Part shown: one piece after another, positions 1-64,000 of the stretch
Numbering within the stretch: position 1 is the stretch's first letter
Layout of the letters: every line of letters begins with the position of its first letter
Assembly: GCA_013140985.1 (NCBI GenBank)
Contig: JABFRU010000040.1
Coordinates: 1 to 64,000 of the forward strand
DNA length: 64,000 nucleotides
Origin: Chitinophagaceae bacterium
Lineage (GTDB): Bacteria > Bacteroidota > Bacteroidia > Chitinophagales > Chitinophagaceae
Direction of reading: 5' to 3'
Made by a program: the position numbers and the translations under genes
Notes under the pieces: generated by a model
The model's input: only the letters and a program-made list of their open reading frames with translations
What the model was told of the DNA's origin: nothing
Databases searched by the model: none

Positions 1-434
1 GGGATTTTTATTATGCATTCACCGATACAAAATATCCGGGCATACCGGAGCTGAATATGAACACTATCTCAATGGAGCCATTCGTTGTGGGTGATATTCC
101 CATTCAACCCATTCTTGTCTGGCATTTAAAAATGCCGGTGCTGGGTTTTCGCTTTGGTAAATTCACTTACATCACCGATGCCAACCGTATCGAAGAAAGT
201 GAAAAAGAAAAAATAAGAGGGAGTGAGGTGATGGTCTTAAATGCACTTCGTAAACAAAAACATATTTCTCATTTTACATTGGGTGAAGCGATTGATCTTG
301 TTAAAGAATTAAAAGTGCCACAAGGCTATTTCACCCACCTGTCTCACCAAATGGGTCGCCATGCAGAAATAGAAGCTGAATTGCCTGATGGTATTCATCT
401 TGCATGGGATGGGCTGACCTTAGAATTCAATTAA
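1..434 (+). CDS. MBL-fold metallo-hydrolase (PhnP-like), C-terminal part
   Basis: The reading frame is open from base 3 to the stop at 432-434, so the true start and the metal-binding HxHxDH motif lie before the window; the ATG at 57 is internal. The visible part reads YITDANRI, then a histidine-rich end (GYFTHLSHQMGRHAEI) that matches the late metal-ligand region of the PhnP/COG1235 group of metallo-beta-lactamase-fold hydrolases. These are cytosolic Zn- or Mn-dependent phosphoesterases; the substrate cannot be told from this fragment. Family assignment is fairly safe, exact function is not. Confidence 0.8.
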   Translation, partial: DFYYAFTDTKYPGIPELNMNTISMEPFVVGDIPIQPILVWHLKMPVLGFRFGKFTYITDANRIEESEKEKIRGSEVMVLNALRKQKHISHFTLGEAIDLVKELKVPQGYFTHLSHQMGRHAEIEAELPDGIHLAWDGLTLEFN

Positions 435-601
435 TAAAGCCCAACACAAACCCCGGTCGCATTCATAATACTATCTGGGATCTCTTTGTTCCAAATATCT
501 TCATGGGAATGCGAGTCATCTTGTTCAGACATTAAAATTGGCTGAAGAAACAGTATTATGATAAGAATCATAATGAGTTTACTGCGATTTGAAAGTTTCA
601 T
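431..601 (-). CDS. Possible small membrane or secreted protein, 56 aa
   Basis: A short ORF on the minus strand starts with ATG at 601-599 and ends with TAA at 433-431, overlapping the stop of the convergent hydrolase by four bases. It begins MKLSNRSK followed by a very hydrophobic stretch (LIMILIIILFLQPILM, about residues 9-24), then a polar tail with two tryptophan/histidine-containing segments (HSHEDIWNKEIPDS). This has the shape of a signal peptide or single membrane anchor plus a short exported tail. No family recognised and no clear ribosome binding site; it could be a chance ORF. Confidence 0.35.
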   Translation of the reverse strand: MKLSNRSKLIMILIIILFLQPILMSEQDDSHSHEDIWNKEIPDSIMNATGVCVGLY

Positions 602-792
602 ACACTGTGTTTACTATTATATGGTGGAAAAAATGAAGATTGACCCGCTTTGCCGAGACTTTTTTATTCACACCCCACGTCCCCCAACTAATATTAAAAA
701 CTAACAAGTGTTAGGTTTTTAAAAAATCACCTATATTGCACCCGCCTTTAGCGATTGCAGTACGATTGCTTGCCATTATGCGGAGGCCCAAG

Positions 793-823
793 ACTGTGCC
801 ACCCCGAGCAGGAGTGGCACAGT
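793..823. repeat. Perfect 10-bp hairpin in a GC-rich spacer island
   Basis: Arms 793-802 (ACTGTGCCAC) and 814-823 (GTGGCACAGT) are perfect complements with an 11-base loop. It lies just before the acyl-CoA dehydrogenase start at 856, inside a stretch (about 735-825) that is clearly richer in G+C than the AT-rich DNA at 600-730. No T-tract follows, so a simple terminator is unlikely. It could be a leader hairpin or a dispersed palindromic element. Apart from this hairpin, nothing recognisable was seen in 602-855. Confidence 0.5.
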
Positions 824-855
824 TATTCAAAACATTCACCAGCGATCTTTTTATT

Positions 856-1998
856 ATGAATTTTCAATCATCCGAACTGACACAACAAGTGGCACAGACT
901 GCCCGTGATTTTGCACAACAGCATATCAAACCATATGTAATGGAGTGGGACGAGAGCCAGGAATTCCCGGTAAAAGTTTTTAAAGAAATGGGAAAGCTTG
1001 GCTTAATGGGCGTGCTTGTTCCTGAAGAATATGGCGGTGCCGGTCTTTCTTATTTTGAATACAAAACAGTGATCGAAGAAGTTTCTAAAGTATGTGGTTC
1101 AATCGGATTGAGTTTGGCGGCGCATAATTCTCTTTGCACAGGTCATATCATGACATTCGGCAACGAAGAACAAAAGAAAAAATGGTTACCCAAATTAGCC
1201 ACTGCCGAATGGATCGGTGCATGGGGATTGACCGAAGCCAATACCGGAAGTGATGCGGGTAATATGCGATGTACTGCCGTGAAAGAGGGTAATGACTGGA
1301 TCATTAACGGGACAAAGAACTGGATCACTCATGGAAAAAGCGGCGACCTGGCCGTTGTGATCTGCAGGACCGGTGAGCCAAGAGCAAAAAATAATTCAAC
1401 CGCTTTTGTTATTGAAATGAGTAACAAAGGTTTTAGTGCCGGCAAAAAAGAAAATAAATTAGGAATGCGGGCCAGTGAAACGGCAGAAATGATATTTGAT
1501 AATTGCAGGATACCTGATGCAAATCGTTTGGGTGAGGTGGGCGATGGTTTCAAGCAAGCCATGAAAGTATTGGATGGCGGAAGGATCTCTATTGCTTCGT
1601 TGGCATTGGGTATTGCCAAAGGGGCTTATGAGGCAGCATTGAAATATTCGCAGGAAAGATACCAGTTCGATCAACCTATTTCTAATTTCCAGGGAATATC
1701 TTTTAAACTGGCTGATATGGCTACGGAGATCATGGCATCCGAATTACTGATATTACAGGCCTGCGATCTCAAAGAAAGGAATATGCCAATGACCAAGGAA
1801 GCGGCCATGGCAAAATATTATGCCAGCGAGGTATCGGTGAGAGTAGCAAATGATGCCGTGCAGGTATTTGGCGGTTATGGATACACCAAAGACTTCCCGG
1901 TGGAAAAACATTACCGTGATGCCAAGTTGTGTACGATCGGAGAAGGAACTTCTGAGATACAGAAATTGGTAATATCAAGAGAAGTGTTGAAAAACTAA
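856..1998 (+). CDS. Acyl-CoA dehydrogenase (short-chain/butyryl type)
   Basis: FAD enzyme that makes the trans-2,3 double bond in acyl-CoA, the first step of beta-oxidation, passing electrons to ETF in the cytosol. With the start at 856 the protein is 380 residues, normal for the family. The longer frame from 736 adds 40 residues encoded by a hairpin-rich spacer and lacks homology-like features, so I reject it. Visible signatures: LTEANTGSDAGN (FAD/substrate binding) and VFGGYGYTKDFPVEKHYRD near the C terminus, and the catalytic glutamate E363 in GEGTSEIQ. It stands alone, followed by a cytochrome c gene 68 bases on. Chain-length preference is inferred only from overall similarity to butyryl-CoA dehydrogenases. 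Confidence 0.93.
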   Translation: MNFQSSELTQQVAQTARDFAQQHIKPYVMEWDESQEFPVKVFKEMGKLGLMGVLVPEEYGGAGLSYFEYKTVIEEVSKVCGSIGLSLAAHNSLCTGHIMTFGNEEQKKKWLPKLATAEWIGAWGLTEANTGSDAGNMRCTAVKEGNDWIINGTKNWITHGKSGDLAVVICRTGEPRAKNNSTAFVIEMSNKGFSAGKKENKLGMRASETAEMIFDNCRIPDANRLGEVGDGFKQAMKVLDGGRISIASLALGIAKGAYEAALKYSQERYQFDQPISNFQGISFKLADMATEIMASELLILQACDLKERNMPMTKEAAMAKYYASEVSVRVANDAVQVFGGYGYTKDFPVEKHYRDAKLCTIGEGTSEIQKLVISREVLKN

Positions 1999-2066
1999 AA
2001 GATAATAACGAATAGATAAAAGTGAATCCTGCCCTTGTGCAGGATTTTTTGTGGAGTAGTTTTGAA

Positions 2067-2552
2067 ATGATGAATCAGAAGAAATATATAATGTCTGCTC
2101 TATTATTGATCATAGTAGGCGCAGTGATCTTTCTTGTAATAAAAAAATTTCCGTGGGACAAGGATTTTCAGAATTCATCCACCATTATTGACAGTGATAG
2201 CCTGGTTGATAGTTTGGCAGGTACTCAATTAGATGGCAAAAAGCTTTTCAATAGTACATGTGCTTCTTGCCATATTGTTGGAAAAGATGCGGTAGGACCT
2301 GCATTGCTTGCTGTTGAAGAAAGAGGCCCATGGAAAGATTCATTAAAACTTTATGAATATATAAGGTATCCTGAGTCGGTAAAAGACAAATACATCGATA
2401 GCCTTAGAAAAGTTTATCCCACAAGGCATATGGGTTTTCCAAACCTGACAGATGATGAGATCAAAGCTATTCTTAGGTATATACGTCGATACAAGCCATC
2501 TGTTATAGTTGATGACATCAGGGAATCATCTTACCTCCTGCATATCCACTAA
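2067..2552 (+). CDS. Membrane-anchored monohaem cytochrome c
   Basis: 161 residues from ATG 2067. One N-terminal membrane anchor (about residues 8-24, rich in Ile, Leu and Val), then a periplasmic cytochrome c domain with one haem site CASCH (C65-H69) and a likely distal methionine in RHMGFPNL. The sequence FNSTCASCH followed by a conserved Gly-Pro (VGPAL) is typical of class I cytochromes. It probably shuttles electrons in the respiratory chain; the partner is unknown. The frame can be extended to 2022, but that would put 15 non-signal residues before the anchor. Its last 27 bases overlap the end of the convergent exporter gene. Confidence 0.85.
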   Translation: MMNQKKYIMSALLLIIVGAVIFLVIKKFPWDKDFQNSSTIIDSDSLVDSLAGTQLDGKKLFNSTCASCHIVGKDAVGPALLAVEERGPWKDSLKLYEYIRYPESVKDKYIDSLRKVYPTRHMGFPNLTDDEIKAILRYIRRYKPSVIVDDIRESSYLLHIH

Positions 2553-4325
2553 CTTTTTATAGAAGCCATTTTGTGCCAGCAATTGCTCATGGTTGCCTCT
2601 TTCAACGATCTTTCCTTTTTGCAATACAATGATCTCATCCGCATGGCGGATAGTAGAGAGACGATGGGCAATGACAATGGAAGTGCGATTGGTCATTAAA
2701 TTATTGATAGCATCCTGTACCAGTCTTTCGCTTTCGGTATCCAGAGATGATGTGGCTTCATCCAGGATAAGTATCGGCGGATTTTTTAATACGGCCCTTG
2801 CAATAGTTAATCGCTGCCTTTCCCCACCACTGAGTTTAGTGCCACGGTCGCCGATATTCGAATCATACTGGCCTTCTTTTTTTATAATGAACTCATGGGC
2901 ATTGGCAATTTTAGCGGCCGCTATTATTTCTTCTTTCCCGGAAGTGTCGGCGCTGCCCAGGGCAATATTGTGTGCAATGGTATCATTGAAGAGGATCGGT
3001 TCCTGTGTTACAATACTCATCAGGCTGCGGACAGAATGCAATGAATAATCTTTGATATTGATGCCATCGATCAACACTTCTCCCCCGGTCACATCATGAA
3101 ATCTTGGAACAAGATCGGCTAATGTTGATTTACCGGCCCCGCTTGAGCCCACCAATGCTACCGTTTTTCCTTTTTGTACCGTGAGGTTGATATTGTCTAA
3201 TATTACCGCATCCTCATAAGCAAAACACACATTCCTGAATTCGATCTTGTCTTTGAATTCGATCAACTGTTTCCCGGTTGGATTGTCATCAACCGTAATA
3301 GGGGTTTTTAGTATTTCTTCAATACGGTTGATGGCCGCAGCGCCTTTCCGCATATTGCTGAATGAAGTGGACAATGCTTTGGCCGGGTTGATGATATTAT
3401 AAAAAATGCCAAGAAAACCAAGAAAAGCAGATGCTTCGATCAATTCACCTTTTAACACTAACCGGCCGCCATAATATAATACAGCTGTAAAGAGAATTAC
3501 TCCCAGTACTTCCGACAATGGCGAAGCAAGGTCTCTGCGATAAGAAATTTTATTTTTTGCGGTCAATAACTCATCATTGGTCTTAAAAAATTTTGCTCTT
3601 AGTAGTTTTTCAATATTAAATGCTTTAATAACCCGCAAGCCGCTCAAGGTTTCATCCAAAATGGACAAGCTTTCTCCATACTTGACCGCTGCTTCATGAG
3701 AATGTCTTTTTAATGACCGGGTAATGCGGCCGATCACTAAACCCAATACAGGTATCAGTATAAGAATAAAAAGGGTAAGCTGAAGGCTGATCAGAAGCAG
3801 AACAGTTAATGTGACGATGATGGTCAGCGGATCCCGTATCCATCCTTCCAAAGTGCCTACTACCGAACCTTCTACTTCACCAACATCATTGGTCATCCGG
3901 CTCATCAGGTCGCCCTTTCTTTTTTCATTGAAAAAGCCGATAGGCAGCCGGAGTACTTTATTATAGAGGTCTTCCCGTAAATGATTAACGATCTTATTTT
4001 TTAAAGGATTGAGAACATAGTAGGACAAATACAGGAACAGGTTTTTCAAAATGATAAAAGTTACCATCAGCAGGCAGATAAAGCCGAGTGCCGCTGCTTT
4101 ATCATCACCCACAAAGCCATTTATAAAATCGTTAATGCCCTCGATAACTGAGCTTGAGCTGTTCTCCACCGTAGGTTTACCGGTAAATATCAATTGCAAA
4201 AAAGGCATCAGCATGCCAATTGACACAATTGAAAACACAATGCTCAATAGCGTAAAAAGGAAGTATAGTGAGATTTTTCCTTTATAGCCTTTGAGGTATT
4301 GAAAGATCCTGGAATATTGCTTCAT
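2526..4325 (-). CDS. ABC exporter, fused membrane and ATPase domains (MsbA-like)
   Basis: 599 residues from the ATG at 4325 (upstream in-frame Met at 4340 adds only MRLRT). The N-terminal half has about six membrane helices (residues 15-320). The ATPase half carries Walker A GSSGAGKST (near residue 391), signature LSGGERQR (near 497), Walker B ILILDEATSSLD (near 517) and the H-loop AHRLST (near 551). Homodimeric exporters of this layout flip lipid A or other lipids, or export drugs; MsbA-like lipid flipping is the most common role in this phylum but is an inference. Its stop overlaps the convergent cytochrome gene by 27 bases. Confidence 0.9.
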   Translation of the reverse strand: MKQYSRIFQYLKGYKGKISLYFLFTLLSIVFSIVSIGMLMPFLQLIFTGKPTVENSSSSVIEGINDFINGFVGDDKAAALGFICLLMVTFIILKNLFLYLSYYVLNPLKNKIVNHLREDLYNKVLRLPIGFFNEKRKGDLMSRMTNDVGEVEGSVVGTLEGWIRDPLTIIVTLTVLLLISLQLTLFILILIPVLGLVIGRITRSLKRHSHEAAVKYGESLSILDETLSGLRVIKAFNIEKLLRAKFFKTNDELLTAKNKISYRRDLASPLSEVLGVILFTAVLYYGGRLVLKGELIEASAFLGFLGIFYNIINPAKALSTSFSNMRKGAAAINRIEEILKTPITVDDNPTGKQLIEFKDKIEFRNVCFAYEDAVILDNINLTVQKGKTVALVGSSGAGKSTLADLVPRFHDVTGGEVLIDGINIKDYSLHSVRSLMSIVTQEPILFNDTIAHNIALGSADTSGKEEIIAAAKIANAHEFIIKKEGQYDSNIGDRGTKLSGGERQRLTIARAVLKNPPILILDEATSSLDTESERLVQDAINNLMTNRTSIVIAHRLSTIRHADEIIVLQKGKIVERGNHEQLLAQNGFYKKLVDMQEVR

Positions 4326-4357
4326 GGTGCGAAGCCGCAAAGTAACTAATTTTACAA

Positions 4358-4391
4358 CCTCACCCCAAACCCCTCTCCTGAAGGAGAGGGG
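4358..4391. repeat. Dispersed CCTCACCCC / CCCTCTCC palindromic element, copy 1
   Basis: Begins CCTCACCCC and ends with a perfect hairpin, arms 4370-4379 (CCCCTCTCCT) and 4382-4391 (AGGAGAGGGG), loop GA. A second, slightly different copy follows nrdJ at 38269-38301. Here it lies between two divergently transcribed genes (exporter and rbfA), so it is not acting only as a terminator. Confidence 0.75.
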
Positions 4392-4443
4392 CTTAGGTTC
4401 TGATTAACAGTTAAACAATTTTTATCAGCCTATTTTTAATATA

Positions 4444-4812
4444 ATGGAAGAAGGTAAAAGACAGAAGCAAATAGCAGGACTTCTGAATGAAGAAATGAAT
4501 GTGATCTTTCAGCGATTGGGGTTGAATATGATCGGTGGAGGAATGGTTTCGATCTCAGGAGTTAAAGTAACACCTGACCTGCTCGAAGCAAGATTTTACC
4601 TGAGTTTTTTCCAGGTAAAAGATGTAAAAGCTGCATTGAATAAAATAGAAGACCGGCATCATGAAATAAAAAAAGAACTGGCCGCCAATGTGAGGCACCA
4701 GTTGCGGAGCATACCGGTGCTGAAATTCTTCCAGGATGATACGCTGGATCATGCGTTTAAAATGGAAGAGATATTTAAAAAGATAGAAGACGAAAAGAAA
4801 GATAAAAGCTGA
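4444..4812 (+). CDS. rbfA: Ribosome-binding factor A
   Basis: 122 residues, the usual RbfA length. RbfA is a single KH-fold protein that binds free 30S subunits and helps 16S rRNA 5'-end maturation, especially in the cold. It begins MEEGKRQKQIAGLLNEE, has the central VTPDLLEARFYLSFF strand region (equivalent to the VSxDLxxAxVYxSxx block of the family) and the LRSIPVLKFFQDD motif that matches the family's R..P.L.F..D. The stop codon TGA (4810-4812) is formed inside a 7-base tandem array. The next gene starts 52 bases on in the same direction. Confidence 0.92.
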   Translation: MEEGKRQKQIAGLLNEEMNVIFQRLGLNMIGGGMVSISGVKVTPDLLEARFYLSFFQVKDVKAALNKIEDRHHEIKKELAANVRHQLRSIPVLKFFQDDTLDHAFKMEEIFKKIEDEKKDKS

Positions 4813-4873
4813 CAGCTAATAGCTGTTAGCCCGTATCTTAAACATTTTAAACTTCTTAAACCTCTTGAACTTT
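4807..4873. repeat. Back-to-back 7-base and 9-base tandem arrays
   Basis: 4807-4830 reads AGCTGAC, AGCTAAT, AGCTGTT, AGC (period 7). 4835-4870 reads ATCTTAAAC, ATTTTAAAC, TTCTTAAAC, CTCTTGAAC (period 9, four units). The first array contains the rbfA stop codon and the second contains the TTG start codon of the next gene, so the two arrays fill the whole spacer. Confidence 0.75.
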
Positions 4874-6091
4874 CTTTTTGCCTGGCGGTATTTTAAAGCA
4901 AAAAAATCTACCAATGCGATCAATGTGATCGCATGGATAAGCATTGTGGCTATCATCATTGGCACCGCTGCACTGATACTGGTATTAAGTGTGTTCAATG
5001 GGTTTGAAGGGTTGGTAAAATCCCTTTATTCTAATTTTTATACAGATCTGAAAATATCGCCTGTTAGTGGAAAGACCATTACTATTACTCCCGAACAGTT
5101 ACAGCAGCTAAGAGGAATTAAGGGCATTAAAAACTTTTCTTTAGTGGTAGAAGAAAAGGCCATGCTGCAAAATGGGGAGAATCAGCCGATCATTTATTTA
5201 AAGGGAGTGGATGAGAATTACCGGTATGTAAGCGGCGTTGCCAATAACCTGCAGGATAATGCTGAATATGATATTGGAAATGGGGAGGCGCCTAAACTCA
5301 TATTGGGCATCGGGGTAGAGGGGGCATTGGATATCCAGGCCGATAACAATCTTTTCTTGCTAAAGATCTATTTACCCCGCAAAAGCAATTCTGCGCAGAT
5401 CAATATGGCTGAAGATATCAGCAATGATACGATCCGGTCTTCAGCTGCATTTAAAATTCAGCAGGATTTTGATAACAAATACGCCATTACCAATATTGAT
5501 TTTGTAAAAAGAGCCATGAAACTCGGGCCAAATGATTATAGCGGGGTGGAGATCGCATTGCATAATGCCGGCAGGGCTAATGAATTAAAAAAGAGTATCC
5601 GAAAAATTTTTGGGGAAGGGTACCTTGTATTAAACAAATATGAGCAGAACCGCAGTCTTTATTCTGTAATGAACCTTGAACGGTGGGTGATCTATGGTGT
5701 GCTTTGTCTTATTCTTGTTGTAGCAGCTTTTAACATGATCGGCGCATTGACCATGCTGGTGCTGGAAAAACAAAAGGACATGAATGTGTTGTATGCGCTG
5801 GGCGGCAATAAAGGATTTATTCAAAGAATATTTTTAAGTGAAGGCCTTTTATTGGCGTTGATCGGCGGTGGTATCGGCATGCTGCTTGCTTTGCTGGTTG
5901 CATGGTTGCAATTGAAATATCATATCATACCGCTTACCGGCGGATCATTCCTGATCGATTATTTCCCCGTCAAATTACGATTGATGGATTTTATGCTGGT
6001 AGGAGCTACTGTCTTTGTCATTGCACTGATCGCTTCATGGATACCGGCGAGGAAGGCAGCAGTCCAGGAGTTTTCGTTAAGAAGTGAATAG
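4865..6091 (+). CDS. FtsX/LolC-type ABC transporter permease
   Basis: 408 residues starting at TTG 4865; the residues just after it (FLFAWRYFKAKKS) match the usual start of LolC/LolE-type permeases and there is no in-frame ATG before a stop at 4820. Topology: one helix near residues 20-45, a periplasmic domain to about 275, then three helices near 275-300, 325-355 and 370-400. Such permeases pair with a LolD-like ATPase to release lipoproteins from the inner membrane or to drive extracytoplasmic machines; the ATPase is not in this window. The TTG start lies in a 9-base tandem array, and the TAG stop shares its G with an 8-base array. Confidence 0.88.
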   Translation: MNFLFAWRYFKAKKSTNAINVIAWISIVAIIIGTAALILVLSVFNGFEGLVKSLYSNFYTDLKISPVSGKTITITPEQLQQLRGIKGIKNFSLVVEEKAMLQNGENQPIIYLKGVDENYRYVSGVANNLQDNAEYDIGNGEAPKLILGIGVEGALDIQADNNLFLLKIYLPRKSNSAQINMAEDISNDTIRSSAAFKIQQDFDNKYAITNIDFVKRAMKLGPNDYSGVEIALHNAGRANELKKSIRKIFGEGYLVLNKYEQNRSLYSVMNLERWVIYGVLCLILVVAAFNMIGALTMLVLEKQKDMNVLYALGGNKGFIQRIFLSEGLLLALIGGGIGMLLALLVAWLQLKYHIIPLTGGSFLIDYFPVKLRLMDFMLVGATVFVIALIASWIPARKAAVQEFSLRSE

Positions 6092-6170
6092 GTCCGGAAG
6101 ACCGAAAGTCGGAAAGATGCTCTTCATAATGGAAAGTTCTTCCGGTCTTCCGGACTTCCCGTCATTCGGA
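6091..6170. repeat. 8-base two-arm array, likely bidirectional terminator
   Basis: Left arm units GGTCCGGA, AGACCGAA, AGTCGGAA from 6091; right arm units CTTCCGGT, CTTCCGGA, CTTCCCGT, CATTCGGA from 6139 to 6170, all in strict phase 8. A 13-bp perfect inverted repeat is included (6092-6104 with 6143-6155). It starts on the G of the permease stop TAG and ends two bases before the stop codon of the convergent transketolase gene, so it fills the convergent spacer. Confidence 0.8.
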
Positions 6171-6172
6171 CA

Positions 6173-7006
6173 TCAATAGTCTCCTAATGTTTCCGGCAAT
6201 TGTGCCAATGCTTTAGCCAATTGTTCATCATTAGGAGCAATGCCATGCCATTCATGTGTGCCTTCCATAAAATCAACACCTTTTCCCATGGCAGTATGCA
6301 TCATGATAGCGATAGGTTTTCCTTGTCCGGTCAATGTCTTTGCTTTTTCTAATGTACCGGTCACTTCGTTCATATCATTGCCATTCATTTCAAGAGTGGT
6401 CCAGCCAAACACATCAAATTTTTGACGGATATTTCCCAATCCCATCACTTTATCCGTAGGGCCATCTATTTGCTGGCCGTTCCAATCAACTGTTGATATA
6501 AGATTATCTACTTTATGATGAGCTGCAAACATTATTGCTTCCCAAACCTGGCCTTCATCCAACTCTCCATCGCCATGCAATGAATAAACAATATTACTTT
6601 CTCCATTCAGTTTTTTTGTTAGTGCAGCACCGATCGCCACACTCATACCCTGGCCTAATGATCCTGATGCGATACGAACACCCGGTAAATGTTCATGTGT
6701 TGCCGGATGTCCCTGCAATCTTGAATTTATTTTACGAAAAGTGGCCAGTTCTTTTGTATCAAAATACCCGGAACGGGCAAGTGTAGAATAAAATACCGGC
6801 GAGATATGACCATTAGATAGTACAAATACGTCTTCATTCGTAGCATCCATAGTAAAAGCAGGATTGTGCTTCATTACTTTGAAATACAAGGCTGTAAAAA
6901 AATCGGCACAACCTAATGAGCCGCCCGGGTGGCCGCTGCTTGCACCATGCACCATTCTAACTATATCCCGTCTTATTTGGGAAGCAATGGAAGTAAGTTC
7001 TGGCAT
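6173..7006 (-). CDS. Transketolase, N-terminal (TPP-binding) subunit
   Basis: 277 residues, matching the N-terminal half of transketolase only. The TPP-diphosphate motif is HGDGELDEGQVWEA, continuing to VDWNGQQIDGP, and the early GHPGGSLGCAD block is present. Transketolase moves two-carbon units in the pentose phosphate pathway, and in split systems a separate C-terminal subunit completes the active site. In many bacteria the two halves are adjacent; here the downstream neighbour is a convergent permease and the upstream neighbour is divergent, so the partner must be elsewhere. Length is complete for an N-terminal subunit, so this is not a truncation. Confidence 0.92.
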   Translation of the reverse strand: MPELTSIASQIRRDIVRMVHGASSGHPGGSLGCADFFTALYFKVMKHNPAFTMDATNEDVFVLSNGHISPVFYSTLARSGYFDTKELATFRKINSRLQGHPATHEHLPGVRIASGSLGQGMSVAIGAALTKKLNGESNIVYSLHGDGELDEGQVWEAIMFAAHHKVDNLISTVDWNGQQIDGPTDKVMGLGNIRQKFDVFGWTTLEMNGNDMNEVTGTLEKAKTLTGQGKPIAIMMHTAMGKGVDFMEGTHEWHGIAPNDEQLAKALAQLPETLGDY

Positions 7007-7211
7007 AAAAATAGATTCTTGTTAAACTTTTATTATCTTGTTGGCTCAAAGCTGAGATGCGCTGCAAAAGTGCAATCTTTTTCGATAAAAAATCCACCCG
7101 GGTTAAATCAACCTGATAATAAATTCAGCATATCCAGTACCTTATTTAATAAATGGCGTTAATGCAAGGACGAAATAATTAAAACGTAACACCAGGCCTG
7201 AGCGTAAAACT

Positions 7212-7219
7212 TAATTTTG
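7212..7219 (+). promoter_or_regulatory. Candidate -7 box upstream of the WecA-type gene
   Basis: TAATTTTG fits the Bacteroidota -7 consensus TAnnTTTG exactly and is 26 bases before the ATG at 7245. No good -33 TTTG was seen at the right distance. Confidence 0.4.
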
Positions 7220-7244
7220 TACCATATACTTAAAACTGACCGGG

Positions 7245-8393
7245 ATGCTTGATCTTGATATATTGTTGACTGCTTCTGTTTCTTTCATTGTCACTTTTTT
7301 AGCCATACCCATTGTTTTACAAATAGCTGAAAAGAAGAATTTGTATGACATCCCTGACGAAAGGAAATTGCATACCCGGCCAGTAGCTTCTTTAGGCGGT
7401 GTAGGAATATTTGCAGGATTCATATTAGCCTCTTTACTTTCTATCCAGGGTGTTGCCAATGAGGGCCTCCAGTCTTTCTTTGCTTTTTTTGCGGCGGCCA
7501 TGGTTATTTTCTTCCTTGGTTTAAAAGATGACCTGATGATCCTGTCTGCCAGTAAAAAATTCATTGGCCAGATCATAGCGGCATCCATCCTTATTCACTT
7601 GGGAGGCATCCGTCTCGATAGTATGCACGGGCTGTTTGGTTTTGAAGAAGTGTCTGAAGGCTTTGGTCTTGCCCTGTCTTATCTTACTATCATCGTTGTC
7701 ATTAATTCTTTCAATCTTATAGATGGAGTGGATGGCCTTGCCTCCAGCCTTGGTATCCTGACCATGTCTGTGTTTGGTATTTTTTTCTTTGCTATCAATC
7801 AGCAGGCTTATGCATTGCTTGCATTTGCCATGGCGGGTAGCCTTGTGGCCTTTATGATATTCAATCATCACCCGGCCAAAATATTTATGGGAGACTCCGG
7901 TTCATTGATGATCGGGCTGATCAATGCCATACTTGTTATAAAGTTCATCAATGTGTCGGATGATCCGGCCACTGCTATTAAAGTTGATTCTGTTGTGGCT
8001 GTCGCTTTTTCTATTCTCATCGTGCCTTTGTTGGATACATTAAGAGTCTTCAGCATCCGGATATTCAATGGTAAATCGCCTTTTACACCGGACCGCAACC
8101 ATGTGCATCATTTATTATTGGATAATGGCCTGAGTCATCCTGGCGTTACCTTCTCTTGTGTTGCTATAAACATTGGGTTTATAGCTTTGGCATGGCTGGG
8201 TCAGCCGTTGGGCCCTAACTATCTAATGCTGATCATGCTTGTTTTGTCATTTTCCGGACTGGGCTTATTGTATTACCGCAAGTCACGCCGGAAAATGGTT
8301 ATTGCGAAGAGCAAAGATGGAACCATGGAGCTTAAAACGGCTTCCAGGGTAGTAACACTCACAAAAGAAACTTCTGCTGCTGATCAAAACTAA
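7245..8393 (+). CDS. Polyprenyl-phosphate sugar-1-phosphate transferase (MraY/WecA family)
   Basis: 382 residues with about ten membrane helices. It carries the family's catalytic loops: PDERKLHTRPVASLGGV (cytoplasmic loop 1), GLKDDL, FNLIDGVDGLASS (nucleophile/Mg region), FMGDSGSLMIG, and the HVHHLLLDNG histidine motif of loop 5. These enzymes put a sugar-1-phosphate from a UDP-sugar on undecaprenyl phosphate to start O-antigen, capsule or other envelope glycans. The HVHH motif favours the WecA/TagO side over MraY (the peptidoglycan enzyme), but the sugar is not known. It is not in a polysaccharide cluster here. The C-terminal 40 residues are polar and cytoplasmic. Confidence 0.9.
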   Translation: MLDLDILLTASVSFIVTFLAIPIVLQIAEKKNLYDIPDERKLHTRPVASLGGVGIFAGFILASLLSIQGVANEGLQSFFAFFAAAMVIFFLGLKDDLMILSASKKFIGQIIAASILIHLGGIRLDSMHGLFGFEEVSEGFGLALSYLTIIVVINSFNLIDGVDGLASSLGILTMSVFGIFFFAINQQAYALLAFAMAGSLVAFMIFNHHPAKIFMGDSGSLMIGLINAILVIKFINVSDDPATAIKVDSVVAVAFSILIVPLLDTLRVFSIRIFNGKSPFTPDRNHVHHLLLDNGLSHPGVTFSCVAINIGFIALAWLGQPLGPNYLMLIMLVLSFSGLGLLYYRKSRRKMVIAKSKDGTMELKTASRVVTLTKETSAADQN

Positions 8394-8420
8394 TTTCAAC
8401 GCCTCTTACCAACCATTTTT

Positions 8421-8448
8421 TTTGATTTACACTCTTTTGTTAGCTTTG
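8421..8448 (+). promoter_or_regulatory. Candidate promoter for frr
   Basis: TTTG at 8421-8424 and TAGCTTTG at 8441-8448, spacing 16, fit the Bacteroidota -33 TTTG and -7 TAnnTTTG boxes. The start codon is 35 bases further on. Confidence 0.5.
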
Positions 8449-8483
8449 CTTTCCCTTAAAGGAGATAATAATTAATTAATATT

Positions 8484-9047
8484 ATGACAGAAGATATTGC
8501 TTCCATTATTGCACAGGCAGAAGATCATATGCAAAAAGCGATCAGTCACCTCGAAGCTGAATTGATCAAGATAAGGGCCGGTAAGGCCAATCCACAAATG
8601 ATCGATGGCATTGTAGTGGATTATTATGGTTCGCCAATGCCCATCAACCAGGTGGCCAATATAAGTGTGATGGATGCCCGTACATTAAGCATTCAGCCCT
8701 GGGAAAAAAATATGTTACAGCCAATAGAAAGAGCCATCATTGCTGCCAATATTGGCATTAACCCGCAAAACGATGGCAATCTTATTCGTCTTTTTCTTCC
8801 GCCATTAACGGAAGAAAGAAGAAAAGAACTGGCTAAAAGATGTCATGGAGAAGCTGAACATTCCAGGGTGGCGATACGCAATATCCGCAGAGATGCTATT
8901 GAACATATCAAACGCTTGCAGAAAAACGGTTTGAGTGAAGATGCCGCCAAAGACGCTGAAGCAGATGTACAACAAACAACAGATAAATTTATTGCTGCAG
9001 TAGAAAAACATTTGGCCGCAAAGGAAAAGGAAATAATGTCTGTATAA
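8484..9047 (+). CDS. frr: Ribosome recycling factor
   Basis: 187 residues, the standard length. RRF works with EF-G to split the post-termination 70S complex. The family motif KIRAGKANPQMIDGIVVDYYG and the region LRL/RLFLPPLTEERRKEL are present, together with the C-terminal helix rich in Lys and Glu. Its stop codon (9045-9047) directly abuts the stop of the convergent exporter gene at 9048, leaving no spacer for a separate terminator. A candidate promoter lies 35 bases upstream. Confidence 0.97.
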   Translation: MTEDIASIIAQAEDHMQKAISHLEAELIKIRAGKANPQMIDGIVVDYYGSPMPINQVANISVMDARTLSIQPWEKNMLQPIERAIIAANIGINPQNDGNLIRLFLPPLTEERRKELAKRCHGEAEHSRVAIRNIRRDAIEHIKRLQKNGLSEDAAKDAEADVQQTTDKFIAAVEKHLAAKEKEIMSV

Positions 9048-9974
9048 CTATTGCTGTTCTTCTTTTTTCACCTGCGTAGCCAGGTAAATACCTCCCAAAA
9101 TTATCAGCAATCCGAGGATACGGTAGATATCTACATGTTCCCCATTCACCCATCCCCAAAATTGTGCGATAAAAGGGATGCCATAGGTTACCATGCTGGC
9201 AAATAAATAACCTGCTTTTTGGATCAGGTAATAAAACAGGACAGATGCGAGAGTAGTACCGAATATACCAAGTACCACTGAAGCCACTGTAGCAATAATA
9301 TATTTTGATTCACCCAGCGGCAAATTAAAATAACCTGTAAAATATAGTACAACAGCAGCAGGTATAAGTAGTGTAGCAAATGCTATAACTCCAATAGCGA
9401 CAGGGTGTGTGCCACTAAGAACTTTGTTAACCATATTTACATTCAACCCATAAAAGGCGGTAGCTAAAACACAATACCAGGCAAAGCTAATATCCCCTAG
9501 TGATGAAGCTCCGTGACCCTTCCAGGTAAAATAAAATAGCAAAGCACTTCCAATGAATGCAATGCCAATACCGAGATAAGCTTTTGGTGCAATTTTTTTT
9601 CTGAAAAAAAGAAAAGCGATCAGGATAACAAATACAGGAGTTAAACTATTCAGGGCTCCTGCAAAAGCGCCGTCGATCTTTGTTTCAGCGATCGTAAATA
9701 AAAAAGCAGGAAAGAAACTGCCCAGCACACCCGATAGGGCTACATAACCCATATCTTTTGGCGGGACCTTTCTTCTTGCAAAAGCAATAAAAGGTAATAC
9801 CACAAGTCCGGCAGAAACAAGCCTGAGAGCGGCTACCTGCCATGAAGTAAGGATAGGTTTTGAGAGGTCATGGTTTTCGAACAAACCTATTTTCATCAAT
9901 TCAAAACTGCTTCCCCAAATGAATGAAAGTATGATGAACAATCCCCATTTGGTCAATGCCTTACTTCTTTTCAT
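9048..9974 (-). CDS. EamA/DMT-family transporter
   Basis: 308 residues from ATG 9974 (Met at 9986 adds MPPF). Ten predicted membrane helices in two homologous EamA halves: the first has WGSSFELMKIGL near the N terminus and GALNSLTPVFVILIAFLFF; the second has GTTLASVLFYYLIQKAGYLFASM followed by IPFIAQFWGW. Members export amino acids, purines or other metabolites or act as sugar-nucleotide carriers; the substrate cannot be told. The gene is isolated and convergent with frr. Confidence 0.88.
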   Translation of the reverse strand: MKRSKALTKWGLFIILSFIWGSSFELMKIGLFENHDLSKPILTSWQVAALRLVSAGLVVLPFIAFARRKVPPKDMGYVALSGVLGSFFPAFLFTIAETKIDGAFAGALNSLTPVFVILIAFLFFRKKIAPKAYLGIGIAFIGSALLFYFTWKGHGASSLGDISFAWYCVLATAFYGLNVNMVNKVLSGTHPVAIGVIAFATLLIPAAVVLYFTGYFNLPLGESKYIIATVASVVLGIFGTTLASVLFYYLIQKAGYLFASMVTYGIPFIAQFWGWVNGEHVDIYRILGLLIILGGIYLATQVKKEEQQ

Positions 9975-10079
9975 AAACGGTGGCAAAGGTCAGCAAACAA
10001 GGCAGAACATCCATATTATTTTTATTGCCGGTAATAGAATTTCCGGATATAGTATATTGTGCCGTACAAATAATTATGC

Positions 10080-10826
10080 ATGGAAAAAATCAGGTTAGCC
10101 GATATCAGCACAAGAGCTCCAAAAGATCTGGATAAAAAAGAAACAAAGGAGAAAACGGAAGCCATACTTACTGAGCTGGACGAACTCCAAAATCTTTTGT
10201 ATGCCGAAGGAAAACATTCGGTTCTTGTAGTGATACAGGGAATGGATGGCAGCGGTAAGGATGGTGTGATCAGGAATGTTTTTGGCGAATTGAATCCGCA
10301 GGGGGTCACCGTAAAATCATTTAAAGTACCTACTGCCGAAGAATATGCACATGATTTTTTATGGAGGGTACACCAACATGCGCCGGCAAAGGGAATGATA
10401 CAACTTTTCAACCGCAGCCATTACGAAGAGATACTGGTGACAAGGGTACATAAATGGTGTGATGATGAATCGGCAAGAAGGAAAATGAAAGCGATCAATG
10501 ATTTTGAACAATTGATACAGGTGCATAATAGCACGCACATTCTGAAATTCTATCTTCATATCTCACCGGAGGAACAACATCAGCGGCTAACAGAAAGATT
10601 GCATGACCCGACCAAGATGTGGAAGTATAATGAAAAAGACCTGGAAGAAGCGAAGCTCTGGAATATTTATATGCAGGTGTATGAAGAGGCTTTTGAAAAT
10701 TGCAATACCGTTCCCTGGACGATCGTGCCGGCCGACCAGAACTGGTATAAAGAATATATCATTGCTTCTGCACTGCATCAGTTATTAATGGGGCTTGATA
10801 TGCAGTATCCCGGATTAAAGAAATAA
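10080..10826 (+). CDS. Polyphosphate kinase 2 family protein
   Basis: 248 residues, typical of one-domain PPK2. These enzymes use polyphosphate to phosphorylate nucleotides (AMP, ADP or GDP). Walker A is GMDGSGKDG (residues 54-62), followed by FNRSHYEEILVTRVH (the PPK2 Walker B/lid region) and the TKMWKYNEKDLEE block near residue 180. The subclass (ADP- or AMP-accepting) cannot be set from motifs seen by eye. The mscL gene starts 38 bases downstream in the same direction. Confidence 0.9.
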   Translation: MEKIRLADISTRAPKDLDKKETKEKTEAILTELDELQNLLYAEGKHSVLVVIQGMDGSGKDGVIRNVFGELNPQGVTVKSFKVPTAEEYAHDFLWRVHQHAPAKGMIQLFNRSHYEEILVTRVHKWCDDESARRKMKAINDFEQLIQVHNSTHILKFYLHISPEEQHQRLTERLHDPTKMWKYNEKDLEEAKLWNIYMQVYEEAFENCNTVPWTIVPADQNWYKEYIIASALHQLLMGLDMQYPGLKK

Positions 10827-10864
10827 TTTGTCTAAATTTATATTCATCATCAAAACCAAATAGT

Positions 10865-11242
10865 ATGGGAATGCTTAAAGAATTCAAAGAGTTTGCCATG
10901 AAAGGCAATATTGTTGATCTTGCCGTTGCAGTAGTTATCGGCGGGGCATTTGGCAGCGTTGTTGCTGCACTGACAGATTCGCTGATCATGCCAATTATAA
11001 GTATGATACTTGGAAAAGGGGGTGTCAGCGACCTTTCTTTTACGGTTAATAATACTGTTTTCCCAATAGGAGTGTTTCTGCAGGCTGTTATTAATTTCAT
11101 ACTCATTGCTTTTGTGTTGTTCCTTATCATTAAAGCCATGAATGCAATGAAGAAAAAAGAAGAAGCAGCGCCTGCGGCTCCTGCTGCTACACCAGAAGAT
11201 ATTGTTTTGCTCCGGGAGATCAGGGATGCATTGAAAAAATAG
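10865..11242 (+). CDS. mscL: Large-conductance mechanosensitive channel
   Basis: 125 residues. MscL is a homopentameric inner-membrane valve that opens in osmotic downshock. The N terminus MGMLKEFKEFAMKGNIVDLAV with VVIGGAFG, the TM1 packing glycines, is highly diagnostic; TM1 spans about 16-45 and TM2 about 68-96; the C-terminal amphipathic bundle (DIVLLREIRDALKK) is also present, with an Ala/Pro-rich linker before it. A strong terminator follows. Confidence 0.96.
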   Translation: MGMLKEFKEFAMKGNIVDLAVAVVIGGAFGSVVAALTDSLIMPIISMILGKGGVSDLSFTVNNTVFPIGVFLQAVINFILIAFVLFLIIKAMNAMKKKEEAAPAAPAATPEDIVLLREIRDALKK

Positions 11243-11314
11243 GCATAGCCTGAATTGTCCTATTTTTGAAGTTCTGTTCCGGGTAAAAATGCCGGAACAG
11301 GAACTTTGTTTTAC
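11235..11314 (+). terminator. Double hairpin terminator after mscL
   Basis: First inverted repeat AAAAATAGG/CCTATTTTT (11235-11243 with 11259-11267), its left arm containing the mscL stop. Second hairpin 11269-11306, arms AAGTTCTGTTCCGG and CCGGAACAGGAACTT with one bulge, followed by TGTTTT. The second hairpin ends only about 25 bases before the scpA start, so scpA either has its own promoter here or relies on read-through. Confidence 0.7.
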
Positions 11315-11331
11315 AAGATAAATTTCAACGA

Positions 11332-12120
11332 TTGAACAATACATCCTACCAGATAAAGCTTCCCCAGTTTGAAGGGCCGTTTGACTTGTTGCTTTTTTTT
11401 ATTGAAAGAGACGAACTGGATATTTATAATATTCCCATTACCCGGATCATCAACGATTTTTTGGATTATACCCATCAAAGCGGGGAATTGAATATTGAAT
11501 TAAGCAGTGAGTTCATCCTGTTTATTTCTACGCTGATGCGTATCAAAGCCAAAATGCTGCTGCCAAGAAAAGAACTGGATGCACAGGGTAATGAAATAGA
11601 TCCAAGACAGGAACTCGTTAATAAGATACTGGAATATAAAAGATTCAAAGAAGCTTCAGCACAAATGGCAGAAATGGAAGCTACCCGGATGCTGATGGTG
11701 AAAAGAGGGAATGTTCAAAATGAATTGATCCAAATAGGAGAGGAAGCCAGTGAAGGGACTGAAATTGAGAATATCACTTTGTTCAAATTGATGCGGGCCT
11801 TTGAAAGGGCCATGCGCAAATACAGTGATCGTATCAATAAACCGGTTCATACCGTTGTTCAGTATAACTATACAATGGAAAGCAGCCGGGACCAGATGCT
11901 TACCATGGCAAGAGAACAAAAAACGGTTTCCTTTGAAAAGATATTTGATGTTTGTGAGAACAGGGTGCATGCCATTTTTCTCTTCCTGTCATTGCTTGAA
12001 TTGGTGCAGCAACGATTTTTAAAGATCATTATCGGGGAAGGGAAGAATAATTTCATTATTGAATACAATGAACCGGAGAACAGGCTTGCTGAATTAGAAG
12101 AAATCAACCAACCACAATAA
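11332..12120 (+). CDS. scpA: Segregation and condensation protein A
   Basis: 262 residues from a TTG start. ScpA is the kleisin that bridges the SMC heads with ScpB. The N-terminal block is classical: IKLPQFEGPFDLLLFFIERDELDIYNIPI (seen in pieces), followed by FLDYTHQSGELNIELSSEFI and the lysine-rich AKMLLPRKE. The C-terminal winged helix contains VFLALLEL-like FLFLSLLELVQQRFL. No ATG gives a better start. It is followed by an OsmC gene 117 bases on; scpB and smc are not in this window. Confidence 0.93.
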   Translation: MNNTSYQIKLPQFEGPFDLLLFFIERDELDIYNIPITRIINDFLDYTHQSGELNIELSSEFILFISTLMRIKAKMLLPRKELDAQGNEIDPRQELVNKILEYKRFKEASAQMAEMEATRMLMVKRGNVQNELIQIGEEASEGTEIENITLFKLMRAFERAMRKYSDRINKPVHTVVQYNYTMESSRDQMLTMAREQKTVSFEKIFDVCENRVHAIFLFLSLLELVQQRFLKIIIGEGKNNFIIEYNEPENRLAELEEINQPQ

Positions 12121-12237
12121 AAAAAATTTATTTATTATGAAATGAGCCATAAAAATTATTGAGCAACTTAAATTTACTGCGATAATAATTTTTATGACGA
12201 ATAACATGTGACCAAAAAATCAATAAAAACAAAACAC

Positions 12238-12648
12238 ATGAAACGATCTGCAACTGCACAATGGAAAGGAACCGGTAAAGAAGGAACAGGAAAGCTGACT
12301 ACACAGTCAGGAGTAGTAAAAAATAAAAAGTATGATTTCAGGAGCCGCTTTGATGATGGTACCTATACTAATCCGGAGGAATTAGTAGCGGCTGCACATG
12401 CCGGTTGTTTTTCAATGAAGCTGAGTTTTGTATTGGGAGCGGCTGGTTATACGCCCCGTAAAATTGAAACAACCTGCACCATCACATTGGAAAATGGAGC
12501 TATCACTGAAAGTCATTTGGATGTAAAGGCGAAAGTGCCGAGAATGAAAGCGGATAAGTTTGCCGAATGTGCGGCTGAAGCAAAAGAAGGCTGCCCCATC
12601 AGCAAATTGCTGAATACAAATATTACGATGGATGCATCGTTGATGTAA
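12238..12648 (+). CDS. OsmC-family organic hydroperoxide reductase
   Basis: 136 residues from ATG 12238 (a GTG at 12208 would add a Lys-rich decapeptide). Two catalytic cysteines at C57 (HAGCFSM) and C119 (EGCPISK) are placed as in OsmC proteins, which reduce organic hydroperoxides in the cytosol and are stress-inducible. The NPEELVAAAHAGCFSM block is diagnostic of the OsmC subgroup rather than Ohr. A TTG at 12159 and TAATTTTT at 12186 give a weak promoter-like pair. A T-tailed hairpin follows. Confidence 0.92.
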   Translation: MKRSATAQWKGTGKEGTGKLTTQSGVVKNKKYDFRSRFDDGTYTNPEELVAAAHAGCFSMKLSFVLGAAGYTPRKIETTCTITLENGAITESHLDVKAKVPRMKADKFAECAAEAKEGCPISKLLNTNITMDASLM

Positions 12649-12674
12649 CTAATTATCGTGATAAGATTATAAAT

Positions 12675-12702
12675 GCCATTCGCTACAACGGGTGGCTTTT
12701 TT
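12675..12702 (+). terminator. Rho-independent terminator after the OsmC gene
   Basis: Stem GCCATTCG (12675-12682) with CGGGTGGC (12689-12696), two G-U pairs, followed by six Ts. It ends at the stop of the convergent gene. Confidence 0.65.
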
Positions 12703-13060
12703 ATTGCTTTGTTGTTTTGGGCCGTTTGAGTATGATATCCAGTGTTTCTGCATAATAAGTATCGTCGCCATCGTTTGCATCCTTCGGAGTCTCTTCAATG
12801 CGAATAGTATAAATGGCTGGTTGAAAGCCGGGTGCTTTTCCTTCGATCTTGTATTTTCCTTGTTTTAGTTTTTTAAAAAAATAGAAACCTCTTTGATCTG
12901 TTTTAACAGTGTCAACTACTTTGCCGGTTGAATCGGTAGCGATAACGATCGCATTGGTTATCGCTTTATTGGTTTGATCAAGCACATCACCTTCCAGCTG
13001 GCAAAAAGCTTTTAGAGCAAACAACTGTAGCAATCCTAAAAAAATAATGATCTTTTTCAT
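12701..13060 (-). CDS. Secreted carboxypeptidase-regulatory-like domain protein
   Basis: 119 residues. A clear signal peptide (MKKIIIFLGLLQLFALKAFC) is followed by one beta-sandwich of the CarboxypepD_reg/CnaB-like kind: LEGDVLDQTNKAITNAIV, then TDQRGFYFFKKLKQGKYKIEGKAPGF. Such domains are common N-terminal modules of outer-membrane proteins in this phylum, here as a stand-alone exported protein. Its start is 9 bases downstream of the metalloprotease gene's stop, so the two are probably co-transcribed and may act together. No cell-wall or T9SS sorting tail. Confidence 0.75.
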   Translation of the reverse strand: MKKIIIFLGLLQLFALKAFCQLEGDVLDQTNKAITNAIVIATDSTGKVVDTVKTDQRGFYFFKKLKQGKYKIEGKAPGFQPAIYTIRIEETPKDANDGDDTYYAETLDIILKRPKTTKQ

Positions 13061-13069
13061 AATAGTGAT

Positions 13070-15052
13070 TCATTTCAATTTAATCTGGCTCAGGCAATTT
13101 CCATTTTCGGCATCACCGAAGTAATAGACAGTTGCATTGATCTGCGTACCTGTTTTGTCGTTACACATAATCTGTCCTAAAGGGATCCTCGGTACCATAA
13201 TAAAGACTTCGGTGTCGGGGAGTCTTTTGTATGAATAGTTGCAGAGCGGGTTATAGTTCATGATACAAAAGATGTCACCGCTTGCTTGCCCACCTTTATC
13301 CGAGTAAGAACCAAGTAAATGATAGGGCCTTGTATTCTCTTCCGGTGTTCCATAAGGATGAAAGATACGGACAGGTACACCCTGCTGAACCCATACGTTG
13401 GCTGAGCCGATTATATGATTCCCGTGATGCTGGATATTCATTGCGTGTCCCAGTTCATGGGAAATGGTCTTTGCTATGAGCTCTTCGTGTGTAAAGAGAA
13501 CGGCTACATTCAAAGACCGGGCCTCAAGTTCTTCCTGGTCATATCGTTGACTAATCTGAGTAAGATCAATAAACACATTCTGTACTGTCTGGGGAATACC
13601 CGGAGTCGGGGAAACCCTGCCCAACACACCACTTCTGAGATTTCTCCTTGTGAGTTTTAAGGCGTATTGATCATAAGTATGAGCAGTTTGAAAATTTTTA
13701 TTCAATCTTCGGTCGGGACCAATTTCATTGTCGCTGAATTGGATCACTTTCATACCTGTTGAATTTTCGAGCCAGCGAATTCCCTCTCTATATAAAAAAA
13801 CTTCACCGGGTTTCATCCAAACGCCTACTTCTTTCTCAGCAGGATCAAGTCGTTTGTGCTTTCCCCTAGAGATCACTCCACGGTATTCTTCATAAGCTGT
13901 CAATCCATCACCATTATTTTTATTTCCTGCTGATGTTTCATCATCATAGTCGTCAGCAGGATTATTATTTGCGTTCCACCATTTTAATGCGATATTGGAA
14001 TTCGCTGCTCTTTTCGGTATTGGTATCTCTGTATTACCACCTGATATCAACAAATGACCTTCCAGCCGGCTGTTATCCTGGAGGATGGCCACAGCAGTTA
14101 ATGTTGTATAACCACCGCCATCAAAAGAACCAATAAGAATACTTCCGCTTGAGCCATCCAGGCACCCGATATCAGCTTTTTGAAACTCATCAGAAACCGC
14201 TGCATTCGATTGAGGAAGAAAACGGAGATCGGGAAATGTGGTAAGAGGAGTGACCGGCGCATTCAATACAATGCCCGGTTCTTTTGAAGTATTTGAAAGT
14301 CTTAATTCAAACGACCTTACCCTCGATCTGAGCGGTTGTCCATTCGGTCCATGAACTTTCAGGTCTATCCTGATCGTATTACCCTTTATCATTTCATTAA
14401 TGCCGGGTTCAGGCATCCAATCATGATAATTTTCCGGTGTTACTATCAACTCAGCATCGGTTGTTTCTCTTGATAAACTCCAGGTGATAGTAGTTGTTAC
14501 TGTACCAAGATCGCCTCCAAGATCAACTACGGTTGTTCTTGTACCTGCCAGCATATTTTTATTGCCAAGGGGTTCATCGGAAACGATGATGTCCGTGATC
14601 TCGGGGCCATATTCTTCGGCCTTTCCTTCATAAACAGTCGTGCCTATGCAGCCGGGACCCATCGCATGAATGCGGTAATTATTATCTTCTTCATCAACAA
14701 CTACTTCATGTAATTCTGATTTTCCACCACCGGAACAATCTGTGTAACCAATTTTTTTTCCTCCGATATAAGCCTCTGCATGATAAGTTACATTGCCTGT
14801 ACCCTTGTCATCTGTAAAGTTGAGATCTACTATGTCATCGTCACGATGAAGTGTCGGCAGGGCATTGACAAAACTTACTTTTACATGTCTTTCGCTGGTG
14901 CCTGTGATCCCTTCATATTTTTGATCCAATACTAATGTGCCGGTCCACTTGCTGGTGCCTCCTGGCCGATCTGGCTGAACCGGGTTATACTTGTCATTGT
15001 TCGGGGAAAACAACAGCAAAGGAATAATTGCATAGAGAAACAGTTGACGCAT
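13070..15052 (-). CDS. Secreted metzincin-like zinc metalloprotease
   Basis: 660 residues from ATG 15052, which starts a hydrophobic leader (MRQLFLYAIIPLLLFS); the upstream Met adds eleven polar residues. The N-terminal two thirds is beta-rich with no recognised family. The catalytic site near residue 532 is HELGHAMNIQHHG, the HExxHxxxxxH zinc motif of metzincins, and a plausible Met-turn IMNYNP lies near residue 596. It ends with a Cys-containing region and no T9SS domain. It is the first gene of a two-gene unit with the small exported protein downstream. Substrate unknown. Confidence 0.78.
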   Translation of the reverse strand: MRQLFLYAIIPLLLFSPNNDKYNPVQPDRPGGTSKWTGTLVLDQKYEGITGTSERHVKVSFVNALPTLHRDDDIVDLNFTDDKGTGNVTYHAEAYIGGKKIGYTDCSGGGKSELHEVVVDEEDNNYRIHAMGPGCIGTTVYEGKAEEYGPEITDIIVSDEPLGNKNMLAGTRTTVVDLGGDLGTVTTTITWSLSRETTDAELIVTPENYHDWMPEPGINEMIKGNTIRIDLKVHGPNGQPLRSRVRSFELRLSNTSKEPGIVLNAPVTPLTTFPDLRFLPQSNAAVSDEFQKADIGCLDGSSGSILIGSFDGGGYTTLTAVAILQDNSRLEGHLLISGGNTEIPIPKRAANSNIALKWWNANNNPADDYDDETSAGNKNNGDGLTAYEEYRGVISRGKHKRLDPAEKEVGVWMKPGEVFLYREGIRWLENSTGMKVIQFSDNEIGPDRRLNKNFQTAHTYDQYALKLTRRNLRSGVLGRVSPTPGIPQTVQNVFIDLTQISQRYDQEELEARSLNVAVLFTHEELIAKTISHELGHAMNIQHHGNHIIGSANVWVQQGVPVRIFHPYGTPEENTRPYHLLGSYSDKGGQASGDIFCIMNYNPLCNYSYKRLPDTEVFIMVPRIPLGQIMCNDKTGTQINATVYYFGDAENGNCLSQIKLK

Positions 15053-15163
15053 GACTGAATATTTAATAAATGAATATTCATCCATGGGGTGGGATTAACA
15101 ATCTTGGCAGCTGTTATGAAGTTAATTTATTTTATCCGGGGAAAAGGGATTTTTAAACAGACC

Positions 15164-15802
15164 TTACTCGTAGATCCAAAGCAGTATCGGCTTTCTTGAA
15201 GCATTGATGATCTTCTTCAGTTGTTCAAAAAAATTGGGAGCTACAGTAGGGCATCCATTGCTTTGACAGATATCATCTTCTGTTTCGCTTTCGGGTATGC
15301 AACTATGTGAATGTAATACCACCGTTCTTTCATAAGCATTATTGTTGCTGCTGTCGAGGCCATGCAGTTTGTAAGAATAACCCCATTTGCCCACATAAGA
15401 ATTACCGATCTTGTATTTTCCCAATGAAGTGCAACCACTGCCCACTACATTGCTATATCTCCTTCCTTCGAGCCAATACTCAAAACAATTGCCATGTGCT
15501 ACCAAACCGGTATTGATCAATGAATCTTTTTCAAGATCATAAATATAAAAGCGGGGCTTGCCGGAGGGAAGGCTCATGTCAATAAAGAAAGCATTCTTTG
15601 CATTGAAATCTTTTCGCTGAACAAATGCTTTGGCTGAAATAACTTTCTCCTGAAGTTTCTTTTCGGCCAGCAATTCATCAACAAATACAATCTTGCTTTT
15701 GAGCAAAGGGTTTTTTCCGGTTTTATCAGAAGAAGATTGGGAAAGCCAGGAAACGGCAATAAAAATGATGACAGAAAAGACGATCAGGCGGCGTAGTAGC
15801 AT
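15164..15802 (-). CDS. Murein L,D-transpeptidase-type catalytic protein (YkuD_2-like)
   Basis: 212 residues with an N-terminal anchor or signal (LIVFSVIIFIAVSWL). The C-terminal half matches the exported catalytic domain family related to YkuD: FFIDMSLPSGKPRFYIYDL early, VVLHSHSC and then SNGCPTVAP, with C184 as the expected nucleophile. Enzymes of this fold attach or cross-link peptidoglycan peptides through a thioester. Proteins of this subgroup in Bacteroidota are poorly characterised. It is a single gene, with a barrel gene upstream on the same strand. Confidence 0.8.
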   Translation of the reverse strand: MLLRRLIVFSVIIFIAVSWLSQSSSDKTGKNPLLKSKIVFVDELLAEKKLQEKVISAKAFVQRKDFNAKNAFFIDMSLPSGKPRFYIYDLEKDSLINTGLVAHGNCFEYWLEGRRYSNVVGSGCTSLGKYKIGNSYVGKWGYSYKLHGLDSSNNNAYERTVVLHSHSCIPESETEDDICQSNGCPTVAPNFFEQLKKIINASRKPILLWIYE

Positions 15803-15889
15803 GTAACAGCGGTTTAGATGGCAGAGACACTAAGAAACCGCAAATCCATAAAATGATTTTAGAATGAGCGTTAAAATTTTCTAAAAGGA

Positions 15890-16492
15890 TCAGAACCGCC
15901 AGCCGGCGTATAACTGAACTACGTTGTTCTTTACAAATTCTCTTGGAAAAAAATTCGGGGGAGGACCAGCACCTAATGCCTGTTCTTCATTGATATTTTT
16001 TAAATTAATATTGATACGGGCGCCAATGAACAATCCGCTGAAAGGGGATACCTGTACGCCGCCAACGATGCCATAATCGAAGCGGTTGAAATAATTAAAA
16101 ATACTTCCACTATTGCCATTGTTATTAGAGCTATCTGCTTTTGCATTTAGCAGAAAAGCGATTTGTCCGCCTGCATGTATCTCGAACCTTTTGGTGATGT
16201 TCACAGTGATCAATTGGGGTAAAAGCAAATAATCAAGATCCACAATGCCGGTATTGCTGTTTGTTTTAAAATCATAACCCTGTCTTGATAACATGATCTC
16301 TGAACGAAAGCCAAACAATTTTTTTGCTTTAGGAGCGATATAGGCGCCGATCATATAACCGGAACGGCTGTTGGCATTGATGCCTCCGGGATCAGTTACA
16401 TTGGCGAAATTGAGGCCGGCTTTAAAACCGATACCGATCTGTGCAGAACATAAAAAAGGCAAAAGAAAAAATACGGTTAATAATTTTTTCAT
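15890..16492 (-). CDS. Outer-membrane beta-barrel protein (porin-like fold)
   Basis: About 200 residues from ATG 16492 with a signal peptide (MKKLLTVFFLLPFLCSAQIG). The mature part is a string of alternating strands ending in the aromatic C-terminal strand VVQLYAGWRF, as expected for recognition by BamA. The shape (FKAGLNFANVTDPGG at the start, short turns) is that of the PF13568-type eight-stranded barrels widespread in the phylum. Function unknown; dxs lies just upstream on the same strand. Confidence 0.8.
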   Translation of the reverse strand: MKKLLTVFFLLPFLCSAQIGIGFKAGLNFANVTDPGGINANSRSGYMIGAYIAPKAKKLFGFRSEIMLSRQGYDFKTNSNTGIVDLDYLLLPQLITVNITKRFEIHAGGQIAFLLNAKADSSNNNGNSGSIFNYFNRFDYGIVGGVQVSPFSGLFIGARININLKNINEEQALGAGPPPNFFPREFVKNNVVQLYAGWRF

Positions 16493-16516
16493 ACTTAAAT
16501 ACAATCAGAAAATAAG

Positions 16517-18454
16517 TTATCCTAAAACAGGCGAAGACACAGATACTTTTCCTTTCATCATTTCCAGTACCGCTTCTTTGATAGCTTCTGCATCATAACC
16601 ACATTCATGATGAAGTTCTCTTGGTGTGCCATGTTCAACCAATCTGTCAGGTATTCCTAATATTCTTACTTCAGCTTTGTAATTGTTACTATTCATGAAT
16701 TCAAGCACAGCAGAACCAAAGCCACCCACTACTGTTCCATCTTCTACGGTAATTATTTTTTCAAACTTGCCGAATACTTCATGTAGCAATGCTTCGTCAA
16801 TTGGTTTTACAAAACGAAGGTCATAATGCGCCGGATTCAAACCATCTTGTTTCAGATCTCTTATGGCTGATGCAGCGAAATTTCCCGGATGCCCTAATGA
16901 AAGAATAGCAATATCATTTCCCTCTTTCAGCTTTCTGCCGGTGCCGGTCTTTATTTCTTTCATTGCCGTTTTCCATTCCGGCGTCACACCTTCTCCTCTT
17001 GGATAACGGATCACAAAAGGAAGTTTGGTTGATTCCAATTGTGCCGTGTACATCAGGTTCCTCAATTCACTTTCATTCATCGGGGCACTGATGATCATAT
17101 TAGGGATACAACGGAAATACGGAATATCATAACAACCATGGTGGGTTGGGCCATCATCACCAACCAAACCTGCCCTGTCCAAACAGAATATCACCGGCAG
17201 TTTTTGTATCGCTACATCATGCACCACCTGGTCATAAGCTCTTTGCATGAAAGAAGAATAAATATTACAGAACACCTTCATGCCCTGTGTGGCCATTCCC
17301 GCACTCAATGTTACTGCATGTTGCTCCGCAATGCCCACATCAAAAGCCCGGTCAGGCATTTTCTCCATCATATATTTCAATGATGAACCGGAAGGCATAG
17401 CTGGAGTGATACCGAATATCTTATCATTCTTTTCTGCCAACTCAATAATGGTGTGACCAAATACATCCTGGTATTTGGGTGGCTGGGGCAGATCGAATTT
17501 CTTTTTTTGTATCTCACCGGTTATTTTATCAAACAAACCCGGTGCATGCCATTTGGTCTGATCTTTTTCTGCCAATGCATATCCCTTGCCTTTTGTAGTA
17601 ATGATGTGCAATATTTTGGGACCGGGAATATTTCTCAGGTCTTTTAATGTATCCACCAACTTTGCAATATTATGTCCGTCTATCGGGCCAAAATAGCGAA
17701 GCTTTAATGCCTCAAATAAATTAGCGCTGCTGCTTACCATGCCTTTTAATCCTTCTGCCAGTTTATGGCCCATGGCACGGCTGAATCTTTTACCGACAGG
17801 TAATTTGCCCAGCAACCTCCATACATCGTCTTTTACTTTATTATAGGTGGGTGAAGTGGTAATGTCGGTAAGATATTCTTTCAGTGCACCTACATTCGGA
17901 TCAATGCCCATACAATTATCATTCAAGATGATCAGCATGTCGGTATCAGCCACACCGGCATGATTCATTCCTTCAAATGCAAGTCCGGCAGTCATGGCGC
18001 CATCGCCGATCACCGCAACAACCTTCCTGTCTTTTTCACCTTTATATTTTGCTGCCATGGCCATACCCAATGCAGCGGAAATCGAAGTAGAAGAATGACC
18101 TACTCCGAATGTGTCATACTCACTTTCGCTTCTTTTAGGAAAACCACTGAGGCCTTTGTATTTGCGGTTGGTAATAAAATTATCCCTGCGGCCGGTTAAT
18201 ATTTTATGTCCATATGCCTGGTGGCCTACATCCCACACCAACTGGTCGTATGGAGTATTATAAACGTAGTGAAGAGCTGTTGTTAATTCTACTACACCGA
18301 GACTTGCTCCGAAATGTCCGCCATGCACACTTACCACATCAATGATATACTGGCGCAATTCATCACAGACCTGGTGCAGTTGTTCCCTGGGCAATTTTTT
18401 AAGCTCGGCCGGAGAGTTGATAGTTTGTAACAGCGGTCCCGGAGTTATTTCCAT
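16517..18454 (-). CDS. dxs: 1-Deoxy-D-xylulose-5-phosphate synthase
   Basis: 645 residues. TPP enzyme that condenses pyruvate and glyceraldehyde-3-phosphate in the first step of the MEP isoprenoid pathway. Visible: FGASLGVVELTTALHYVY, the TPP motif VIGDGAMTAGLAFEG ending NDNCMGIDPN (most family members have Ser where this has Gly in NDNxMSI), and the C-terminal transketolase-like half with FVIRYPRGEG and KPIDEALL. Its start is followed upstream by a 200-base divergent spacer with the kinase promoter. Confidence 0.95.
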   Translation of the reverse strand: MEITPGPLLQTINSPAELKKLPREQLHQVCDELRQYIIDVVSVHGGHFGASLGVVELTTALHYVYNTPYDQLVWDVGHQAYGHKILTGRRDNFITNRKYKGLSGFPKRSESEYDTFGVGHSSTSISAALGMAMAAKYKGEKDRKVVAVIGDGAMTAGLAFEGMNHAGVADTDMLIILNDNCMGIDPNVGALKEYLTDITTSPTYNKVKDDVWRLLGKLPVGKRFSRAMGHKLAEGLKGMVSSSANLFEALKLRYFGPIDGHNIAKLVDTLKDLRNIPGPKILHIITTKGKGYALAEKDQTKWHAPGLFDKITGEIQKKKFDLPQPPKYQDVFGHTIIELAEKNDKIFGITPAMPSGSSLKYMMEKMPDRAFDVGIAEQHAVTLSAGMATQGMKVFCNIYSSFMQRAYDQVVHDVAIQKLPVIFCLDRAGLVGDDGPTHHGCYDIPYFRCIPNMIISAPMNESELRNLMYTAQLESTKLPFVIRYPRGEGVTPEWKTAMKEIKTGTGRKLKEGNDIAILSLGHPGNFAASAIRDLKQDGLNPAHYDLRFVKPIDEALLHEVFGKFEKIITVEDGTVVGGFGSAVLEFMNSNNYKAEVRILGIPDRLVEHGTPRELHHECGYDAEAIKEAVLEMMKGKVSVSSPVLG

Positions 18455-18586
18455 TGATGATGTTTAGCGGTGTAAAAGTACAATTTTCCGTTCAGCCCTT
18501 TTTGCTAAAGATTGTGTAACAATAACCTGGGGCAAATGTTCTGTATTCCAATGATTCAGCATCGCATAGAATACTATATAAACCCA

Positions 18587-18618
18587 TTTGTAGAAGTTCT
18601 CAGCCACTGGTATATTTA
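18587..18618 (+). promoter_or_regulatory. Candidate promoter for the LytS-type kinase operon
   Basis: TTTG at 18587-18590 and TATATTTA at 18611-18618, spacing 20, close to the TTTG / TAnnTTTG pair used in Bacteroidota. The kinase start is 40 bases downstream. Confidence 0.5.
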
Positions 18619-18658
18619 CGGAAGCCCTCTTTACAGGGATTAATTAGCTTTGGTTGTT

Positions 18659-19738
18659 ATGCAGAAAAAATGGCGGCAATATTGGATATTCCAGGCGGTT
18701 GGTTGGGGAAGCTTTATACTGATCACTCTTTTTTTCTATTTTTCGTTTGATAAGCTTAATAGCTTCATGATCGAAAGGCTGGGTATTATGCTGGTACTTG
18801 GAGTGCTGACCACGCATCTTATGCGGGAGATCATTAAACGCCTTGATATATTACAGAAACATTTGAACCGCCAGGTTATTCTTTTTCTTGCTCTTACTTT
18901 TTTTATGGCGATTTCCGCATCGGCGGTTCGGGTGGAAATATTGCACAGGTTCAATCTCCTGCTTCCCGACGAAATTTCGATCCTGGAAAGACCCAATGTA
19001 AACTTTTTTGTGAGCAAGCTCCTGTTGATACTTAACAGCGCTTTTTCTTATTTCCTCCTTTACTTTATCTGGAACCTTATCTATTTCATGTATCACTATG
19101 TGACAAAGAGCCGGAAACAACAACTGGATACATTGCGGCTTGAATCATTGGTAAAAGAATTGGAACTGCAGACGATCAAAGCACATATCAATCCTCATTT
19201 TATATTTAATTCGCTCAACAGTATCCGGGCATTGGTAGATGAAAACCCCCAAAGGGCAAGGGCTGCTGTTACTGAACTAAGTAATATCCTTCGCAGCAGT
19301 ATGCAGGCGGATAAAGCAGAAACGGTGCCACTTGAAAAAGAATTGAGCATTGTAAAAGATTATCTGGCATTGGAAAATATGCGGTTCGAGGATCGTTTGA
19401 AAATCGAGTATGATATTGATGAAGACACCTTGGATCAACCGGTGCCGCCAATGATGTTGCAAACATTGGTGGAAAATGCGATCAAGCATGGCATCAGCAA
19501 ACAAATTAATGGCGGTGTAGTAAAAGTAACTTCTGATTTCAGGAACAATTATCATGAATTGTCTGTCCAGAACACCGGGTATTTGAATGGATATAAAAAC
19601 GGGTCGGCAGGATTCGGCCTTTCGAGTACCACGAATCGCCTGAGTTTATTATATGGCGATAAAGCAAAATTCGAAATAAAACAAATGACTCCGTCCCTGG
19701 TAGAAGCCAAAGTGCTGATACCTGCAAATGGATCTTAA
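18659..19738 (+). CDS. LytS/YehU-type sensor histidine kinase
   Basis: 359 residues from ATG 18659; a TTG at 18650 would add three. Four membrane helices (about 12-30, 42-60, 75-95, 125-150) with short loops, then a His_kinase domain with KAHINPHFIFNSLNSIRAL (phosphoacceptor His in HINPHF) and an HATPase N-box VENAIKHG with later GFGLSSTTNRL. No separate ligand domain, so sensing is probably via the membrane part. The partner LytTR regulator starts 15 bases downstream, a one-operon two-component system. Confidence 0.9.
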   Translation: MQKKWRQYWIFQAVGWGSFILITLFFYFSFDKLNSFMIERLGIMLVLGVLTTHLMREIIKRLDILQKHLNRQVILFLALTFFMAISASAVRVEILHRFNLLLPDEISILERPNVNFFVSKLLLILNSAFSYFLLYFIWNLIYFMYHYVTKSRKQQLDTLRLESLVKELELQTIKAHINPHFIFNSLNSIRALVDENPQRARAAVTELSNILRSSMQADKAETVPLEKELSIVKDYLALENMRFEDRLKIEYDIDEDTLDQPVPPMMLQTLVENAIKHGISKQINGGVVKVTSDFRNNYHELSVQNTGYLNGYKNGSAGFGLSSTTNRLSLLYGDKAKFEIKQMTPSLVEAKVLIPANGS

Positions 19739-19753
19739 CTCTAAAACTTTTTC

Positions 19754-20491
19754 ATGAAAGCAATTATCATTGACGACGAAAGACTGGCGAGAACCGAATT
19801 AAAGAAATTATTACAGGATTTTCCCGAAGTAGAGGTCATTGATGAAGCAGCCAATGCTGAAGAAGGTATCAGCAAGATCGAAGCTCAGCATCCTGATCTT
19901 ATTTTTTTGGATATACAGATGCCCGGTAAAACAGGATTCGATATGTTATCGCAACTGGAAAGGACACCGCAGGTGATCTTCACAACGGCATATGATGAAT
20001 TTGCATTAAAAGCATTTGAAGTAAATGCGTTGGATTATTTATTGAAACCAGTAGAACCCAAAAGGCTGGCTGATGCGATCCAGAAATTGCAGACCACAGA
20101 GCATAAAGAAATAAGGACAGAGGGTGAATACATCAATAACAGTTTGCTGACAGAGAATGACCAGGTATTTGTAAAAGACGGCGAACGCTGCTGGTTTGTA
20201 AAGCTGAGTGAGATAAGATTGTTTGAAAGCGTTGGTAACTATGCCAAGGTTTTCTTTGGTCCCAATAAACCGCTCATATTAAAATCGCTGAATGCACTGG
20301 AAGAAAGGCTGGATGCTAAAACTTTTTTCCGTGCCAACAGAAAGCATATCGTCAACCTTCGTATGATAGATAAGATCGAACCTTATTTCAATGGCGGATT
20401 ATTATTGGAATTAAAAGGGTCTAATCCCCCGGAGAAAATAGAAGTAAGTCGCCGGCAGACGGTGAAGTTTAAAGAGATGATGAGTTTGTAG
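19754..20491 (+). CDS. LytTR-family response regulator
   Basis: 245 residues. Receiver domain with the acidic pocket IIIDDER, phosphoacceptor D53 (FLDIQMPG) and the switch KPVEP, then a C-terminal LytTR DNA-binding domain (about residues 140-240) with FVKDGERCWFVKLSEIRLFES and FFRANRKHIVNL. LytTR regulators bind direct repeats upstream of target genes, often envelope or secretion genes. Co-transcribed with the preceding kinase. Confidence 0.93.
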   Translation: MKAIIIDDERLARTELKKLLQDFPEVEVIDEAANAEEGISKIEAQHPDLIFLDIQMPGKTGFDMLSQLERTPQVIFTTAYDEFALKAFEVNALDYLLKPVEPKRLADAIQKLQTTEHKEIRTEGEYINNSLLTENDQVFVKDGERCWFVKLSEIRLFESVGNYAKVFFGPNKPLILKSLNALEERLDAKTFFRANRKHIVNLRMIDKIEPYFNGGLLLELKGSNPPEKIEVSRRQTVKFKEMMSL

Positions 20492-20539
20492 TCAATACGC
20501 AATTTGCAACAGGTAATGACTGTTGTTTTTGCCAATTGA

Positions 20540-22285
20540 TCATTGTCTTGTCATCGGATCTTCATTCGAACTCATTAGCAATACCTTTGGACTTTGATCC
20601 CGGATATTATACTCAGTTCCCAAAAAAGCGATCTTTATCTTTCTTCCATCAGTATAGTTGAATATGATGGTAAAGTCTTTTACTTCATAAGTACCTGAGC
20701 CCGGTAAAAGAGCCGGGTTGATACAATCATTGTATTCATGATATAAAACTCTTACTGCGCCGTTATCAGTAAATCTTCCCGCAGCAGTAAAACTGATAGT
20801 TGGTATTTTCCCAAAGGCTTCAGCCATGGCATATGTACCATTGAAACGGGCTCCGTCAACAGAAGACAACTGGTAAAATTTGTGATCCGTACTGTTTGGT
20901 GTAATGATAAGCGAAGTGCCTTGGATACGCATGGGAATATCACCATACGGCATTTTTAAAACACCTCTTCCGTTACTAAACGTATAAAAACCCCAATCTC
21001 TCCGGTGTAATTCTGCCGGTACACGACTGTCCAGTTCATTCAATCCTTCTGAAGGAAACTTAGGACCAAAATAAGCCTGGCCATTGGAAAAGAAAATGGG
21101 AGAGAAAATTTTGTAACCAACTCCCAGCGGCTGACTGGTGGTCGGCGTACCGACAGACATCGAGATACCCTGCCATACGCCTTTAATGCCACCACCCTCT
21201 ATACTTTTTGATTGTGCAAGCAATGGATCCGGCCCATCAGTAAACTGAAGCATAAATAAAAAATTATTAATAGCATTACTGTATTGCATCCTGTCATCAG
21301 TATAAAATGGAGACATGCTGCAACTCCTGTTTATTTTCCTTGATTTTAAAACAGCAACTCTTTCAAAACGGTTATTGATCTTTATTACAAATACATCAAG
21401 ACCGAACTCCACCGGGTAAACTGTTCCTGTTTCTACCCGTATTCCTCCATTTGCTTTTATATATTCCCAGCCATTGAACGATCTTTTTACTTCTGTCTTT
21501 TGATAATTAGCTCCAGTGCCGGCATAATTCATCTTCGATCCATTATACATGGCAGCGGCTTCATCAAAACTTTGCTGGAGAGCCTGCTCTAATGAGATAC
21601 CACTGTTCAGCGGCTGCATTATTTGCATGGCCAGGTGTTCATCCGTTGGTAAGTCCAATGGTTTAAATACAACACCGTCACCAAAAACCTGGTGACTCCA
21701 TCCTGCAGGCGGTTGATAGATCATTTGCCCAAATTTTGTCGTGTTGGTCGTTAAAACTGTGGGAGCAGTATTGTTCAGGCTGGGCTTTTTTGTTTTATCC
21801 AGTTTCAGTGATTCGAGAAACGTTGCCATGGGTGGGAGATAAGCTTCATCATTCAGGCTTGCTCTTATACTTACAGTTTTTCCAAAACCACTAAGGGTGG
21901 TCAGCATGATGTATATATCAACACCATCCACTTTGACGGGAGCCGAACCTGCTACAATGGTCCAGCCTTCACCGGTGTTTTGTGTTTCTGTTTTTGGAGC
22001 AGGTTCAGCCTTATAAGGATTCACGGCCAGTTCATTCCATTCTCTTTCAAAATCTTTTTTTGCATCACCGGTGCTGGTCTTGCTTGCAAACAGCGCTAAC
22101 ACACAGAAGCCGCCGGTACCGGTATTAACGTTGGTGAAATTTACAACCCCGGGTTTGGCATCTTTTTTCCAATCCTTAGGCGCCGCATAAGTTATTATAT
22201 CAAATGTTTCTGTTTGTCCCATTGCCTGTATTGATAAAAACAAAAACAGGAAGATCTTTATACAATGCTTATTCCACTTCTTCAT
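20540..22285 (-). CDS. Secreted protein of unknown function, two related blocks
   Basis: 581 residues from ATG 22285, which overlaps the stop of the upstream NHL gene by 17 bases, a sign of translational coupling. A signal peptide (KIFLFLFLSIQAMGQ) is followed by two blocks of about 150 residues that both begin with an aromatic-Pro-Trp pattern (YAAPKDWKK near residue 30, YQPPAGWSH near residue 190). I recognise no named family. The last third is polar and beta-like. It is the last gene in the sensor-adhesin block and has no T9SS tail, so its location is periplasmic or outer-membrane associated. Confidence 0.65.
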   Translation of the reverse strand: MKKWNKHCIKIFLFLFLSIQAMGQTETFDIITYAAPKDWKKDAKPGVVNFTNVNTGTGGFCVLALFASKTSTGDAKKDFEREWNELAVNPYKAEPAPKTETQNTGEGWTIVAGSAPVKVDGVDIYIMLTTLSGFGKTVSIRASLNDEAYLPPMATFLESLKLDKTKKPSLNNTAPTVLTTNTTKFGQMIYQPPAGWSHQVFGDGVVFKPLDLPTDEHLAMQIMQPLNSGISLEQALQQSFDEAAAMYNGSKMNYAGTGANYQKTEVKRSFNGWEYIKANGGIRVETGTVYPVEFGLDVFVIKINNRFERVAVLKSRKINRSCSMSPFYTDDRMQYSNAINNFLFMLQFTDGPDPLLAQSKSIEGGGIKGVWQGISMSVGTPTTSQPLGVGYKIFSPIFFSNGQAYFGPKFPSEGLNELDSRVPAELHRRDWGFYTFSNGRGVLKMPYGDIPMRIQGTSLIITPNSTDHKFYQLSSVDGARFNGTYAMAEAFGKIPTISFTAAGRFTDNGAVRVLYHEYNDCINPALLPGSGTYEVKDFTIIFNYTDGRKIKIAFLGTEYNIRDQSPKVLLMSSNEDPMTRQ

Positions 22286-23363
22286 ACTGACTTGTTTTAG
22301 GGTTCCATTCATGTTTACAAAAAGTTGTTACCATTCCATCCGGGGAAAGTTTCCGGATATAACTGTTATTCGAATTGCTGCGGTCAATGATGTATAGATT
22401 CCCGTTACTGTCAAATGCAATACCATTCGGGGAATCAAAACGGGCCGTCAATGCTTTTCCGTCTGCATAACCCGGTTCGGCAGCGCCGGCCGGGTTGCCG
22501 GAAAAATTAAATTTGCCTGTGCCTGCGACTGTGGTTACTTTATTATTGGCGATCTTAATGATCCGCTGTAGCCTTGAATCAGTAATATATATATCACCGT
22601 TCTCTGCAATAGCCATACCACTGGGACATGTAAGCACAGCAGTTTTAATGTCCCCTTCTTTATAAACAGAATTGAATTTTGTTTTATCACATTGGCCGGC
22701 TATGGTAGTAATAACACCTGATGGAGAAATTTTTTTGATGCAATGACTTACGCTGGCGTTTACATAAAGATTTCCTTCAGCATCACAACCCAGACCTCTC
22801 GGGTATTTTAATACCAGCATACTGTCGCCGTTCTTTATTGTAGTGACATAACCATCTGCAGTGATCTTGCGGATGCAATATTCTCCTGTGCTTGCACCGG
22901 CTTGTGCATAATCGGTAACATAGATCGTCCCCGAATTATCTATCGCAATATTCTCTATGTTCCAAAAAGCGGCGGTCGTTCTGTCTCCGTCTCTTAGTCC
23001 TGCCACCTTTGTTCCGGCAATAGTAGTAACAACTGCAGCAGGACTTATTTTACGGATACGCTGTCCATCGGCTACATACAAATTATCGTCGGCATCAATC
23101 GCAATACCTTCTGTATCGGTAAAGCCTGCTTCTTTTCCTGTGCCATCTTTGCCCATACGGGCACCGCCGGCGAATAGTTCTGCTTTACCTTCCGGGGTGA
23201 TCTTTATTATTTTTCCATTCAGACCTGTTACAAAAAGATTGCCTTTACTGTCGGCAACAATGCCAAAGGAGGCAGCGAAGGCGCCGGTGAGTTTGGGAGT
23301 TTGGGCAGGTATCAGCTGTGTAAATGATAAGACCAATAGCTGGAGAAGAAAAATTCTTTTCAT
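22269..23363 (-). CDS. Secreted NHL-repeat beta-propeller protein
   Basis: 364 residues with signal peptide (MKRIFLLQLLVLSFTQLIPA). About six NHL-type repeats, each with a G(I/L)AxDxxGNLYVxD core: GIAIDADDNLYVADGQ, NIAIDNSGTIYVTDY, GLGCDAEGNLYVNAS, GMAIAENGDIYITDS and GIAFDSNGNLYIIDRS. The fold is a propeller used for protein or ligand binding. It lies 11 bases downstream of the preceding gene and overlaps the next, so it is inside one operon. Confidence 0.85.
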   Translation of the reverse strand: MKRIFLLQLLVLSFTQLIPAQTPKLTGAFAASFGIVADSKGNLFVTGLNGKIIKITPEGKAELFAGGARMGKDGTGKEAGFTDTEGIAIDADDNLYVADGQRIRKISPAAVVTTIAGTKVAGLRDGDRTTAAFWNIENIAIDNSGTIYVTDYAQAGASTGEYCIRKITADGYVTTIKNGDSMLVLKYPRGLGCDAEGNLYVNASVSHCIKKISPSGVITTIAGQCDKTKFNSVYKEGDIKTAVLTCPSGMAIAENGDIYITDSRLQRIIKIANNKVTTVAGTGKFNFSGNPAGAAEPGYADGKALTARFDSPNGIAFDSNGNLYIIDRSNSNNSYIRKLSPDGMVTTFCKHEWNPKTSQYEEVE

Positions 23364-23374
23364 ATTTAAATTTT

Positions 23375-24838
23375 TTATTGCGGTATCACAATGATCATCA
23401 TTCGTGTGCCATATTTCGGATTTGCACTATGAACGCTTATAGGAGCGCCGGGGCGGTGCAATGCAACCAGGGTAAAATTGTGTGCTCCGGGTGGTAGTGT
23501 AAACATTCGCATGCCTGAGTCGGCAGAAAAGGAAGCCCCATTCGGAACTTTTGCAGAAAGTTCTAAGAAATAAGAACTATTATACTTATCAAGTGGATGT
23601 GTCTCATCAATAAAGAGCAAGAAATTTATCGTGGCATTCACACAGGTGATACAACCCTCATTCAGGCCAGACGCTTGTATCGATACAATGACCTTTGATG
23701 TTTTTGCTAACGTGATATTCTGGTTTAAACCTGGTAAATTGTAAATAACATGATCACCACTCGTAGTGATAGCTGTGTTTAATCCAAATTCATACGTATT
23801 ATCAAAAAGAGAATTGGAAACAACTGTGTTGCCAACATTATCATCCGCAGGATACCAGGAAGAGCCACCCCATTTCAAAACCTGTCCAACTTTTGGAGGA
23901 GTGGTTAAAATATCTCTGCCTAATAGTTGATAAGCATTCCACATTGGTGTAGCAGCGGCAGCGCTGATCTCGTTATTGGTAATATCAATTCCTAATCCCG
24001 GCGTATAAACATTGCCGCTGCCTGTATTGATATTATTGCTTGCAAGATCTTCGGAAGGCGCCCATTCAGTTCCGTTCCATTTTAATATTTGCCCGATCGC
24101 CGGTGGAGTATTCGATAGAGGCCTGTTTAAAATTTTAGTCACCATTGGATTTGGATACATTCCAGCCAGGTCACCTGTTGCCTGTCCGTTTGGTGGCAAT
24201 GAGGCTGGACAATTACAAGTACCTGCAGGAGGATCAGTACCCGGGTCAGTACTTGTAGAACTTGCTGCGGACGACAGCACAATATTATAAGCACAGCCTT
24301 TCTGCATCAATTGCCCGTTGATATTGGTGATATACCATTTGCCGTTAGAAGCATTGTAAGATGCCTTCGCTTCATTCGGATTCAACCATGAACCGGTACG
24401 GACTTCAGGAGAGTGATTGGGGAAAATAGTAAACTGGGCATTGGGTTTATTGTTGAGGGCAGGGTTATCAATATAAGAACCTTCTGCTCCGAGATTCTGT
24501 TGCGTTACTAAATGAAGAAACTGATTGGCTCCGGGGTTAAGAAAGTATTGCACCTTATATGTGAGTCCAGAAGCCATCGGCGCAAAATCACAATTAAAAA
24601 TGTTCCACTTGCCGGAGTAATACCATGCCCCGGTAGGATGAGGGTTCATTGTATTGCCCACTGGTGTGGCAATAACAATAGCATTGGCATTTCCTGAAAG
24701 TCCCGGCAAATCAATCAATGCTTTGGCAGAGATGATATTGGCAGCGGTCGTCGTCAGGGTATATTCCTGCTGTGCATGACTGCAGAAGGTAATGATGATA
24801 CAAGTGATTACTAAAAAGCACTTATGTATTTTTCTCAT
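23375..24838 (-). CDS. Secreted fibre-like protein with repeat blocks
   Basis: 487 residues from ATG 24838 (Met 24850 adds four). A signal peptide is followed by two copies of a roughly 80-residue module (near residues 40-110 and 115-190) containing NPHPTGAWYYSGKWNIFN and the matching TGSWLNPNEA and KWYITNING. The middle has the phage-fibre-like GDLAGMYPNPMVTKI and two copies of GQxLKWxGxxWxP (GQILKWNGTEWAPS and GQVLKWGGSSWYPA). The C-terminal domain is beta-rich. Such YPNP/GQVLKWNG segments are frequent in phage tail fibres and in fibre-like proteins of Bacteroidota. Function probably surface attachment; inferred. Confidence 0.7.
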   Translation of the reverse strand: MRKIHKCFLVITCIIITFCSHAQQEYTLTTTAANIISAKALIDLPGLSGNANAIVIATPVGNTMNPHPTGAWYYSGKWNIFNCDFAPMASGLTYKVQYFLNPGANQFLHLVTQQNLGAEGSYIDNPALNNKPNAQFTIFPNHSPEVRTGSWLNPNEAKASYNASNGKWYITNINGQLMQKGCAYNIVLSSAASSTSTDPGTDPPAGTCNCPASLPPNGQATGDLAGMYPNPMVTKILNRPLSNTPPAIGQILKWNGTEWAPSEDLASNNINTGSGNVYTPGLGIDITNNEISAAAATPMWNAYQLLGRDILTTPPKVGQVLKWGGSSWYPADDNVGNTVVSNSLFDNTYEFGLNTAITTSGDHVIYNLPGLNQNITLAKTSKVIVSIQASGLNEGCITCVNATINFLLFIDETHPLDKYNSSYFLELSAKVPNGASFSADSGMRMFTLPPGAHNFTLVALHRPGAPISVHSANPKYGTRMMIIVIPQ

Positions 24839-24938
24839 GGTGTATTTCATTTCAGTTTTCTTTAACGATCTTTTTTACTTCATCAATTTTCTGATACTGT
24901 TCTTTTACAGTATTGCTAAGCAGATAAGTAATAGCCAA

Positions 24939-24956
24939 TCCCGATAGCTATCGGGA
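24939..24956. repeat. 18-bp perfect palindrome TCCCGATAGCTATCGGGA
   Basis: A perfect dyad with no spacer, one base after the stop codon of the FISUMP adhesin gene. The CCCGATAGCTATCGGG core is one I associate with dispersed elements in Bacteroidota genomes. It may act as a terminator or mRNA 3'-end protector. Confidence 0.6.
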
Positions 24957-24957
24957 G

Positions 24958-26418
24958 TCAATCCCTGAGGCAACGAACAGAACAACCGATTCGCTTATCG
25001 TGGTCGAACCTGTTGATAGAGCCATTGTTATAGTGCAGGCGCCTGTACCAGGCAGCTAATGCACCGTTCTCCGTCGCACTCCACCAATAGCCGTAATTGC
25101 CCACATCGATGAAGTTTCCAAATTTGTCACGGAGGCCGCCCGGCAGGCCTGTGAAACCGCTACTATTTGTAGCTCCTGTATTAGGAGATGTCCAATGAGT
25201 GGTACCGGTTTCTTTCATCGCTCCTCCTGCAACTGATGAGCCTCCCAAACAACTCCCTATTGTTACCCATTCTTCTGTATCGCTGGACAAATGCCATCCT
25301 GCAGGAGCCAGGCCTCTTGAATCGTTAACAGCATACCAGTTATATAATTTTCCATACGTAGCTGCATAAGTAGTAGAATCATTATTATAATAACAATATG
25401 CGCCGGTAGTTAGTGCTTCCCAGGCTGTAGGATCGGTTACCTTTGGTATTGGGTCTCCGTTTCTATATCTGTCTACATCAAGGTTTTTGACAGCCCATAC
25501 TTGGCTGCAGATAGTAACTGTTCCGGAAGGGGTTGTGCCACCATTTATGTTAGTCCAACTTATGCCATCGAAAACCTGTAATACACCGGCAGGGGCCACA
25601 CAATTAGTACACCATATCATTAAGCCCGGGACCGGGTTTGTAATGTCGGCCCTTTGGGCTTGTGTCATTCGCGGAGGTAAAAAACCTCTGGTCGTGCTGC
25701 TTACATCTAACAGTGCAGATGTATTTGGGGTTGGCGTACCAATCCCAACATTCCCGTTTTTTAAAATTATCATGGCATCCGATCTGGCAGACGATTGTGT
25801 TCCGTTGCCTATTACAAAAAGGCGGTCGCCTGTATTCCAGTTACCTGTACTGGCTGGAGTGTAATCAGTATTAAAAGAACCTATTGCTGTTTCGTTATAT
25901 GATCTGGCAGCAGTACCGAAGCCCATTGCAGTTGAAAAATCTCCGGAGGCGCTTGTAATTATGCCCATTGCAGTGGAACCTGACCCGCTTGCAACAGTTT
26001 CATTGCCTATTGCCGTAGAAAAAAATCCGGTGGCACTTGTAGAATAGCCGGTTGCGATGGAATAATCTCCGCTTGCTGTTGTATTTGTTCCCATAGCAGT
26101 TGAATTCAGTCCTTTTGCTTTAGCATTATATCCACTGGCAAATGAATAGTTGCCGATGCTGTCTTTATCCCATTGCACTCCATCAACATAGCCCACTCTA
26201 AAAGCGGCCTTATAAGGATACCACATCATTCTTCTGCCGCTTCCCTGTATTGGAGGTAAACCTTGCAGGCCGGATATAGCACCAGGTGCAGAAAATAAAA
26301 CACTACTATCTGACACATGCAAACGAGCAACAGGAGTTGTAGTGCCAATACCTACATTTTGCGCCGGCGCTGTAATTGCCAGCAGCGTTATTGCAATAAT
26401 AAATAGCAGGTGTTTCAT
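24958..26418 (-). CDS. YadA-head/FISUMP adhesin-like secreted protein
   Basis: 486 residues with a signal peptide. Residues 20-80 hold an ARLHV...GRRMMWYP module also found three times in the neighbouring large adhesin. Residues about 85-175 are YadA-head (Hep/Hag) repeats of 14 residues of the STAMGxxTxASGDY type. From about 303 there is a C-terminal FISUMP domain ([44 protein letters not shown]). FISUMP domains are frequent in Bacteroidota and Fibrobacter surface proteins of unknown ligand. No YadA membrane anchor is present, so how it stays at the surface is unclear. Upstream adhesin gene ends 27 bases before. Confidence 0.82.
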
Positions 26419-26445
26419 GTTAAGATAATTTTATTAAGCTCCATA

Positions 26446-29313
26446 TTATTTGTTCAATAACTGGTGAACTAATTTTTTTAATTCATCAATTTGCTTTTGT
26501 TGTTCTTTGATACTTTCGATCAATACAGGTATCAATCCCGAATAGTTTACTGCTAATATTCCATCTTTATTTTCTGTAACCAGTTCGGGAAATAGTTTTT
26601 GTACTTCCTGTGCAAGCACACCTGTTTGTAGTCTTTGATCGGCTGCTTCGTTTTTCCAGTTATAATTATAACCGTTTAACTGTATTAATTTTTGTAATGA
26701 ATGTTGCAAAGGAGCAATATCCTTTTTCAAACGGGCATCTGAAGCTTGTGTAAGATTTCCCTGCATCCATCCGTTGCCGGTTGTGGTATTAATATAGAAG
26801 CGCCAGCCTGCAGTTCCTGTTTGTCCATAAAAACCAACCTCATCATTTGCTTTCATTCCGATAAAAGCAGGAGAAGTAGTGTTGATATCATTATTCAACC
26901 ATAACCCTGCACTGAGTCCAACGGTAGAACGGATCCTCATACGCTCACCTACATCAAGCCGGAAAGCAGGATCGTTTACACCAACCCCAACATTACCAGT
27001 GCCATTTATTCTGAATAATTCAGTTGAAGCAGTTGTACTGGCTCCTGAATAAAAAACATGAGCATCGCCTGCTGAGGGTGTTTGATAACGAAGAGTGGAG
27101 CCATTGATTCCAAAACCATAAAACTGGTGGTCATTATCTGTTCCTTCCCAGAGAACAATTTTCCGGTTTGCAACGCTGTTAGCAAATTGAAGAGGTGCAT
27201 GGGGATTAACAGTGCCGATACCTATATTGCCATTCATTAAAACAGTTAATGCATTTGATGGAAAATTTATACCATTACCGATCTGGAAAATGCGGTTGGT
27301 TCCTTCCACGGCATTTGGATCGGGAGTATCGGTATCATCATTAAAGGTGCCGATAGTAGTGGATGCAAAGGCTTTTGCAAAAGTAAGATACCCCATAGCT
27401 GATGAGGCCTCTCCAGATGCGGTAGTACTGGCACCCATCGCCGTTGATGTTCCTCCGGAAGCAGTTGTAAAGCCTCCAAACGCAGTTGACATAAATCCGG
27501 AAGCGATTGCACTGTTACCCATTGCCATTGAACTCTGGCCAGAGGCGATTGCACCGTTACCTATTGCAGTGGATCCGGGACCAGTTGCACTATTACTCAT
27601 ACCTATTGAAGTTGAGTTGGTGCCGCTGGCAATATTACCTGTTCCGACGGCAAACGAAGAGTGACCCTTCACTCTATTATTATTTCCAAGAGCAACTGAA
27701 TAATTCCCGATACTGTCCCGGTCCCAATTCGTTCCATCTACATATCCTACTCTGAATGCAGCTTTGTCGGGATACCACATCATTCTTCTTCCTGGTCCGC
27801 TGATGGGTGGGTTGCCGGGTGTTGTTGATGCTAAACCTGTTGCAGAAAATAAGACACTGCTATCTGTAACATGCAGTCTTGCCAGTGGAATAACAGTACC
27901 GATACCTGCATTCCCGTTTCTCAAAATGGTCATTGCATTTTTTCTGTTATTATTTATTCCATTTCCAATTTGGAATATCCGGTCCAAAGGAGTTGTCAAT
28001 GATTGATCAGGATTATCGGTATCATCATTGTATAAACCCAATGCAACTGAACCCGCTGCTTTGGAAAATACATTCAATCCTAAAGCAACTGATATATTAC
28101 CCGAAGCAATACTGGATGCCCCCAATGAAGTCGCATACAATCCTGTAGCAGTATTGCTATATCCGATGGCAACTGAAAAGTTTCCCGAAGCGGCACTATA
28201 ACGTCCCAGAGCAATAGTGTTGAGACCGGATGCAGTTGTTCCATATCCACCGGCAAAAGAATAAGACCCAATATTGGATTGGTCCCATTGCGTGCCATCC
28301 ACATAACCTGCTCTGAATGCCGCTTTATCCGGATACCACATCATCCTGCGACCATCACCACTTATTGAAATATTTCCCGGAGCACCCGGAATATCTCCTG
28401 TTGCAGAAAATAAAACCGAACTATCTGCAACATGCAATCGGGCAAGTGGCAGCAGGGCTCCGATGCCCGCCCTTCCATTTCGCAGAACCGTTATTGCATT
28501 TTTTCTCACCGGACTGGTTCCGTTTCCCAACTGGAAAATTCTATCTGATGCATTTACAAGCGATGGGTCAGGATTGTCTAAAGTATCATTATATAAACCC
28601 AACGCTACGGCTCCCAGCGCTTTTGAATAAACAACATTCCCTATCGCAACGGAAGCACTACCGGAAGCTTTACTTAAAATTCCTGCAGCGAACGAAGAAT
28701 TTCCGGAAGCTATGGTCAAAACGCCTAAAGAAGTTGAATAAGCGCCTAAAGAGCTAGTGCTATAGCCAAATGACATTGCATAATCATTAGCAGCAATAGA
28801 GTTAAAACCAAGCGCTGTAGTATAATAGCCCTCTGCCCAATTCTGACTCCCAATTGCAGTGGAACCATCAGAGCTTGCAAGACATGAGCCTATCGAAACT
28901 GAATTGATACCAAGTGCTTCACTGCTACCGGCAGCAAAAGAATAATCGCCGGATGCGTTGCTATAGAAACCTAAAGCAGCAGAGCTATTGCCAGAAGCTT
29001 TTGTATTGACACCCGCAGCAAAAGAATAGCGTCCGATATTAGCCTGGTCCCACAAGGCACCATCTACATAGCCAGCTCTGAAAGCAGCTTTGTCCGGATA
29101 CCACATCATTCTTCTGCCTGCACCGGATATTGCTGTATTTCCGGGAGTAACTGGCACATCACCCGTTGCAGAAAATAAAACACTGCTATCATTTACATGA
29201 AGACGGGCAGCAGGAGTAGTGGTGCCGATACCTACATTCTGAGAGAATAGATCCTCCGGCAAGCTCAGGATGGAAATAAGAAATAAGGAATGAGAAAGCA
29301 GCAGTTTTTTCAT
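26446..29313 (-). CDS. Large trimeric-fibre-like adhesin with S74 chaperone domain
   Basis: 955 residues from ATG 29313, where a signal peptide starts (KKLLLSHSLFLISILSLPE); the frame from 29403 is rejected as it would run into the preceding regulator. Three modules (about residues 24-275, 281-460, 468-690) each start GIGxxxPxARLHVxDSSV and [14 protein letters not shown], followed by YadA-head 14-mers of the type ALGxxSxASG. The C-terminal Peptidase_S74 domain has the autocleavage motif S858-D859 (ASDARLKKDI) and AQEVQKLFPELV. In phage endosialidases this domain trimerises the fibre and then cleaves itself off. No T9SS tail or YadA barrel. Highly repeated composition produces long spurious ORFs on the other strand. 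Confidence 0.88.
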   Translation of the reverse strand: MKKLLLSHSLFLISILSLPEDLFSQNVGIGTTTPAARLHVNDSSVLFSATGDVPVTPGNTAISGAGRRMMWYPDKAAFRAGYVDGALWDQANIGRYSFAAGVNTKASGNSSAALGFYSNASGDYSFAAGSSEALGINSVSIGSCLASSDGSTAIGSQNWAEGYYTTALGFNSIAANDYAMSFGYSTSSLGAYSTSLGVLTIASGNSSFAAGILSKASGSASVAIGNVVYSKALGAVALGLYNDTLDNPDPSLVNASDRIFQLGNGTSPVRKNAITVLRNGRAGIGALLPLARLHVADSSVLFSATGDIPGAPGNISISGDGRRMMWYPDKAAFRAGYVDGTQWDQSNIGSYSFAGGYGTTASGLNTIALGRYSAASGNFSVAIGYSNTATGLYATSLGASSIASGNISVALGLNVFSKAAGSVALGLYNDDTDNPDQSLTTPLDRIFQIGNGINNNRKNAMTILRNGNAGIGTVIPLARLHVTDSSVLFSATGLASTTPGNPPISGPGRRMMWYPDKAAFRVGYVDGTNWDRDSIGNYSVALGNNNRVKGHSSFAVGTGNIASGTNSTSIGMSNSATGPGSTAIGNGAIASGQSSMAMGNSAIASGFMSTAFGGFTTASGGTSTAMGASTTASGEASSAMGYLTFAKAFASTTIGTFNDDTDTPDPNAVEGTNRIFQIGNGINFPSNALTVLMNGNIGIGTVNPHAPLQFANSVANRKIVLWEGTDNDHQFYGFGINGSTLRYQTPSAGDAHVFYSGASTTASTELFRINGTGNVGVGVNDPAFRLDVGERMRIRSTVGLSAGLWLNNDINTTSPAFIGMKANDEVGFYGQTGTAGWRFYINTTTGNGWMQGNLTQASDARLKKDIAPLQHSLQKLIQLNGYNYNWKNEAADQRLQTGVLAQEVQKLFPELVTENKDGILAVNYSGLIPVLIESIKEQQKQIDELKKLVHQLLNK

Positions 29314-29389
29314 GGCCAACCTTTTCTCAAACCTATCGTAATCGGGAAAGCAGAACAATATAACGAAAGTTAGCACCGGAGCAGGTTCA

Positions 29390-30019
29390 TCAATTCTTTC
29401 CAAAAGCTTTGTTCAATGCTTCGGTGCGGTTCTGTACATGCAGCTTTTCATAGATTCGATGTATATGCTGGCGAACCGTGCCGGTGGTAGTACCGATCTT
29501 TTCAGCGATCTCTTTGTACAACAAACCGGTAGCGAGGTAATGCAGTATCTCATTCTCCCGGGGAGAAAGGACATCTATAACACCGGTTGCTTTATTTGTC
29601 CGTAAATGGTTGATCACTTTTCTGGCGATCTGTGTACTCATAGGAGATCCGCCTTCATGTAATTCCAGTAATGATTCAGTGATCTTGCCCAATGGGGTTT
29701 TCTTCAGGAGATAACCACTTGCGCCGGCATTCAATGCTTCAAATACCTTTTCATCATCCTCATAAATAGTGAACATGATGAACTGGCTTTGCGGGCATAA
29801 TGATTTTACTTTTTTGATACATTCAATTCCATTCATGCCCGGCAGATTGATATCCATGATAACGATATCCGGTTGCCATGCCGGCAATTCTTCCGTTGCT
29901 TTTTCTGCATCGGTAAAAGCAGCCAGCACTTCAAAACGTTCATCCAATGTAAGCAGGCTGGTCATGCCGTCTCTTACTTCTTTCAGGTCTTCTACTATAC
30001 AAACCTTAATACCTTTCAT
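29390..30019 (-). CDS. NarL/LuxR-family response regulator
   Basis: 209 residues from ATG 30019. Receiver domain with CIVEDLKEV, phosphoacceptor D56 (IVIMDINLPG) and KKTPLG near the switch; C-terminal LuxR helix-turn-helix with LSPRENEILHYLATGLLYKEIAEKI and TVRQHIHRIYEKL. It directly follows the propeller kinase gene by 45 bases and precedes the large adhesin by 76, so it probably controls the block or is controlled with it. Binding sites not identified. Confidence 0.92.
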   Translation of the reverse strand: MKGIKVCIVEDLKEVRDGMTSLLTLDERFEVLAAFTDAEKATEELPAWQPDIVIMDINLPGMNGIECIKKVKSLCPQSQFIMFTIYEDDEKVFEALNAGASGYLLKKTPLGKITESLLELHEGGSPMSTQIARKVINHLRTNKATGVIDVLSPRENEILHYLATGLLYKEIAEKIGTTTGTVRQHIHRIYEKLHVQNRTEALNKAFGKN

Positions 30020-30064
30020 GTGATAAATGTAGGTTGCTTTGCTCTTCTTACAATATAACAAAAG

Positions 30065-33022
30065 TTATAGGGGTAAGGGGATCTTCATTTTTACAATTAC
30101 CCCATTGTTGTTCATTATATCAAGGCTGCCGTTCACAGACTCAATGCGTTTCTTCATATTACGCAAACCATTTCCATTATTTTTTTCTCTTGCAAAACCT
30201 TTGCCGTCATCTTTGATCGTAACTGCCAAGGAATCATTGATAACAAAATCGATCGTTACTTTTTTGGCACCGGCATGTTTGATGATATTATGCAGGCTTT
30301 CTTTTATAGTAAGAAAAATATTCCGCCTGATCTCGCCGCTCACAAACAGTGAAGGAATAGTTCCGGGAAGATGTGTTTCGCAGGCTAACTGGTTTTCGTG
30401 GCAATATTCCATGGCATAGGAACGGGTATAAAAAATAAGATCTTCCAGCGTATCATTCTTTTCATTCATGGCCCAGATGATCTCGTTCATCTTTTGCATC
30501 AGTTCATTGGAGTTGGTAACAATTTTTTCAGAATCATCTTTTGTTACATCGCTAAAGCTATTGCGTTTCACTTTTTCACTGAGGAAGCGAATCGTGGATA
30601 AGCCGGCGCCGAGATCGTCATGCATATCTGATGCGATCCTTGTTCTTTCTTTTTCAATGGCCTGTTGTTTTTCCAGCAAGGTCTTTTGCTTTTCCAATTT
30701 TCTGCGATAATAAAAACGAATAGCTGTGATCAATAAACCAATTCCTAAAATACCAATACCGGTACGGAACCACCATGTCTGCCACCAGGGAGGAAGAATG
30801 GAAAATGAAAATTCAATTTCTTTAGATGAATAAGCAGTAGAAGGAAAAAATGCTTTTACCTGCAGGGTGTAATTACCGGGAGAAAGGTTCAGGAGACTGA
30901 TATCTGCAAGCGTTGTTGTATCACTCCATTCTTTATGGCCGCTTCCGGATAAGAGATAGCTGTATTTTATTTGTTTTTCATCAATAAAAGATGGCGCCGC
31001 AACGCTGAAAGTAATATTTCGCTGGCGGTAATTCAATCGCAGTACCGATGGAGTGAGTGCAATAGATCTCCCGTTTATTTTTATTTCTTCAAGTAATAAT
31101 TGTGGTGCCGGTATATTTTCTATTTCGGTCACAGGTTCTGCCTGTAAAATATCACCATTAGTGGTCCAGGCAAATGCATTGTTAAGGCCATCCGTCCAAA
31201 CATAATTTATATAGGTAAAAGTATTGTTGCTTTTAGTGATGTTTTCCAATTGGTAATTTTCTTTTGTTTTGATCAGCCTGTCCAAACCGGTCTGGGTGCC
31301 GATAATGATATTGTTATTCCTGTCACACGCAAGCGATGTAACAAAATTGTCCGTTAATCCATCCTGTGTTTGAAAATGCCAGACCTTCTTTAGTTGATTG
31401 TTCTTGTATTTGAATCCCATAAGCCCTTTATAACGGGTGCCTACCCAAATGATCCCGTTATGATCAAATACCATTGATCGGGGGGATCCTCCTTCAAATT
31501 CATTAATGAAGACAGCTTCTTTTTTAAGATAGTTGTTGGCTGTTTCGGGGTGCGGGGTGAACATCATTAATCCATCATAACGACTGATCACCCATAAACG
31601 ATCGTTTTTATCAATATGTATTCCTTCTACAAGATCATTACGAATCAGTGGGTATTTAAACAGTAGCTGGTCGTCATGCATTACATAAAGATGCCTGGTC
31701 TCAAACAGGATAATATTGCCGTATTTATCAGTTACGGAAAGCCCGCCAAACGCAGCTGTATCAGGAAGACTGGCTATTTTTCTGAAACGCAGAATAGATT
31801 CATTCTCTTTTGGTGTTGCGGCTATGTAAAGGTTATGAGGATCTGAAGCGTAAAAATTTTTTTTACCGGGATGAAGAAAATATGCTTCAAAGGAGGGAGA
31901 AACAGTATAAGTTCTGCTGCCGGAATCAGTCTGAAAGATCATTTGTCCGTTCCACATTAACAACCACCATGAAACCGGTGTGATACCACTGACCGATCTT
32001 ATCCCTGAACGATTATTGCTGAAAGGAGAGGATAACGTTTGAAATTTTGTACCGGGTAGTTTATACACACCGTTACCATCATGACATACCCAAAGCACAT
32101 CTTCTCTATCAATAAAAAAATTCAGTACCTGGTTTGCTGGTAGTTCGGGCGAAGAAATATGTTGTACTGTTCCATCTTTGCGATAATGAAGGATCTGGCT
32201 GTTTGATAAGGAAAGTAGGAATTCATTCTGGCTGTTAAAATTTATAACACCGCCAGGTAATGATGTGCCGGTTTTTGAAGGCAGGTTGGGCTTTGCAAAC
32301 ACCAATTTTCCTTTTTGCAGGGCCACTGAATCCAATAGCGCTATGGTTTTATCGGTACTCAACCAGATGCGGCTATTATGATCAGTTCTCAGGGAGTAAA
32401 TATAGATGTCAGGGAGTGCATCTGTGATACCCCCCCTTTTTTTATCATAAAGAAAAAGGCCGTTATGTTTTCTCAGATCATTTGTCGTGAAAATGAGAAA
32501 GTCCTTGTGTTCAATAATATTTCCGAGATAGACGGCGGGAATGTTTTGTCCCGGTATGATCGCATTGAGTTTTGTGATAGCAGTACTGCTTACTTTATAT
32601 AAACCGTCATCTGTTGTAGCATATACATTTCCGTCGTTGCTTTTTAAAAACTGGTTGATGACCGGGCACAGACCTTTTGCAATTGCCAGTTCTTTCATCT
32701 GGCCGTGTACTAATACATTTAAACCACAGGTATTAGCAGCTACAAGTAATGAATCTTCTCCTACTTCTAATACATCATTTACAAGGTCGGCCAACAACCC
32801 ATTCTGTGTAGTATAGTTTTTAAACCGGGCGCCATCATATACGCTCAATCCCCCATAGGTGGTAAAATACATTCTTCCTTTACTATCCTGGTAAGCTTTG
32901 CGAACACGACTGTTGATCAAACCATCTTTGGGAGTATAATGAACAAAAGGATATTGCTGCGCAGCTACTACGGCGCATACCAATAAATATACATTCAGCA
33001 ACAATGCTTTCCTGTATTGCAT
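30065..33022 (-). CDS. Two-component sensor kinase with ligand-binding propellers
   Basis: 985 residues. Signal peptide, then about 620 residues of Reg_prop-type repeats (two seven-bladed propellers, for example DSKGRMYFTTYGGLSVYDG, FDHNGIIWVGTRYKGLMGF), a Y_Y_Y domain (about 680-745, GNYTLQVKAF), one membrane helix (near 750-772), and a cytoplasmic HisKA_3/HATPase unit with MHDDLGAGLSTIRFL (His near 799) and later GFAREKNNGNGLRNM. Such sensors in the phylum usually detect extracellular glycans, but here no hydrolases are nearby; the output is adhesins. It is followed by its own NarL regulator. Confidence 0.9.
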   Translation of the reverse strand: MQYRKALLLNVYLLVCAVVAAQQYPFVHYTPKDGLINSRVRKAYQDSKGRMYFTTYGGLSVYDGARFKNYTTQNGLLADLVNDVLEVGEDSLLVAANTCGLNVLVHGQMKELAIAKGLCPVINQFLKSNDGNVYATTDDGLYKVSSTAITKLNAIIPGQNIPAVYLGNIIEHKDFLIFTTNDLRKHNGLFLYDKKRGGITDALPDIYIYSLRTDHNSRIWLSTDKTIALLDSVALQKGKLVFAKPNLPSKTGTSLPGGVINFNSQNEFLLSLSNSQILHYRKDGTVQHISSPELPANQVLNFFIDREDVLWVCHDGNGVYKLPGTKFQTLSSPFSNNRSGIRSVSGITPVSWWLLMWNGQMIFQTDSGSRTYTVSPSFEAYFLHPGKKNFYASDPHNLYIAATPKENESILRFRKIASLPDTAAFGGLSVTDKYGNIILFETRHLYVMHDDQLLFKYPLIRNDLVEGIHIDKNDRLWVISRYDGLMMFTPHPETANNYLKKEAVFINEFEGGSPRSMVFDHNGIIWVGTRYKGLMGFKYKNNQLKKVWHFQTQDGLTDNFVTSLACDRNNNIIIGTQTGLDRLIKTKENYQLENITKSNNTFTYINYVWTDGLNNAFAWTTNGDILQAEPVTEIENIPAPQLLLEEIKINGRSIALTPSVLRLNYRQRNITFSVAAPSFIDEKQIKYSYLLSGSGHKEWSDTTTLADISLLNLSPGNYTLQVKAFFPSTAYSSKEIEFSFSILPPWWQTWWFRTGIGILGIGLLITAIRFYYRRKLEKQKTLLEKQQAIEKERTRIASDMHDDLGAGLSTIRFLSEKVKRNSFSDVTKDDSEKIVTNSNELMQKMNEIIWAMNEKNDTLEDLIFYTRSYAMEYCHENQLACETHLPGTIPSLFVSGEIRRNIFLTIKESLHNIIKHAGAKKVTIDFVINDSLAVTIKDDGKGFAREKNNGNGLRNMKKRIESVNGSLDIMNNNGVIVKMKIPLPL

Positions 33023-33034
33023 ATTTAAATATAA

Positions 33035-33063
33035 GATTTTGGAATTTTGATTTTAGATTTCTC
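33035..33063. repeat. 7-base tandem array upstream of the kinase gene
   Basis: Units GATTTTG, GAATTTT, GATTTTA, GATTTCT (period 7), 12 bases before the kinase start. A/T-rich partner sequence (ccaatcaaaaaac) lies near 33112, so the two can partly pair. Nothing else was recognised in 33064-33142 except a G+C-rich patch. Confidence 0.55.
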
Positions 33064-33142
33064 CCGGGTGTAAGGGTCTGCCGTATATGGTTAGCCCTAT
33101 GATCTTAGGGTTCCAATCAAAAAACAAAAAAATAGAAGATAA

Positions 33143-33898
33143 TTATGCTTTGACAGGAACACTATGCACCGCATCACTCATTTCCTTGATCAATGATGCA
33201 TCTTTTTCAATAGCATTACCTACAACGATCACATCGGCGCCGGCTTTGCAATTGAGATAGGCTTTTTCAGGTAGAATAATACCGCCGCCGATGATCAACG
33301 GGGCTTCAATATGATCGGCCACTGCTTTGATCATACTTTCTGTGATAGGCCGTTTTGCGCCGCTGCCTGCATCCATATAAATTAATTTCATACCCAGCAT
33401 TTCACCGGCCATCGCTGTACACATCGCTATTTCATTTTTATCAGCAGGTACCGGAGCTGCATTGCTGATATAAGAAACAGTGGTAGGAGCGCCGCCGTCA
33501 ATTACTATATAACCCGTGGGCATTATTTCAAGACCGCTTTGTCTAACAAATGGGGCAGATACGACATGCTGCCCGATCAATAATTCAGGATTACGACCGG
33601 ATATCAAAGAAAGATATAGTAATGCATCAGCATACTTGCTTACTTGTGACGGGCTACCGGGAAAAAGAATAACGGGGATATCGCAACCCTGCTTGATATG
33701 CTGCACACATTCGTCAAGGTGATTGGAGATGACAAGGCTACCGCCGACCAGTAAATAGTCAACCTTAGCTGAGACAGAAAGCTCAACCAACTCATCCAGC
33801 ACAGCCGTATTCACCTTATCAGGGTCAATCAATACAGCAAAGGATTTCTTCCCTTGCTTTTTCTTCTGTGCCAATCCATTATAAATTACTGACTTCAT
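33143..33898 (-). CDS. Geranylgeranylglyceryl phosphate synthase family protein
   Basis: 251 residues, a TIM-barrel prenyltransferase. The family makes the ether bond between a polyprenyl diphosphate and glycerol-1-phosphate, the first step to archaeal ether lipids, but close relatives occur in Bacteroidota (group II). Motifs seen: FAVLIDPDKVN, YLLVGGS, VILFPGSPSQVS, MDAGSGAKRPI and the phosphate-binding GGGI followed by GADVIVVGNAIE. Product and role in bacteria of this type are not settled. Single gene; the divergent spacer carries a 17-bp palindrome. Confidence 0.88.
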   Translation of the reverse strand: MKSVIYNGLAQKKKQGKKSFAVLIDPDKVNTAVLDELVELSVSAKVDYLLVGGSLVISNHLDECVQHIKQGCDIPVILFPGSPSQVSKYADALLYLSLISGRNPELLIGQHVVSAPFVRQSGLEIMPTGYIVIDGGAPTTVSYISNAAPVPADKNEIAMCTAMAGEMLGMKLIYMDAGSGAKRPITESMIKAVADHIEAPLIIGGGIILPEKAYLNCKAGADVIVVGNAIEKDASLIKEMSDAVHSVPVKA

Positions 33899-33974
33899 CC
33901 GTTACTGGTTAATGGTATATGCAAAAATGCGAAAAACTTCCGGTATTGCCCACTTGAAAACTAAACAGTCTTTT

Positions 33975-33991
33975 TTACAAATCATTTGTAA
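33975..33991. promoter_or_regulatory. 17-bp odd palindrome, possible operator
   Basis: TTACAAAT-C-ATTTGTAA is a perfect dyad in the divergent spacer between the GGGP synthase and the lipoprotein gene, 22 bases before the latter's start. This looks like a repressor site. No regulator is assigned. Confidence 0.4.
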
Positions 33992-34012
33992 CTTCCTATT
34001 AAAGCCAATTAT

Positions 34013-34462
34013 ATGCGAATCATATTCTCCTTTATTGCTTCACTGATCATTTTCTCCTGTAATAACTCTTCCAAAACAAAGGAGGATATAAAAGATACGG
34101 CTGAAAAGGCGATACAGATGCCTCAACAACCGGCCTCACCAGATACTATTTTTTATGGATCAGGTACCGAACCCTTCTGGTCCGTTTATGTGATCAAAGG
34201 CAGAAAAATTGTTTTTCATCCTGCAGAAGGAGCCGATGTGGAAGTACCCTGGGTAAATGCTTTCCTATCACTTGATACCTGGACCAGGGAGTATAACTCT
34301 TCAGGTAATGGCAATAGCATTGCTCTGAAGATTATGAAAAAAGATTGCAGTGATGGAATGAGTGAACGGGTGCATGCTTACGAAGTATTATTGACGGTGA
34401 ACCAAAAAAAATACACGGGTTGTGGTAATGACAAACCTGCAAGCATGGGTAATGAGGAATAA
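34013..34462 (+). CDS. Lipoprotein, COG3650-like (GTEPFW/DGMS motifs)
   Basis: 149 residues. Signal-II sequence with a lipobox ending IIFSCNN, so Cys16 is the probable lipid anchor. The mature part has YGSGTEPFWSVYV and later DCSDGMSERVHAYEVLLTV with a final YTGCGNDKP, matching a conserved but uncharacterised group found in many bacteria (COG3650-type). The two Cys (DCSDGM and GCGN) may be paired. Function unknown; periplasm or outer membrane. Confidence 0.75.
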   Translation: MRIIFSFIASLIIFSCNNSSKTKEDIKDTAEKAIQMPQQPASPDTIFYGSGTEPFWSVYVIKGRKIVFHPAEGADVEVPWVNAFLSLDTWTREYNSSGNGNSIALKIMKKDCSDGMSERVHAYEVLLTVNQKKYTGCGNDKPASMGNEE

Positions 34463-34887
34463 CAATATTTTTCTTACGTTACTAATAAACGAAAATGGGA
34501 TGGGTCTGTTATCATTGCCTGATTGTTACCCCGATTGATCCGTTGGAAGTCTTTACTGTCAAGCATTACAGCAGATGGCCATTACCATATCCCTGTACGA
34601 TCATGGGTGGAGTGCCATAAAATCCTTGCCTGCTTTGCCTTTCAGGCAAGTGTTTGAGAGGCCTTATTTTTTTAGTGCAGCGAAATTAATTTTCCAAAAA
34701 AAATTTATCAATTAAAGACATACTTGTTGTGCAAAAATCCCCTGATGCACTACAGGCTTGCATTACCCGATTTTAAACAACCCTTATCCACAAATGTGAA
34801 TATCTCTGACTATGAATTACAGATACTTAAAAATACTTTCGTTACGGACGTTAACAGTTACTTAACCCGACAAATTCTTTCTTAGTT
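34463..34887. other. Long leader before nrdJ with hairpin and DnaA-like box
   Basis: A 425-base stretch without a supported gene. It contains a perfect 8-bp hairpin CTTGCCTG/CAGGCAAG (34625-34632 with 34643-34650), an AT-rich part 34680-34720, a GTGCA/TGCAC pair near 34730-34750, and TTATCCACA at 34784-34792. I looked for a cobalamin riboswitch and saw no B12-box-like core. Its length and structure suggest a regulated leader for nrdJ. Confidence 0.45.
34784..34792 (+). promoter_or_regulatory. Perfect DnaA-box-like site TTATCCACA
   Basis: Matches the classical DnaA box TTATNCACA, 95 bases before the start of the ribonucleotide reductase gene. DnaA control of nrd genes is known in E. coli; here it is inference from position. 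One box could be chance. Confidence 0.4.
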
Positions 34888-37800
34888 ATGGCTACCAAAA
34901 CCCGGGCATCCGCCAAGAGCGGCTTGCAGTTTTCACGTCGCTTTACCCGGCCGGACGTGAATGTATTTGATCAATTTGAGTACGACTACCGCACTTCCGT
35001 TATTCGCAATCCTACAGGCGAAGTGGTGTTCGAAATGAACAATGTGGAAGTGCCCAAACAATGGAGTCAGATCGCTACAGATATTCTCGCACAAAAATAT
35101 TTTCGTAAAGCCGGCGTGCCTCAACCAGATGGAAGTTTGGGAAGAGAAACCTCTGCCAAACAAGTAGCTCATCGTCTTGCCAATTGCTGGAGAGTATGGG
35201 GTGAACGCTATGGTTACTTCGCATCAGAAAATGATGCACAAATCTTTTACGAAGAGTTAGTGTATTCTATATTGAATCAAATGTGTGTGCCGAATAGCCC
35301 GCAGTGGTTTAATACAGGCTTATATGAAAGCTATGGTATTGCCGGAAAGCCCCAGGGTCATTATTATGTTGATCAGGCGGACGGGCAATTAAAGAAATCC
35401 CAGAATGCATATGAACGTCCGCAACCCCATGCTTGTTTTATCCTGAGTGTAAATGATGACCTGGTGAATGAAGGTGGCATCATGGATCTCTGGGTCAGAG
35501 AAGCAAGGATATTTAAATATGGTTCCGGCGTAGGCACTAACTATTCTAATCTTCGTGGCGCCGGTGAAAAATTAAGTGGTGGCGGTACATCATCTGGTTT
35601 GATGAGCTTCTTAAAAATAGGTGACAGGGCTGCCGGTGCTATTAAATCAGGCGGTACAACAAGAAGAGCTGCTAAAATGGTTTGTCTGGATCTCGATCAT
35701 CCTGAGATCGTTGATTTCATCAACTGGAAAGTAGAAGAAGAAAAGAAAGTAGGGGCATTGATCGCTGCGGGTTATCCTTCCGGTTATGAAGACGAAGCAT
35801 ACAGAACAGTAAGCGGTCAAAATTCCAATAACTCTATTCGTATCCCTAATTCATTCTTCCAGGTATTGGAAGAAGATGGCGATTGGGAATTGAAAGGAAG
35901 AATGGATGGACGAGTGATGAAAAAAGTTCCTGCCCGTGAATTATGGAATCAAATTTCTTATGCTGCATGGCGTTGCGCTGATCCGGGTACACAATATAAC
36001 ACTACCATCAACGAATGGCATACTTGTCCCGAAGGTGGTGAGATAAGAGCCTCCAATCCCTGCTCGGAATATATGTTCCTTGATAATACTGCTTGTAATC
36101 TGGCATCAGCCAACCTGATGAAATTTTATGATGCAGAGAAAAATATATTTGATGTAGAAGGTTATGAATACAACTGTCGTTTATGGACCGTTGTACTGGA
36201 AGTCTCTGTATTGATGGCGCAGTTCCCATCAAAAGAAGTGGCGCAACTGAGTTATGAATACAGGACATTAGGACTAGGTTATGCTAATCTCGGTACTATG
36301 CTGATGGTTAGCGGTATTCCTTATGACAGTGAAGAAGCAAGAGGAATTGCCGGAGCCATCACTGCTATCATGACCGGTATTTCTTATAAAACATCTGCAG
36401 AAATGGCGAAGGCTCTCGGGACTTTTCCAAGATATCAAGAGAACAAAGCTCATATGATGAGAGTGATGAGAAATCATCGCCTCGCTGCTTATGATGCAGA
36501 TGAATATGAGAACCTGAGCCTGAAACCACAGGGTATCAAAGCACAACACTGCCCTGATTATTTATTAAAAGCTGCCTGCAAAGCATGGGATGATGCAGTG
36601 GAAATGGGGGAGAAGTATGGCTACCGCAATGCACAGGCAACTGTTATTGCACCCACAGGAACGATCGGCTTAGTGATGGATTGTGATACTACTGGCGTAG
36701 AACCAGATTTTGCATTGGTGAAATTCAAAAAATTATCCGGTGGCGGTTATTTCAAGATCATCAACCAGTCGGTGCCGGCTGCATTGAAAAACCTGGGTTA
36801 TTCTGAAAAAGAATCAGAAGCGATCATTAAATATGCAACAGGTTCTGCTTCTTTTGCCGGTGCTCCTTTTATAAACCACCAGTCATTAAGTGAAAAAGGA
36901 TTTATTGCCGATGAAATAAAAAGACTGGATGCAGCAGCCGGAACTGCATTTGAAATTGGATTTATTTTCAATAAATATACTTTAGGGGAAGAATGCCTGC
37001 AAAGACTTGGATTCACTCCTGAACAATACAACGATTTCGAATGGAGTTTACTCGAAGCGCTTGGTTTTACCGATGAACAAATTGAAGCCGCCAATGATTA
37101 TGTATGCGGAACGATGATGCTGGAAGGAGCTCCGTTATTGAAAGATGAACATTTGCCCGTTTTTGACTGTGCCAATAAATGTGGCCAGAAAGGCCAGCGT
37201 TATATCCATGCCCATGGACATATCCGCATGATGGGAGCCACACAGCCTTTTATCAGCGGCGCTATTTCCAAAACGATCAATCTTCCGCATGAAGCAAAAG
37301 TGGAAGAAATTGCAGATGCCTATTTACTTAGTTGGAAACTAGGATTAAAAGCAAATGCATTGTACCGGGATGGTTCTAAGCTGAGCCAGCCACTTAGTAA
37401 TAAATCTGACAAAAAGAAGAAGTCAGAAGACGGAAGTCAGAAGTCTGAAGAAGTTGCGATCAATGATCAACCTGCGGAATCAAACATTGTTGATCTCGGC
37501 AAATTGACTGTAGAGGAACTTTTAGAGGAGGTTCAGAAAAGAGTACAGGCATCTCCTGACACCAAACTGAAAAGAAAGCTGGCCAGCATTGTTGAACGCC
37601 GTTCATTGCCGGCCAAGCGTCGTGGCTTTACACAAAAAGCAAAGATCAACGGACAGGCCGTATTCCTGAGAACGGGTGAATATGCCGATGGTACATTGGG
37701 AGAAATATTCATTGACATGGCGAAAGAAGGCGCTACGATGCGCAGCATGATGAACTGTTTTGCCATTTCTGTTTCTATTGGTATGCAGTATGGTGTTCCG

Positions 37801-38268
37801 CTGGAAGAGTTCGTTGATAAATTTGCTTTCACCAAATTCGATCCTTCAGGATTTGTAGAGCACCCGAATATCAAGTCAACTACTTCTATTGTTGATTTTA
37901 TCTTCAGGGTTCTTGGTTATGAATATTTAGGAAGAACAGATCTTGTACATGTATTGGATAAACCTGAAGTGATGAATACCGGCGCTGATGATTGGGAGGA
38001 AGTTCCTTCCAATCCGCTGGAATATGTAGAACCAGAATTATCCAGTGTTCGCATCACTCCATCATCGGGAACGATCGCACCGCAGCCGGTAAAAAATCAA
38101 AGAGCCGCACAAACAGTAAAAGCTGACAGTGGTTTGGATGCATTAAGCGCTGCTACGAAAAGTATGCAAAGTGATGCACCCGCCTGTAACGTTTGCGGGC
38201 ACATTATGATGCGAAGCGGCACTTGTTATAAATGCCTGAATTGTGGCAACCAGGGTGGTTGCAGCTAG
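34888..38268 (+). CDS. nrdJ: Adenosylcobalamin-dependent (class II) ribonucleotide reductase
   Basis: 1126 residues. Makes deoxyribonucleotides from ribonucleotides with B12 as radical source, oxygen-independent. Seen: CVPNSPQWFNTGLY, ACFILSVNDDL, the loop NPCSEYMFLDNTACNLAS near residue 390, and the C-terminal TSCPD-like part (VFLRTGEYADGTLGEIFI) with a final zinc ribbon CNVC/CYKCLNC. Between the barrel and the C-terminal part there is a charged linker (around residues 838-860) whose coding DNA holds a 7-base tandem array, in frame. The stop is followed at once by the CCTCACCCC palindrome, then a T-tailed hairpin. Confidence 0.95.
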   Translation: MATKTRASAKSGLQFSRRFTRPDVNVFDQFEYDYRTSVIRNPTGEVVFEMNNVEVPKQWSQIATDILAQKYFRKAGVPQPDGSLGRETSAKQVAHRLANCWRVWGERYGYFASENDAQIFYEELVYSILNQMCVPNSPQWFNTGLYESYGIAGKPQGHYYVDQADGQLKKSQNAYERPQPHACFILSVNDDLVNEGGIMDLWVREARIFKYGSGVGTNYSNLRGAGEKLSGGGTSSGLMSFLKIGDRAAGAIKSGGTTRRAAKMVCLDLDHPEIVDFINWKVEEEKKVGALIAAGYPSGYEDEAYRTVSGQNSNNSIRIPNSFFQVLEEDGDWELKGRMDGRVMKKVPARELWNQISYAAWRCADPGTQYNTTINEWHTCPEGGEIRASNPCSEYMFLDNTACNLASANLMKFYDAEKNIFDVEGYEYNCRLWTVVLEVSVLMAQFPSKEVAQLSYEYRTLGLGYANLGTMLMVSGIPYDSEEARGIAGAITAIMTGISYKTSAEMAKALGTFPRYQENKAHMMRVMRNHRLAAYDADEYENLSLKPQGIKAQHCPDYLLKAACKAWDDAVEMGEKYGYRNAQATVIAPTGTIGLVMDCDTTGVEPDFALVKFKKLSGGGYFKIINQSVPAALKNLGYSEKESEAIIKYATGSASFAGAPFINHQSLSEKGFIADEIKRLDAAAGTAFEIGFIFNKYTLGEECLQRLGFTPEQYNDFEWSLLEALGFTDEQIEAANDYVCGTMMLEGAPLLKDEHLPVFDCANKCGQKGQRYIHAHGHIRMMGATQPFISGAISKTINLPHEAKVEEIADAYLLSWKLGLKANALYRDGSKLSQPLSNKSDKKKKSEDGSQKSEEVAINDQPAESNIVDLGKLTVEELLEEVQKRVQASPDTKLKRKLASIVERRSLPAKRRGFTQKAKINGQAVFLRTGEYADGTLGEIFIDMAKEGATMRSMMNCFAISVSIGMQYGVPLEEFVDKFAFTKFDPSGFVEHPNIKSTTSIVDFIFRVLGYEYLGRTDLVHVLDKPEVMNTGADDWEEVPSNPLEYVEPELSSVRITPSSGTIAPQPVKNQRAAQTVKADSGLDALSAATKSMQSDAPACNVCGHIMMRSGTCYKCLNCGNQGGCS
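37421..37450 (+). repeat. In-frame 7-base tandem array inside nrdJ
   Basis: Units AGTCAGA, AGACGGA, AGTCAGA, AGTCTGA, AG with strict period 7, the same sequence flavour (AGTCnGAA) as the spacer arrays at 6091 and 41833. It encodes part of a Lys/Ser/Glu-rich linker and keeps the frame open. Confidence 0.7.
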
Positions 38269-38301
38269 CCTCACCCCGGCCCTCTCCTAACGGAGAGGGA
38301 G
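38269..38301. repeat. Dispersed CCTCACCCC / CCCTCTCC palindromic element, copy 2
   Basis: CCTCACCCCGG then CCCTCTCC/GGAGAGGG with a four-base loop, starting on the base after the nrdJ stop codon. Related to the copy at 4358-4391. Confidence 0.75.
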
Positions 38302-38349
38302 AAAAATGTTTGGACTGAAAAACCAAATAAAGAAAGTACCCATTAAGTT

Positions 38350-38380
38350 CATCCCGGTCATAGTGCCGGGATGTTTGCTT
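38350..38380 (+). terminator. Rho-independent terminator after nrdJ
   Basis: Perfect stem CATCCCGG (38350-38357) with CCGGGATG (38366-38373), eight-base loop, followed by TTTGCTT. Confidence 0.65.
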
Positions 38381-38529
38381 TAAGAACAACACTAAGAGCT
38401 TTTATTTATTCTTTTCAGATATTTTACGAGTAATCAATAGGAATACAACGAAGAAGGGCTGAATTAGTCTTTTAGTTCTATTGAATGGCCGGGTATTTGC
38501 GTCTATTTTCACCACTTAATCTGCTAACT

Positions 38530-38658
38530 ATGAAAACAAGAATCCTGGCCATCCTCCTGATCGCAATCATTATCCTTGAAAGCTGTGCAAGAAGTATGAC
38601 TCCATATGAAGCCGGCAATAGTTCAAGGAAGTCAAGAAAATGTGCGGCTATCAAGTAA
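38530..38658 (+). CDS. Small lipoprotein, 42 aa
   Basis: Short ORF from ATG 38530. It begins MKTRILAILLIAIIILESCARSM: a positively charged n-region, a hydrophobic core and a cysteine at 19, which looks like a signal-II sequence, although the -1 to -3 residues (LES) are not a perfect lipobox. The tail is MTPYEAGNSSRKSRKC. Tiny lipoproteins of this CARSMTPYEA shape are something I associate with Bacteroidota, but no function is known. Transcribed toward the convergent 49-aa gene. Confidence 0.55.
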   Translation: MKTRILAILLIAIIILESCARSMTPYEAGNSSRKSRKCAAIK

Positions 38659-38675
38659 TACGAATACGGGGATCG

Positions 38676-38825
38676 TCATTCATCAGCACCAAATATGCTA
38701 CTCACAGCTCCTTCGAGCATGGGGAATTTTTCTACTACAAAACTTTTGATGGTAGCGATGGCCTGTTTGGCTTGTTCATCTGTAAGACCAGCTTCGGTTT
38801 TTAATTTATCAATTAACTCTTGCAT
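38676..38825 (-). CDS. Small helical protein, 49 aa
   Basis: ATG at 38825, TGA at 38678-38676. The sequence starts MQELIDKLKTEAGLTDEQ and continues to VVEKFPMLEGAVSSIFGA: an amphipathic, helix-rich, soluble small protein with a TDEQAKQAI turn resembling helix starts in DUF2267-type proteins. No known function. Between clpX (same strand, separated by a terminator at 38850-38871) and the small lipoprotein; it probably has its own promoter. Confidence 0.55.
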   Translation of the reverse strand: MQELIDKLKTEAGLTDEQAKQAIATIKSFVVEKFPMLEGAVSSIFGADE

Positions 38826-38849
38826 AGTATTATTTATTTAAAAAGAAAA

Positions 38850-38871
38850 GGTCAGACTTTATTGTCTGACC
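38850..38871 (-). terminator. Rho-independent terminator after clpX
   Basis: Perfect 8-bp stem GGTCAGAC/GTCTGACC with a six-base loop. Reading on the minus strand it is followed by TTTTCTTTT, the T-tract. Ends the clpX transcript. Confidence 0.75.
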
Positions 38872-38911
38872 AAATATCCTCATAATCTTTTTAATCGGGA
38901 AAATCTTAGTT

Positions 38912-40156
38912 CTAAGCTACCTTAAGCAGGCTCAGCTTACTCTTGTCAAACTTACGTTTGGCATATTCGATATCGAGAGTGAATTGTGTTTCTTTGGAAG
39001 AGGGCAGTTCGAACATAGCATCCGTAAGAATGCTTTCGCAAATGCTGCGTAAACCTCTTGCCCCGAGTTTATATTCCACGGCTTTTTCTACCATAAAGTT
39101 GAGCACTTCTTCATCAACAGTGATCCCGATGCCTTCCAGTTCAAATAACTTTTTGTATTGTTTCATCAACGCATTCTTAGGTTCTGTCAGAATAGCTCTC
39201 AAGGTTTCGGCATCCAAAGGATCAAGATGTGTAACCACGGGCAGGCGACCCAACAATTCAGGTATCAATCCAAATGCTTTCAGATCGGTCGCATTAACAT
39301 AACGAAGGAGGTTCTTCTTCATGCTTTCCTGCAGGTCCTTGTCCACATTAAAACCAATGGTATTGGTCTGTACCCTGCGGGCTATGATCTTATCAATGCC
39401 ATCAAAAGCGCCGCCGCAAACGAAAAGAATATTTTGTGTATTGATCTTAATGAGTTTTTGTTCCGGATGTTTTCTTCCTCCCTGCGGCGGAACCAATACA
39501 TCGGTGCCTTCCAATAATTTCAACATTCCCTGCTGCACACCTTCACCACTTACATCACGGGTAATGGAAGGATTATCTCCTTTGCGGGCTATCTTATCTA
39601 TCTCATCAATATATACAATGCCTCTTTCAGCAGCCGCTACATCGTAATTGCAAACTTGTAATAATCTTGTCAGGATACTTTCAACATCCTCACCCACATA
39701 ACCAGCTTCAGTAAATACAGTGGCATCAACAATAGTGAAAGGAACATTCAGCATGCGGGCAATACTTTTTGCCAGCAGCGTTTTACCGGTTCCTGTTTCA
39801 CCTACCATGACGATATTGCTCTTTTCTATCTCAACATCATTGGCCGCTGATGTTTCCGTATTCTTTTGCTGTAATCTTTTATAATGATTGTAAACCGCAA
39901 CCGCCAGCACTTTTTTGGCTTCATCCTGGCCGATCACATATTCGTCAAGGAATTTTTTTATCTCAACAGGCTTTTTAACGGTCAATTTAAAAGAAGAAGA
40001 ACTCTTGTCATCTTTGATAGTGAGCTCCTGGTCAATGATCTCACGGGCATGCTCGACACAGTTCTCACAAATATGTCCTTCCTGGCCGGCGATAAGGATC
40101 TTAACCTCATCACGGCTACGGCCGCAGAACGAACAATGAAGGGGGTTTTTTGCCAT
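38912..40156 (-). CDS. clpX: ATP-dependent Clp protease ATP-binding subunit ClpX
   Basis: 414 residues. AAA+ unfoldase that feeds ClpP. N-terminal zinc domain C8/C11 and C30/C33 (CSFC, CENC), Walker A GETGTGKT, Walker [10 protein letters not shown], sensor and the ClpP-contacting loop region IGF. The downstream genes on the strand are separated by a terminator. A hairpin and a -7 box before it suggest it is transcribed separately from clpP. Confidence 0.97.
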
Positions 40157-40198
40157 TTTTACGCAGGTATAACGGGGTACAAACGATTATGTAACTCA

Positions 40199-40230
40199 CA
40201 AAAGTATAAAACCGTTCCGGGAATGAACGG
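40199..40230 (-). promoter_or_regulatory. Terminator of clpP and -7 box of clpX, overlapping
   Basis: On the minus strand, hairpin CCGTTC/GAACGG (40212-40217 with 40225-40230) is followed by TTTTA, and directly after comes TACTTTTG (40206-40199), an exact TAnnTTTG. This fits termination of clpP and a start for clpX. The -33 element is not clear. Confidence 0.5.
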
Positions 40231-40272
40231 CTTTATTTCTATTTAAAAGCTAAAAGCTTAGATCCGAAGAAG

Positions 40273-40905
40273 TTAGAGTTTGTCTATCAGCTTGTCAACA
40301 ATGCCATATTTAATGGCTTCGCTGGCATCCATCCAGTAATCCCTGTCAAAATCTTTCATGATCTGTTCTACTGTTTTACCGCAGTTCTCCGCAAGGATCT
40401 TTGCACCGATCTCTTTTACTCTTTTAGTTTGTTCGGCCTGTATCTCCAGGTCGGCGCTTACACCACGGATCATTCCGCCTAATGAAGGCTGGTGGATCAT
40501 TACTTCGCCATGCGGATAAATAAAACGTTTTCCTTTTACACCACCGCTTAATAAAATACTGCCCATAGAAGCGGCCAGACCCATGCAAATAGTGCTGACG
40601 GGACTCTTCATCATTTTCATCGTGTCATACATCACCATGCCACTTGTTACCACGCCACCCGGGCTGTTGATATAAAATTTTATTTCTTCACCCGGTTTGT
40701 CGGCTTCTAATAATAAAAATTTGGATACAGTTTCTCTTGCAGATTTATCATCCACTACTCCCCAGAGATAAACACTTCTTTTTTCGTAGAAATATTTCTC
40801 CAATCGCTTATTCAGCATTACAAGGTCATCTCTTTTATCTTCTCTTTCCTGTTCTTCTTCATCATCCATTCTCCATCCATTGTATAAATAATGCTTGGGG
40901 TTCAT
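40273..40905 (-). CDS. clpP: ATP-dependent Clp protease proteolytic subunit (second copy)
   Basis: 210 residues from ATG 40905. The longer frame from 40947 begins within a 7-base repeat array, so it is rejected. Catalytic Ser113 (GLAASMGS) and His138 (VMIHQPS) are present, and the N-terminal extension (YNGWRMDDEEEQ) is unusual and acidic. It is the downstream partner of the other ClpP, probably forming a mixed double ring, as in organisms with two clpP genes. Confidence 0.95.
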   Translation of the reverse strand: MNPKHYLYNGWRMDDEEEQEREDKRDDLVMLNKRLEKYFYEKRSVYLWGVVDDKSARETVSKFLLLEADKPGEEIKFYINSPGGVVTSGMVMYDTMKMMKSPVSTICMGLAASMGSILLSGGVKGKRFIYPHGEVMIHQPSLGGMIRGVSADLEIQAEQTKRVKEIGAKILAENCGKTVEQIMKDFDRDYWMDASEAIKYGIVDKLIDKL

Positions 40906-40928
40906 ATTGTTATTTCTTTTTTGTATTT

Positions 40929-40991
40929 GTGAATCGTCAATGGTCAATCATGAATATCGTACTCATTGACGATTCACGATTCACCATTCAC
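40929..40991. repeat. 7-base two-arm array between the clpP genes
   Basis: Left arm GTGAATC, GTCAATG, GTCAATC, ATGAATA (40929-40956); right arm CATTGAC, GATTCAC, GATTCAC, CATTCAC (40964-40991), both in strict phase 7. Inner arms pair perfectly over 14 bases. The last base is shared with the TAG stop of the upstream clpP. Confidence 0.85.
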
Positions 40992-41683
40992 TATTTTTTA
41001 TTCTCCTTCCTTGGGTTGGTCACCAGCACTTCATCTACCAGTCCATATTCTTTTGCTTCGGCAGCTGTCATCCATTTATCCCGGTCAAAATCTTTTTCGA
41101 TCTGCTCGATCGGTTTGCCGGTATGAATGTTCACTACTTCATACAATTCTCTTTTCAGTTTTTTGATCTCATTCACGGTGATCTCGATATCACTGGCCTG
41201 CCCGCCAATAGCGCCGCTGGGCTGGTGCATCATTATCCTTGCATGTTTCAAGGCCGCCCTTTTCCCTTTTGTGCCGGCACCTAATAATACGCAAGCCATT
41301 GAAGCGGCTACACCAATGCAGATAGTAGCTATATCCGGACTTACATATTGCATCGTATCATATACACCCAAACCGGAATACACAGAACCGCCGGGACTGT
41401 TGATGTACATATTGATATCCCTTGACCGGTCGGTGGAATCAAGGAAAAGCAATTGTGCTGTTACAATGTTGGCTATTTCATCATTGATAGGATAACCAAG
41501 AAAAATGATACGGTCCATCATCAGGCGGCTATATACATCCATCACCGCCACATTCAATGAACGTTCTTCAATGATGTTGGGCGTCATACCAGTCACCAGG
41601 TGAGAAGCATAGCTATGTAATGTATTGCTGGAAATACCACGGTGCTTGACCGCATATTTTTCGAATTCTGAATTAAACGACAT
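40991..41683 (-). CDS. clpP: ATP-dependent Clp protease proteolytic subunit (first copy)
   Basis: 230 residues. Catalytic Ser128 (VAASMACV; most ClpPs have Gly after SM) and His153 (IMMHQPSG), with DKWMTAAEAKEYGLVDEV at the end carrying the Asp. The N-terminal 30 residues before the propeptide-like region differ from the other copy. The two proteins are paralogs, not a recent duplication. Confidence 0.95.
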   Translation of the reverse strand: MSFNSEFEKYAVKHRGISSNTLHSYASHLVTGMTPNIIEERSLNVAVMDVYSRLMMDRIIFLGYPINDEIANIVTAQLLFLDSTDRSRDINMYINSPGGSVYSGLGVYDTMQYVSPDIATICIGVAASMACVLLGAGTKGKRAALKHARIMMHQPSGAIGGQASDIEITVNEIKKLKRELYEVVNIHTGKPIEQIEKDFDRDKWMTAAEAKEYGLVDEVLVTNPRKENKK

Positions 41684-41689
41684 GTTGGT

Positions 41690-41729
41690 AAGTTAATAAG
41701 TTAACAAGTTGATGAGTTGATAAGTACAG
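41690..41729. repeat. 8-base tandem array upstream of clpP
   Basis: AAGTTAAT, AAGTTAAC, AAGTTGAT, GAGTTGAT, AAGTACAG (period 8). It begins six bases before the clpP ATG (41683) on the upstream side. A partly complementary AT-rich run near 41756-41778 (caacctgtaaacttttcaacc) may be its other arm. Confidence 0.7.
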
Positions 41730-41832
41730 ATAGCTTGTAATGATAATCACCTGTCAACCTGTAAACTTTTCAACCAGTGTCCTTAACCTCAAATATCCGT
41801 CCAAATGGCTGAACGGCAAAATTGTGACAAGA

Positions 41833-41921
41833 AGTCGGAAAGGCCACAAGTCAGAAAGTCCGAAAGACAATTCGAATATGGTGAATTGTCTTTCGGACTT
41901 CCGGTCTTACTGACTTTCGAC
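41833..41921. repeat. 8-base two-arm array after tig
   Basis: Left arm AGTCGGAA, AGGCCACA, AGTCAGAA, AGTCCGAA from 41833; right arm CTTTCGGA, CTTCCGGT, CTTACTGA, CTTTCGAC from 41890. The inner arms pair perfectly over 18 bases (41856-41873 with 41883-41900). The array ends on the last base of the tig stop codon TAG. A terminator-like role for tig is likely. Confidence 0.85.
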
Positions 41922-43303
41922 TAATGATGATGATGCTGATGCTCTTCCACCATCTTCGTAAAGTCTTCGGCACTGATGGCTGCATCGGTGGGCTTTAATT
42001 GAGTATCTGTCCACTCAAATATCTTAGATGTCTGGATACGGTTATATGCATCCTCCACATATTTTCTGTCCTTCATCATTTTTTCTACATAATCCGTTAC
42101 CCAGGGTTGATCATCCCCGCCAGCGGCTGGGCCACCCATATAGCTGAACAGTTGTTGCTTTGCAAATGCTTTTATTTCTTCAGGAGCCACATGGATATTA
42201 TTTTCCTGTACGATCTTATCGGTGATCAGGGTCCATTTTAAGGAGCTGAGGAAAGAAGGGAATTCTTTTTCAACCTGCTCATCTGTTTTTACCACATCTC
42301 CCTGCGATTTCATCCATTTCTTCAAAAACTCCTGTGGAAATTCAATGCTGGTATGATCAATCAACTGGTGAAATACCTGGTCATGAATTTGATTTTTTGC
42401 CTGGTTGTTCCAATAAACCTGTATCTCTTCTTTTACTTTATTCCTGAAATCGGCTTCTGTCTTTACCTCGCCGTTGGGATAAAGTTGATTGAAGAACTCT
42501 TCATTCAGCTCTCTTTTTTCCATCAAACCAATTTTAGTGATCTGAATCTTGAAGTGCTTTTGTTTGGCAGCTGCATCTTCTTTATCTAATCCAAGATCCT
42601 GCATAATGAAGTCGAGTTCCTTTTCATCAAAAACCTTGTCAAGCTGAACTACTACAAAATCATTCAGCGCTTTTCCCATCAGGTTGCTGCGAAAATCTTC
42701 TTTGAAATATTTTACCAGTAGAGAATTGTCTTTCGTAGCACCACCTTCGATCGCATTGGCATTCTCGCCATCTACTTCCGTAAAGATCACATTCAATACA
42801 TTATCTTCTGTATTCACCGTATCCTGGTCTTTCATATTACCATACCTGTTTTGCAGGCGGGTAATCTCACCGCTGATCATTTCATCGGTAACGGTAACAA
42901 CATGACGGGTGATTGTTGCTTTGGAAAGATCAGGCAATTGAAATTCCGGTTTCATCCCGATCTCGAAATGAAAAATATAATCAGCAGGATTGTTTACATC
43001 CAGTTGGCGAACATCCGTCTCAAGCGGTAAAGGCTGTGCAAAAATGTCAACCTTGTCATTTTGTAAGTAACTAATGAGTTCCCTGTCAACTGATTTCAAT
43101 ACTTCATCAGTGAATAAAGAAGGGCCATACATTTTTTTAATAAGACCTGAAGGAACCATCCCTTTCCTGAATCCTGGAATGTTTGCTTTTTTGCTGTATT
43201 CTTTCAAAGTTTTTTCAAACGAAGGGAGATAATCGGTCTTTTCCAGTTTCACTGTCAGCTTTTCATGCAGCAGGCCGATGTTTTCTTTAGTTACTGTAGC
43301 CAT
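41921..43303 (-). CDS. tig: Trigger factor
   Basis: 460 residues. Ribosome-bound peptidyl-prolyl isomerase chaperone. N-terminal ribosome-binding signature GFRKGMVP, a divergent central FKBP-like part and a long helical C-terminal arm. It ends in a histidine-rich tail (EEHQHHHH), odd but seen in some trigger factors. It is followed by clpP, clpP and clpX, the usual bacterial order. Confidence 0.95.
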   Translation of the reverse strand: MATVTKENIGLLHEKLTVKLEKTDYLPSFEKTLKEYSKKANIPGFRKGMVPSGLIKKMYGPSLFTDEVLKSVDRELISYLQNDKVDIFAQPLPLETDVRQLDVNNPADYIFHFEIGMKPEFQLPDLSKATITRHVVTVTDEMISGEITRLQNRYGNMKDQDTVNTEDNVLNVIFTEVDGENANAIEGGATKDNSLLVKYFKEDFRSNLMGKALNDFVVVQLDKVFDEKELDFIMQDLGLDKEDAAAKQKHFKIQITKIGLMEKRELNEEFFNQLYPNGEVKTEADFRNKVKEEIQVYWNNQAKNQIHDQVFHQLIDHTSIEFPQEFLKKWMKSQGDVVKTDEQVEKEFPSFLSSLKWTLITDKIVQENNIHVAPEEIKAFAKQQLFSYMGGPAAGGDDQPWVTDYVEKMMKDRKYVEDAYNRIQTSKIFEWTDTQLKPTDAAISAEDFTKMVEEHQHHHH

Positions 43304-43310
43304 GTTGTTT

Positions 43311-43373
43311 GTTTGATGTTCGAAGTTTGAAGTTTAAGGTTAACGTTGAACCTCAAACTTCAAACCTCAAACA
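43311..43373. repeat. Nine-unit 7-base array between tRNA-Leu and tig
   Basis: Nine contiguous heptamers in strict phase: GTTTGAT, GTTCGAA, GTTTGAA, GTTTAAG, GTTAACG, TTGAACC, TCAAACT, TCAAACC, TCAAACA. The centre holds GTTAAC, so the two halves face each other. It fills the space between the tRNA 3' end and seven bases from the tig start, and thus lies over its ribosome binding region. Confidence 0.85.
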
Positions 43374-43382
43374 GGAAGTTTG

Positions 43383-43464
43383 TCCGGATGGAGGGACTCG
43401 AACCCCCACACCTTACGGCATCAGATCCTAAGTCTGACGTGTCTACCAATTTCACCACATCCGG
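43383..43464 (-). tRNA. tRNA-Leu (anticodon UAG)
   Basis: Read on the minus strand, acceptor CCGGATG pairs with CATCCGG, with discriminator A at 43383. A D-loop GGTAGAC, anticodon stem CAGA/TCTG around loop CTTAGGA (anticodon TAG), a long class II variable arm and a GGTTCGAGTCCC T-arm are visible. 82 bases, no encoded CCA. The UAG anticodon reads CUN Leu codons. Flanked on both sides by 7-base arrays. Confidence 0.95.
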
Positions 43465-43467
43465 GAA

Positions 43468-43502
43468 AGCTAACAGCTTATGGCTATTAGCTAATAGCTT
43501 GT
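43468..43502. repeat. 7-base array upstream of tRNA-Leu
   Basis: AGCTAAC, AGCTTAT, GGCTATT, AGCTAAT, AGCTTGT (period 7, five units), starting three bases from the tRNA 5' end. Same flavour as the array at 4807-4830. Confidence 0.8.
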
Positions 43503-43512
43503 TTTGGGGTTG

Positions 43513-43520
43513 CAAATGTA
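43513..43520 (-). promoter_or_regulatory. Candidate -7 box for tRNA-Leu
   Basis: On the minus strand TACATTTG, an exact TAnnTTTG, 48 bases before the tRNA 5' end; the 7-base array would then be in the transcript leader. Confidence 0.4.
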
Positions 43521-43568
43521 GGCCATTCATACCTAAAAAGCAGGGTCTTTTTCGTAAATTCGTCGTTC

Positions 43569-45815
43569 ATGGATACTGTTGCGCAGATACCAAAGTATAA
43601 TCTGAACGAGGAGGAGGAAAAAAAACTCATCCTCAGGGAATACCGTTCCCTCTTGCGGGTATTAAAGACCAAATTGAAACCGGGCGATAAGGATATGATC
43701 CGGACAGCTTTTCAAATGGCGGCCGATGCTCATAAGACCATGCGGCGCAAAAGCGGCGAGCCTTATATCCTTCATCCCATTGCGGTAGCGAAAATTTGTG
43801 TGGAAGAAATTGGGCTGGGCATCCGTTCCACCATTTGCGCCTTAATGCATGATACGGTAGAGGACACCGATGTTTCGCTGGAAGATGTAGAAAGAGAATT
43901 TGGTCAGGAGATTGCCCGCATTGTCGATGGGCTCACAAAAATTTCCAATGTCGTTGATATAAATGCTTCGCAACAGGCAGAGAATTTTAAAAAGATATTG
44001 CTGACACTGACGGATGATCCCCGTGTGATCCTTATCAAGCTTGCCGATCGTTTACACAATATGCGGACATTGGACAGCATGAAGCGGGAAACGCAATTGA
44101 AAATTTCTTCAGAAACGGTATATGTGTATGCACCGCTTGCTCATCGTATGGGATTATATAATGTGAAAACAGAGATGGAAGACCTGGCGATGAAATACAT
44201 GGAGCCGGATGTCTATAAAGACATTGCAAGAAAATTAGCCGAGACAAAAAAGGAAAGAACGAAATATATTAATGAGTTCATCAAACCTATCAAAGACAAA
44301 TTGGAGAAAGCGAATTTGGATGCTGAGATATATGGAAGACCGAAAAGCATTCACTCCATTTCGAATAAAATGAAAAAGAAAGGAGTGGAGTTTGAAGAGG
44401 TGTATGATCTTTTTGCTATCCGCATCATTTTAAATTCTCCTCCCGATAAAGAAAAAGAAGATTGCTGGAAAGTATATTCATTTATTGCTGATGAGTACCA
44501 GCCATCGCCACAGCGGTTGAGAGATTGGCTGAGTAATCCCAAATCAAATGGCTACGAGGCCTTACATACAACAGTGATGGGGCCACAGGGAAAATGGGTG
44601 GAAGTGCAGATTCGTACAAAGCGGATGAATGAGATAGCTGAAAAGGGGTTGGCTGCACACTGGAAATACAAAGAAGGAAAAGATGATGAGAGCCGTTTTG
44701 ATAAATGGTTCCAGCAAATAAGAGAGGTGATCGGCAACCAGGAAACAGACAGCATTGACTTCTTACAGGATTTCAAAACAAGCTTTCTCGCCGAAGAAAT
44801 TTATGTCTATACACCAAAAGGTGATGTAAAGATGTTGCCTGTTGGTTCCACCGCACTGGATTTTGCTTTTTCTATTCACAGTGCCATCGGGATAAAAACG
44901 ATCGGTGCCAAAGTAAATCACAAGCTGGTCCCTATCAGTCATAAGCTCCGCAGCGGTGACCAGGTGGAGATCATTACCAGTAATAAACAAAAGCCATCCG
45001 AAGACTGGTTGACATTCGTTGTTACATCCAAAGCAAAAGGAAGAATAAGGGATGCGCTGAAAGAAGAAAAAAGAAAAGTGGCCGATGAAGGCAAATATAC
45101 CGTGCAGCGGAAATTAGAAGGAATGGGTGTGAGCATGTCGCAGCACAATATTGATGAACTGGTGCATTGGTATAAACTTCCTTCCAACCTTGACCTGTTT
45201 TACCAGGTATCGGTAAAGAATATCGATCTCAAGGACCTGAAAGATTTTAAGGTGATGGGCGACCGCTTAGAAGCGCCAAAGCCTGTCCGGCTGCCGCAGG
45301 AAAAAATTGAGATCATCCCGCATCACCAGGCGATAGCAAAGAAAGATGCCGAACTTATCATCTTTGGTGAAAGCAGCGATAAGATCGTCTATAATCTCGC
45401 CAATTGCTGCAAACCCATCCCCGGCGATGACGTATTTGGATTTGTAACAACCGGGAAAGGATTGACCATTCATCGGACCAATTGTCCTAATGCAGCTAAA
45501 CTATTAGCCAGCTACGGGCATAGAGTAGTAAAAACAAAATGGGCCAAGAACAAGGAGATATCCTTCCTTACCGGTATTAAAATTGTCGGAATGGATGATG
45601 TGGGCGTAGTAAATAAGATCACCATGCTTATCTCCGGTGAACTCAAAATAAATATTGCGGCTCTCACCATTGAAGCCAGGGAAGGTTTGTTCGAAGGCAA
45701 TATCAAATTATATGTGCATGATAAAGAGGAGTTGGATAACCTGGTGCAAAGCCTGTTGAACCTGCCGGGTATAGAATCCGTTGAACGGTATGATATGGAG
45801 GACATTCCCTCTTGA
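43569..45815 (+). CDS. Bifunctional (p)ppGpp synthetase/hydrolase (RelA/SpoT)
   Basis: 748 residues. Full-length RSH: HD hydrolase domain (HDTVED at residues 94-99, intact), synthetase domain (GRPKSIHSISNKMK and EVYDLFAIRII near 260-285, then GYEALHTTVMGPQG), TGS (VYTPKGDVKMLPVGSTALDFAF near 415-440) and a C-terminal ACT domain (residues 660-745). Intact HD and synthetase motifs mean the protein can probably make and degrade the alarmone. Single gene. Confidence 0.95.
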   Translation: MDTVAQIPKYNLNEEEEKKLILREYRSLLRVLKTKLKPGDKDMIRTAFQMAADAHKTMRRKSGEPYILHPIAVAKICVEEIGLGIRSTICALMHDTVEDTDVSLEDVEREFGQEIARIVDGLTKISNVVDINASQQAENFKKILLTLTDDPRVILIKLADRLHNMRTLDSMKRETQLKISSETVYVYAPLAHRMGLYNVKTEMEDLAMKYMEPDVYKDIARKLAETKKERTKYINEFIKPIKDKLEKANLDAEIYGRPKSIHSISNKMKKKGVEFEEVYDLFAIRIILNSPPDKEKEDCWKVYSFIADEYQPSPQRLRDWLSNPKSNGYEALHTTVMGPQGKWVEVQIRTKRMNEIAEKGLAAHWKYKEGKDDESRFDKWFQQIREVIGNQETDSIDFLQDFKTSFLAEEIYVYTPKGDVKMLPVGSTALDFAFSIHSAIGIKTIGAKVNHKLVPISHKLRSGDQVEIITSNKQKPSEDWLTFVVTSKAKGRIRDALKEEKRKVADEGKYTVQRKLEGMGVSMSQHNIDELVHWYKLPSNLDLFYQVSVKNIDLKDLKDFKVMGDRLEAPKPVRLPQEKIEIIPHHQAIAKKDAELIIFGESSDKIVYNLANCCKPIPGDDVFGFVTTGKGLTIHRTNCPNAAKLLASYGHRVVKTKWAKNKEISFLTGIKIVGMDDVGVVNKITMLISGELKINIAALTIEAREGLFEGNIKLYVHDKEELDNLVQSLLNLPGIESVERYDMEDIPS

Positions 45816-45936
45816 TAATCAATCCCATTTTTTGTCCACAATCAAGGCATCCGATCGCCTCAATTAGCCGATATTTTCAGTAACTTGGCGCACCTTTCCT
45901 GCACCCTGTCATTAACTGCTATAATAGATACTATTT

Positions 45937-48900
45937 ATGAGATTGAAACCGCTGAGGCTGCTGGTACTTTCAGGTTGTTTATTTATTCTGTCCGGCACTG
46001 CGACATCGCAGAACTTTTCTTTTAACTGTTCAAGAGATACATTGGTACCGGGATGCCCGGCAAACTTATGTATAACAGTAAAAGGGATCATACCTGACAT
46101 TTATGGGCAGTCAACCACCTATTCACTTAATCCCGGAAGTTTTGTATCAAATTGTTTTCCGGTGTATGTAGCACCAAATGATCCGGCTGGAAGTCCAACA
46201 ACGCTTAGTGTTGATGACACTTACAGCAGCGTTGTTAATATTGGTTTTCCCTTTCCATTTTATGGCACTGTTTATAATGACCTCGTCGTAAGCACCAATG
46301 GATATGTAAGCTTTGATATATCTCTTGCGGGAGGTTCTTCTCATTGGCAAAACCGGGGCGATCTGCCCAATACACTATACGACAGGGCGCTGATTATGGG
46401 GCCCTATCATGATCTTTTTCCCGGGCAACCTACTTCTCCGACACAGCTGATCCAATACCAATTGTTTGGAACAGCGCCGCACAGAAGATGGATACTTAGT
46501 TTTTACAAGGTTCCTTTGTTTCAGTGTACCAACCTGATCGAAAATACCCACCAGATCATTTTATATGAATCGACAGGAATATTTGAAGTGAAGATTTTTG
46601 ATAAGGAGATTTGTACAACATGGATCGGTGGTAAAGCGATGGTGGGGATACAGGATTTTACACGGACACTGGGAATGACAGCTCCGTTGAGAAGAATGAC
46701 CGACCCGGCTTGGGGTTCCATTGGGATGAATGAAACATGGCGCTTTGCTCCTAACAGCGGCCCGTCACTTTTTAAAAGGGTTGAATTATATGATATTACC
46801 GGAACAACATTAATAGCAACCGGAACAACCGCACCTGTTATTACCGGATGCCTCGAAGCATCCTTTCCCAATATTTGTGCACCGGCAGGGGCTATCACTT
46901 CATATCTTATCAAATCTGTTTATGAAAAATTTGACGATCCAACTGTTGAGATTTTCGGATACGATACTGTAAGAGTGAACCGGGCCAATCCTTTGACGGG
47001 TAGTGCTGCGCCTACGCCTGCAAGTTGCGGAGCCAGCGATGGAACTATAACTGTTAGCGGTGTATCCGGTGGAACTCCGGCTTATGAATACTCATTGGAT
47101 GGAATAACCTGGCAAAGCAGTAATGTCTTTACAGGATTAGCTGCCGGTACTTACACTGTTTATATCAGGGATAACGGCGCTGTTTGTTCAACAACACTTC
47201 CTTCTATAGTTGTAACGGTAACAGGAACAATTTCAGAAACACATTCCACTACGCCTGCTATTTGTGCCGGATCAGCTACAGGGTCTATCACTATCAGTGC
47301 AGCAGGTGGTACAGGACCTTATACTTTTTCATTGAACGGGGCACCCGCCGTACCAGGAACACTTCCATTTACTTTCAATAATCTTTTACCTGCTGGTTAT
47401 AGCATCCAGGTATATGATCTTGGAACAGGTTGTAATACGGGTTTGCAGGCTGTATTTGTATCTGCAGCCGGAGGTATAACAGGAACTTCATCTCACACTG
47501 CCGCTTCATGTGTGGGTGTAAATAATGGTACATTCACTGCTACTGCAACAAGCGGTACAGGTCCTTATACATGGTCACTTGATGGCGCACCTGCAGTACC
47601 CGGCGCCAGTCCCTACACATTCACCAATGTTTCTCCGGGATTGCATTTTGTTATCATTACAGATCTTGCCAGTGGTTGTTCCACTGCGGGCCTTTTTGAA
47701 AATGTGGCCGCCGGACCGGGTGTAACAGGTACTACTTCTGCTTTAAGCACTTCATGTGCTGCCATATCAGATGGAAGTATTACTGTAAATATTACCGCAG
47801 GCACAGCTCCATATACTTATGTGTTGGATGGCGGGGCGCCGTTTACAGGTGGTAGTCCTTATACTTTTAATGGAGTAGCAACAGGTTTGCACAATATTAC
47901 TGTTACAGATGCTAATGGATGTACTAACCCGCTTCCGCCGATAAACGTAAGTGCAGGGATCGGTGTAACAGGTAACACTTCATCATTATCCACTTCCTGT
48001 CCTTCTGCTGCAAACGGAAGCATTACTGTTACTATAACTACTGGTGCAGCGCCTTATACTTATGTATTGGATGCCGGTGCGCCGGTTTCAGGCGGCAGTC
48101 CTTATACTTTCAATGGAGTAGCAGCAGGGGCGCATAATATTACCGTAACAGATAATAATGGTTGCAACATATCGCTTCCGCCGGTAACAGTGAATCCCGG
48201 CCCTGTGCTAACAGGAAATAATGTAATGGCCACTACAAGTTGCAGCGGCGCTGCTGATGGAACGGTTACTGTTACACCTGTTGGTGGTGCCGGTCCTTAT
48301 ACATTCTCATTGGATGGAGGAGCGCCGCAATCCGGATCCGTTCCTTTTGTGTTCACAGGTTTAGCAGCGGGTCCTCATAATGTCGTCATCACTGATGCGG
48401 CGGGATGTCAATCGGCTCCAATTGATGCAACAATAACTGCAGGCCCTGTACTTACTACTACAGCAAGTGCATCTCCTGCTTTATGTAATGGAAGTGCGAC
48501 AGGTAGTATTACAGTAACTGCACCAACGATGGGTGTTGGACCATATCAATATTCATTGGATAATGTGATATGGCAAGCCAGTAATATATTCAACGGGCTT
48601 GTGGCAAATACTTATACTGTATATTATCAATCATCCAATGGCTGTTCTGGTTCCACACCGGGTATAGTTGTTTCAGCGCCTGCATCCGTTTCTGCATCTC
48701 ATACCACTAATCCTGTAAGTTGTAATGGTCTCAGCGATGGCACCATTACCATCACAGCAAATGGTGGCGTGCCGCCTTACCAGTATTCAATTGATGGCGG
48801 GGCCACCTGGCAGGCAAGTAATGTATTTACCGTGGCGGCTAACAACTATCCTAATATTCTTATCCGTGATGCGAATAATTGTACCACCACACAATCTGCA

Positions 48901-50133
48901 ACGGTAACACAGCCCGCTGCATTGGCAGCAAGTTATATTCCTGTTAATGCAACTTGTAATGGCGGCTCCGATGGTACGATCACCATAACAGCTACCGGTG
49001 GAAATGCAGGGTATCAATATTCGCTGGACGGTGTGAATTTTCAACCATCCAATATATTTAATGTTATTGCAGGCTCATATACTGTTACGGTCAGGGATAG
49101 CAAAGGTTGTATTACAACTATCCCGGCAACAGTTGGGTTGACCAACGATCTTACATTTACTCCAATGCTGGATGAAACCATTTGTGAAGGAACATCTGTT
49201 CAATTGAATAGTGTATCCAATGGATTGCAATATGCATGGACACCGGCAGGAGGTTTAAGTAATGCAACGATCGCCAATCCTGTTGCCAACCCGACAACCA
49301 CCACTACTTATACTATTACGATAACAAGAGGCCTTTGTACAGCAACCGATGATGTGATCGTCAATGTAAATCCGGCGCCGATACCCAATGCAGGGCCCGA
49401 TGGATTTATCTGTTATGGTCAAACCTATACATTGCAGGGATCTGGCGGTTCACAATATACATGGACGCCGTCCACTTATTTGAATGATGCCACTATTGCC
49501 AACCCTGTTTCTAATCCTGCAAGAACGATCACTTATACATTATCAGAAGTGACAGATGCTATCGGTTGCAAGTCGCTGACAACAGATGTGGTAACAGTAG
49601 ATGTAACACCGCCGATAAAAGTGACCACCTTCCCGTTTGATACGGTTGCTTATGCAGGTGACCAGTTCCAGCTCAATGCAACATCCATTGCTAATATTTA
49701 TACATGGTCGCCGGCTGTTGGATTAAGCAATCCGAATATTGCCAACCCTGTTGTAACGGTCGGCCCGATCGGTAGTGATGTACTGTACCAGGTCACTGCT
49801 TCCACGATTGCAGGTTGCAAAGGCGAAGGCTATGTAAGAATAAAAGTATATACCGGTCCCGATATTTATATGCCTACCGGCTTTACACCCAACAATGATG
49901 GCAAGAACGATAAGTTCACACCATTCCCGGTTGGTATCAATTCCATAACATATTTCCGTGTATTCAACCGTTGGGGCCAGCTTGTTTTCTCCAGCAATAA
50001 ATTACATGATGGTTGGGATGGAAAATTGGGAGGTATGGAACAACCTAATGCTGTTTATGTCTGGATGGTGGAAGGTATCACCAAGGATAACAAAGTGATC
50101 ACCAAGCGGGGAACGGTGACGCTGATCCGGTAA
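45937..50133 (+). CDS. T9SS type B surface protein with nine SprB-like repeats
   Basis: 1398 residues. Signal peptide (to about 24), an N-terminal module of about 330 residues containing VNIGFPFPFYGTVYN, then nine tandem SprB-type repeats (about 358-1065) of the form C-x-GxxxDGTITI...GPYxYSLDG...TVxDxxGC, three PKD/Ig-like blocks (ExCxGxxxxL), and a C-terminal gliding-type sorting domain (about 1307-1398; DIYMPTGFTPNNDGKNDKF ... GTVTLIR). Proteins of this kind are exported by the T9SS and act in gliding or adhesion. A paralog is directly downstream with eight repeats. No nearby PorP/SprF-type gene was found. Confidence 0.9.
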   Translation: MRLKPLRLLVLSGCLFILSGTATSQNFSFNCSRDTLVPGCPANLCITVKGIIPDIYGQSTTYSLNPGSFVSNCFPVYVAPNDPAGSPTTLSVDDTYSSVVNIGFPFPFYGTVYNDLVVSTNGYVSFDISLAGGSSHWQNRGDLPNTLYDRALIMGPYHDLFPGQPTSPTQLIQYQLFGTAPHRRWILSFYKVPLFQCTNLIENTHQIILYESTGIFEVKIFDKEICTTWIGGKAMVGIQDFTRTLGMTAPLRRMTDPAWGSIGMNETWRFAPNSGPSLFKRVELYDITGTTLIATGTTAPVITGCLEASFPNICAPAGAITSYLIKSVYEKFDDPTVEIFGYDTVRVNRANPLTGSAAPTPASCGASDGTITVSGVSGGTPAYEYSLDGITWQSSNVFTGLAAGTYTVYIRDNGAVCSTTLPSIVVTVTGTISETHSTTPAICAGSATGSITISAAGGTGPYTFSLNGAPAVPGTLPFTFNNLLPAGYSIQVYDLGTGCNTGLQAVFVSAAGGITGTSSHTAASCVGVNNGTFTATATSGTGPYTWSLDGAPAVPGASPYTFTNVSPGLHFVIITDLASGCSTAGLFENVAAGPGVTGTTSALSTSCAAISDGSITVNITAGTAPYTYVLDGGAPFTGGSPYTFNGVATGLHNITVTDANGCTNPLPPINVSAGIGVTGNTSSLSTSCPSAANGSITVTITTGAAPYTYVLDAGAPVSGGSPYTFNGVAAGAHNITVTDNNGCNISLPPVTVNPGPVLTGNNVMATTSCSGAADGTVTVTPVGGAGPYTFSLDGGAPQSGSVPFVFTGLAAGPHNVVITDAAGCQSAPIDATITAGPVLTTTASASPALCNGSATGSITVTAPTMGVGPYQYSLDNVIWQASNIFNGLVANTYTVYYQSSNGCSGSTPGIVVSAPASVSASHTTNPVSCNGLSDGTITITANGGVPPYQYSIDGGATWQASNVFTVAANNYPNILIRDANNCTTTQSATVTQPAALAASYIPVNATCNGGSDGTITITATGGNAGYQYSLDGVNFQPSNIFNVIAGSYTVTVRDSKGCITTIPATVGLTNDLTFTPMLDETICEGTSVQLNSVSNGLQYAWTPAGGLSNATIANPVANPTTTTTYTITITRGLCTATDDVIVNVNPAPIPNAGPDGFICYGQTYTLQGSGGSQYTWTPSTYLNDATIANPVSNPARTITYTLSEVTDAIGCKSLTTDVVTVDVTPPIKVTTFPFDTVAYAGDQFQLNATSIANIYTWSPAVGLSNPNIANPVVTVGPIGSDVLYQVTASTIAGCKGEGYVRIKVYTGPDIYMPTGFTPNNDGKNDKFTPFPVGINSITYFRVFNRWGQLVFSSNKLHDGWDGKLGGMEQPNAVYVWMVEGITKDNKVITKRGTVTLIR

Positions 50134-50160
50134 GGAACAAAGAATAGTAAAGACATTGGA

Positions 50161-50190
50161 AGCCATTGCATTTGAGCAGTGGCTTTTTTA
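50161..50190 (+). terminator. Rho-independent terminator after the first SprB-like gene
   Basis: Stem AGCCATTGC (50161-50169) with GCAGTGGCT (50176-50184, one G-U), followed by TTTTTT. Confidence 0.75.
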
Positions 50191-50233
50191 TTACCCTGTT
50201 CAGCAGTGATCTGGTTTGAAAAAAGTAAATATT

Positions 50234-50310
50234 TCCCACAAAGACACGGGGGTCACAAAGCATTTATACTCAATCAAGACTTCACTGTGCTATTTGTGGC
50301 TTTGTGGGAA
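50234..50310. repeat. TTCCCACAAAG / CTTTGTGGGAA palindromic element, copy 1
   Basis: Left end TTCCCACAAAG (50234-50244) and right end CTTTGTGGGAA (50300-50310) are perfect 11-bp complements; inner parts show CACAAAG and TTTGTGGC copies. A related copy lies at 54528-54602, and together they flank the second SprB-like gene. No gene supported in 50134-50424; a 63-codon frame here is made of the repeat. Confidence 0.75.
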
Positions 50311-50424
50311 CCAAATTGAAATTGAGTCATTCCCCCTGTTCAGGGTATTTACTTTCGCCACTAATTTGTGTACCTTGTCAAGCTATTTTAGACCCCTGAA
50401 ACCTTAGCCATTTATACCCTGTAT

Positions 50425-53400
50425 ATGAAGCTGCTGAGAACCTTTATCTTCTATTTTTTCATGCTTATTTCAGCAGGGGGGCTGTATGCACAAAGCTTTA
50501 CATTCAGTTGCACAAGAGACAGTACCATCGGCCGCTGCGAAACACCAACCTGTTTTACACTAAAGGGCATCATCCCGGATATTCATGCATCATCAGGTTC
50601 TTATACGGTCAACCCTATAGGGGTGACACCAACATCCTGTTTTCCTTTTTATGTGCAGCCGAATGATCCCACCGGCGACACAACTACACTTACACTGGAT
50701 GATATTTACAGCGCTGTTGTCAGTATCGGTTTTCCTTTTCCTTTTTATGGCACAGTATATAATAATCTTATCGCCAGTTCCAATGGTGTTGTATCATTTG
50801 ATGTTTCAAAAAGCGGGCAGTTTGCACATTACGGAATGTTGCGGGATGCATCCAATATGCTGAGTGCAACATCGGGTTTACCGGAAAATTTGCCAAGCAG
50901 TTTATATGACCCTGCATTGATCATGGGACCTTACCATGATCTGAATCCTGCTTATCCAACTTCACCCACAAGGATCGTTCAACGAAAAACAATTGGAACA
51001 GCGCCGCACCGCAGGTGGGTATTGAGTTTTTATAAAATGCCTTTGTATTCTATTGCCGGCGGTTGCAGTGGTTATATTGAGAACACCCACCAGATCGTTT
51101 TATATGAATCAACCGGTATCATAGAAGTACTTGTCTTCAACAAGCAGGTATGTCCGACATGGAATAGTGGAAGGGCCATGATCGGCATACAGGATGGGTC
51201 AAGAACACAGGCATTAATGGTAAATGGAAGAAGAGCATCTGATCCTTCCTGGAATGTAAGCAATGAAGCGTATCGTTTTGTTCCTGCAGGCGGGGCAACG
51301 CTTTTTAAAAGAGTGGAACTATATAATATCAGCGGAACATTGCTGGCAACCGGTACCACCACCAATCTCGGCAATGGAAGACTTGAAGCATCGTTCCCCA
51401 ATATTTGTCCTGTTATCGGCGCCACTACCACTTATATCATCAGGTCTGTGTATCAAAAATTCAATGATCCTGCTGTAGAAATATTTGGTACCGATACGGT
51501 AAGAATAACAAAGAGTGCTTCCACCAATTTGAATGCAACTTATACAACTACCAATACAGGTTGCTTTACTCCATCGGGAACTATTACTGTTACAGTGCCT
51601 CCGGGAACTGCCACGCCGCCCTACACATTTATACTGGATGGAGGTGCTCCTGTTTTTGGTAATAGTCCTTATACTCTTACCAATGTATCAGCCGGCCCGC
51701 ATACATTACTTGTCGGCGATGCATCGCTGACCTGCACCAGCACACTTAGCCCAACAGTGATAAAGAATAACGACCTGCTGGCCAATCATACAACAACAGC
51801 TACGGCCTGTGCTGCGGTGAGTACAGGCACTATTACACTAACACCCACCAATGGAACCGGGCCTTATATGTATAAACTGGATGGTTTCCCATTTATACCG
51901 GGACTGGTGCCGCATACATTTACCAATGTGTATGGAGGAAGTCATTTGGTGACAGTAATGGATGCTACCGGATGCCAGACAAATGAAATGACAATATTTG
52001 TTCCTGCAAATCCCGGTGTAAGTGGAAATACAACAAGCACAGTTTCTTCCTGTGCTGCGGTTGCCAATGCTACTATCACTGTTAATGCCAACGGAGGCAT
52101 TGCACCATTCACCTGGCAATTAGATGGCGGGGTTCCGCAAACAGGTCCAAGCCCGCATGTGTTCAGCAATGTATTAGCAGGTCCTCATACAGTAAGGATC
52201 ACAGATAATGCCGGTTGCTTCAGGGATATATCCGTTGATGTAATAGCAGGGCCGGGAGTAGATGGAAATACAAGCACCACTCCGGCATCCTGCCAGGGAA
52301 TTAATAACGGAACTATTACTGTGAATGCAACAGCCGGTGTAGCACCTTTTACATTTCAATTAGACGGAGGGCCTTTTCAAAACGGAACGAGTCCATATAC
52401 ATTTACCGGCGTTTCAGCCGGGCAGCATTTCATAACCATCCGGGATAATGTAGGATGCACAAGAGTACTCAACCCCACGGTAAATGCAGGTGCAGGACCG
52501 GTAGCGAACGCAATATCATCTGCCACCTCTTGTAATGGAGCTGCCAATGGAACTATTACTGTAAATGTTTTGGGAGGAACTCCGCCTTATTCGTTTTCGC
52601 TTGATGGTTTGCCTTATGTAGTGGGAACATCACCTTACACATTCACCAATCTTACAGCCAATGCGCATACTGTTATTGTAAGAGATAACCCGGGCTGTAT
52701 CAGCAATACTGTTATTCTAAGTGTGCAGCCGGGCCCAACGATCACAACAAGCTATAGTAAAACTAATGTTTTGTGTAATGGTGGTTCGACAGGTTCTATT
52801 AGTATTAATCAGCCTTCGTTGGGCACAGCACCTTTTGAATATTCATTGAACGGCTCGCCCTGGCAAAGCAGCAATATGTTTACAGGGCTTGCTGCTAACA
52901 CTTACACTATTTCTTACCGGTCGTCTAATGGTTGTGTAGGATCACAACAGGTTACTATTACAGAACCGGCCGTATTGACTGCTGCCACACCAATGGTGCC
53001 CGTTATTTGTAATGGAGAAAGCAATGGCCGTATCACCATAAATCCTTCAGGAGGCACAGCACCCTATTTGTATTCTATCAATGGAGGAACAAGCTGGCAA
53101 AGCACCAATAGTTTTACTGTCCCGGCAGGTCAGTATATCATTACTATCAGGGATGCTAATAACTGTATGACCACAAGAACAGTTGATGTGACCGAGCCGG
53201 CTATATTGACTGCTACTTCAAATAATTCGAATGCTACTTGTGATGGAGGAAATGATGGAAGAATTGTAGTGACGGCCAATGGCGGCAATAATGCTTACCG
53301 GTATTCTATTGACGGATCTCCTTTCCAGGTATCGAATATTTTTAATGTAGCGCCGGGCAGTTATACTATTATGGTAAGAGATGCATTGGGTTGTGATACA

Positions 53401-54414
53401 TCATTTACTACTACTGTAGGATTAACATTCAATCTCTTTCTTTCAAAACTGAATGATGTAAGCATTTGCGATGGTACCTCCACTCAACTGCAGTTGAATA
53501 CGAACGGCAATATATTTACATGGACACCTTCAGCAGGATTAAGTGATACAACTATACGAAACCCGGTTGCTAACCCCGCTGCAACAACAAAATATTTTGT
53601 GACCGTGGTGCTTGGTCGTTGCGAATTGAAAGATTCTCTCATTGTAAAGGTGAATCCGGCACCAATACCAGATGCTGGCCCCGATGGTGATATTTGTTAT
53701 GGTAAATCTTATACATTGCTGGGATCGGGCGGGGCTCAATACAATTGGACGCCGGCCATCTACCTGAACACAACAATGGGGGCGAATCCTGTTGCGACAC
53801 CCACAATAACGACTACTTATACTTTATCTGTCATAGATGCGATTGGTTGTCATTCATTGGTAACAGACCAGGTAAAAGTCAAAGTATCTCAACCTATGCG
53901 GATCAATATGTATCCCTTTGATACGGTGGGTTATCCCGGCCAGCAAATACAATTATATGCAACCTCAGCAGGTATCTCTTATACATGGTCGCCGGCAATA
54001 CGGCTGAATAATGCATTTATACAAAATCCAATTGCAACCGTCGGAAATATCGGAGATGATATTATGTACCGGGTTACGGGGACAACGGCTGAAGGATGTA
54101 AAGGAGAGGGATATGTGACCATCCGGGTAGCAAAAGGCCCTGATATTTATGTACCAACAGGATTTACTCCAAATGGCGATGGCAAGAATGATAAATTCAC
54201 ACCAAGACCGGTGGGAATTAAAAACTATAAATATTTCAAAGTATTCAATCGCTGGGGACAGGTGATCTTCTCAACGACCCGGATGGAAGATGGCTGGGAT
54301 GGTACTATCGCCGGAAAAGAACAACCAGCCGGTGTATATGTATGGTCCGTCGAAGGAACTGCTTTTGATAACCGGGTAATAAGCAAAAAAGGTACAATTA
54401 CCCTTATACGTTGA
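50425..54414 (+). CDS. T9SS type B surface protein with eight SprB-like repeats
   Basis: 1329 residues and clearly paralogous to the upstream protein along the whole length: signal peptide, N-terminal module of about 330 residues with VSIGFPFPFYGTVYN, eight SprB-type repeats (about 377-998), three PKD/Ig-like blocks, C-terminal sorting domain (about 1238-1329; DIYVPTGFTPNGDGKNDKF ... GTITLIR). The 69-residue length difference is about one repeat. The two were probably formed by tandem duplication with later repeat change. Confidence 0.9.
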   Translation: MKLLRTFIFYFFMLISAGGLYAQSFTFSCTRDSTIGRCETPTCFTLKGIIPDIHASSGSYTVNPIGVTPTSCFPFYVQPNDPTGDTTTLTLDDIYSAVVSIGFPFPFYGTVYNNLIASSNGVVSFDVSKSGQFAHYGMLRDASNMLSATSGLPENLPSSLYDPALIMGPYHDLNPAYPTSPTRIVQRKTIGTAPHRRWVLSFYKMPLYSIAGGCSGYIENTHQIVLYESTGIIEVLVFNKQVCPTWNSGRAMIGIQDGSRTQALMVNGRRASDPSWNVSNEAYRFVPAGGATLFKRVELYNISGTLLATGTTTNLGNGRLEASFPNICPVIGATTTYIIRSVYQKFNDPAVEIFGTDTVRITKSASTNLNATYTTTNTGCFTPSGTITVTVPPGTATPPYTFILDGGAPVFGNSPYTLTNVSAGPHTLLVGDASLTCTSTLSPTVIKNNDLLANHTTTATACAAVSTGTITLTPTNGTGPYMYKLDGFPFIPGLVPHTFTNVYGGSHLVTVMDATGCQTNEMTIFVPANPGVSGNTTSTVSSCAAVANATITVNANGGIAPFTWQLDGGVPQTGPSPHVFSNVLAGPHTVRITDNAGCFRDISVDVIAGPGVDGNTSTTPASCQGINNGTITVNATAGVAPFTFQLDGGPFQNGTSPYTFTGVSAGQHFITIRDNVGCTRVLNPTVNAGAGPVANAISSATSCNGAANGTITVNVLGGTPPYSFSLDGLPYVVGTSPYTFTNLTANAHTVIVRDNPGCISNTVILSVQPGPTITTSYSKTNVLCNGGSTGSISINQPSLGTAPFEYSLNGSPWQSSNMFTGLAANTYTISYRSSNGCVGSQQVTITEPAVLTAATPMVPVICNGESNGRITINPSGGTAPYLYSINGGTSWQSTNSFTVPAGQYIITIRDANNCMTTRTVDVTEPAILTATSNNSNATCDGGNDGRIVVTANGGNNAYRYSIDGSPFQVSNIFNVAPGSYTIMVRDALGCDTSFTTTVGLTFNLFLSKLNDVSICDGTSTQLQLNTNGNIFTWTPSAGLSDTTIRNPVANPAATTKYFVTVVLGRCELKDSLIVKVNPAPIPDAGPDGDICYGKSYTLLGSGGAQYNWTPAIYLNTTMGANPVATPTITTTYTLSVIDAIGCHSLVTDQVKVKVSQPMRINMYPFDTVGYPGQQIQLYATSAGISYTWSPAIRLNNAFIQNPIATVGNIGDDIMYRVTGTTAEGCKGEGYVTIRVAKGPDIYVPTGFTPNGDGKNDKFTPRPVGIKNYKYFKVFNRWGQVIFSTTRMEDGWDGTIAGKEQPAGVYVWSVEGTAFDNRVISKKGTITLIR

Positions 54415-54527
54415 TAACTCTTCATTCTGTCTGAATAAAATCTGCTAAAACAGGATGATTTCATTCGTAGCCCTTTTACTGAACCCTTAATTTTGCTCTG
54501 CTTAAACAAGGGGTTGGCTTAGAAATG

Positions 54528-54602
54528 TTTCCCACAAAGCCACTAAAACCACAAAGAAAAGGGTGTTTTTTGTTTTGTGAACTTTGTGTCTTGGTGGGAA
54601 AA
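54528..54602. repeat. TTCCCACAAAG palindromic element, copy 2
   Basis: Starts TTTCCCACAAAGCCAC and ends ACTTTGTGTCTTGGTGGGAA, an imperfect dyad, with period near 8 in the right part (TTTTGTGA, ACTTTGTG, TCTTGGTG). Lies 14 bases before the purA start. Confidence 0.7.
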
Positions 54603-54615
54603 AATCACAAAAAAT

Positions 54616-55878
54616 ATGGTAGATGTAATACTCGGCCTCCAATGGGGCGATGAAGGAAAAGGAAAGATCGTTGATTTTTTTGCCAAAGACTATGATGTAG
54701 TAGCCCGTTTCCAGGGGGGGCCTAATGCAGGACATACATTGTATGTGAATGATAAAAAAGTGGTCTTGCATCAAATACCTTCCGGGGTATTTCATAAAGG
54801 GATAACAAACCTGATCGGTAATGGAGTTGTGCTTGACCCGGTTACATTGAAAAGAGAATGTGATACGGTGGCCTCTTTTGGCATTGATCTTAAAAAAAAT
54901 CTTTTCATTGCAGAAAGAGCCCATCTCATTTTACCTACGCACCGGGCGTTGGATAAGGCAGCTGAATTATCAAAAGGCAATCAGAAGATCGGTTCCACTT
55001 TAAAAGGTATCGGGCCTACCTACATGGATAAGACCGGGAGGAATGGTTTAAGGGTAGGTGATCTGCTGGATAAAAATTTTACCACATCCTATATCAAACT
55101 GCGGTTAAAGCATCAGCGCTTGCTGGATAATTATAATTTCCAGGAAGACATTACTGCATGGGAACAGGAATTTTTTGAGGCACTTGAATTTCTGAAAGAG
55201 CTGAACATTGTGAATGGAGAGTATTTTATCAATGATAAAATAAATGCGGGAAAGAGGATACTGGCAGAAGGCGCACAGGGGAGTATGCTGGATATTGATT
55301 TTGGAACCTTCCCCTATGTCACATCATCCAATACGATCTCAGCAGGAGTGTGCAGTGGGCTTGGTATTGCTCCGCAAAAAATAAGAGATGTGATCGGTGT
55401 AACAAAAGCTTATTGTACCAGGGTGGGTGGCGGACCTTTTCCTACAGAACTGGATAATGAAACAGGAGAGGAGTTAAGAAAGATCGGGAATGAATTTGGC
55501 GCAACTACCGGTCGCCCCCGCAGGTGCGGATGGATCGACCTTGTGGCATTGCATTTTGCCTGCATGATCAATGGGGTAACAAAAATTGTGATGACAAAGG
55601 CTGATGTGCTGGACGCTTTTAAAGAATTACAGGTATGTACTGCTTACAAACTGGACGGAAAAGAAAGCCGGGAAGTTCCCTTCCAGATGGAGAGAAAAAT
55701 CCCGGAACCGGTTTATAAGTCATTTGCAGGGTGGAATACACCAAGCAGTGCAGCGAATTCGTATGAAGTATTGCCTGAAACAATGAAAGTTTACGTTAAT
55801 TTTATTAATGAGTACCTGGGGGTCAGCATAAAGTACATTTCAAACGGCCCGGGCAGGGATCAGATCATCCTTGTTTAA
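54616..55878 (+). CDS. purA: Adenylosuccinate synthetase
   Basis: 420 residues from ATG 54616. The frame from 54577 runs through a spacer repeat element and is rejected. GTP-dependent joining of IMP and aspartate, the first committed step to AMP. Seen: N-terminal GLQWGDEGKGKIVD (P-loop-like), NAGHTLYV, GIGPTYMDK, and TTGRPRRCGW. Complete and normal. Located beside the acidic protein gene. Confidence 0.97.
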   Translation: MVDVILGLQWGDEGKGKIVDFFAKDYDVVARFQGGPNAGHTLYVNDKKVVLHQIPSGVFHKGITNLIGNGVVLDPVTLKRECDTVASFGIDLKKNLFIAERAHLILPTHRALDKAAELSKGNQKIGSTLKGIGPTYMDKTGRNGLRVGDLLDKNFTTSYIKLRLKHQRLLDNYNFQEDITAWEQEFFEALEFLKELNIVNGEYFINDKINAGKRILAEGAQGSMLDIDFGTFPYVTSSNTISAGVCSGLGIAPQKIRDVIGVTKAYCTRVGGGPFPTELDNETGEELRKIGNEFGATTGRPRRCGWIDLVALHFACMINGVTKIVMTKADVLDAFKELQVCTAYKLDGKESREVPFQMERKIPEPVYKSFAGWNTPSSAANSYEVLPETMKVYVNFINEYLGVSIKYISNGPGRDQIILV

Positions 55879-55980
55879 ATAGATTTGTGACCAGTGACTG
55901 CTAAAGAGAAAAAAACTAATTTAAAAATTTGGAGGATTAAAAACTTCGCTGAAATTTTACAGCAATAATCCTTTTAGACT

Positions 55981-56415
55981 ATGGCATCCAAACCTGATAA
56001 AAAGTCTCCCGGGAAAACTGGTGCATCATCATCCAATGCTTCGGCCGGGAAAGATAGTCCTAAGCCGAAAAAGCAAACGGAAGAAGCAGATGATGACGAT
56101 CCGGATGATGATGAAATGGAAACCCCTGCAGCTAAGAAAGGCAGTAAGGCAGCGGCATCCTCAAAGAAAGATGAAGATGACGATGATGATGTAGATGATG
56201 GACCAGATGATTGGGAAAAACCTGAAGAAGAAGAGGAGTGGGATCCTGACTTCGAGGAATTTGATATTCCCAAATCAAAAGGGAAAAAAGCAGGCGGCGT
56301 TGCAGGCGGCAAAAAAGGTGAGGAAGAAGAAGATTTCAAATTCGAGGACGATGAATTCAAAGACCTCTTTAATGATAAAGGTGGATACGATGATGACGAA
56401 GAGGACGATTATTAA
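55981..56415 (+). CDS. Highly acidic low-complexity protein, 144 aa
   Basis: Almost nothing but Asp, Glu, Lys, Ser, Pro and Gly. Runs of DDDD and EEEE alternate with Lys/Ser/Ala segments (KKGSKAAASSKKDE). No signal peptide and no cysteine. Could be a DNA-mimic, an RNA-polymerase delta-like acidic tail protein or a chaperone-like disordered protein; none is shown. It is likely expressed, as it has a long intact frame (the reverse-strand frame of equal length is a shadow). 23 bases to the pabB start. Confidence 0.7.
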   Translation: MASKPDKKSPGKTGASSSNASAGKDSPKPKKQTEEADDDDPDDDEMETPAAKKGSKAAASSKKDEDDDDDVDDGPDDWEKPEEEEEWDPDFEEFDIPKSKGKKAGGVAGGKKGEEEEDFKFEDDEFKDLFNDKGGYDDDEEDDY

Positions 56416-56438
56416 TTGAAGATCTCCCGCAATCTATT

Positions 56439-57764
56439 TTGAATACAACCAAAACTAACTGCACATTTTCTATCAGTGATCTTGGGAGTGTGAAGCAAAA
56501 AGTGTTGAACTGGGCAAAACGGTTCAACACTTTTTGTTTTTTGGATAATCATCAATACCAGATCAGGCCACATTCAGAAGAATGCCTGCTGGCAGCAGGA
56601 GTGAAAAGAGAATTAAGTGCCAATGCAGGAAGTGCATTAAAGCAATTACAGGATTTTATTCATTACCGGTCAGACGGGGACCGTCAGGCCAACTGGCTTT
56701 TTGGTCACCTGGGTTATGATCTGAAAAATGAAATAGAAGATCTCTCATCTGATCATTTTGACGGAGTAGGCTTCCCCGACATGTATTTCTTTGAGCCTGA
56801 AATACTGATTCGGCTGAATGAAAAGGAAATGATCATTGAAAGTAATGATGCAGAAAAGATTTTTAATGAGATACTCAATGAAAGAAACAGGGCAGAGGAT
56901 TCTTATCATTTGCCAAACATTCAAAGCCGTCTTTCAAAAGAAGAATACATTGATATTATCACTCAGCTCAGGCAACATATTTTGCGGGGAGATTGTTATG
57001 AAATTAATTTTTGCCAGGAATTTTTTGCAGAGAATACTTCTATTAACCCGGTAGCAGTTTATAAAAAACTCAGTACTGTTTCACCCAATCCATTTTCTGC
57101 GCTATATAAGATAAACGACAGGTGGCTGATCTGTGCCAGCCCTGAACGGTTTTTAAAAAAAGAGGGCAATACGATATTGTCACAACCGATCAAAGGAACA
57201 TCGCAGCGTATAATAAATGATAAACAAAAAGATGAACAGAACAGGGAAGAGTTATTCGTTAGCTCCAAAGACCGGTCAGAAAATGTGATGGTGGTGGACC
57301 TGGTAAGGAATGATCTTTCCAAAGTTTGTAAAGACGGAACGGTAAAAGTGGATGAGTTGTATGGCATCTATTCTTTTCCGCAAGTACATCAAATGATATC
57401 AACAGTAAGCGGTGAATTGAGGAATGATATTTCTTTTACTGATATCATCAGGGCCACTTTCCCAATGGGCTCCATGACCGGCGCTCCAAAGAAAAGAGTG
57501 ATGGAGCTGATCGAACAATATGAAAAAACAAAGCGGGCTATTTTCTCTGGTGCCGTCGGGTATATTTCACCGGGAAATAATTTTGATTTTAATGTTGTTA
57601 TCCGGAGTATCATGTACAATGCCGTTACAAAATATCTTTCTTTCCAGGCGGGCTCGGGTATTATTTATTACAGTGATCCCGAAAAAGAGTGGGAAGAATG
57701 TTTGCTGAAAGCAGAAGCAATAAAAAAAGTGCTGTCCGAAACGGACTCCATCGGAGAAGAATAA
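56439..57764 (+). CDS. pabB: Aminodeoxychorismate synthase component I
   Basis: 441 residues from a TTG start. Makes 4-amino-4-deoxychorismate for folate synthesis using ammonia from PabA. The decision for PabB over TrpE is the Lys in SQPIKGTSQR (K252), where TrpE has Ala. Other motifs: GDCYEINFCQEF, SPERFLK, DLVRNDLSKVC and FPMGSMTGAPKKRVMELI. No pabA nearby. Stops three bases before the convergent lytic transglycosylase. Confidence 0.88.
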   Translation: MNTTKTNCTFSISDLGSVKQKVLNWAKRFNTFCFLDNHQYQIRPHSEECLLAAGVKRELSANAGSALKQLQDFIHYRSDGDRQANWLFGHLGYDLKNEIEDLSSDHFDGVGFPDMYFFEPEILIRLNEKEMIIESNDAEKIFNEILNERNRAEDSYHLPNIQSRLSKEEYIDIITQLRQHILRGDCYEINFCQEFFAENTSINPVAVYKKLSTVSPNPFSALYKINDRWLICASPERFLKKEGNTILSQPIKGTSQRIINDKQKDEQNREELFVSSKDRSENVMVVDLVRNDLSKVCKDGTVKVDELYGIYSFPQVHQMISTVSGELRNDISFTDIIRATFPMGSMTGAPKKRVMELIEQYEKTKRAIFSGAVGYISPGNNFDFNVVIRSIMYNAVTKYLSFQAGSGIIYYSDPEKEWEECLLKAEAIKKVLSETDSIGEE

Positions 57765-57767
57765 TTT

Positions 57768-58796
57768 TTAATTGCCGAGTATCACCTGTAATGATTCACC
57801 CAGGATATCATTTTTTTTGGCTATAAAAATTTCCATCTTGTCAACAGGCAGGCGAAGATCATACGTTCCGTTGGTGGCCACTTGTGTGTCAAACCCGGGA
57901 TTATAACGATTGAAAGTAGCCATATCCATCGTTATATGTTTGATGATAACTCCTGAATTATAGCGCCCGGTGATCGGCATCATCCTCGAATTGTTTACTT
58001 CATCTTTCGTAAGTGTAAGATTGTTATTCAATACCAGTTCCTTCATTTCATCTTTTGTAACAGTGGTAACGCCGCCTTCGCCTTCAAAAATATAATGAGT
58101 TCCAATGAATTTCTTTACATGGTTCATCGATTCGTTGGGAAGATTGTATTGCAGCGTCCAGAAATCTTTGCTGCCACCACTTTTACGAATGGCTTTGTCA
58201 ACATTGCCGGGGCCGCCATTATAGGCAGCGATCACCAGCAACCAGTCGCCGTATCTTGCAAAAAGATCAGTAAGTAAAGCGGCTGCTGCATGGGTGCTTT
58301 TATAATAATCAAGTCTTTCATCATTATGTTTGGAAATTTTAAGACCGTATTGTTTTGCGGCAGCCGGCATGAATGCCCATGGTCCAACTGCACCTGTCCA
58401 GGAAATTGCATTATACTTTAAGCCCGATTCAATAACGGCGAGGTATTTCAATTCTTTTGGTAAGCCATGTTGTGAGAGAATGGCATCCATCATATCAAAA
58501 TAGGGGCGGCCCCATTCTTTCATGCTGTTGAACCCTTTGGTGTTCTTTGCAATATAATTCTGAACAAAGGTGATCGCCAGGGGATTCAGTTTTGCACCGC
58601 TTACGCCATCTCCTAATACTGCTGTTCTAAAGAGGTCTTTGAATTCAGATTTAGGATCGAGTTTCTGTAACGAGGAATCTTTTTTGATGGTAGTATCAGC
58701 TATAGCCAGGGGGCCACCGGCAGAAGGCTGTTGTTCCCTGGCACTGGCTTGCAGGACGAAAACAATTATTGCAATAAAAAAGGATAATTGCCGCAT
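57768..58796 (-). CDS. Membrane-bound lytic murein transglycosylase (Slt/MltD-like)
   Basis: 342 residues from ATG 58796 (Met 58808 adds four). Signal-like N terminus (RQLSFFIAIIVFVLQASA). An SLT domain is present: AVIESGLKYNAIS with the catalytic Glu, GAVGPWAFMPAAAKQYGL and AYNGGPGNVDKA. There is no LysM or only a degenerate one at the C terminus. Cleaves the MurNAc-GlcNAc bond of peptidoglycan. Its start region overlaps or adjoins the end of the upstream gatA gene. Confidence 0.88.
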   Translation of the reverse strand: MRQLSFFIAIIVFVLQASAREQQPSAGGPLAIADTTIKKDSSLQKLDPKSEFKDLFRTAVLGDGVSGAKLNPLAITFVQNYIAKNTKGFNSMKEWGRPYFDMMDAILSQHGLPKELKYLAVIESGLKYNAISWTGAVGPWAFMPAAAKQYGLKISKHNDERLDYYKSTHAAAALLTDLFARYGDWLLVIAAYNGGPGNVDKAIRKSGGSKDFWTLQYNLPNESMNHVKKFIGTHYIFEGEGGVTTVTKDEMKELVLNNNLTLTKDEVNNSRMMPITGRYNSGVIIKHITMDMATFNRYNPGFDTQVATNGTYDLRLPVDKMEIFIAKKNDILGESLQVILGN

Positions 58797-58804
58797 TTCT
58801 TTAC

Positions 58805-60250
58805 TCACTTTTGATCTTGGCGATATTGCCCCATCATCAGACTCGAAACTTGCAGCAAAGTTAGCTCATCAAAATGGTTTGCCATAACCTGCACACTGAA
58901 GGGCATGTTATTACTATGCTTAAAAAGGGGCAATGAGATGGCGGGAATTCCAACGAGGTTAGCCATTACTGTATAAATATCAGCGAGGTACATGGCAATA
59001 GGGTCGTTAATTTTTTCTCCGACCTTGAAAGCGGTAACAGGAGATGTGGGCAGCAGCATAAGGTCAAAATTGTTAAAAATCTTTTTTACATGGTCGCATA
59101 AGAGCCTTCTTACTTTTTGTGCCCTTGTAAAATAAGCATCGTAATAACCAGCGCTTAACACAAATGTGCCTAACATGATCCTTCGCTTCACTTCTTTTCC
59201 AAAACCTTCTGATCTTGTTTGTTTGTAAAATTCAACCAAATCTGTAATTGATTTGCCGGTTCTGTATCCATACTTTACTCCATCGTATCTGGAAAGATTA
59301 GAAGAGGCTTCAGCGGTTGTCAATACATAATAAGCAGGAACGATAAAATCCAGCAGGTCAAATTTTACCGGTTCTGCACTATGACCATCCTTTTTCAATT
59401 GTTCGATCAATCCATTTATCCCGGATGAAATTTCAGGATCAATAGAGGGATGATTCAGGGCTTCATCAAAATAAGCAAACCTGAATTTTTTGTCACCGGT
59501 TAATTGAGATGAATAAGCCGGTGTTTCTTTTTGCGAAACTGTACTGTCAAATTCATCCGGCCCGGAAATTATTTCCAATACTTTGGCAACATCAGTAATT
59601 GTATTTCCAAAGATCCCAACCTGGTCAAAAGAAGAAGCATAGGCGATCAAACCATAGCGGGAAATTCTTCCATAAGTTGGTTTTAATCCAATGATGCCGC
59701 AAAAATCTGCGGGCTGACGAACAGAGCCACCTGTATCACTACCTAATGAGATCATACATAAGCCAGCCTGCACAGCCACTGCTGAACCTCCTGATGAACC
59801 ACCGGGCACTCTTGTTTCATCCAGTGCATTCAATACTTTTCCGTATGCAGAATTTTCATTGGTGGAACCCATTGCAAATTCATCGCAATTGCAACGACCA
59901 ATAATGATGGCATCTTCGTCCAAAAATTTTTGGACAGCTGTAGCAGAATAAACAGAACTAAAATTTTTCAGAATGTTTGATGAGGCAGAAACGGGATGAT
60001 CTTTGTGACAAATAACATCTTTCAGGGCAATGACAACGCCGTGTAATTTTCCAATCGTTTTTCCGGCTTTTCTTTTTTTATCTAATACACTTGCAGTTTG
60101 TAATGCTTCGTCTGCGTACACCTCAATAAATGCATTCAAATGTGCAGTTTCCCTGATGCGTTGAAGAAAATGTTCAACGGCCTGGCAACAGGTTATTTTT
60201 TCTTCCAGTAATTGGGCATGATAGTGCTCAATAGAAGAGAATACAAACAA
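58805..60250 (-). CDS. gatA: Glu-tRNA(Gln)/Asp-tRNA(Asn) amidotransferase subunit A
   Basis: 481 residues. The amidase subunit of GatCAB. The Ser-cisSer-Lys triad is visible: Lys in LHGVVIALKDVI, cis-Ser and Ser in SLGSDTGGSVRQPADF. GIIGLKPTYGRISRYGL is diagnostic. gatB and gatC are not in the window. Stop overlaps the longer start of the transglycosylase; tatA lies 44 bases upstream on the strand. Confidence 0.95.
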   Translation of the reverse strand: MFVFSSIEHYHAQLLEEKITCCQAVEHFLQRIRETAHLNAFIEVYADEALQTASVLDKKRKAGKTIGKLHGVVIALKDVICHKDHPVSASSNILKNFSSVYSATAVQKFLDEDAIIIGRCNCDEFAMGSTNENSAYGKVLNALDETRVPGGSSGGSAVAVQAGLCMISLGSDTGGSVRQPADFCGIIGLKPTYGRISRYGLIAYASSFDQVGIFGNTITDVAKVLEIISGPDEFDSTVSQKETPAYSSQLTGDKKFRFAYFDEALNHPSIDPEISSGINGLIEQLKKDGHSAEPVKFDLLDFIVPAYYVLTTAEASSNLSRYDGVKYGYRTGKSITDLVEFYKQTRSEGFGKEVKRRIMLGTFVLSAGYYDAYFTRAQKVRRLLCDHVKKIFNNFDLMLLPTSPVTAFKVGEKINDPIAMYLADIYTVMANLVGIPAISLPLFKHSNNMPFSVQVMANHFDELTLLQVSSLMMGQYRQDQK

Positions 60251-60294
60251 AAGCAGCAGCTTTTCGGGTTACTTAATAGCAGAAGGGCGAAAGG

Positions 60295-60513
60295 TTATTT
60301 AGCGCTTGGTGAATTCTTGATATCGTTGGCACTGTCCTCTATCTCTTTTTTTACATTGCTTTTCGCATCGTTGAATTCACGGACACCTTTGCCAAGGCCA
60401 CGCATCAGCTCAGGGATTTTTTTGCCACCAAACAGGAGCAGCACAATAACCAGGATAATGATGATCTCATTTGTTCCCAACATACCCAGTAAAACAGGTT
60501 GTATCATAATCAA
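60295..60513 (-). CDS. tatA: Twin-arginine translocase TatA/TatE-type subunit
   Basis: 72 residues. One N-terminal membrane helix ([22 protein letters not shown] with the LFGGKK hinge), an amphipathic helix and a polar tail ([16 protein letters not shown]-like). It forms the pore of the Tat pathway that exports folded proteins. tatC is not in the window. Start could also be at 60507, changing two residues. Confidence 0.92.
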
Positions 60514-60587
60514 AAAATTAAGAAGTAAAGATACTAACTACCCGAAAATAATGGAATTATTAGTTTTAATTAACCGGTAAACAACAA

Positions 60588-60614
60588 AAAAGCCCCTATC
60601 AATAAGGGGCTTTT
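60588..60614 (-). terminator. Rho-independent terminator after rplS
   Basis: Stem GCCCCT/AGGGGC (60592-60597 with 60605-60610), seven-base loop, flanked by As and Ts on either side, so it can work in both directions. Lies between rplS and tatA. Confidence 0.85.
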
Positions 60615-60633
60615 CAAATTATAGTAAGAAAAA

Positions 60634-60999
60634 TTACTGTGCTGCTTCAGTAGCCATGCGCTTTTCACGGATACGGGCACTCTTACCACTGCGTTTGCGC
60701 TGGTAGAACAGTTTAGCCCTGCGAACATGACCGGTCTTATTCACCTCAATAGAATCAATATTGGGAGAATAATAAGGAAACACCCTTTCCACACCGATAC
60801 CGTCAGATATTTTACGAACAGTAAAGCTGGCTGTATGACCAGTGCCCTGTTTTTTAACTACATCGCCTTTAAAAGACTGGATCCTTTCTTTGTTTCCTTC
60901 AATGATCTTATAGTTTACGGTAATATTATCTCCGGGCTTAAAAGCGGGGAAACTCTTCTTACCAGTCAGTTGCTCATGTACATATGCTACAGCGTTCAT
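60634..60999 (-). CDS. rplS: 50S ribosomal protein L19
   Basis: 121 residues from ATG 60999 (MNAVAYVHEQL); the Met at 61023 adds eight residues. L19 sits at the 30S-50S interface. Features: KPGDNITVNYKIIEGNKERIQSFKGDVV and VERVFPYYSPNIDSIEV. C-terminal basic tail. Single gene here. Confidence 0.97.
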   Translation of the reverse strand: MNAVAYVHEQLTGKKSFPAFKPGDNITVNYKIIEGNKERIQSFKGDVVKKQGTGHTASFTVRKISDGIGVERVFPYYSPNIDSIEVNKTGHVRRAKLFYQRKRSGKSARIREKRMATEAAQ

Positions 61000-61037
61000 A
61001 ATCCTTATTTTTAGGGAGGGCAAAGGTAATGGAAACA

Positions 61038-61160
61038 GTTTAAAGTTTAATGGTTTAATGGTTTAAAAGTTTCGTCTTTCAGATGATTCAAAGCTTATAA
61101 CACTATTCCTGCTTTATGCTAAACCATTAAACGTTAAACTTTTAAACCCTCAAACCTTTA
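61038..61160. repeat. 8-base two-arm array between rny and rplS
   Basis: Left arm GTTTAAA, GTTTAATG, GTTTAATG, GTTTAAAA, GTTT (61038-61072); right arm CATTAAAC, GTTAAAC, TTTTAAAC, CCTCAAAC, CTTTA (61125-61160). The rny stop codon TAA (61160-61158 on the minus strand) is the first three bases of the right array. Terminator role likely. Confidence 0.8.
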
Positions 61161-61454
61161 TCTCGCCACATTCACAGCTCTTTTTTCCCTGATCACCGTC
61201 ACTTTTATCTGGCCGGGGAAGGTCATTTCAGTCTGTATCTTCTGAGCTATTTCAAATGATAGTTTCTCTGAATCCTGGTCGCTCACTTTATCCGCCTCAA
61301 CGATTACCCTTAATTCTCTTCCGGCCTGGATGGCATAGGCCTTCTCAACCCCGGTGTAAGCCATGGCCAGATTTTCAAGGTCTTTGATCCGCTGGATATA
61401 TTGCTGCATGATCTCTCTGCGGGACCGGGTCTTGCGCCGCTTATCGCATCGCAT
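61158..61454 (-). CDS. rny: C-terminal part of ribonuclease Y in a shifted frame
   Basis: This frame continues the rny gene from about codon 12 ([18 protein letters not shown]...[13 protein letters not shown]) to the stop at 61160-61158. The first eleven residues ([11 protein letters not shown]) are out-of-frame and not real. It is the piece needed to complete a normal RNase Y of 524 residues. Confidence 0.7.
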
Positions 61455-62731
61455 GCCTGGGTGATAGGAGAGATTACAAATTGCATTTCCATTTCATCAT
61501 GGTGAGCACCGATGGCATTAACTACTGCCGGATTCTCACCAAATTTTTCAGCAAGCTTGGCTCCCAATAAAGCATGACTCAATTCACTTTCCTCATCAGG
61601 CACTTTACCAATGTCATGTAAGAGGCCAGCCCTTTTTGCAAGCTTAACCATATTCGGAGCCAGGCCCAGTTCTGCAGCCATTGTAGCGCAGAGATTAGCT
61701 GTTTCCCGGCTATGCATAAGCAGGTTTTGACCGTAGGAAGAGCGGAATCTCATTCTGCCCACCATTCTTACGAGTTCTTTATGTAAACCATGAATGCCTA
61801 ATTCAATAACAGTTCTTTCCCCGATCTCCATTACCTGTTCTTCAATTTGCTTCTTGGTTTTTTCAACCACTTCTTCAATTCTTGCCGGGTGAATACGGCC
61901 ATCGGCCACTAATCTTTGCAAACTCAAACGGGCAATTTCCCGGCGAAGCGGATCAAATGAAGAAAGTAGAATAGCCTCCGGGGTATCATCAACGATCAGA
62001 TCAACACCGGTGGCAGCTTCAATAGCCCTGATATTTCTTCCTTCACGGCCGATTATCTGCCCTTTGATCTCATCACTTTCCAAATTGAAAACCGTGATAG
62101 AATTTTCGATAGCCTGTTCAGCAGCGGTACGCTGTATGGTTTGAATTACAATCTTGCGGGCTTCTTTTCCGGCTTTTTGTTTGGCCTCTTCTATTATTTC
62201 CTGCTGAAGTGCCAATGCTTTGGATTGTGCCTCATTTTTCAGGCTTTCTATCAGTTGGGCCTTGGCTTCTTCTGCAGAAAGTCCGGCGATCTTTTCTAAT
62301 CGGCGGATATGTTCTTCCTGGTGTTTTTCCAGCTCAGTTCTTTTGATATTAACCAACTCTATCTGGCGGTTCAGGTTGTCTTTGATAACATCATTGTCTT
62401 TGATCTGCTTATCAAGATTGCTTTCTTTTTGATTGATAGATTGTTCTTTTTGACGGATGCGGCTCTCTGTATCGTTGATCTTACGGTTGCGCTCATTCAC
62501 TTCCTTTTCATGAGCCGCTCTCATTTGCACAAATTTCTCTTTAGCCTCCAGTTCTTTTTCTTTCCGGATGGTTTCGGCTCTGAGTTCAGCTTCTTTTAAT
62601 ATGGTTTGTGATTGCAGTTCGGCTTCTTCTACTTTTTTACGGGTATTCTTTGAGAAAAGCAGTTTACCCGCTATAAGACCGATAATAAGGGCAGCAGCGC
62701 CTATTATAGCAGCTAATATATTTGGATCCAT
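61310..62731 (-). CDS. rny: Ribonuclease Y, frame broken near residue 436
   Basis: An N-terminal membrane anchor ([19 protein letters not shown]), a long coiled coil, a KH domain ([19 protein letters not shown]) and the HD domain (LLHDIGK, IGAHHDE) are all as in RNase Y, the membrane-bound mRNA-decay endonuclease. After ISGARPG (Gly436, 61424) the frame goes to unrelated residues (PAERSCSN...), while the expected continuation is in the -1 frame. A single missing base between about 61422 and 61424 would explain it: an assembly or sequencing indel, or a real lesion. Restoring one base gives 524 residues. Confidence 0.85.
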
Positions 62732-62875
62732 GAATGTCGTTGTTTAATTGTTGCACAATACGTTGATTTAATACAAACTTCATATAAGAAGTATCCGTTA
62801 TCAGCGAAGATACAAAACGGGGGTTAAAAGCGGTAGGGGGCCAGGAAATAAGTCCGCAGCCTAAAAGACTGGCTT

Positions 62876-63163
62876 TTAGCTCAAATGACCATCCAGTAAT
62901 TTCTCAATAACAGCAAGCTGTTCTGACAGGTTTTCCTTTTCCACATTGGCGGCAGTAGCGGAATGTTGTTCAGTAGCATACCAGATCAGCACCATGGCTA
63001 TATAGTCCTGCATATCCTTGCCGGCAAACTGGGTTTTGAATTCAATGATCTTGTCGTTGATGGTTTTGATGGTCTTTCTTACTACTTCTTCATCATCCGG
63101 ATGAATTTTGATCCGGTAACTCCGGTCGCCAATAAGGGCAGAAACAGCAATTAATTCATTCAT
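62876..63163 (-). CDS. zapA: Cell division protein ZapA
   Basis: 95 residues. Binds FtsZ and helps bundle it at midcell. N-terminal SALIGDRSYRIKI and EVVRKTIKTINDKI (typical ZapA beta-hairpin and helix), followed by a coiled-coil C-terminal helix. Placed just before rny on the strand, as often found in Bacteroidota. Confidence 0.88.
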   Translation of the reverse strand: MNELIAVSALIGDRSYRIKIHPDDEEVVRKTIKTINDKIIEFKTQFAGKDMQDYIAMVLIWYATEQHSATAANVEKENLSEQLAVIEKLLDGHLS

Positions 63164-63283
63164 GTATTTGGATTTTTAAATATCTATTTATTATATTCGG
63201 TGCCCCTTACTACTGGGGAGCCATTATCTTTTTAAAAACCATGGTTAAGCTACCTAAAGGAAACGAACAAAAACGTTTACCTC

Positions 63284-63538
63284 ATGTTTGCCAAAGTTAA
63301 GTCTTCGGTGTTTATTGATGCACTGCAACTGGAAGTTACTTCTCCCAATGGTCAGTGTATCCGTGGTATCTTAAAAGATGATACCGGGATCGTTTGCCGC
63401 ACTATTGAAAAAGATATTTCGCCGGACCGCACCCAACTTACCTGGAATGGTCTTAATGATCTGCCTTACGGAAAATATACACTTGAATTGACACAGGGAG
63501 AAGATGAGATGAAGATGAATCTGGTGAAGAGAGTTTAA
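63284..63538 (+). CDS. Small beta-rich protein, 84 aa, resembling a sorting-domain fold
   Basis: 84 residues. Strand-rich: VFIDALQLEVTSPNGQ, DDTGIVCRTIE, LPYGKYTLELTQG and a basic end NLVKRV. The spacing of a GxYxLxV-like strand (GKYTLELTQ) near the C terminus resembles the type A T9SS C-terminal domain, but there is no signal peptide and no preceding cargo, so that reading is weak. Transcribed opposite to the surrounding zapA group. Its stop TAA lies in the first unit of an 8-base array. Confidence 0.6.
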   Translation: MFAKVKSSVFIDALQLEVTSPNGQCIRGILKDDTGIVCRTIEKDISPDRTQLTWNGLNDLPYGKYTLELTQGEDEMKMNLVKRV

Positions 63539-63644
63539 AAGTTCAAAAGTTTAATGGTTTAAGGTTGTATCTCCGAAAAAATAAAGCCTCCGCGAATAGC
63601 ATGATAACTTTTAAACTTTTGAACCATTAAACCTTTAAACCTCA
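63533..63644. repeat. 8-base two-arm array with matching unit order
   Basis: Left arm GTTTAAAA, GTTCAAAA, GTTTAATG, GTTTAAGG (63533-63564); right arm TTTTAAAC, TTTTGAAC, CATTAAAC, CTTTAAAC, CTCA (63609-63644). Each right unit is the reverse complement of the left unit with the same rank (one mismatch in the last), instead of the reversed order. It holds the stop codon of the preceding 84-aa gene and touches the stop of the coiled-coil gene. Confidence 0.8.
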
Positions 63645-63926
63645 CTCTCCCAGCATTGCAATACACTTGTCGATCTCTTTCAAATAGGTATTGATCTTTT
63701 TTTCGAATTCTTTTTTATCAGCCTCATTCATTTCACCGGTACCTAATTTCAGCACACTTACCTGTTGTTTTAATTCCTCTGCATTTTTTTGCTGGGCCGA
63801 CATTTTTTGTTGTGCGGAATCGAGTTCATCTTTCAGGCGAACATTTTCTTTTTGCATAATTGCATATTGCTTCAGTAATTGCTGAAGCTTATCTTGTATT
63901 CTTTTCAAATGTTGTTCTGTGTTCAA
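63642..63926 (-). CDS. Coiled-coil protein upstream of zapA
   Basis: 94 residues, all helical with heptad-like Leu/Lys/Glu/Gln spacing (LKRIQDKLQQLLKQYAIM ...). No signal or membrane segment. A small coiled-coil protein in this position relative to zapA and rny is a pattern I recall for Bacteroidota; it may help ZapA or FtsZ. ZapB-like in general shape only. Its stop TGA is fused to the 8-base array. Confidence 0.7.
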   Translation of the reverse strand: MNTEQHLKRIQDKLQQLLKQYAIMQKENVRLKDELDSAQQKMSAQQKNAEELKQQVSVLKLGTGEMNEADKKEFEKKINTYLKEIDKCIAMLGE

Positions 63927-63944
63927 TTCCCGTATGTTTAATTA

Positions 63945-63968
63945 CCCTTCGACAAACTCAGGGTGACA
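63945..63968. repeat. CCCTTCGACAAACTCAGGGTGACA element
   Basis: A dispersed-element-like sequence with an ACCCT/AGGGT hairpin, of the CCTTCGACAAGCTCAGG type I recall from many genomes. Single copy in this window, in the leader of the coiled-coil gene. Confidence 0.5.
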
Positions 63969-64000
63969 TTGTGATTATTTCCTGATTTCTGCCTGAAGGT

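Follow-up and report, generated by a model that had tools for sequence, protein, structure and literature searches.

Facing heptamer and octamer arrays in bacterial spacers as probable terminal arms of small insertion elements related to 23S rRNA intervening sequences

Facing arrays in the window

The window, i.e., the whole stretch of 64,000 nucleotides that was analysed, comes from a Chitinophagaceae bacterium and includes rbfA, two clpP genes, tig, rny and rplS (named from Pfam; the names purE and tolC-like used for other genes were given by eye), as well as a tRNA that is its only RNA gene. An earlier note described 11 short tandem arrays of period 7, 8 or 9 in its spacers, and proposed that they recur as two facing arms, a few units being followed after a gap by the same units reverse-complemented. 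All 11 arrays are present with these periods. The two-armed layout holds for seven of them (6091, 40929, 41690, 41833, 43311, 61038 and 63533), in which an inverted partner lies within 160 nt and scores above all 200 shuffles, and the remaining four lack a convincing second arm: the partners of 33035 and 4835 are weak (equalled in 7 and 5 of 200 shuffles, respectively), and for 4807 and 43468 the same search (up to 160 nt, 200 shuffles) detected none. The features are given below; L numbers designate loci that carry a gene of the IVP family (PF05635, "23S rRNA IVP", S23) between such arms.

4798..4831, no strand assigned: array of heptamers, AGCTRAY, located where rbfA (PF02033) has its stop codon; single, facing arm not found within 160 nt
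4833..4875, no strand assigned: single array of period 9, reading AGTTTAAGA on the minus strand; its partner is weak (5/200 shuffles as good)
6092..6108, plus: left arm, octamer GTCCGGAA/GACCGAAA
6139..6155, minus: right arm of the 6092 element; 17 nt, 94% complementary; RNA fold z -3.5
33034..33062, plus: left arm, heptamer GATTTTG; weak pair (7/200 shuffles as good); unit shared with IVP element L065
33115..33142, minus: possible, weak right arm of the 33034 array
40929..40948, plus: left arm, in the spacer that separates the two clpP genes; heptamer GTGAATC, a unit shared with IVP element L053 (same genome)
40965..40984, minus: right arm of the 40929 element; 20 nt, 90% complementary
41681..41726, plus: left arm, in the clpP-tig spacer; octamer GTTGATAA, a unit shared with IVP element L131 (from a relative)
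41748..41775, minus: right arm of the 41681 element; RNA fold z -2.6
41832..41873, plus: left arm, octamer GTCCGAAA, directly downstream of tig; unit like that of L076 (by eye)
41883..41918, minus: right arm of the 41832 element; 36 nt, 81% complementary; RNA fold z -7.4
43310..43341, plus: left arm, upstream of tig; heptamer GTTTGAA, a unit shared with IVP element L060 (same genome)
43342..43373, minus: right arm of the 43310 element; 32 nt, 84% complementary; RNA fold z -8.6; adjoins tRNA-Leu
43382-43464: tRNA-Leu
43468..43500, no strand assigned: heptamer array AGCTAAT beside tRNA-Leu; single
61034..61075, plus: left arm, in the rny-rplS spacer; octamer GTTTAATG, a unit shared with IVP element L055 (same genome)
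61120..61160, minus: right arm of the 61034 element; RNA fold z -3.9
63530..63566, plus: left arm, octamer GTTTAAAA
63605..63645, minus: right arm of the 63530 element; 27 nt, 85% complementary; RNA fold z -4.1

The right arm of the 6092 element also matches IVP element L076 (score 15). As side observations, the unit of the array at 4798..4831 resembles by eye the IVP-flanking arms of locus L054, and the left arm at 40929 overlaps one open frame at the latter's listed start.

The prediction that periods 7 to 9 exceed those of shuffled spacers was borne out in a sample of 464 kb from the host genome, formed by the window and twenty 20-kb stretches (intergenic, 39,050 bases; coding, 425 kb). Its spacers contain 43, 16 and 4 arrays of periods 7, 8 and 9, against 0.4, 0.2 and 0 in dinucleotide shuffles; periods 6, 10 and 12 gave no intergenic array and period 11 gave one, while the coding DNA holds 21, 6 and 12 arrays of periods 7, 8 and 9. 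When a single unit family was searched through the whole genome with up to three mismatches, 67 matches were obtained versus 10 for the reversed control pattern, and in all 14 clusters with copies on both strands within approx. 600 nt (hand count) the forward copy lies to the left and the reverse copy to the right.

IVP genes between facing arms

The host genome has 16 matches to PF05635 (15 above the Pfam cut-off; all seven scanned with TIGR02436 pass the cut-off of that model), and a facing arm pair surrounds every one of them; 14 of these pairs beat all 100 shuffles and two tie. No rRNA was detected with Rfam within approx. 1.5 kb on each side of these 16 loci, where two tRNAs were found. 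Among the 325 genes of the 464-kb sample, nine have an arm score of at least 18, including all three IVPs recognised by a short motif; the other six are drawn from the remaining 322 genes, and one of the six has the top score overall (75). The pairing is specific to the locus, as revealed in the genus, where 85 of 104 true flank pairs reach a score of at least 17 versus 17 of 520 mismatched pairs. This sample comprised 142 IVP places, of which 105 were examined (37 were not fetched) and 104 were usable, one having no usable flanks; 60 of the loci were a manual choice, guided mainly by contig room and not by arm content.

The unit type is linked to the IVP clade. Using the 95 loci with an arm score of at least 16, the 159 non-orthologous IVP pairs that are at least 50% identical showed an arm similarity of 11.48, above the permutation maximum of 8.58, and shared the same period in a fraction of 0.82 against 0.55 expected (maximum of 2000 permutations, 0.755). 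The gene-bearing copies have room for the IVP gene only. The modelled IVP consists of four helices (mean pLDDT 92.6), and two solved relatives, with five chains listed for each, are known; the assignment of fold relatives, based on sequence, is putative. The protein Avd of diversity-generating retroelements belongs to the same protein class as IVP; against the Avd model, the IVP of L051 gives a weak match (E 4.4e-4, 20.5 bits, below the cut-off of 80).

The association of gene and arms extends across several phyla. Of 565 relatives of one IVP clade, the best 80 were used and one of these was dropped; GTTTNNNGTTT upstream together with AAACNNNAAAC downstream was found at 67 of the 79 usable loci versus 7 for the reversed motif; the title of one record, L291, names Limnohabitans, and the rest were taken as Bacteroidota by name. 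GTTTNNN arrays were counted by hand in 48 of 121 genomes with an IVP match and in 5 of 77 without one, a comparison confounded by relatedness and genome size; the reversed control pattern of GTTTNNN is common in several genomes. In plasmid records from cyanobacteria, Gemmatirosa and Azospirillum, the arms exceeded all shuffles in 20 of 24 (11 of 12 and 9 of 12), counting the best place of each record (24 of 27 places); these records are not all independent, since L380 and L381 nearly duplicate L362 and L366. On Nostoc plasmids, heptamer arrays flank four-helix genes and gene-less facing pairs occur as well; some cyanobacterial plasmid arms have a period of 8 or 9.

Gene-less copies, mobility and the origin of the arrays

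Gene-less arrays outnumber IVP genes in the 464-kb sample, with 53 arrays versus three motif-recognised IVPs. By hand count, 33 of the 53 find their best match in an IVP arm of the same genome, which contributes only 15 of the 95 library loci, and 39 of 53 match some IVP arm with a score of at least 14; matches of this score are also frequent among unit-permuted arrays (62 of 159), which weakens the argument. Furthermore, GTTATCGTG is common to 5 of 19 gene-less GTTTAAAG copies located in unrelated spacers, and a sixth differs from it by one change; as a 9-mer it occurs three times in the 464-kb sample. The elements of the window are best read as gene-less copies of the IVP element.

Whole elements are present or absent at orthologous sites, and units are gained or lost. 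At one such site, genome G024 has 518 nt where G008 has 35 nt, between flanks 93% and 89% identical; the direction, gain or loss, is unpolarised, and no target-site duplication is evident. Flank orthology between these genomes was assessed with 8 of 8 and 9 of 11 IVP loci. Two further candidates from the same pair were discarded: L143, which is not clean because G008 carries 295 other bases there, and L139, which matches only at a contig end of G008. In two homologous Nostoc plasmid operons, whose genes are 93%, 91% and 98% identical, the insertions are reciprocal; 3-5 nt are repeated at the ends of one, which is short and ambiguous as a target-site duplication, and approx. 40 further bases lie beyond the right arm at the other. 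Insertion sequences and MITEs are defined by transposase-determined ends and a target-site duplication of constant length; as to the latter, the picture from these sites is ambiguous. On a smaller scale, one 7-nt unit was gained or lost at an orthologous spacer between two genomes 93.7% identical, a kind of change that the earlier note had named as support, and presence and unit type vary (read by eye) in the tig-clpP spacer, upstream of purE and in the rny-rplS spacer. Since units differ at orthologous sites, a strict transposon model would need a fast turnover of units. Carriage by phages found no backing, given that one query of a phage collection returned no IVP relatives and another IVP query of IMG/VR gave 38 pattern hits and no relative.

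We consider it likely that the facing arrays represent the ends, or terminal arms, of a family of small (approx. 0.5 kb) stem-loop insertion elements related to the IVS of 23S rRNA. The full element would consist of a left arm with about 4-5 imperfect 7- or 8-nt units, a PF05635/TIGR02436 gene, and a right arm with the units reverse-complemented, and shorter copies would retain the arms and a short loop only; the gene product would be a four-helix bundle of the S23/IVP family, distantly related to Avd. Each IVP may recognise the repeated units of its own element, as part of either the transcript or single-stranded DNA, and thereby favour the spread or retention of copies with and without the gene. 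Slippage, which probably acts on the arms, would alter the number of units, and template switching from arm to arm or selection on the stem could keep the arms complementary. Passage might occur via read-through transcripts, in a manner resembling the stem-loops that RNase III excises from 23S rRNA. The orientation of the elements located between codirectional genes, 68 sense versus 8 antisense among 100 loci, is the one that dependence on such transcripts, or passage through them, would predict. On the sense strand, 127 G-U pairs were counted versus 94 A-C (composition ratio 1.06), a small excess by which an RNA stem is just weakly favoured over a DNA palindrome; selection of the stem purely as RNA thus receives little support. 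In the rny-rplS spacer several species hold one arm and have lost the other, indicating that the stem is not always maintained.

It could be argued that the arms are DNA operators through which IVP regulates its own gene, and that gene-less arrays are immobile remnants left after gene loss. The clade-unit specificity fits protein binding, as does the presence of GTTTNNN at 67 of the 79 Bacteroidota loci in one clade (from the best 80 of 565), and the G008 site at purE, beside filled relatives, may represent a loss. Nevertheless, 53 gene-less arrays for three motif-recognised IVPs in the 464-kb sample, and short loops with a common inner motif at unrelated spacers, are not what independent deletions would be expected to leave, and this explanation appears unlikely. 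It seems even less probable that they are ordinary intergenic hairpins, i.e., terminators or mRNA stabilisers made periodic by slippage, in whose spacers IVP genes merely happen to lie. Seven elements of the window do fold well (z from -2.6 to -8.6), some elements are located at gene ends, compensatory changes between related species were noted by eye, and six relatives with small genomes have a classical-looking terminator hairpin (also by eye) at the 3' end of rny, where arms otherwise lie; however, arms accompany 16 of 16 IVP matches versus 6 of 322 other genes at equal score, sites that are not orthologous agree in unit and period when their IVPs are similar, and entire 0.5-kb segments are present or absent. 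The one-armed species at rny-rplS also weaken a universal role as terminator.

The earlier note inferred a replication, slippage or mobile process; its main idea can be read as replication slippage together with palindrome-forming template switching. Unit gain and loss, and the drift of units at orthologous spacers, are indeed what slippage would produce; as the sole cause, without any gene, it is very improbable and was rejected because the arrays match the terminal arms of IVP-gene elements, are specifically associated with one gene family in four phyla, and, within one genome, show a single unit at many unrelated sites. The mobile part of that proposal, on the other hand, is supported by the filled and empty orthologous sites, by same-unit elements across unrelated spacers and by unit gain and loss. 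REPINs are non-autonomous inward-facing pairs that rely on a dispersed single gene, the RAYT. By analogy with this layout, inward-facing unit pairs in many spacers plus a cognate single gene might suggest movement by a Y1 transposase; this is hardly credible and was rejected on the gene family, given that in the scanned loci the gene between the arms is PF05635/TIGR02436, a four-helix bundle and not a tyrosine transposase. The arms differ as well, being tandem heptamers or octamers of many unit types per genome and not single hairpin REPs.

Comparison with known repeat systems

Cyanobacterial heptamer STRRs (Mazel 1990, as cited in PMC2670836, where, in the part available, their function is called unknown) had been suggested as the closest known idea. 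This was a good guess, since cyanobacterial plasmids have four-helix genes flanked by the same architecture; there, both the arms and the gene-less facing arrays are intergenic tandem heptamers of the kind that defines STRRs. Like STRRs, the arrays studied here are intergenic heptamers able to form hairpins; as the window belongs to a member of Bacteroidota, its arrays share the STRR architecture and are not STRRs themselves. The STRRs differ in having been described as repeats, with a four-helix gene link absent from the available text of PMC2670836 and from our literature searches, which found no paper tying such repeats to IVP genes. The earlier note knew of no description of the facing-arm layout with several unit types and periods, and in this it was mistaken or at least incomplete: convergent inverted heptamer arrays are in print for Xanthomonas (available part of PMC4692102) and STRR hairpins for Nostoc (available part of PMC2670836).

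According to the accessible sections of PMC4692102, the GGGAATC heptamers of Xanthomonas form convergent inverted pairs (70 in one species and 75 in a second), mostly conserve their gene context between them, and are treated as G-quadruplex repeats with no general link to mobile elements; the GGGGA(C/T)T arrays of Nostoc PCC 7120 form few inverted pairs, none of them on plasmids. The Xanthomonas arrays resemble the present ones in their heptamer units and facing pairs, and differ in that lack of association; the data on both genera slightly reduce our confidence in the IVP-element reading. Xanthomonas does have an IVP (XCC0516, PDB 2gsc). The TAACTGA repeats of Beggiatoaceae and cyanobacteria, also found in five Bacteroidetes, are intergenic tandem heptamers too; in the portion of PMC4679880 available, they differ in having one unit, nearly always as direct repeats upstream of start codons, with one indirect repeat. 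A broader proposal, for which we see the case as evenly balanced, is that the facing heptamer and octamer arrays of the Bacteroidota genus, the cyanobacterial STRRs and perhaps the Xanthomonas GGGAATC arrays would form one class of mobile element, in which a sequence-specific, unit-reading four-helix protein aids spread, with its own unit in each clade. Bare arms would be non-autonomous passengers, and slippage with arm-to-arm copying would rewrite the unit, resulting in co-evolved private specificities. A link of heptamer STRRs and Bacteroidota arrays with one small family of genes would provide a testable cause and account for the two-armed layout, and a protein family known chiefly from rRNA intervening sequences would become a candidate repeat-recognising factor. 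By the same token, many intergenic hairpins that are at present overlooked or called terminators may be ends of mobile elements.

The closest comparison is with the IVS of 23S rRNA, a sporadic stem-loop with terminal inverted repeats around an S23/IVP gene, which is cut by RNase III and has been proposed to be mobile (PMC4990558, in the part available). The elements described here likewise encode a PF05635/TIGR02436 protein and have terminal inverted repeats around the gene. Unlike IVS, they are intergenic, with no insertion in an rRNA gene at the 16 host loci, their arms are built of tandem 7- or 8-nt units that vary by IVP clade, and they occur with many gene-less copies and many paralogues per genome.

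Facing arrays in the window and in the genome

All 11 arrays of period 7, 8 or 9 listed in the earlier note are present in the window with the place and period reported; the claim that they are laid out as facing arms held for seven of them. When the neighbouring 160 nt were shuffled 200 times, the facing inverted arm exceeded all shuffles at 6091, 40929, 41690, 41833, 43311, 61038 and 63533, and was weak at 33035 and 4835; a search of the neighbouring 160 nt found none for the arrays at 4807 and 43468. In a 464-kb sample of the same genome (the window and 20 further stretches, with 39,050 intergenic bases) the predicted excess over shuffled spacers was evident, with 43 intergenic arrays of period 7 versus 0.4, and 16 of period 8 versus 0.2; intergenic arrays of period 6, 10 or 12 were absent from this sample and a single one of period 11 was found. 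Across the genome the unit family GTTTAAWG matches at 67 places, compared with 10 for the reversed pattern, and in all 14 clusters with both copies the left one is forward and the right one reverse (hand count).

IVP genes between the arms and gene-less copies

Two facing pairs of the sample are spaced approximately 530–570 nt between arms, and each encloses a small TIGR02436 (four helix bundle protein) gene; a gene for the 23S rRNA intervening sequence (IVS) protein, IVP, between two facing arms is called an IVP element here. The whole genome has 16 matches to the corresponding family PF05635, of which 15 are above the Pfam cut-off and two carry internal stops. A facing arm pair is present at all 16, exceeding the best of 100 shuffles in 14 and equalling it in 2; an Rfam search of these loci found no rRNA, and tRNA at two. 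Among 325 sample genes an arm score of at least 18 was reached by nine, namely three IVP genes, recognised by a short motif, and 6 of the 322 others. The top score of the 325, 75, belongs to an open frame of 1143 nt (1825–2967 of the own-genome locus L016) whose flanks carry near-perfect inverted repeats; it is probably an insertion sequence.

In the genus, 142 IVP places were found among 29 genomes, 19 of which have any; IVP genes number zero or two in the 12 species of 1.5–2.1 Mb and 4–16 in species of at least 3.2 Mb. Of these places 105 were examined, 104 with usable flanks, and a flank-pair score of at least 17 was obtained for 85/104 true pairs versus 17/520 mismatched ones. Of 95 loci, 67 have arms of period 7 and 22 have arms of period 8; the median number of units per arm is about 4.5 (4.4–4.6). 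Between codirectional genes the IVP gene is sense in 68 cases and antisense in 8; other settings are convergent (15) or divergent (9). At loci without common flanking genes, arm type is predicted by IVP protein identity: for 159 such pairs with an identity of 50% or more, the arms had a similarity of 11.48, compared with at most 8.58 in permutations, and periods agreed in 82% versus an expected 55%.

No IVP match was found in the window, which probably holds gene-less copies of IVP elements; every family of facing-arm arrays in it has a gene-bearing counterpart.

Gene-bearing counterparts of the window arrays (L-numbers are loci)
GTGAATC arrays: L053 and L056, own genome
GTTTGAA array: L060, own genome
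GTTTAAAG arrays: L055, own genome
GTCCGAAA arrays: L076, a relative
GTTGATAA arrays: L131 and L154, relatives

In the genome sample, 39/53 gene-less arrays match an IVP arm with a score of at least 14, versus 62/159 unit-permuted arrays, and the best-matching arm came from the own genome for 33 of the 53 (hand count), which contributes 15 of the 95 library loci. Among 19 GTTTAAAG copies in separate spacers, GTTATCGTG lies beside the arm in five, and in a sixth with one change; this 9-mer occurs three times in the 464-kb sample.

Filled and empty sites, within and beyond the genus

Presence and absence at orthologous sites, which the earlier note had named as support together with unit-number change, were both seen. 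The genus genomes G024 and G008 are ~93% identical, and of the 8 IVP loci in G024, 2 have flanks in common with loci among the nine examined of the 11 in G008; at one site that they do not share, 518 nt in G024 stand against 35 nt in G008, and the arms border the additional segment. IVP elements also occupy different gaps of two homologous operons on Nostoc plasmids, whose genes are 93%, 91% and 98% identical (the last over 661 nt); a gap filled in one operon is empty in the other, where 3 nt separate the genes; the first insertion has CTA or TTCTA on both sides, and the second ~40 more bases beyond the right arm. Unit number also changes, by one 7-nt unit between the genus genomes G035 and G029.

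Upstream of purE, by eye, one species has a GTTTCTG element and three a GTTTGTA element, all with IVP, and other species have gene-less arrays or neither array nor gene. Judged from sequence, the right arm of the GTTTGTA element seems fused to the purE start in three species; by eye, in L101, L098 and L103, it is apparently in frame, adding a short repeat-coded N-terminus. The rny-rplS spacer (window 61023–61310; orthologues L247–L276) has, by eye, a terminator-like hairpin in six small-genome species, and is nearly absent in five. Another interspersed repeat, its core resembling GATGAAGTGTGCGACGCAACAG, lies at interspecies spacer differences in G030, G035 and G008, as well as in L373.

Among the best 80 of 565 relatives (the IVP-clade set of named loci, 79 usable), 70/79 scored at least 17, as did 218/474 mismatched pairs, the latter being high because a motif is common to the loci. 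Own arms exceeded foreign arms in 62/79, and GTTTNNNGTTT upstream with AAACNNNAAAC downstream occurred in 67/79 versus 7 for the reversed motif; this layout is found in Flavobacterium, Polaribacter, Chryseobacterium, Niastella and Fulvivirga. Arrays of GTTTNNN were present in 48/121 genomes of the phylum with an IVP match versus 5/77 without (hand tally of 198; Fisher p 7e-8), a comparison confounded by relatedness and with the reversed control pattern equally frequent in several genomes. In 20 of 24 plasmid records with an IVP relative, Nostoc, Calothrix, Anabaena, Gemmatirosa and Azospirillum among them, the arms at the best place exceeded all 100 shuffles; they did not in Oscillatoria, Nostoc HK-01, Picosynechococcus (17 versus 20) and one Nostoc UHCC 0926 plasmid. 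Gene-less facing heptamers are also present in two 50-kb Nostoc plasmid stretches, and in one of them they repeat the unit of that plasmid's IVP element. Some cyanobacterial plasmid IVP genes lie near cas genes: L358 and L361 between cas6 and cas4 (L361 also beside type I-D cas1d), and L383 between cas10 and a Cmr3-family gene.

Possible mechanism and known systems

The IVP model is a bundle of four helices, and the solved relatives 2gsc and 2rld list five chains each. Five chains, together with four to five units per arm, suggest that a pentamer may read the repeated units. Because the sense-strand G-U excess is slight, an RNA stem and a DNA palindrome are both possible. Among the 24 plasmid IVP genes, nine (L362, L378, L379, L380, L384, L385, L386, L387 and L389, with L362 and L380 near-copies) lie beside a gene annotated as integrase, recombinase or transposase, which on plasmids may be chance.

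Convergent heptamer arrays are known in Xanthomonas (PMC4692102) and hairpins of short tandemly repeated repetitive (STRR) sequences in Nostoc (PMC2670836); a link to IVP is absent from both accounts in the portions available, and no publication joining such repeats to PF05635 genes was found in the accessible part of the open-licence literature. The Xanthomonas account also reports that inverted pairs are few in Nostoc PCC 7120 and that gene context is mostly conserved between two Xanthomonas species (PMC4692102), which argues against fast movement there. The nearest described object is the 23S rRNA IVS, a stem-loop in which terminal inverted repeats enclose an S23/IVP gene; RNase III cuts this stem-loop, which is also suspected of mobility (PMC4990558). 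The same plan is found here, but between genes, and with stems made of tandem units. The rRNA location of the IVS family is not shared, so the elements are placed as IVS-like in their working, outside the rRNA set.
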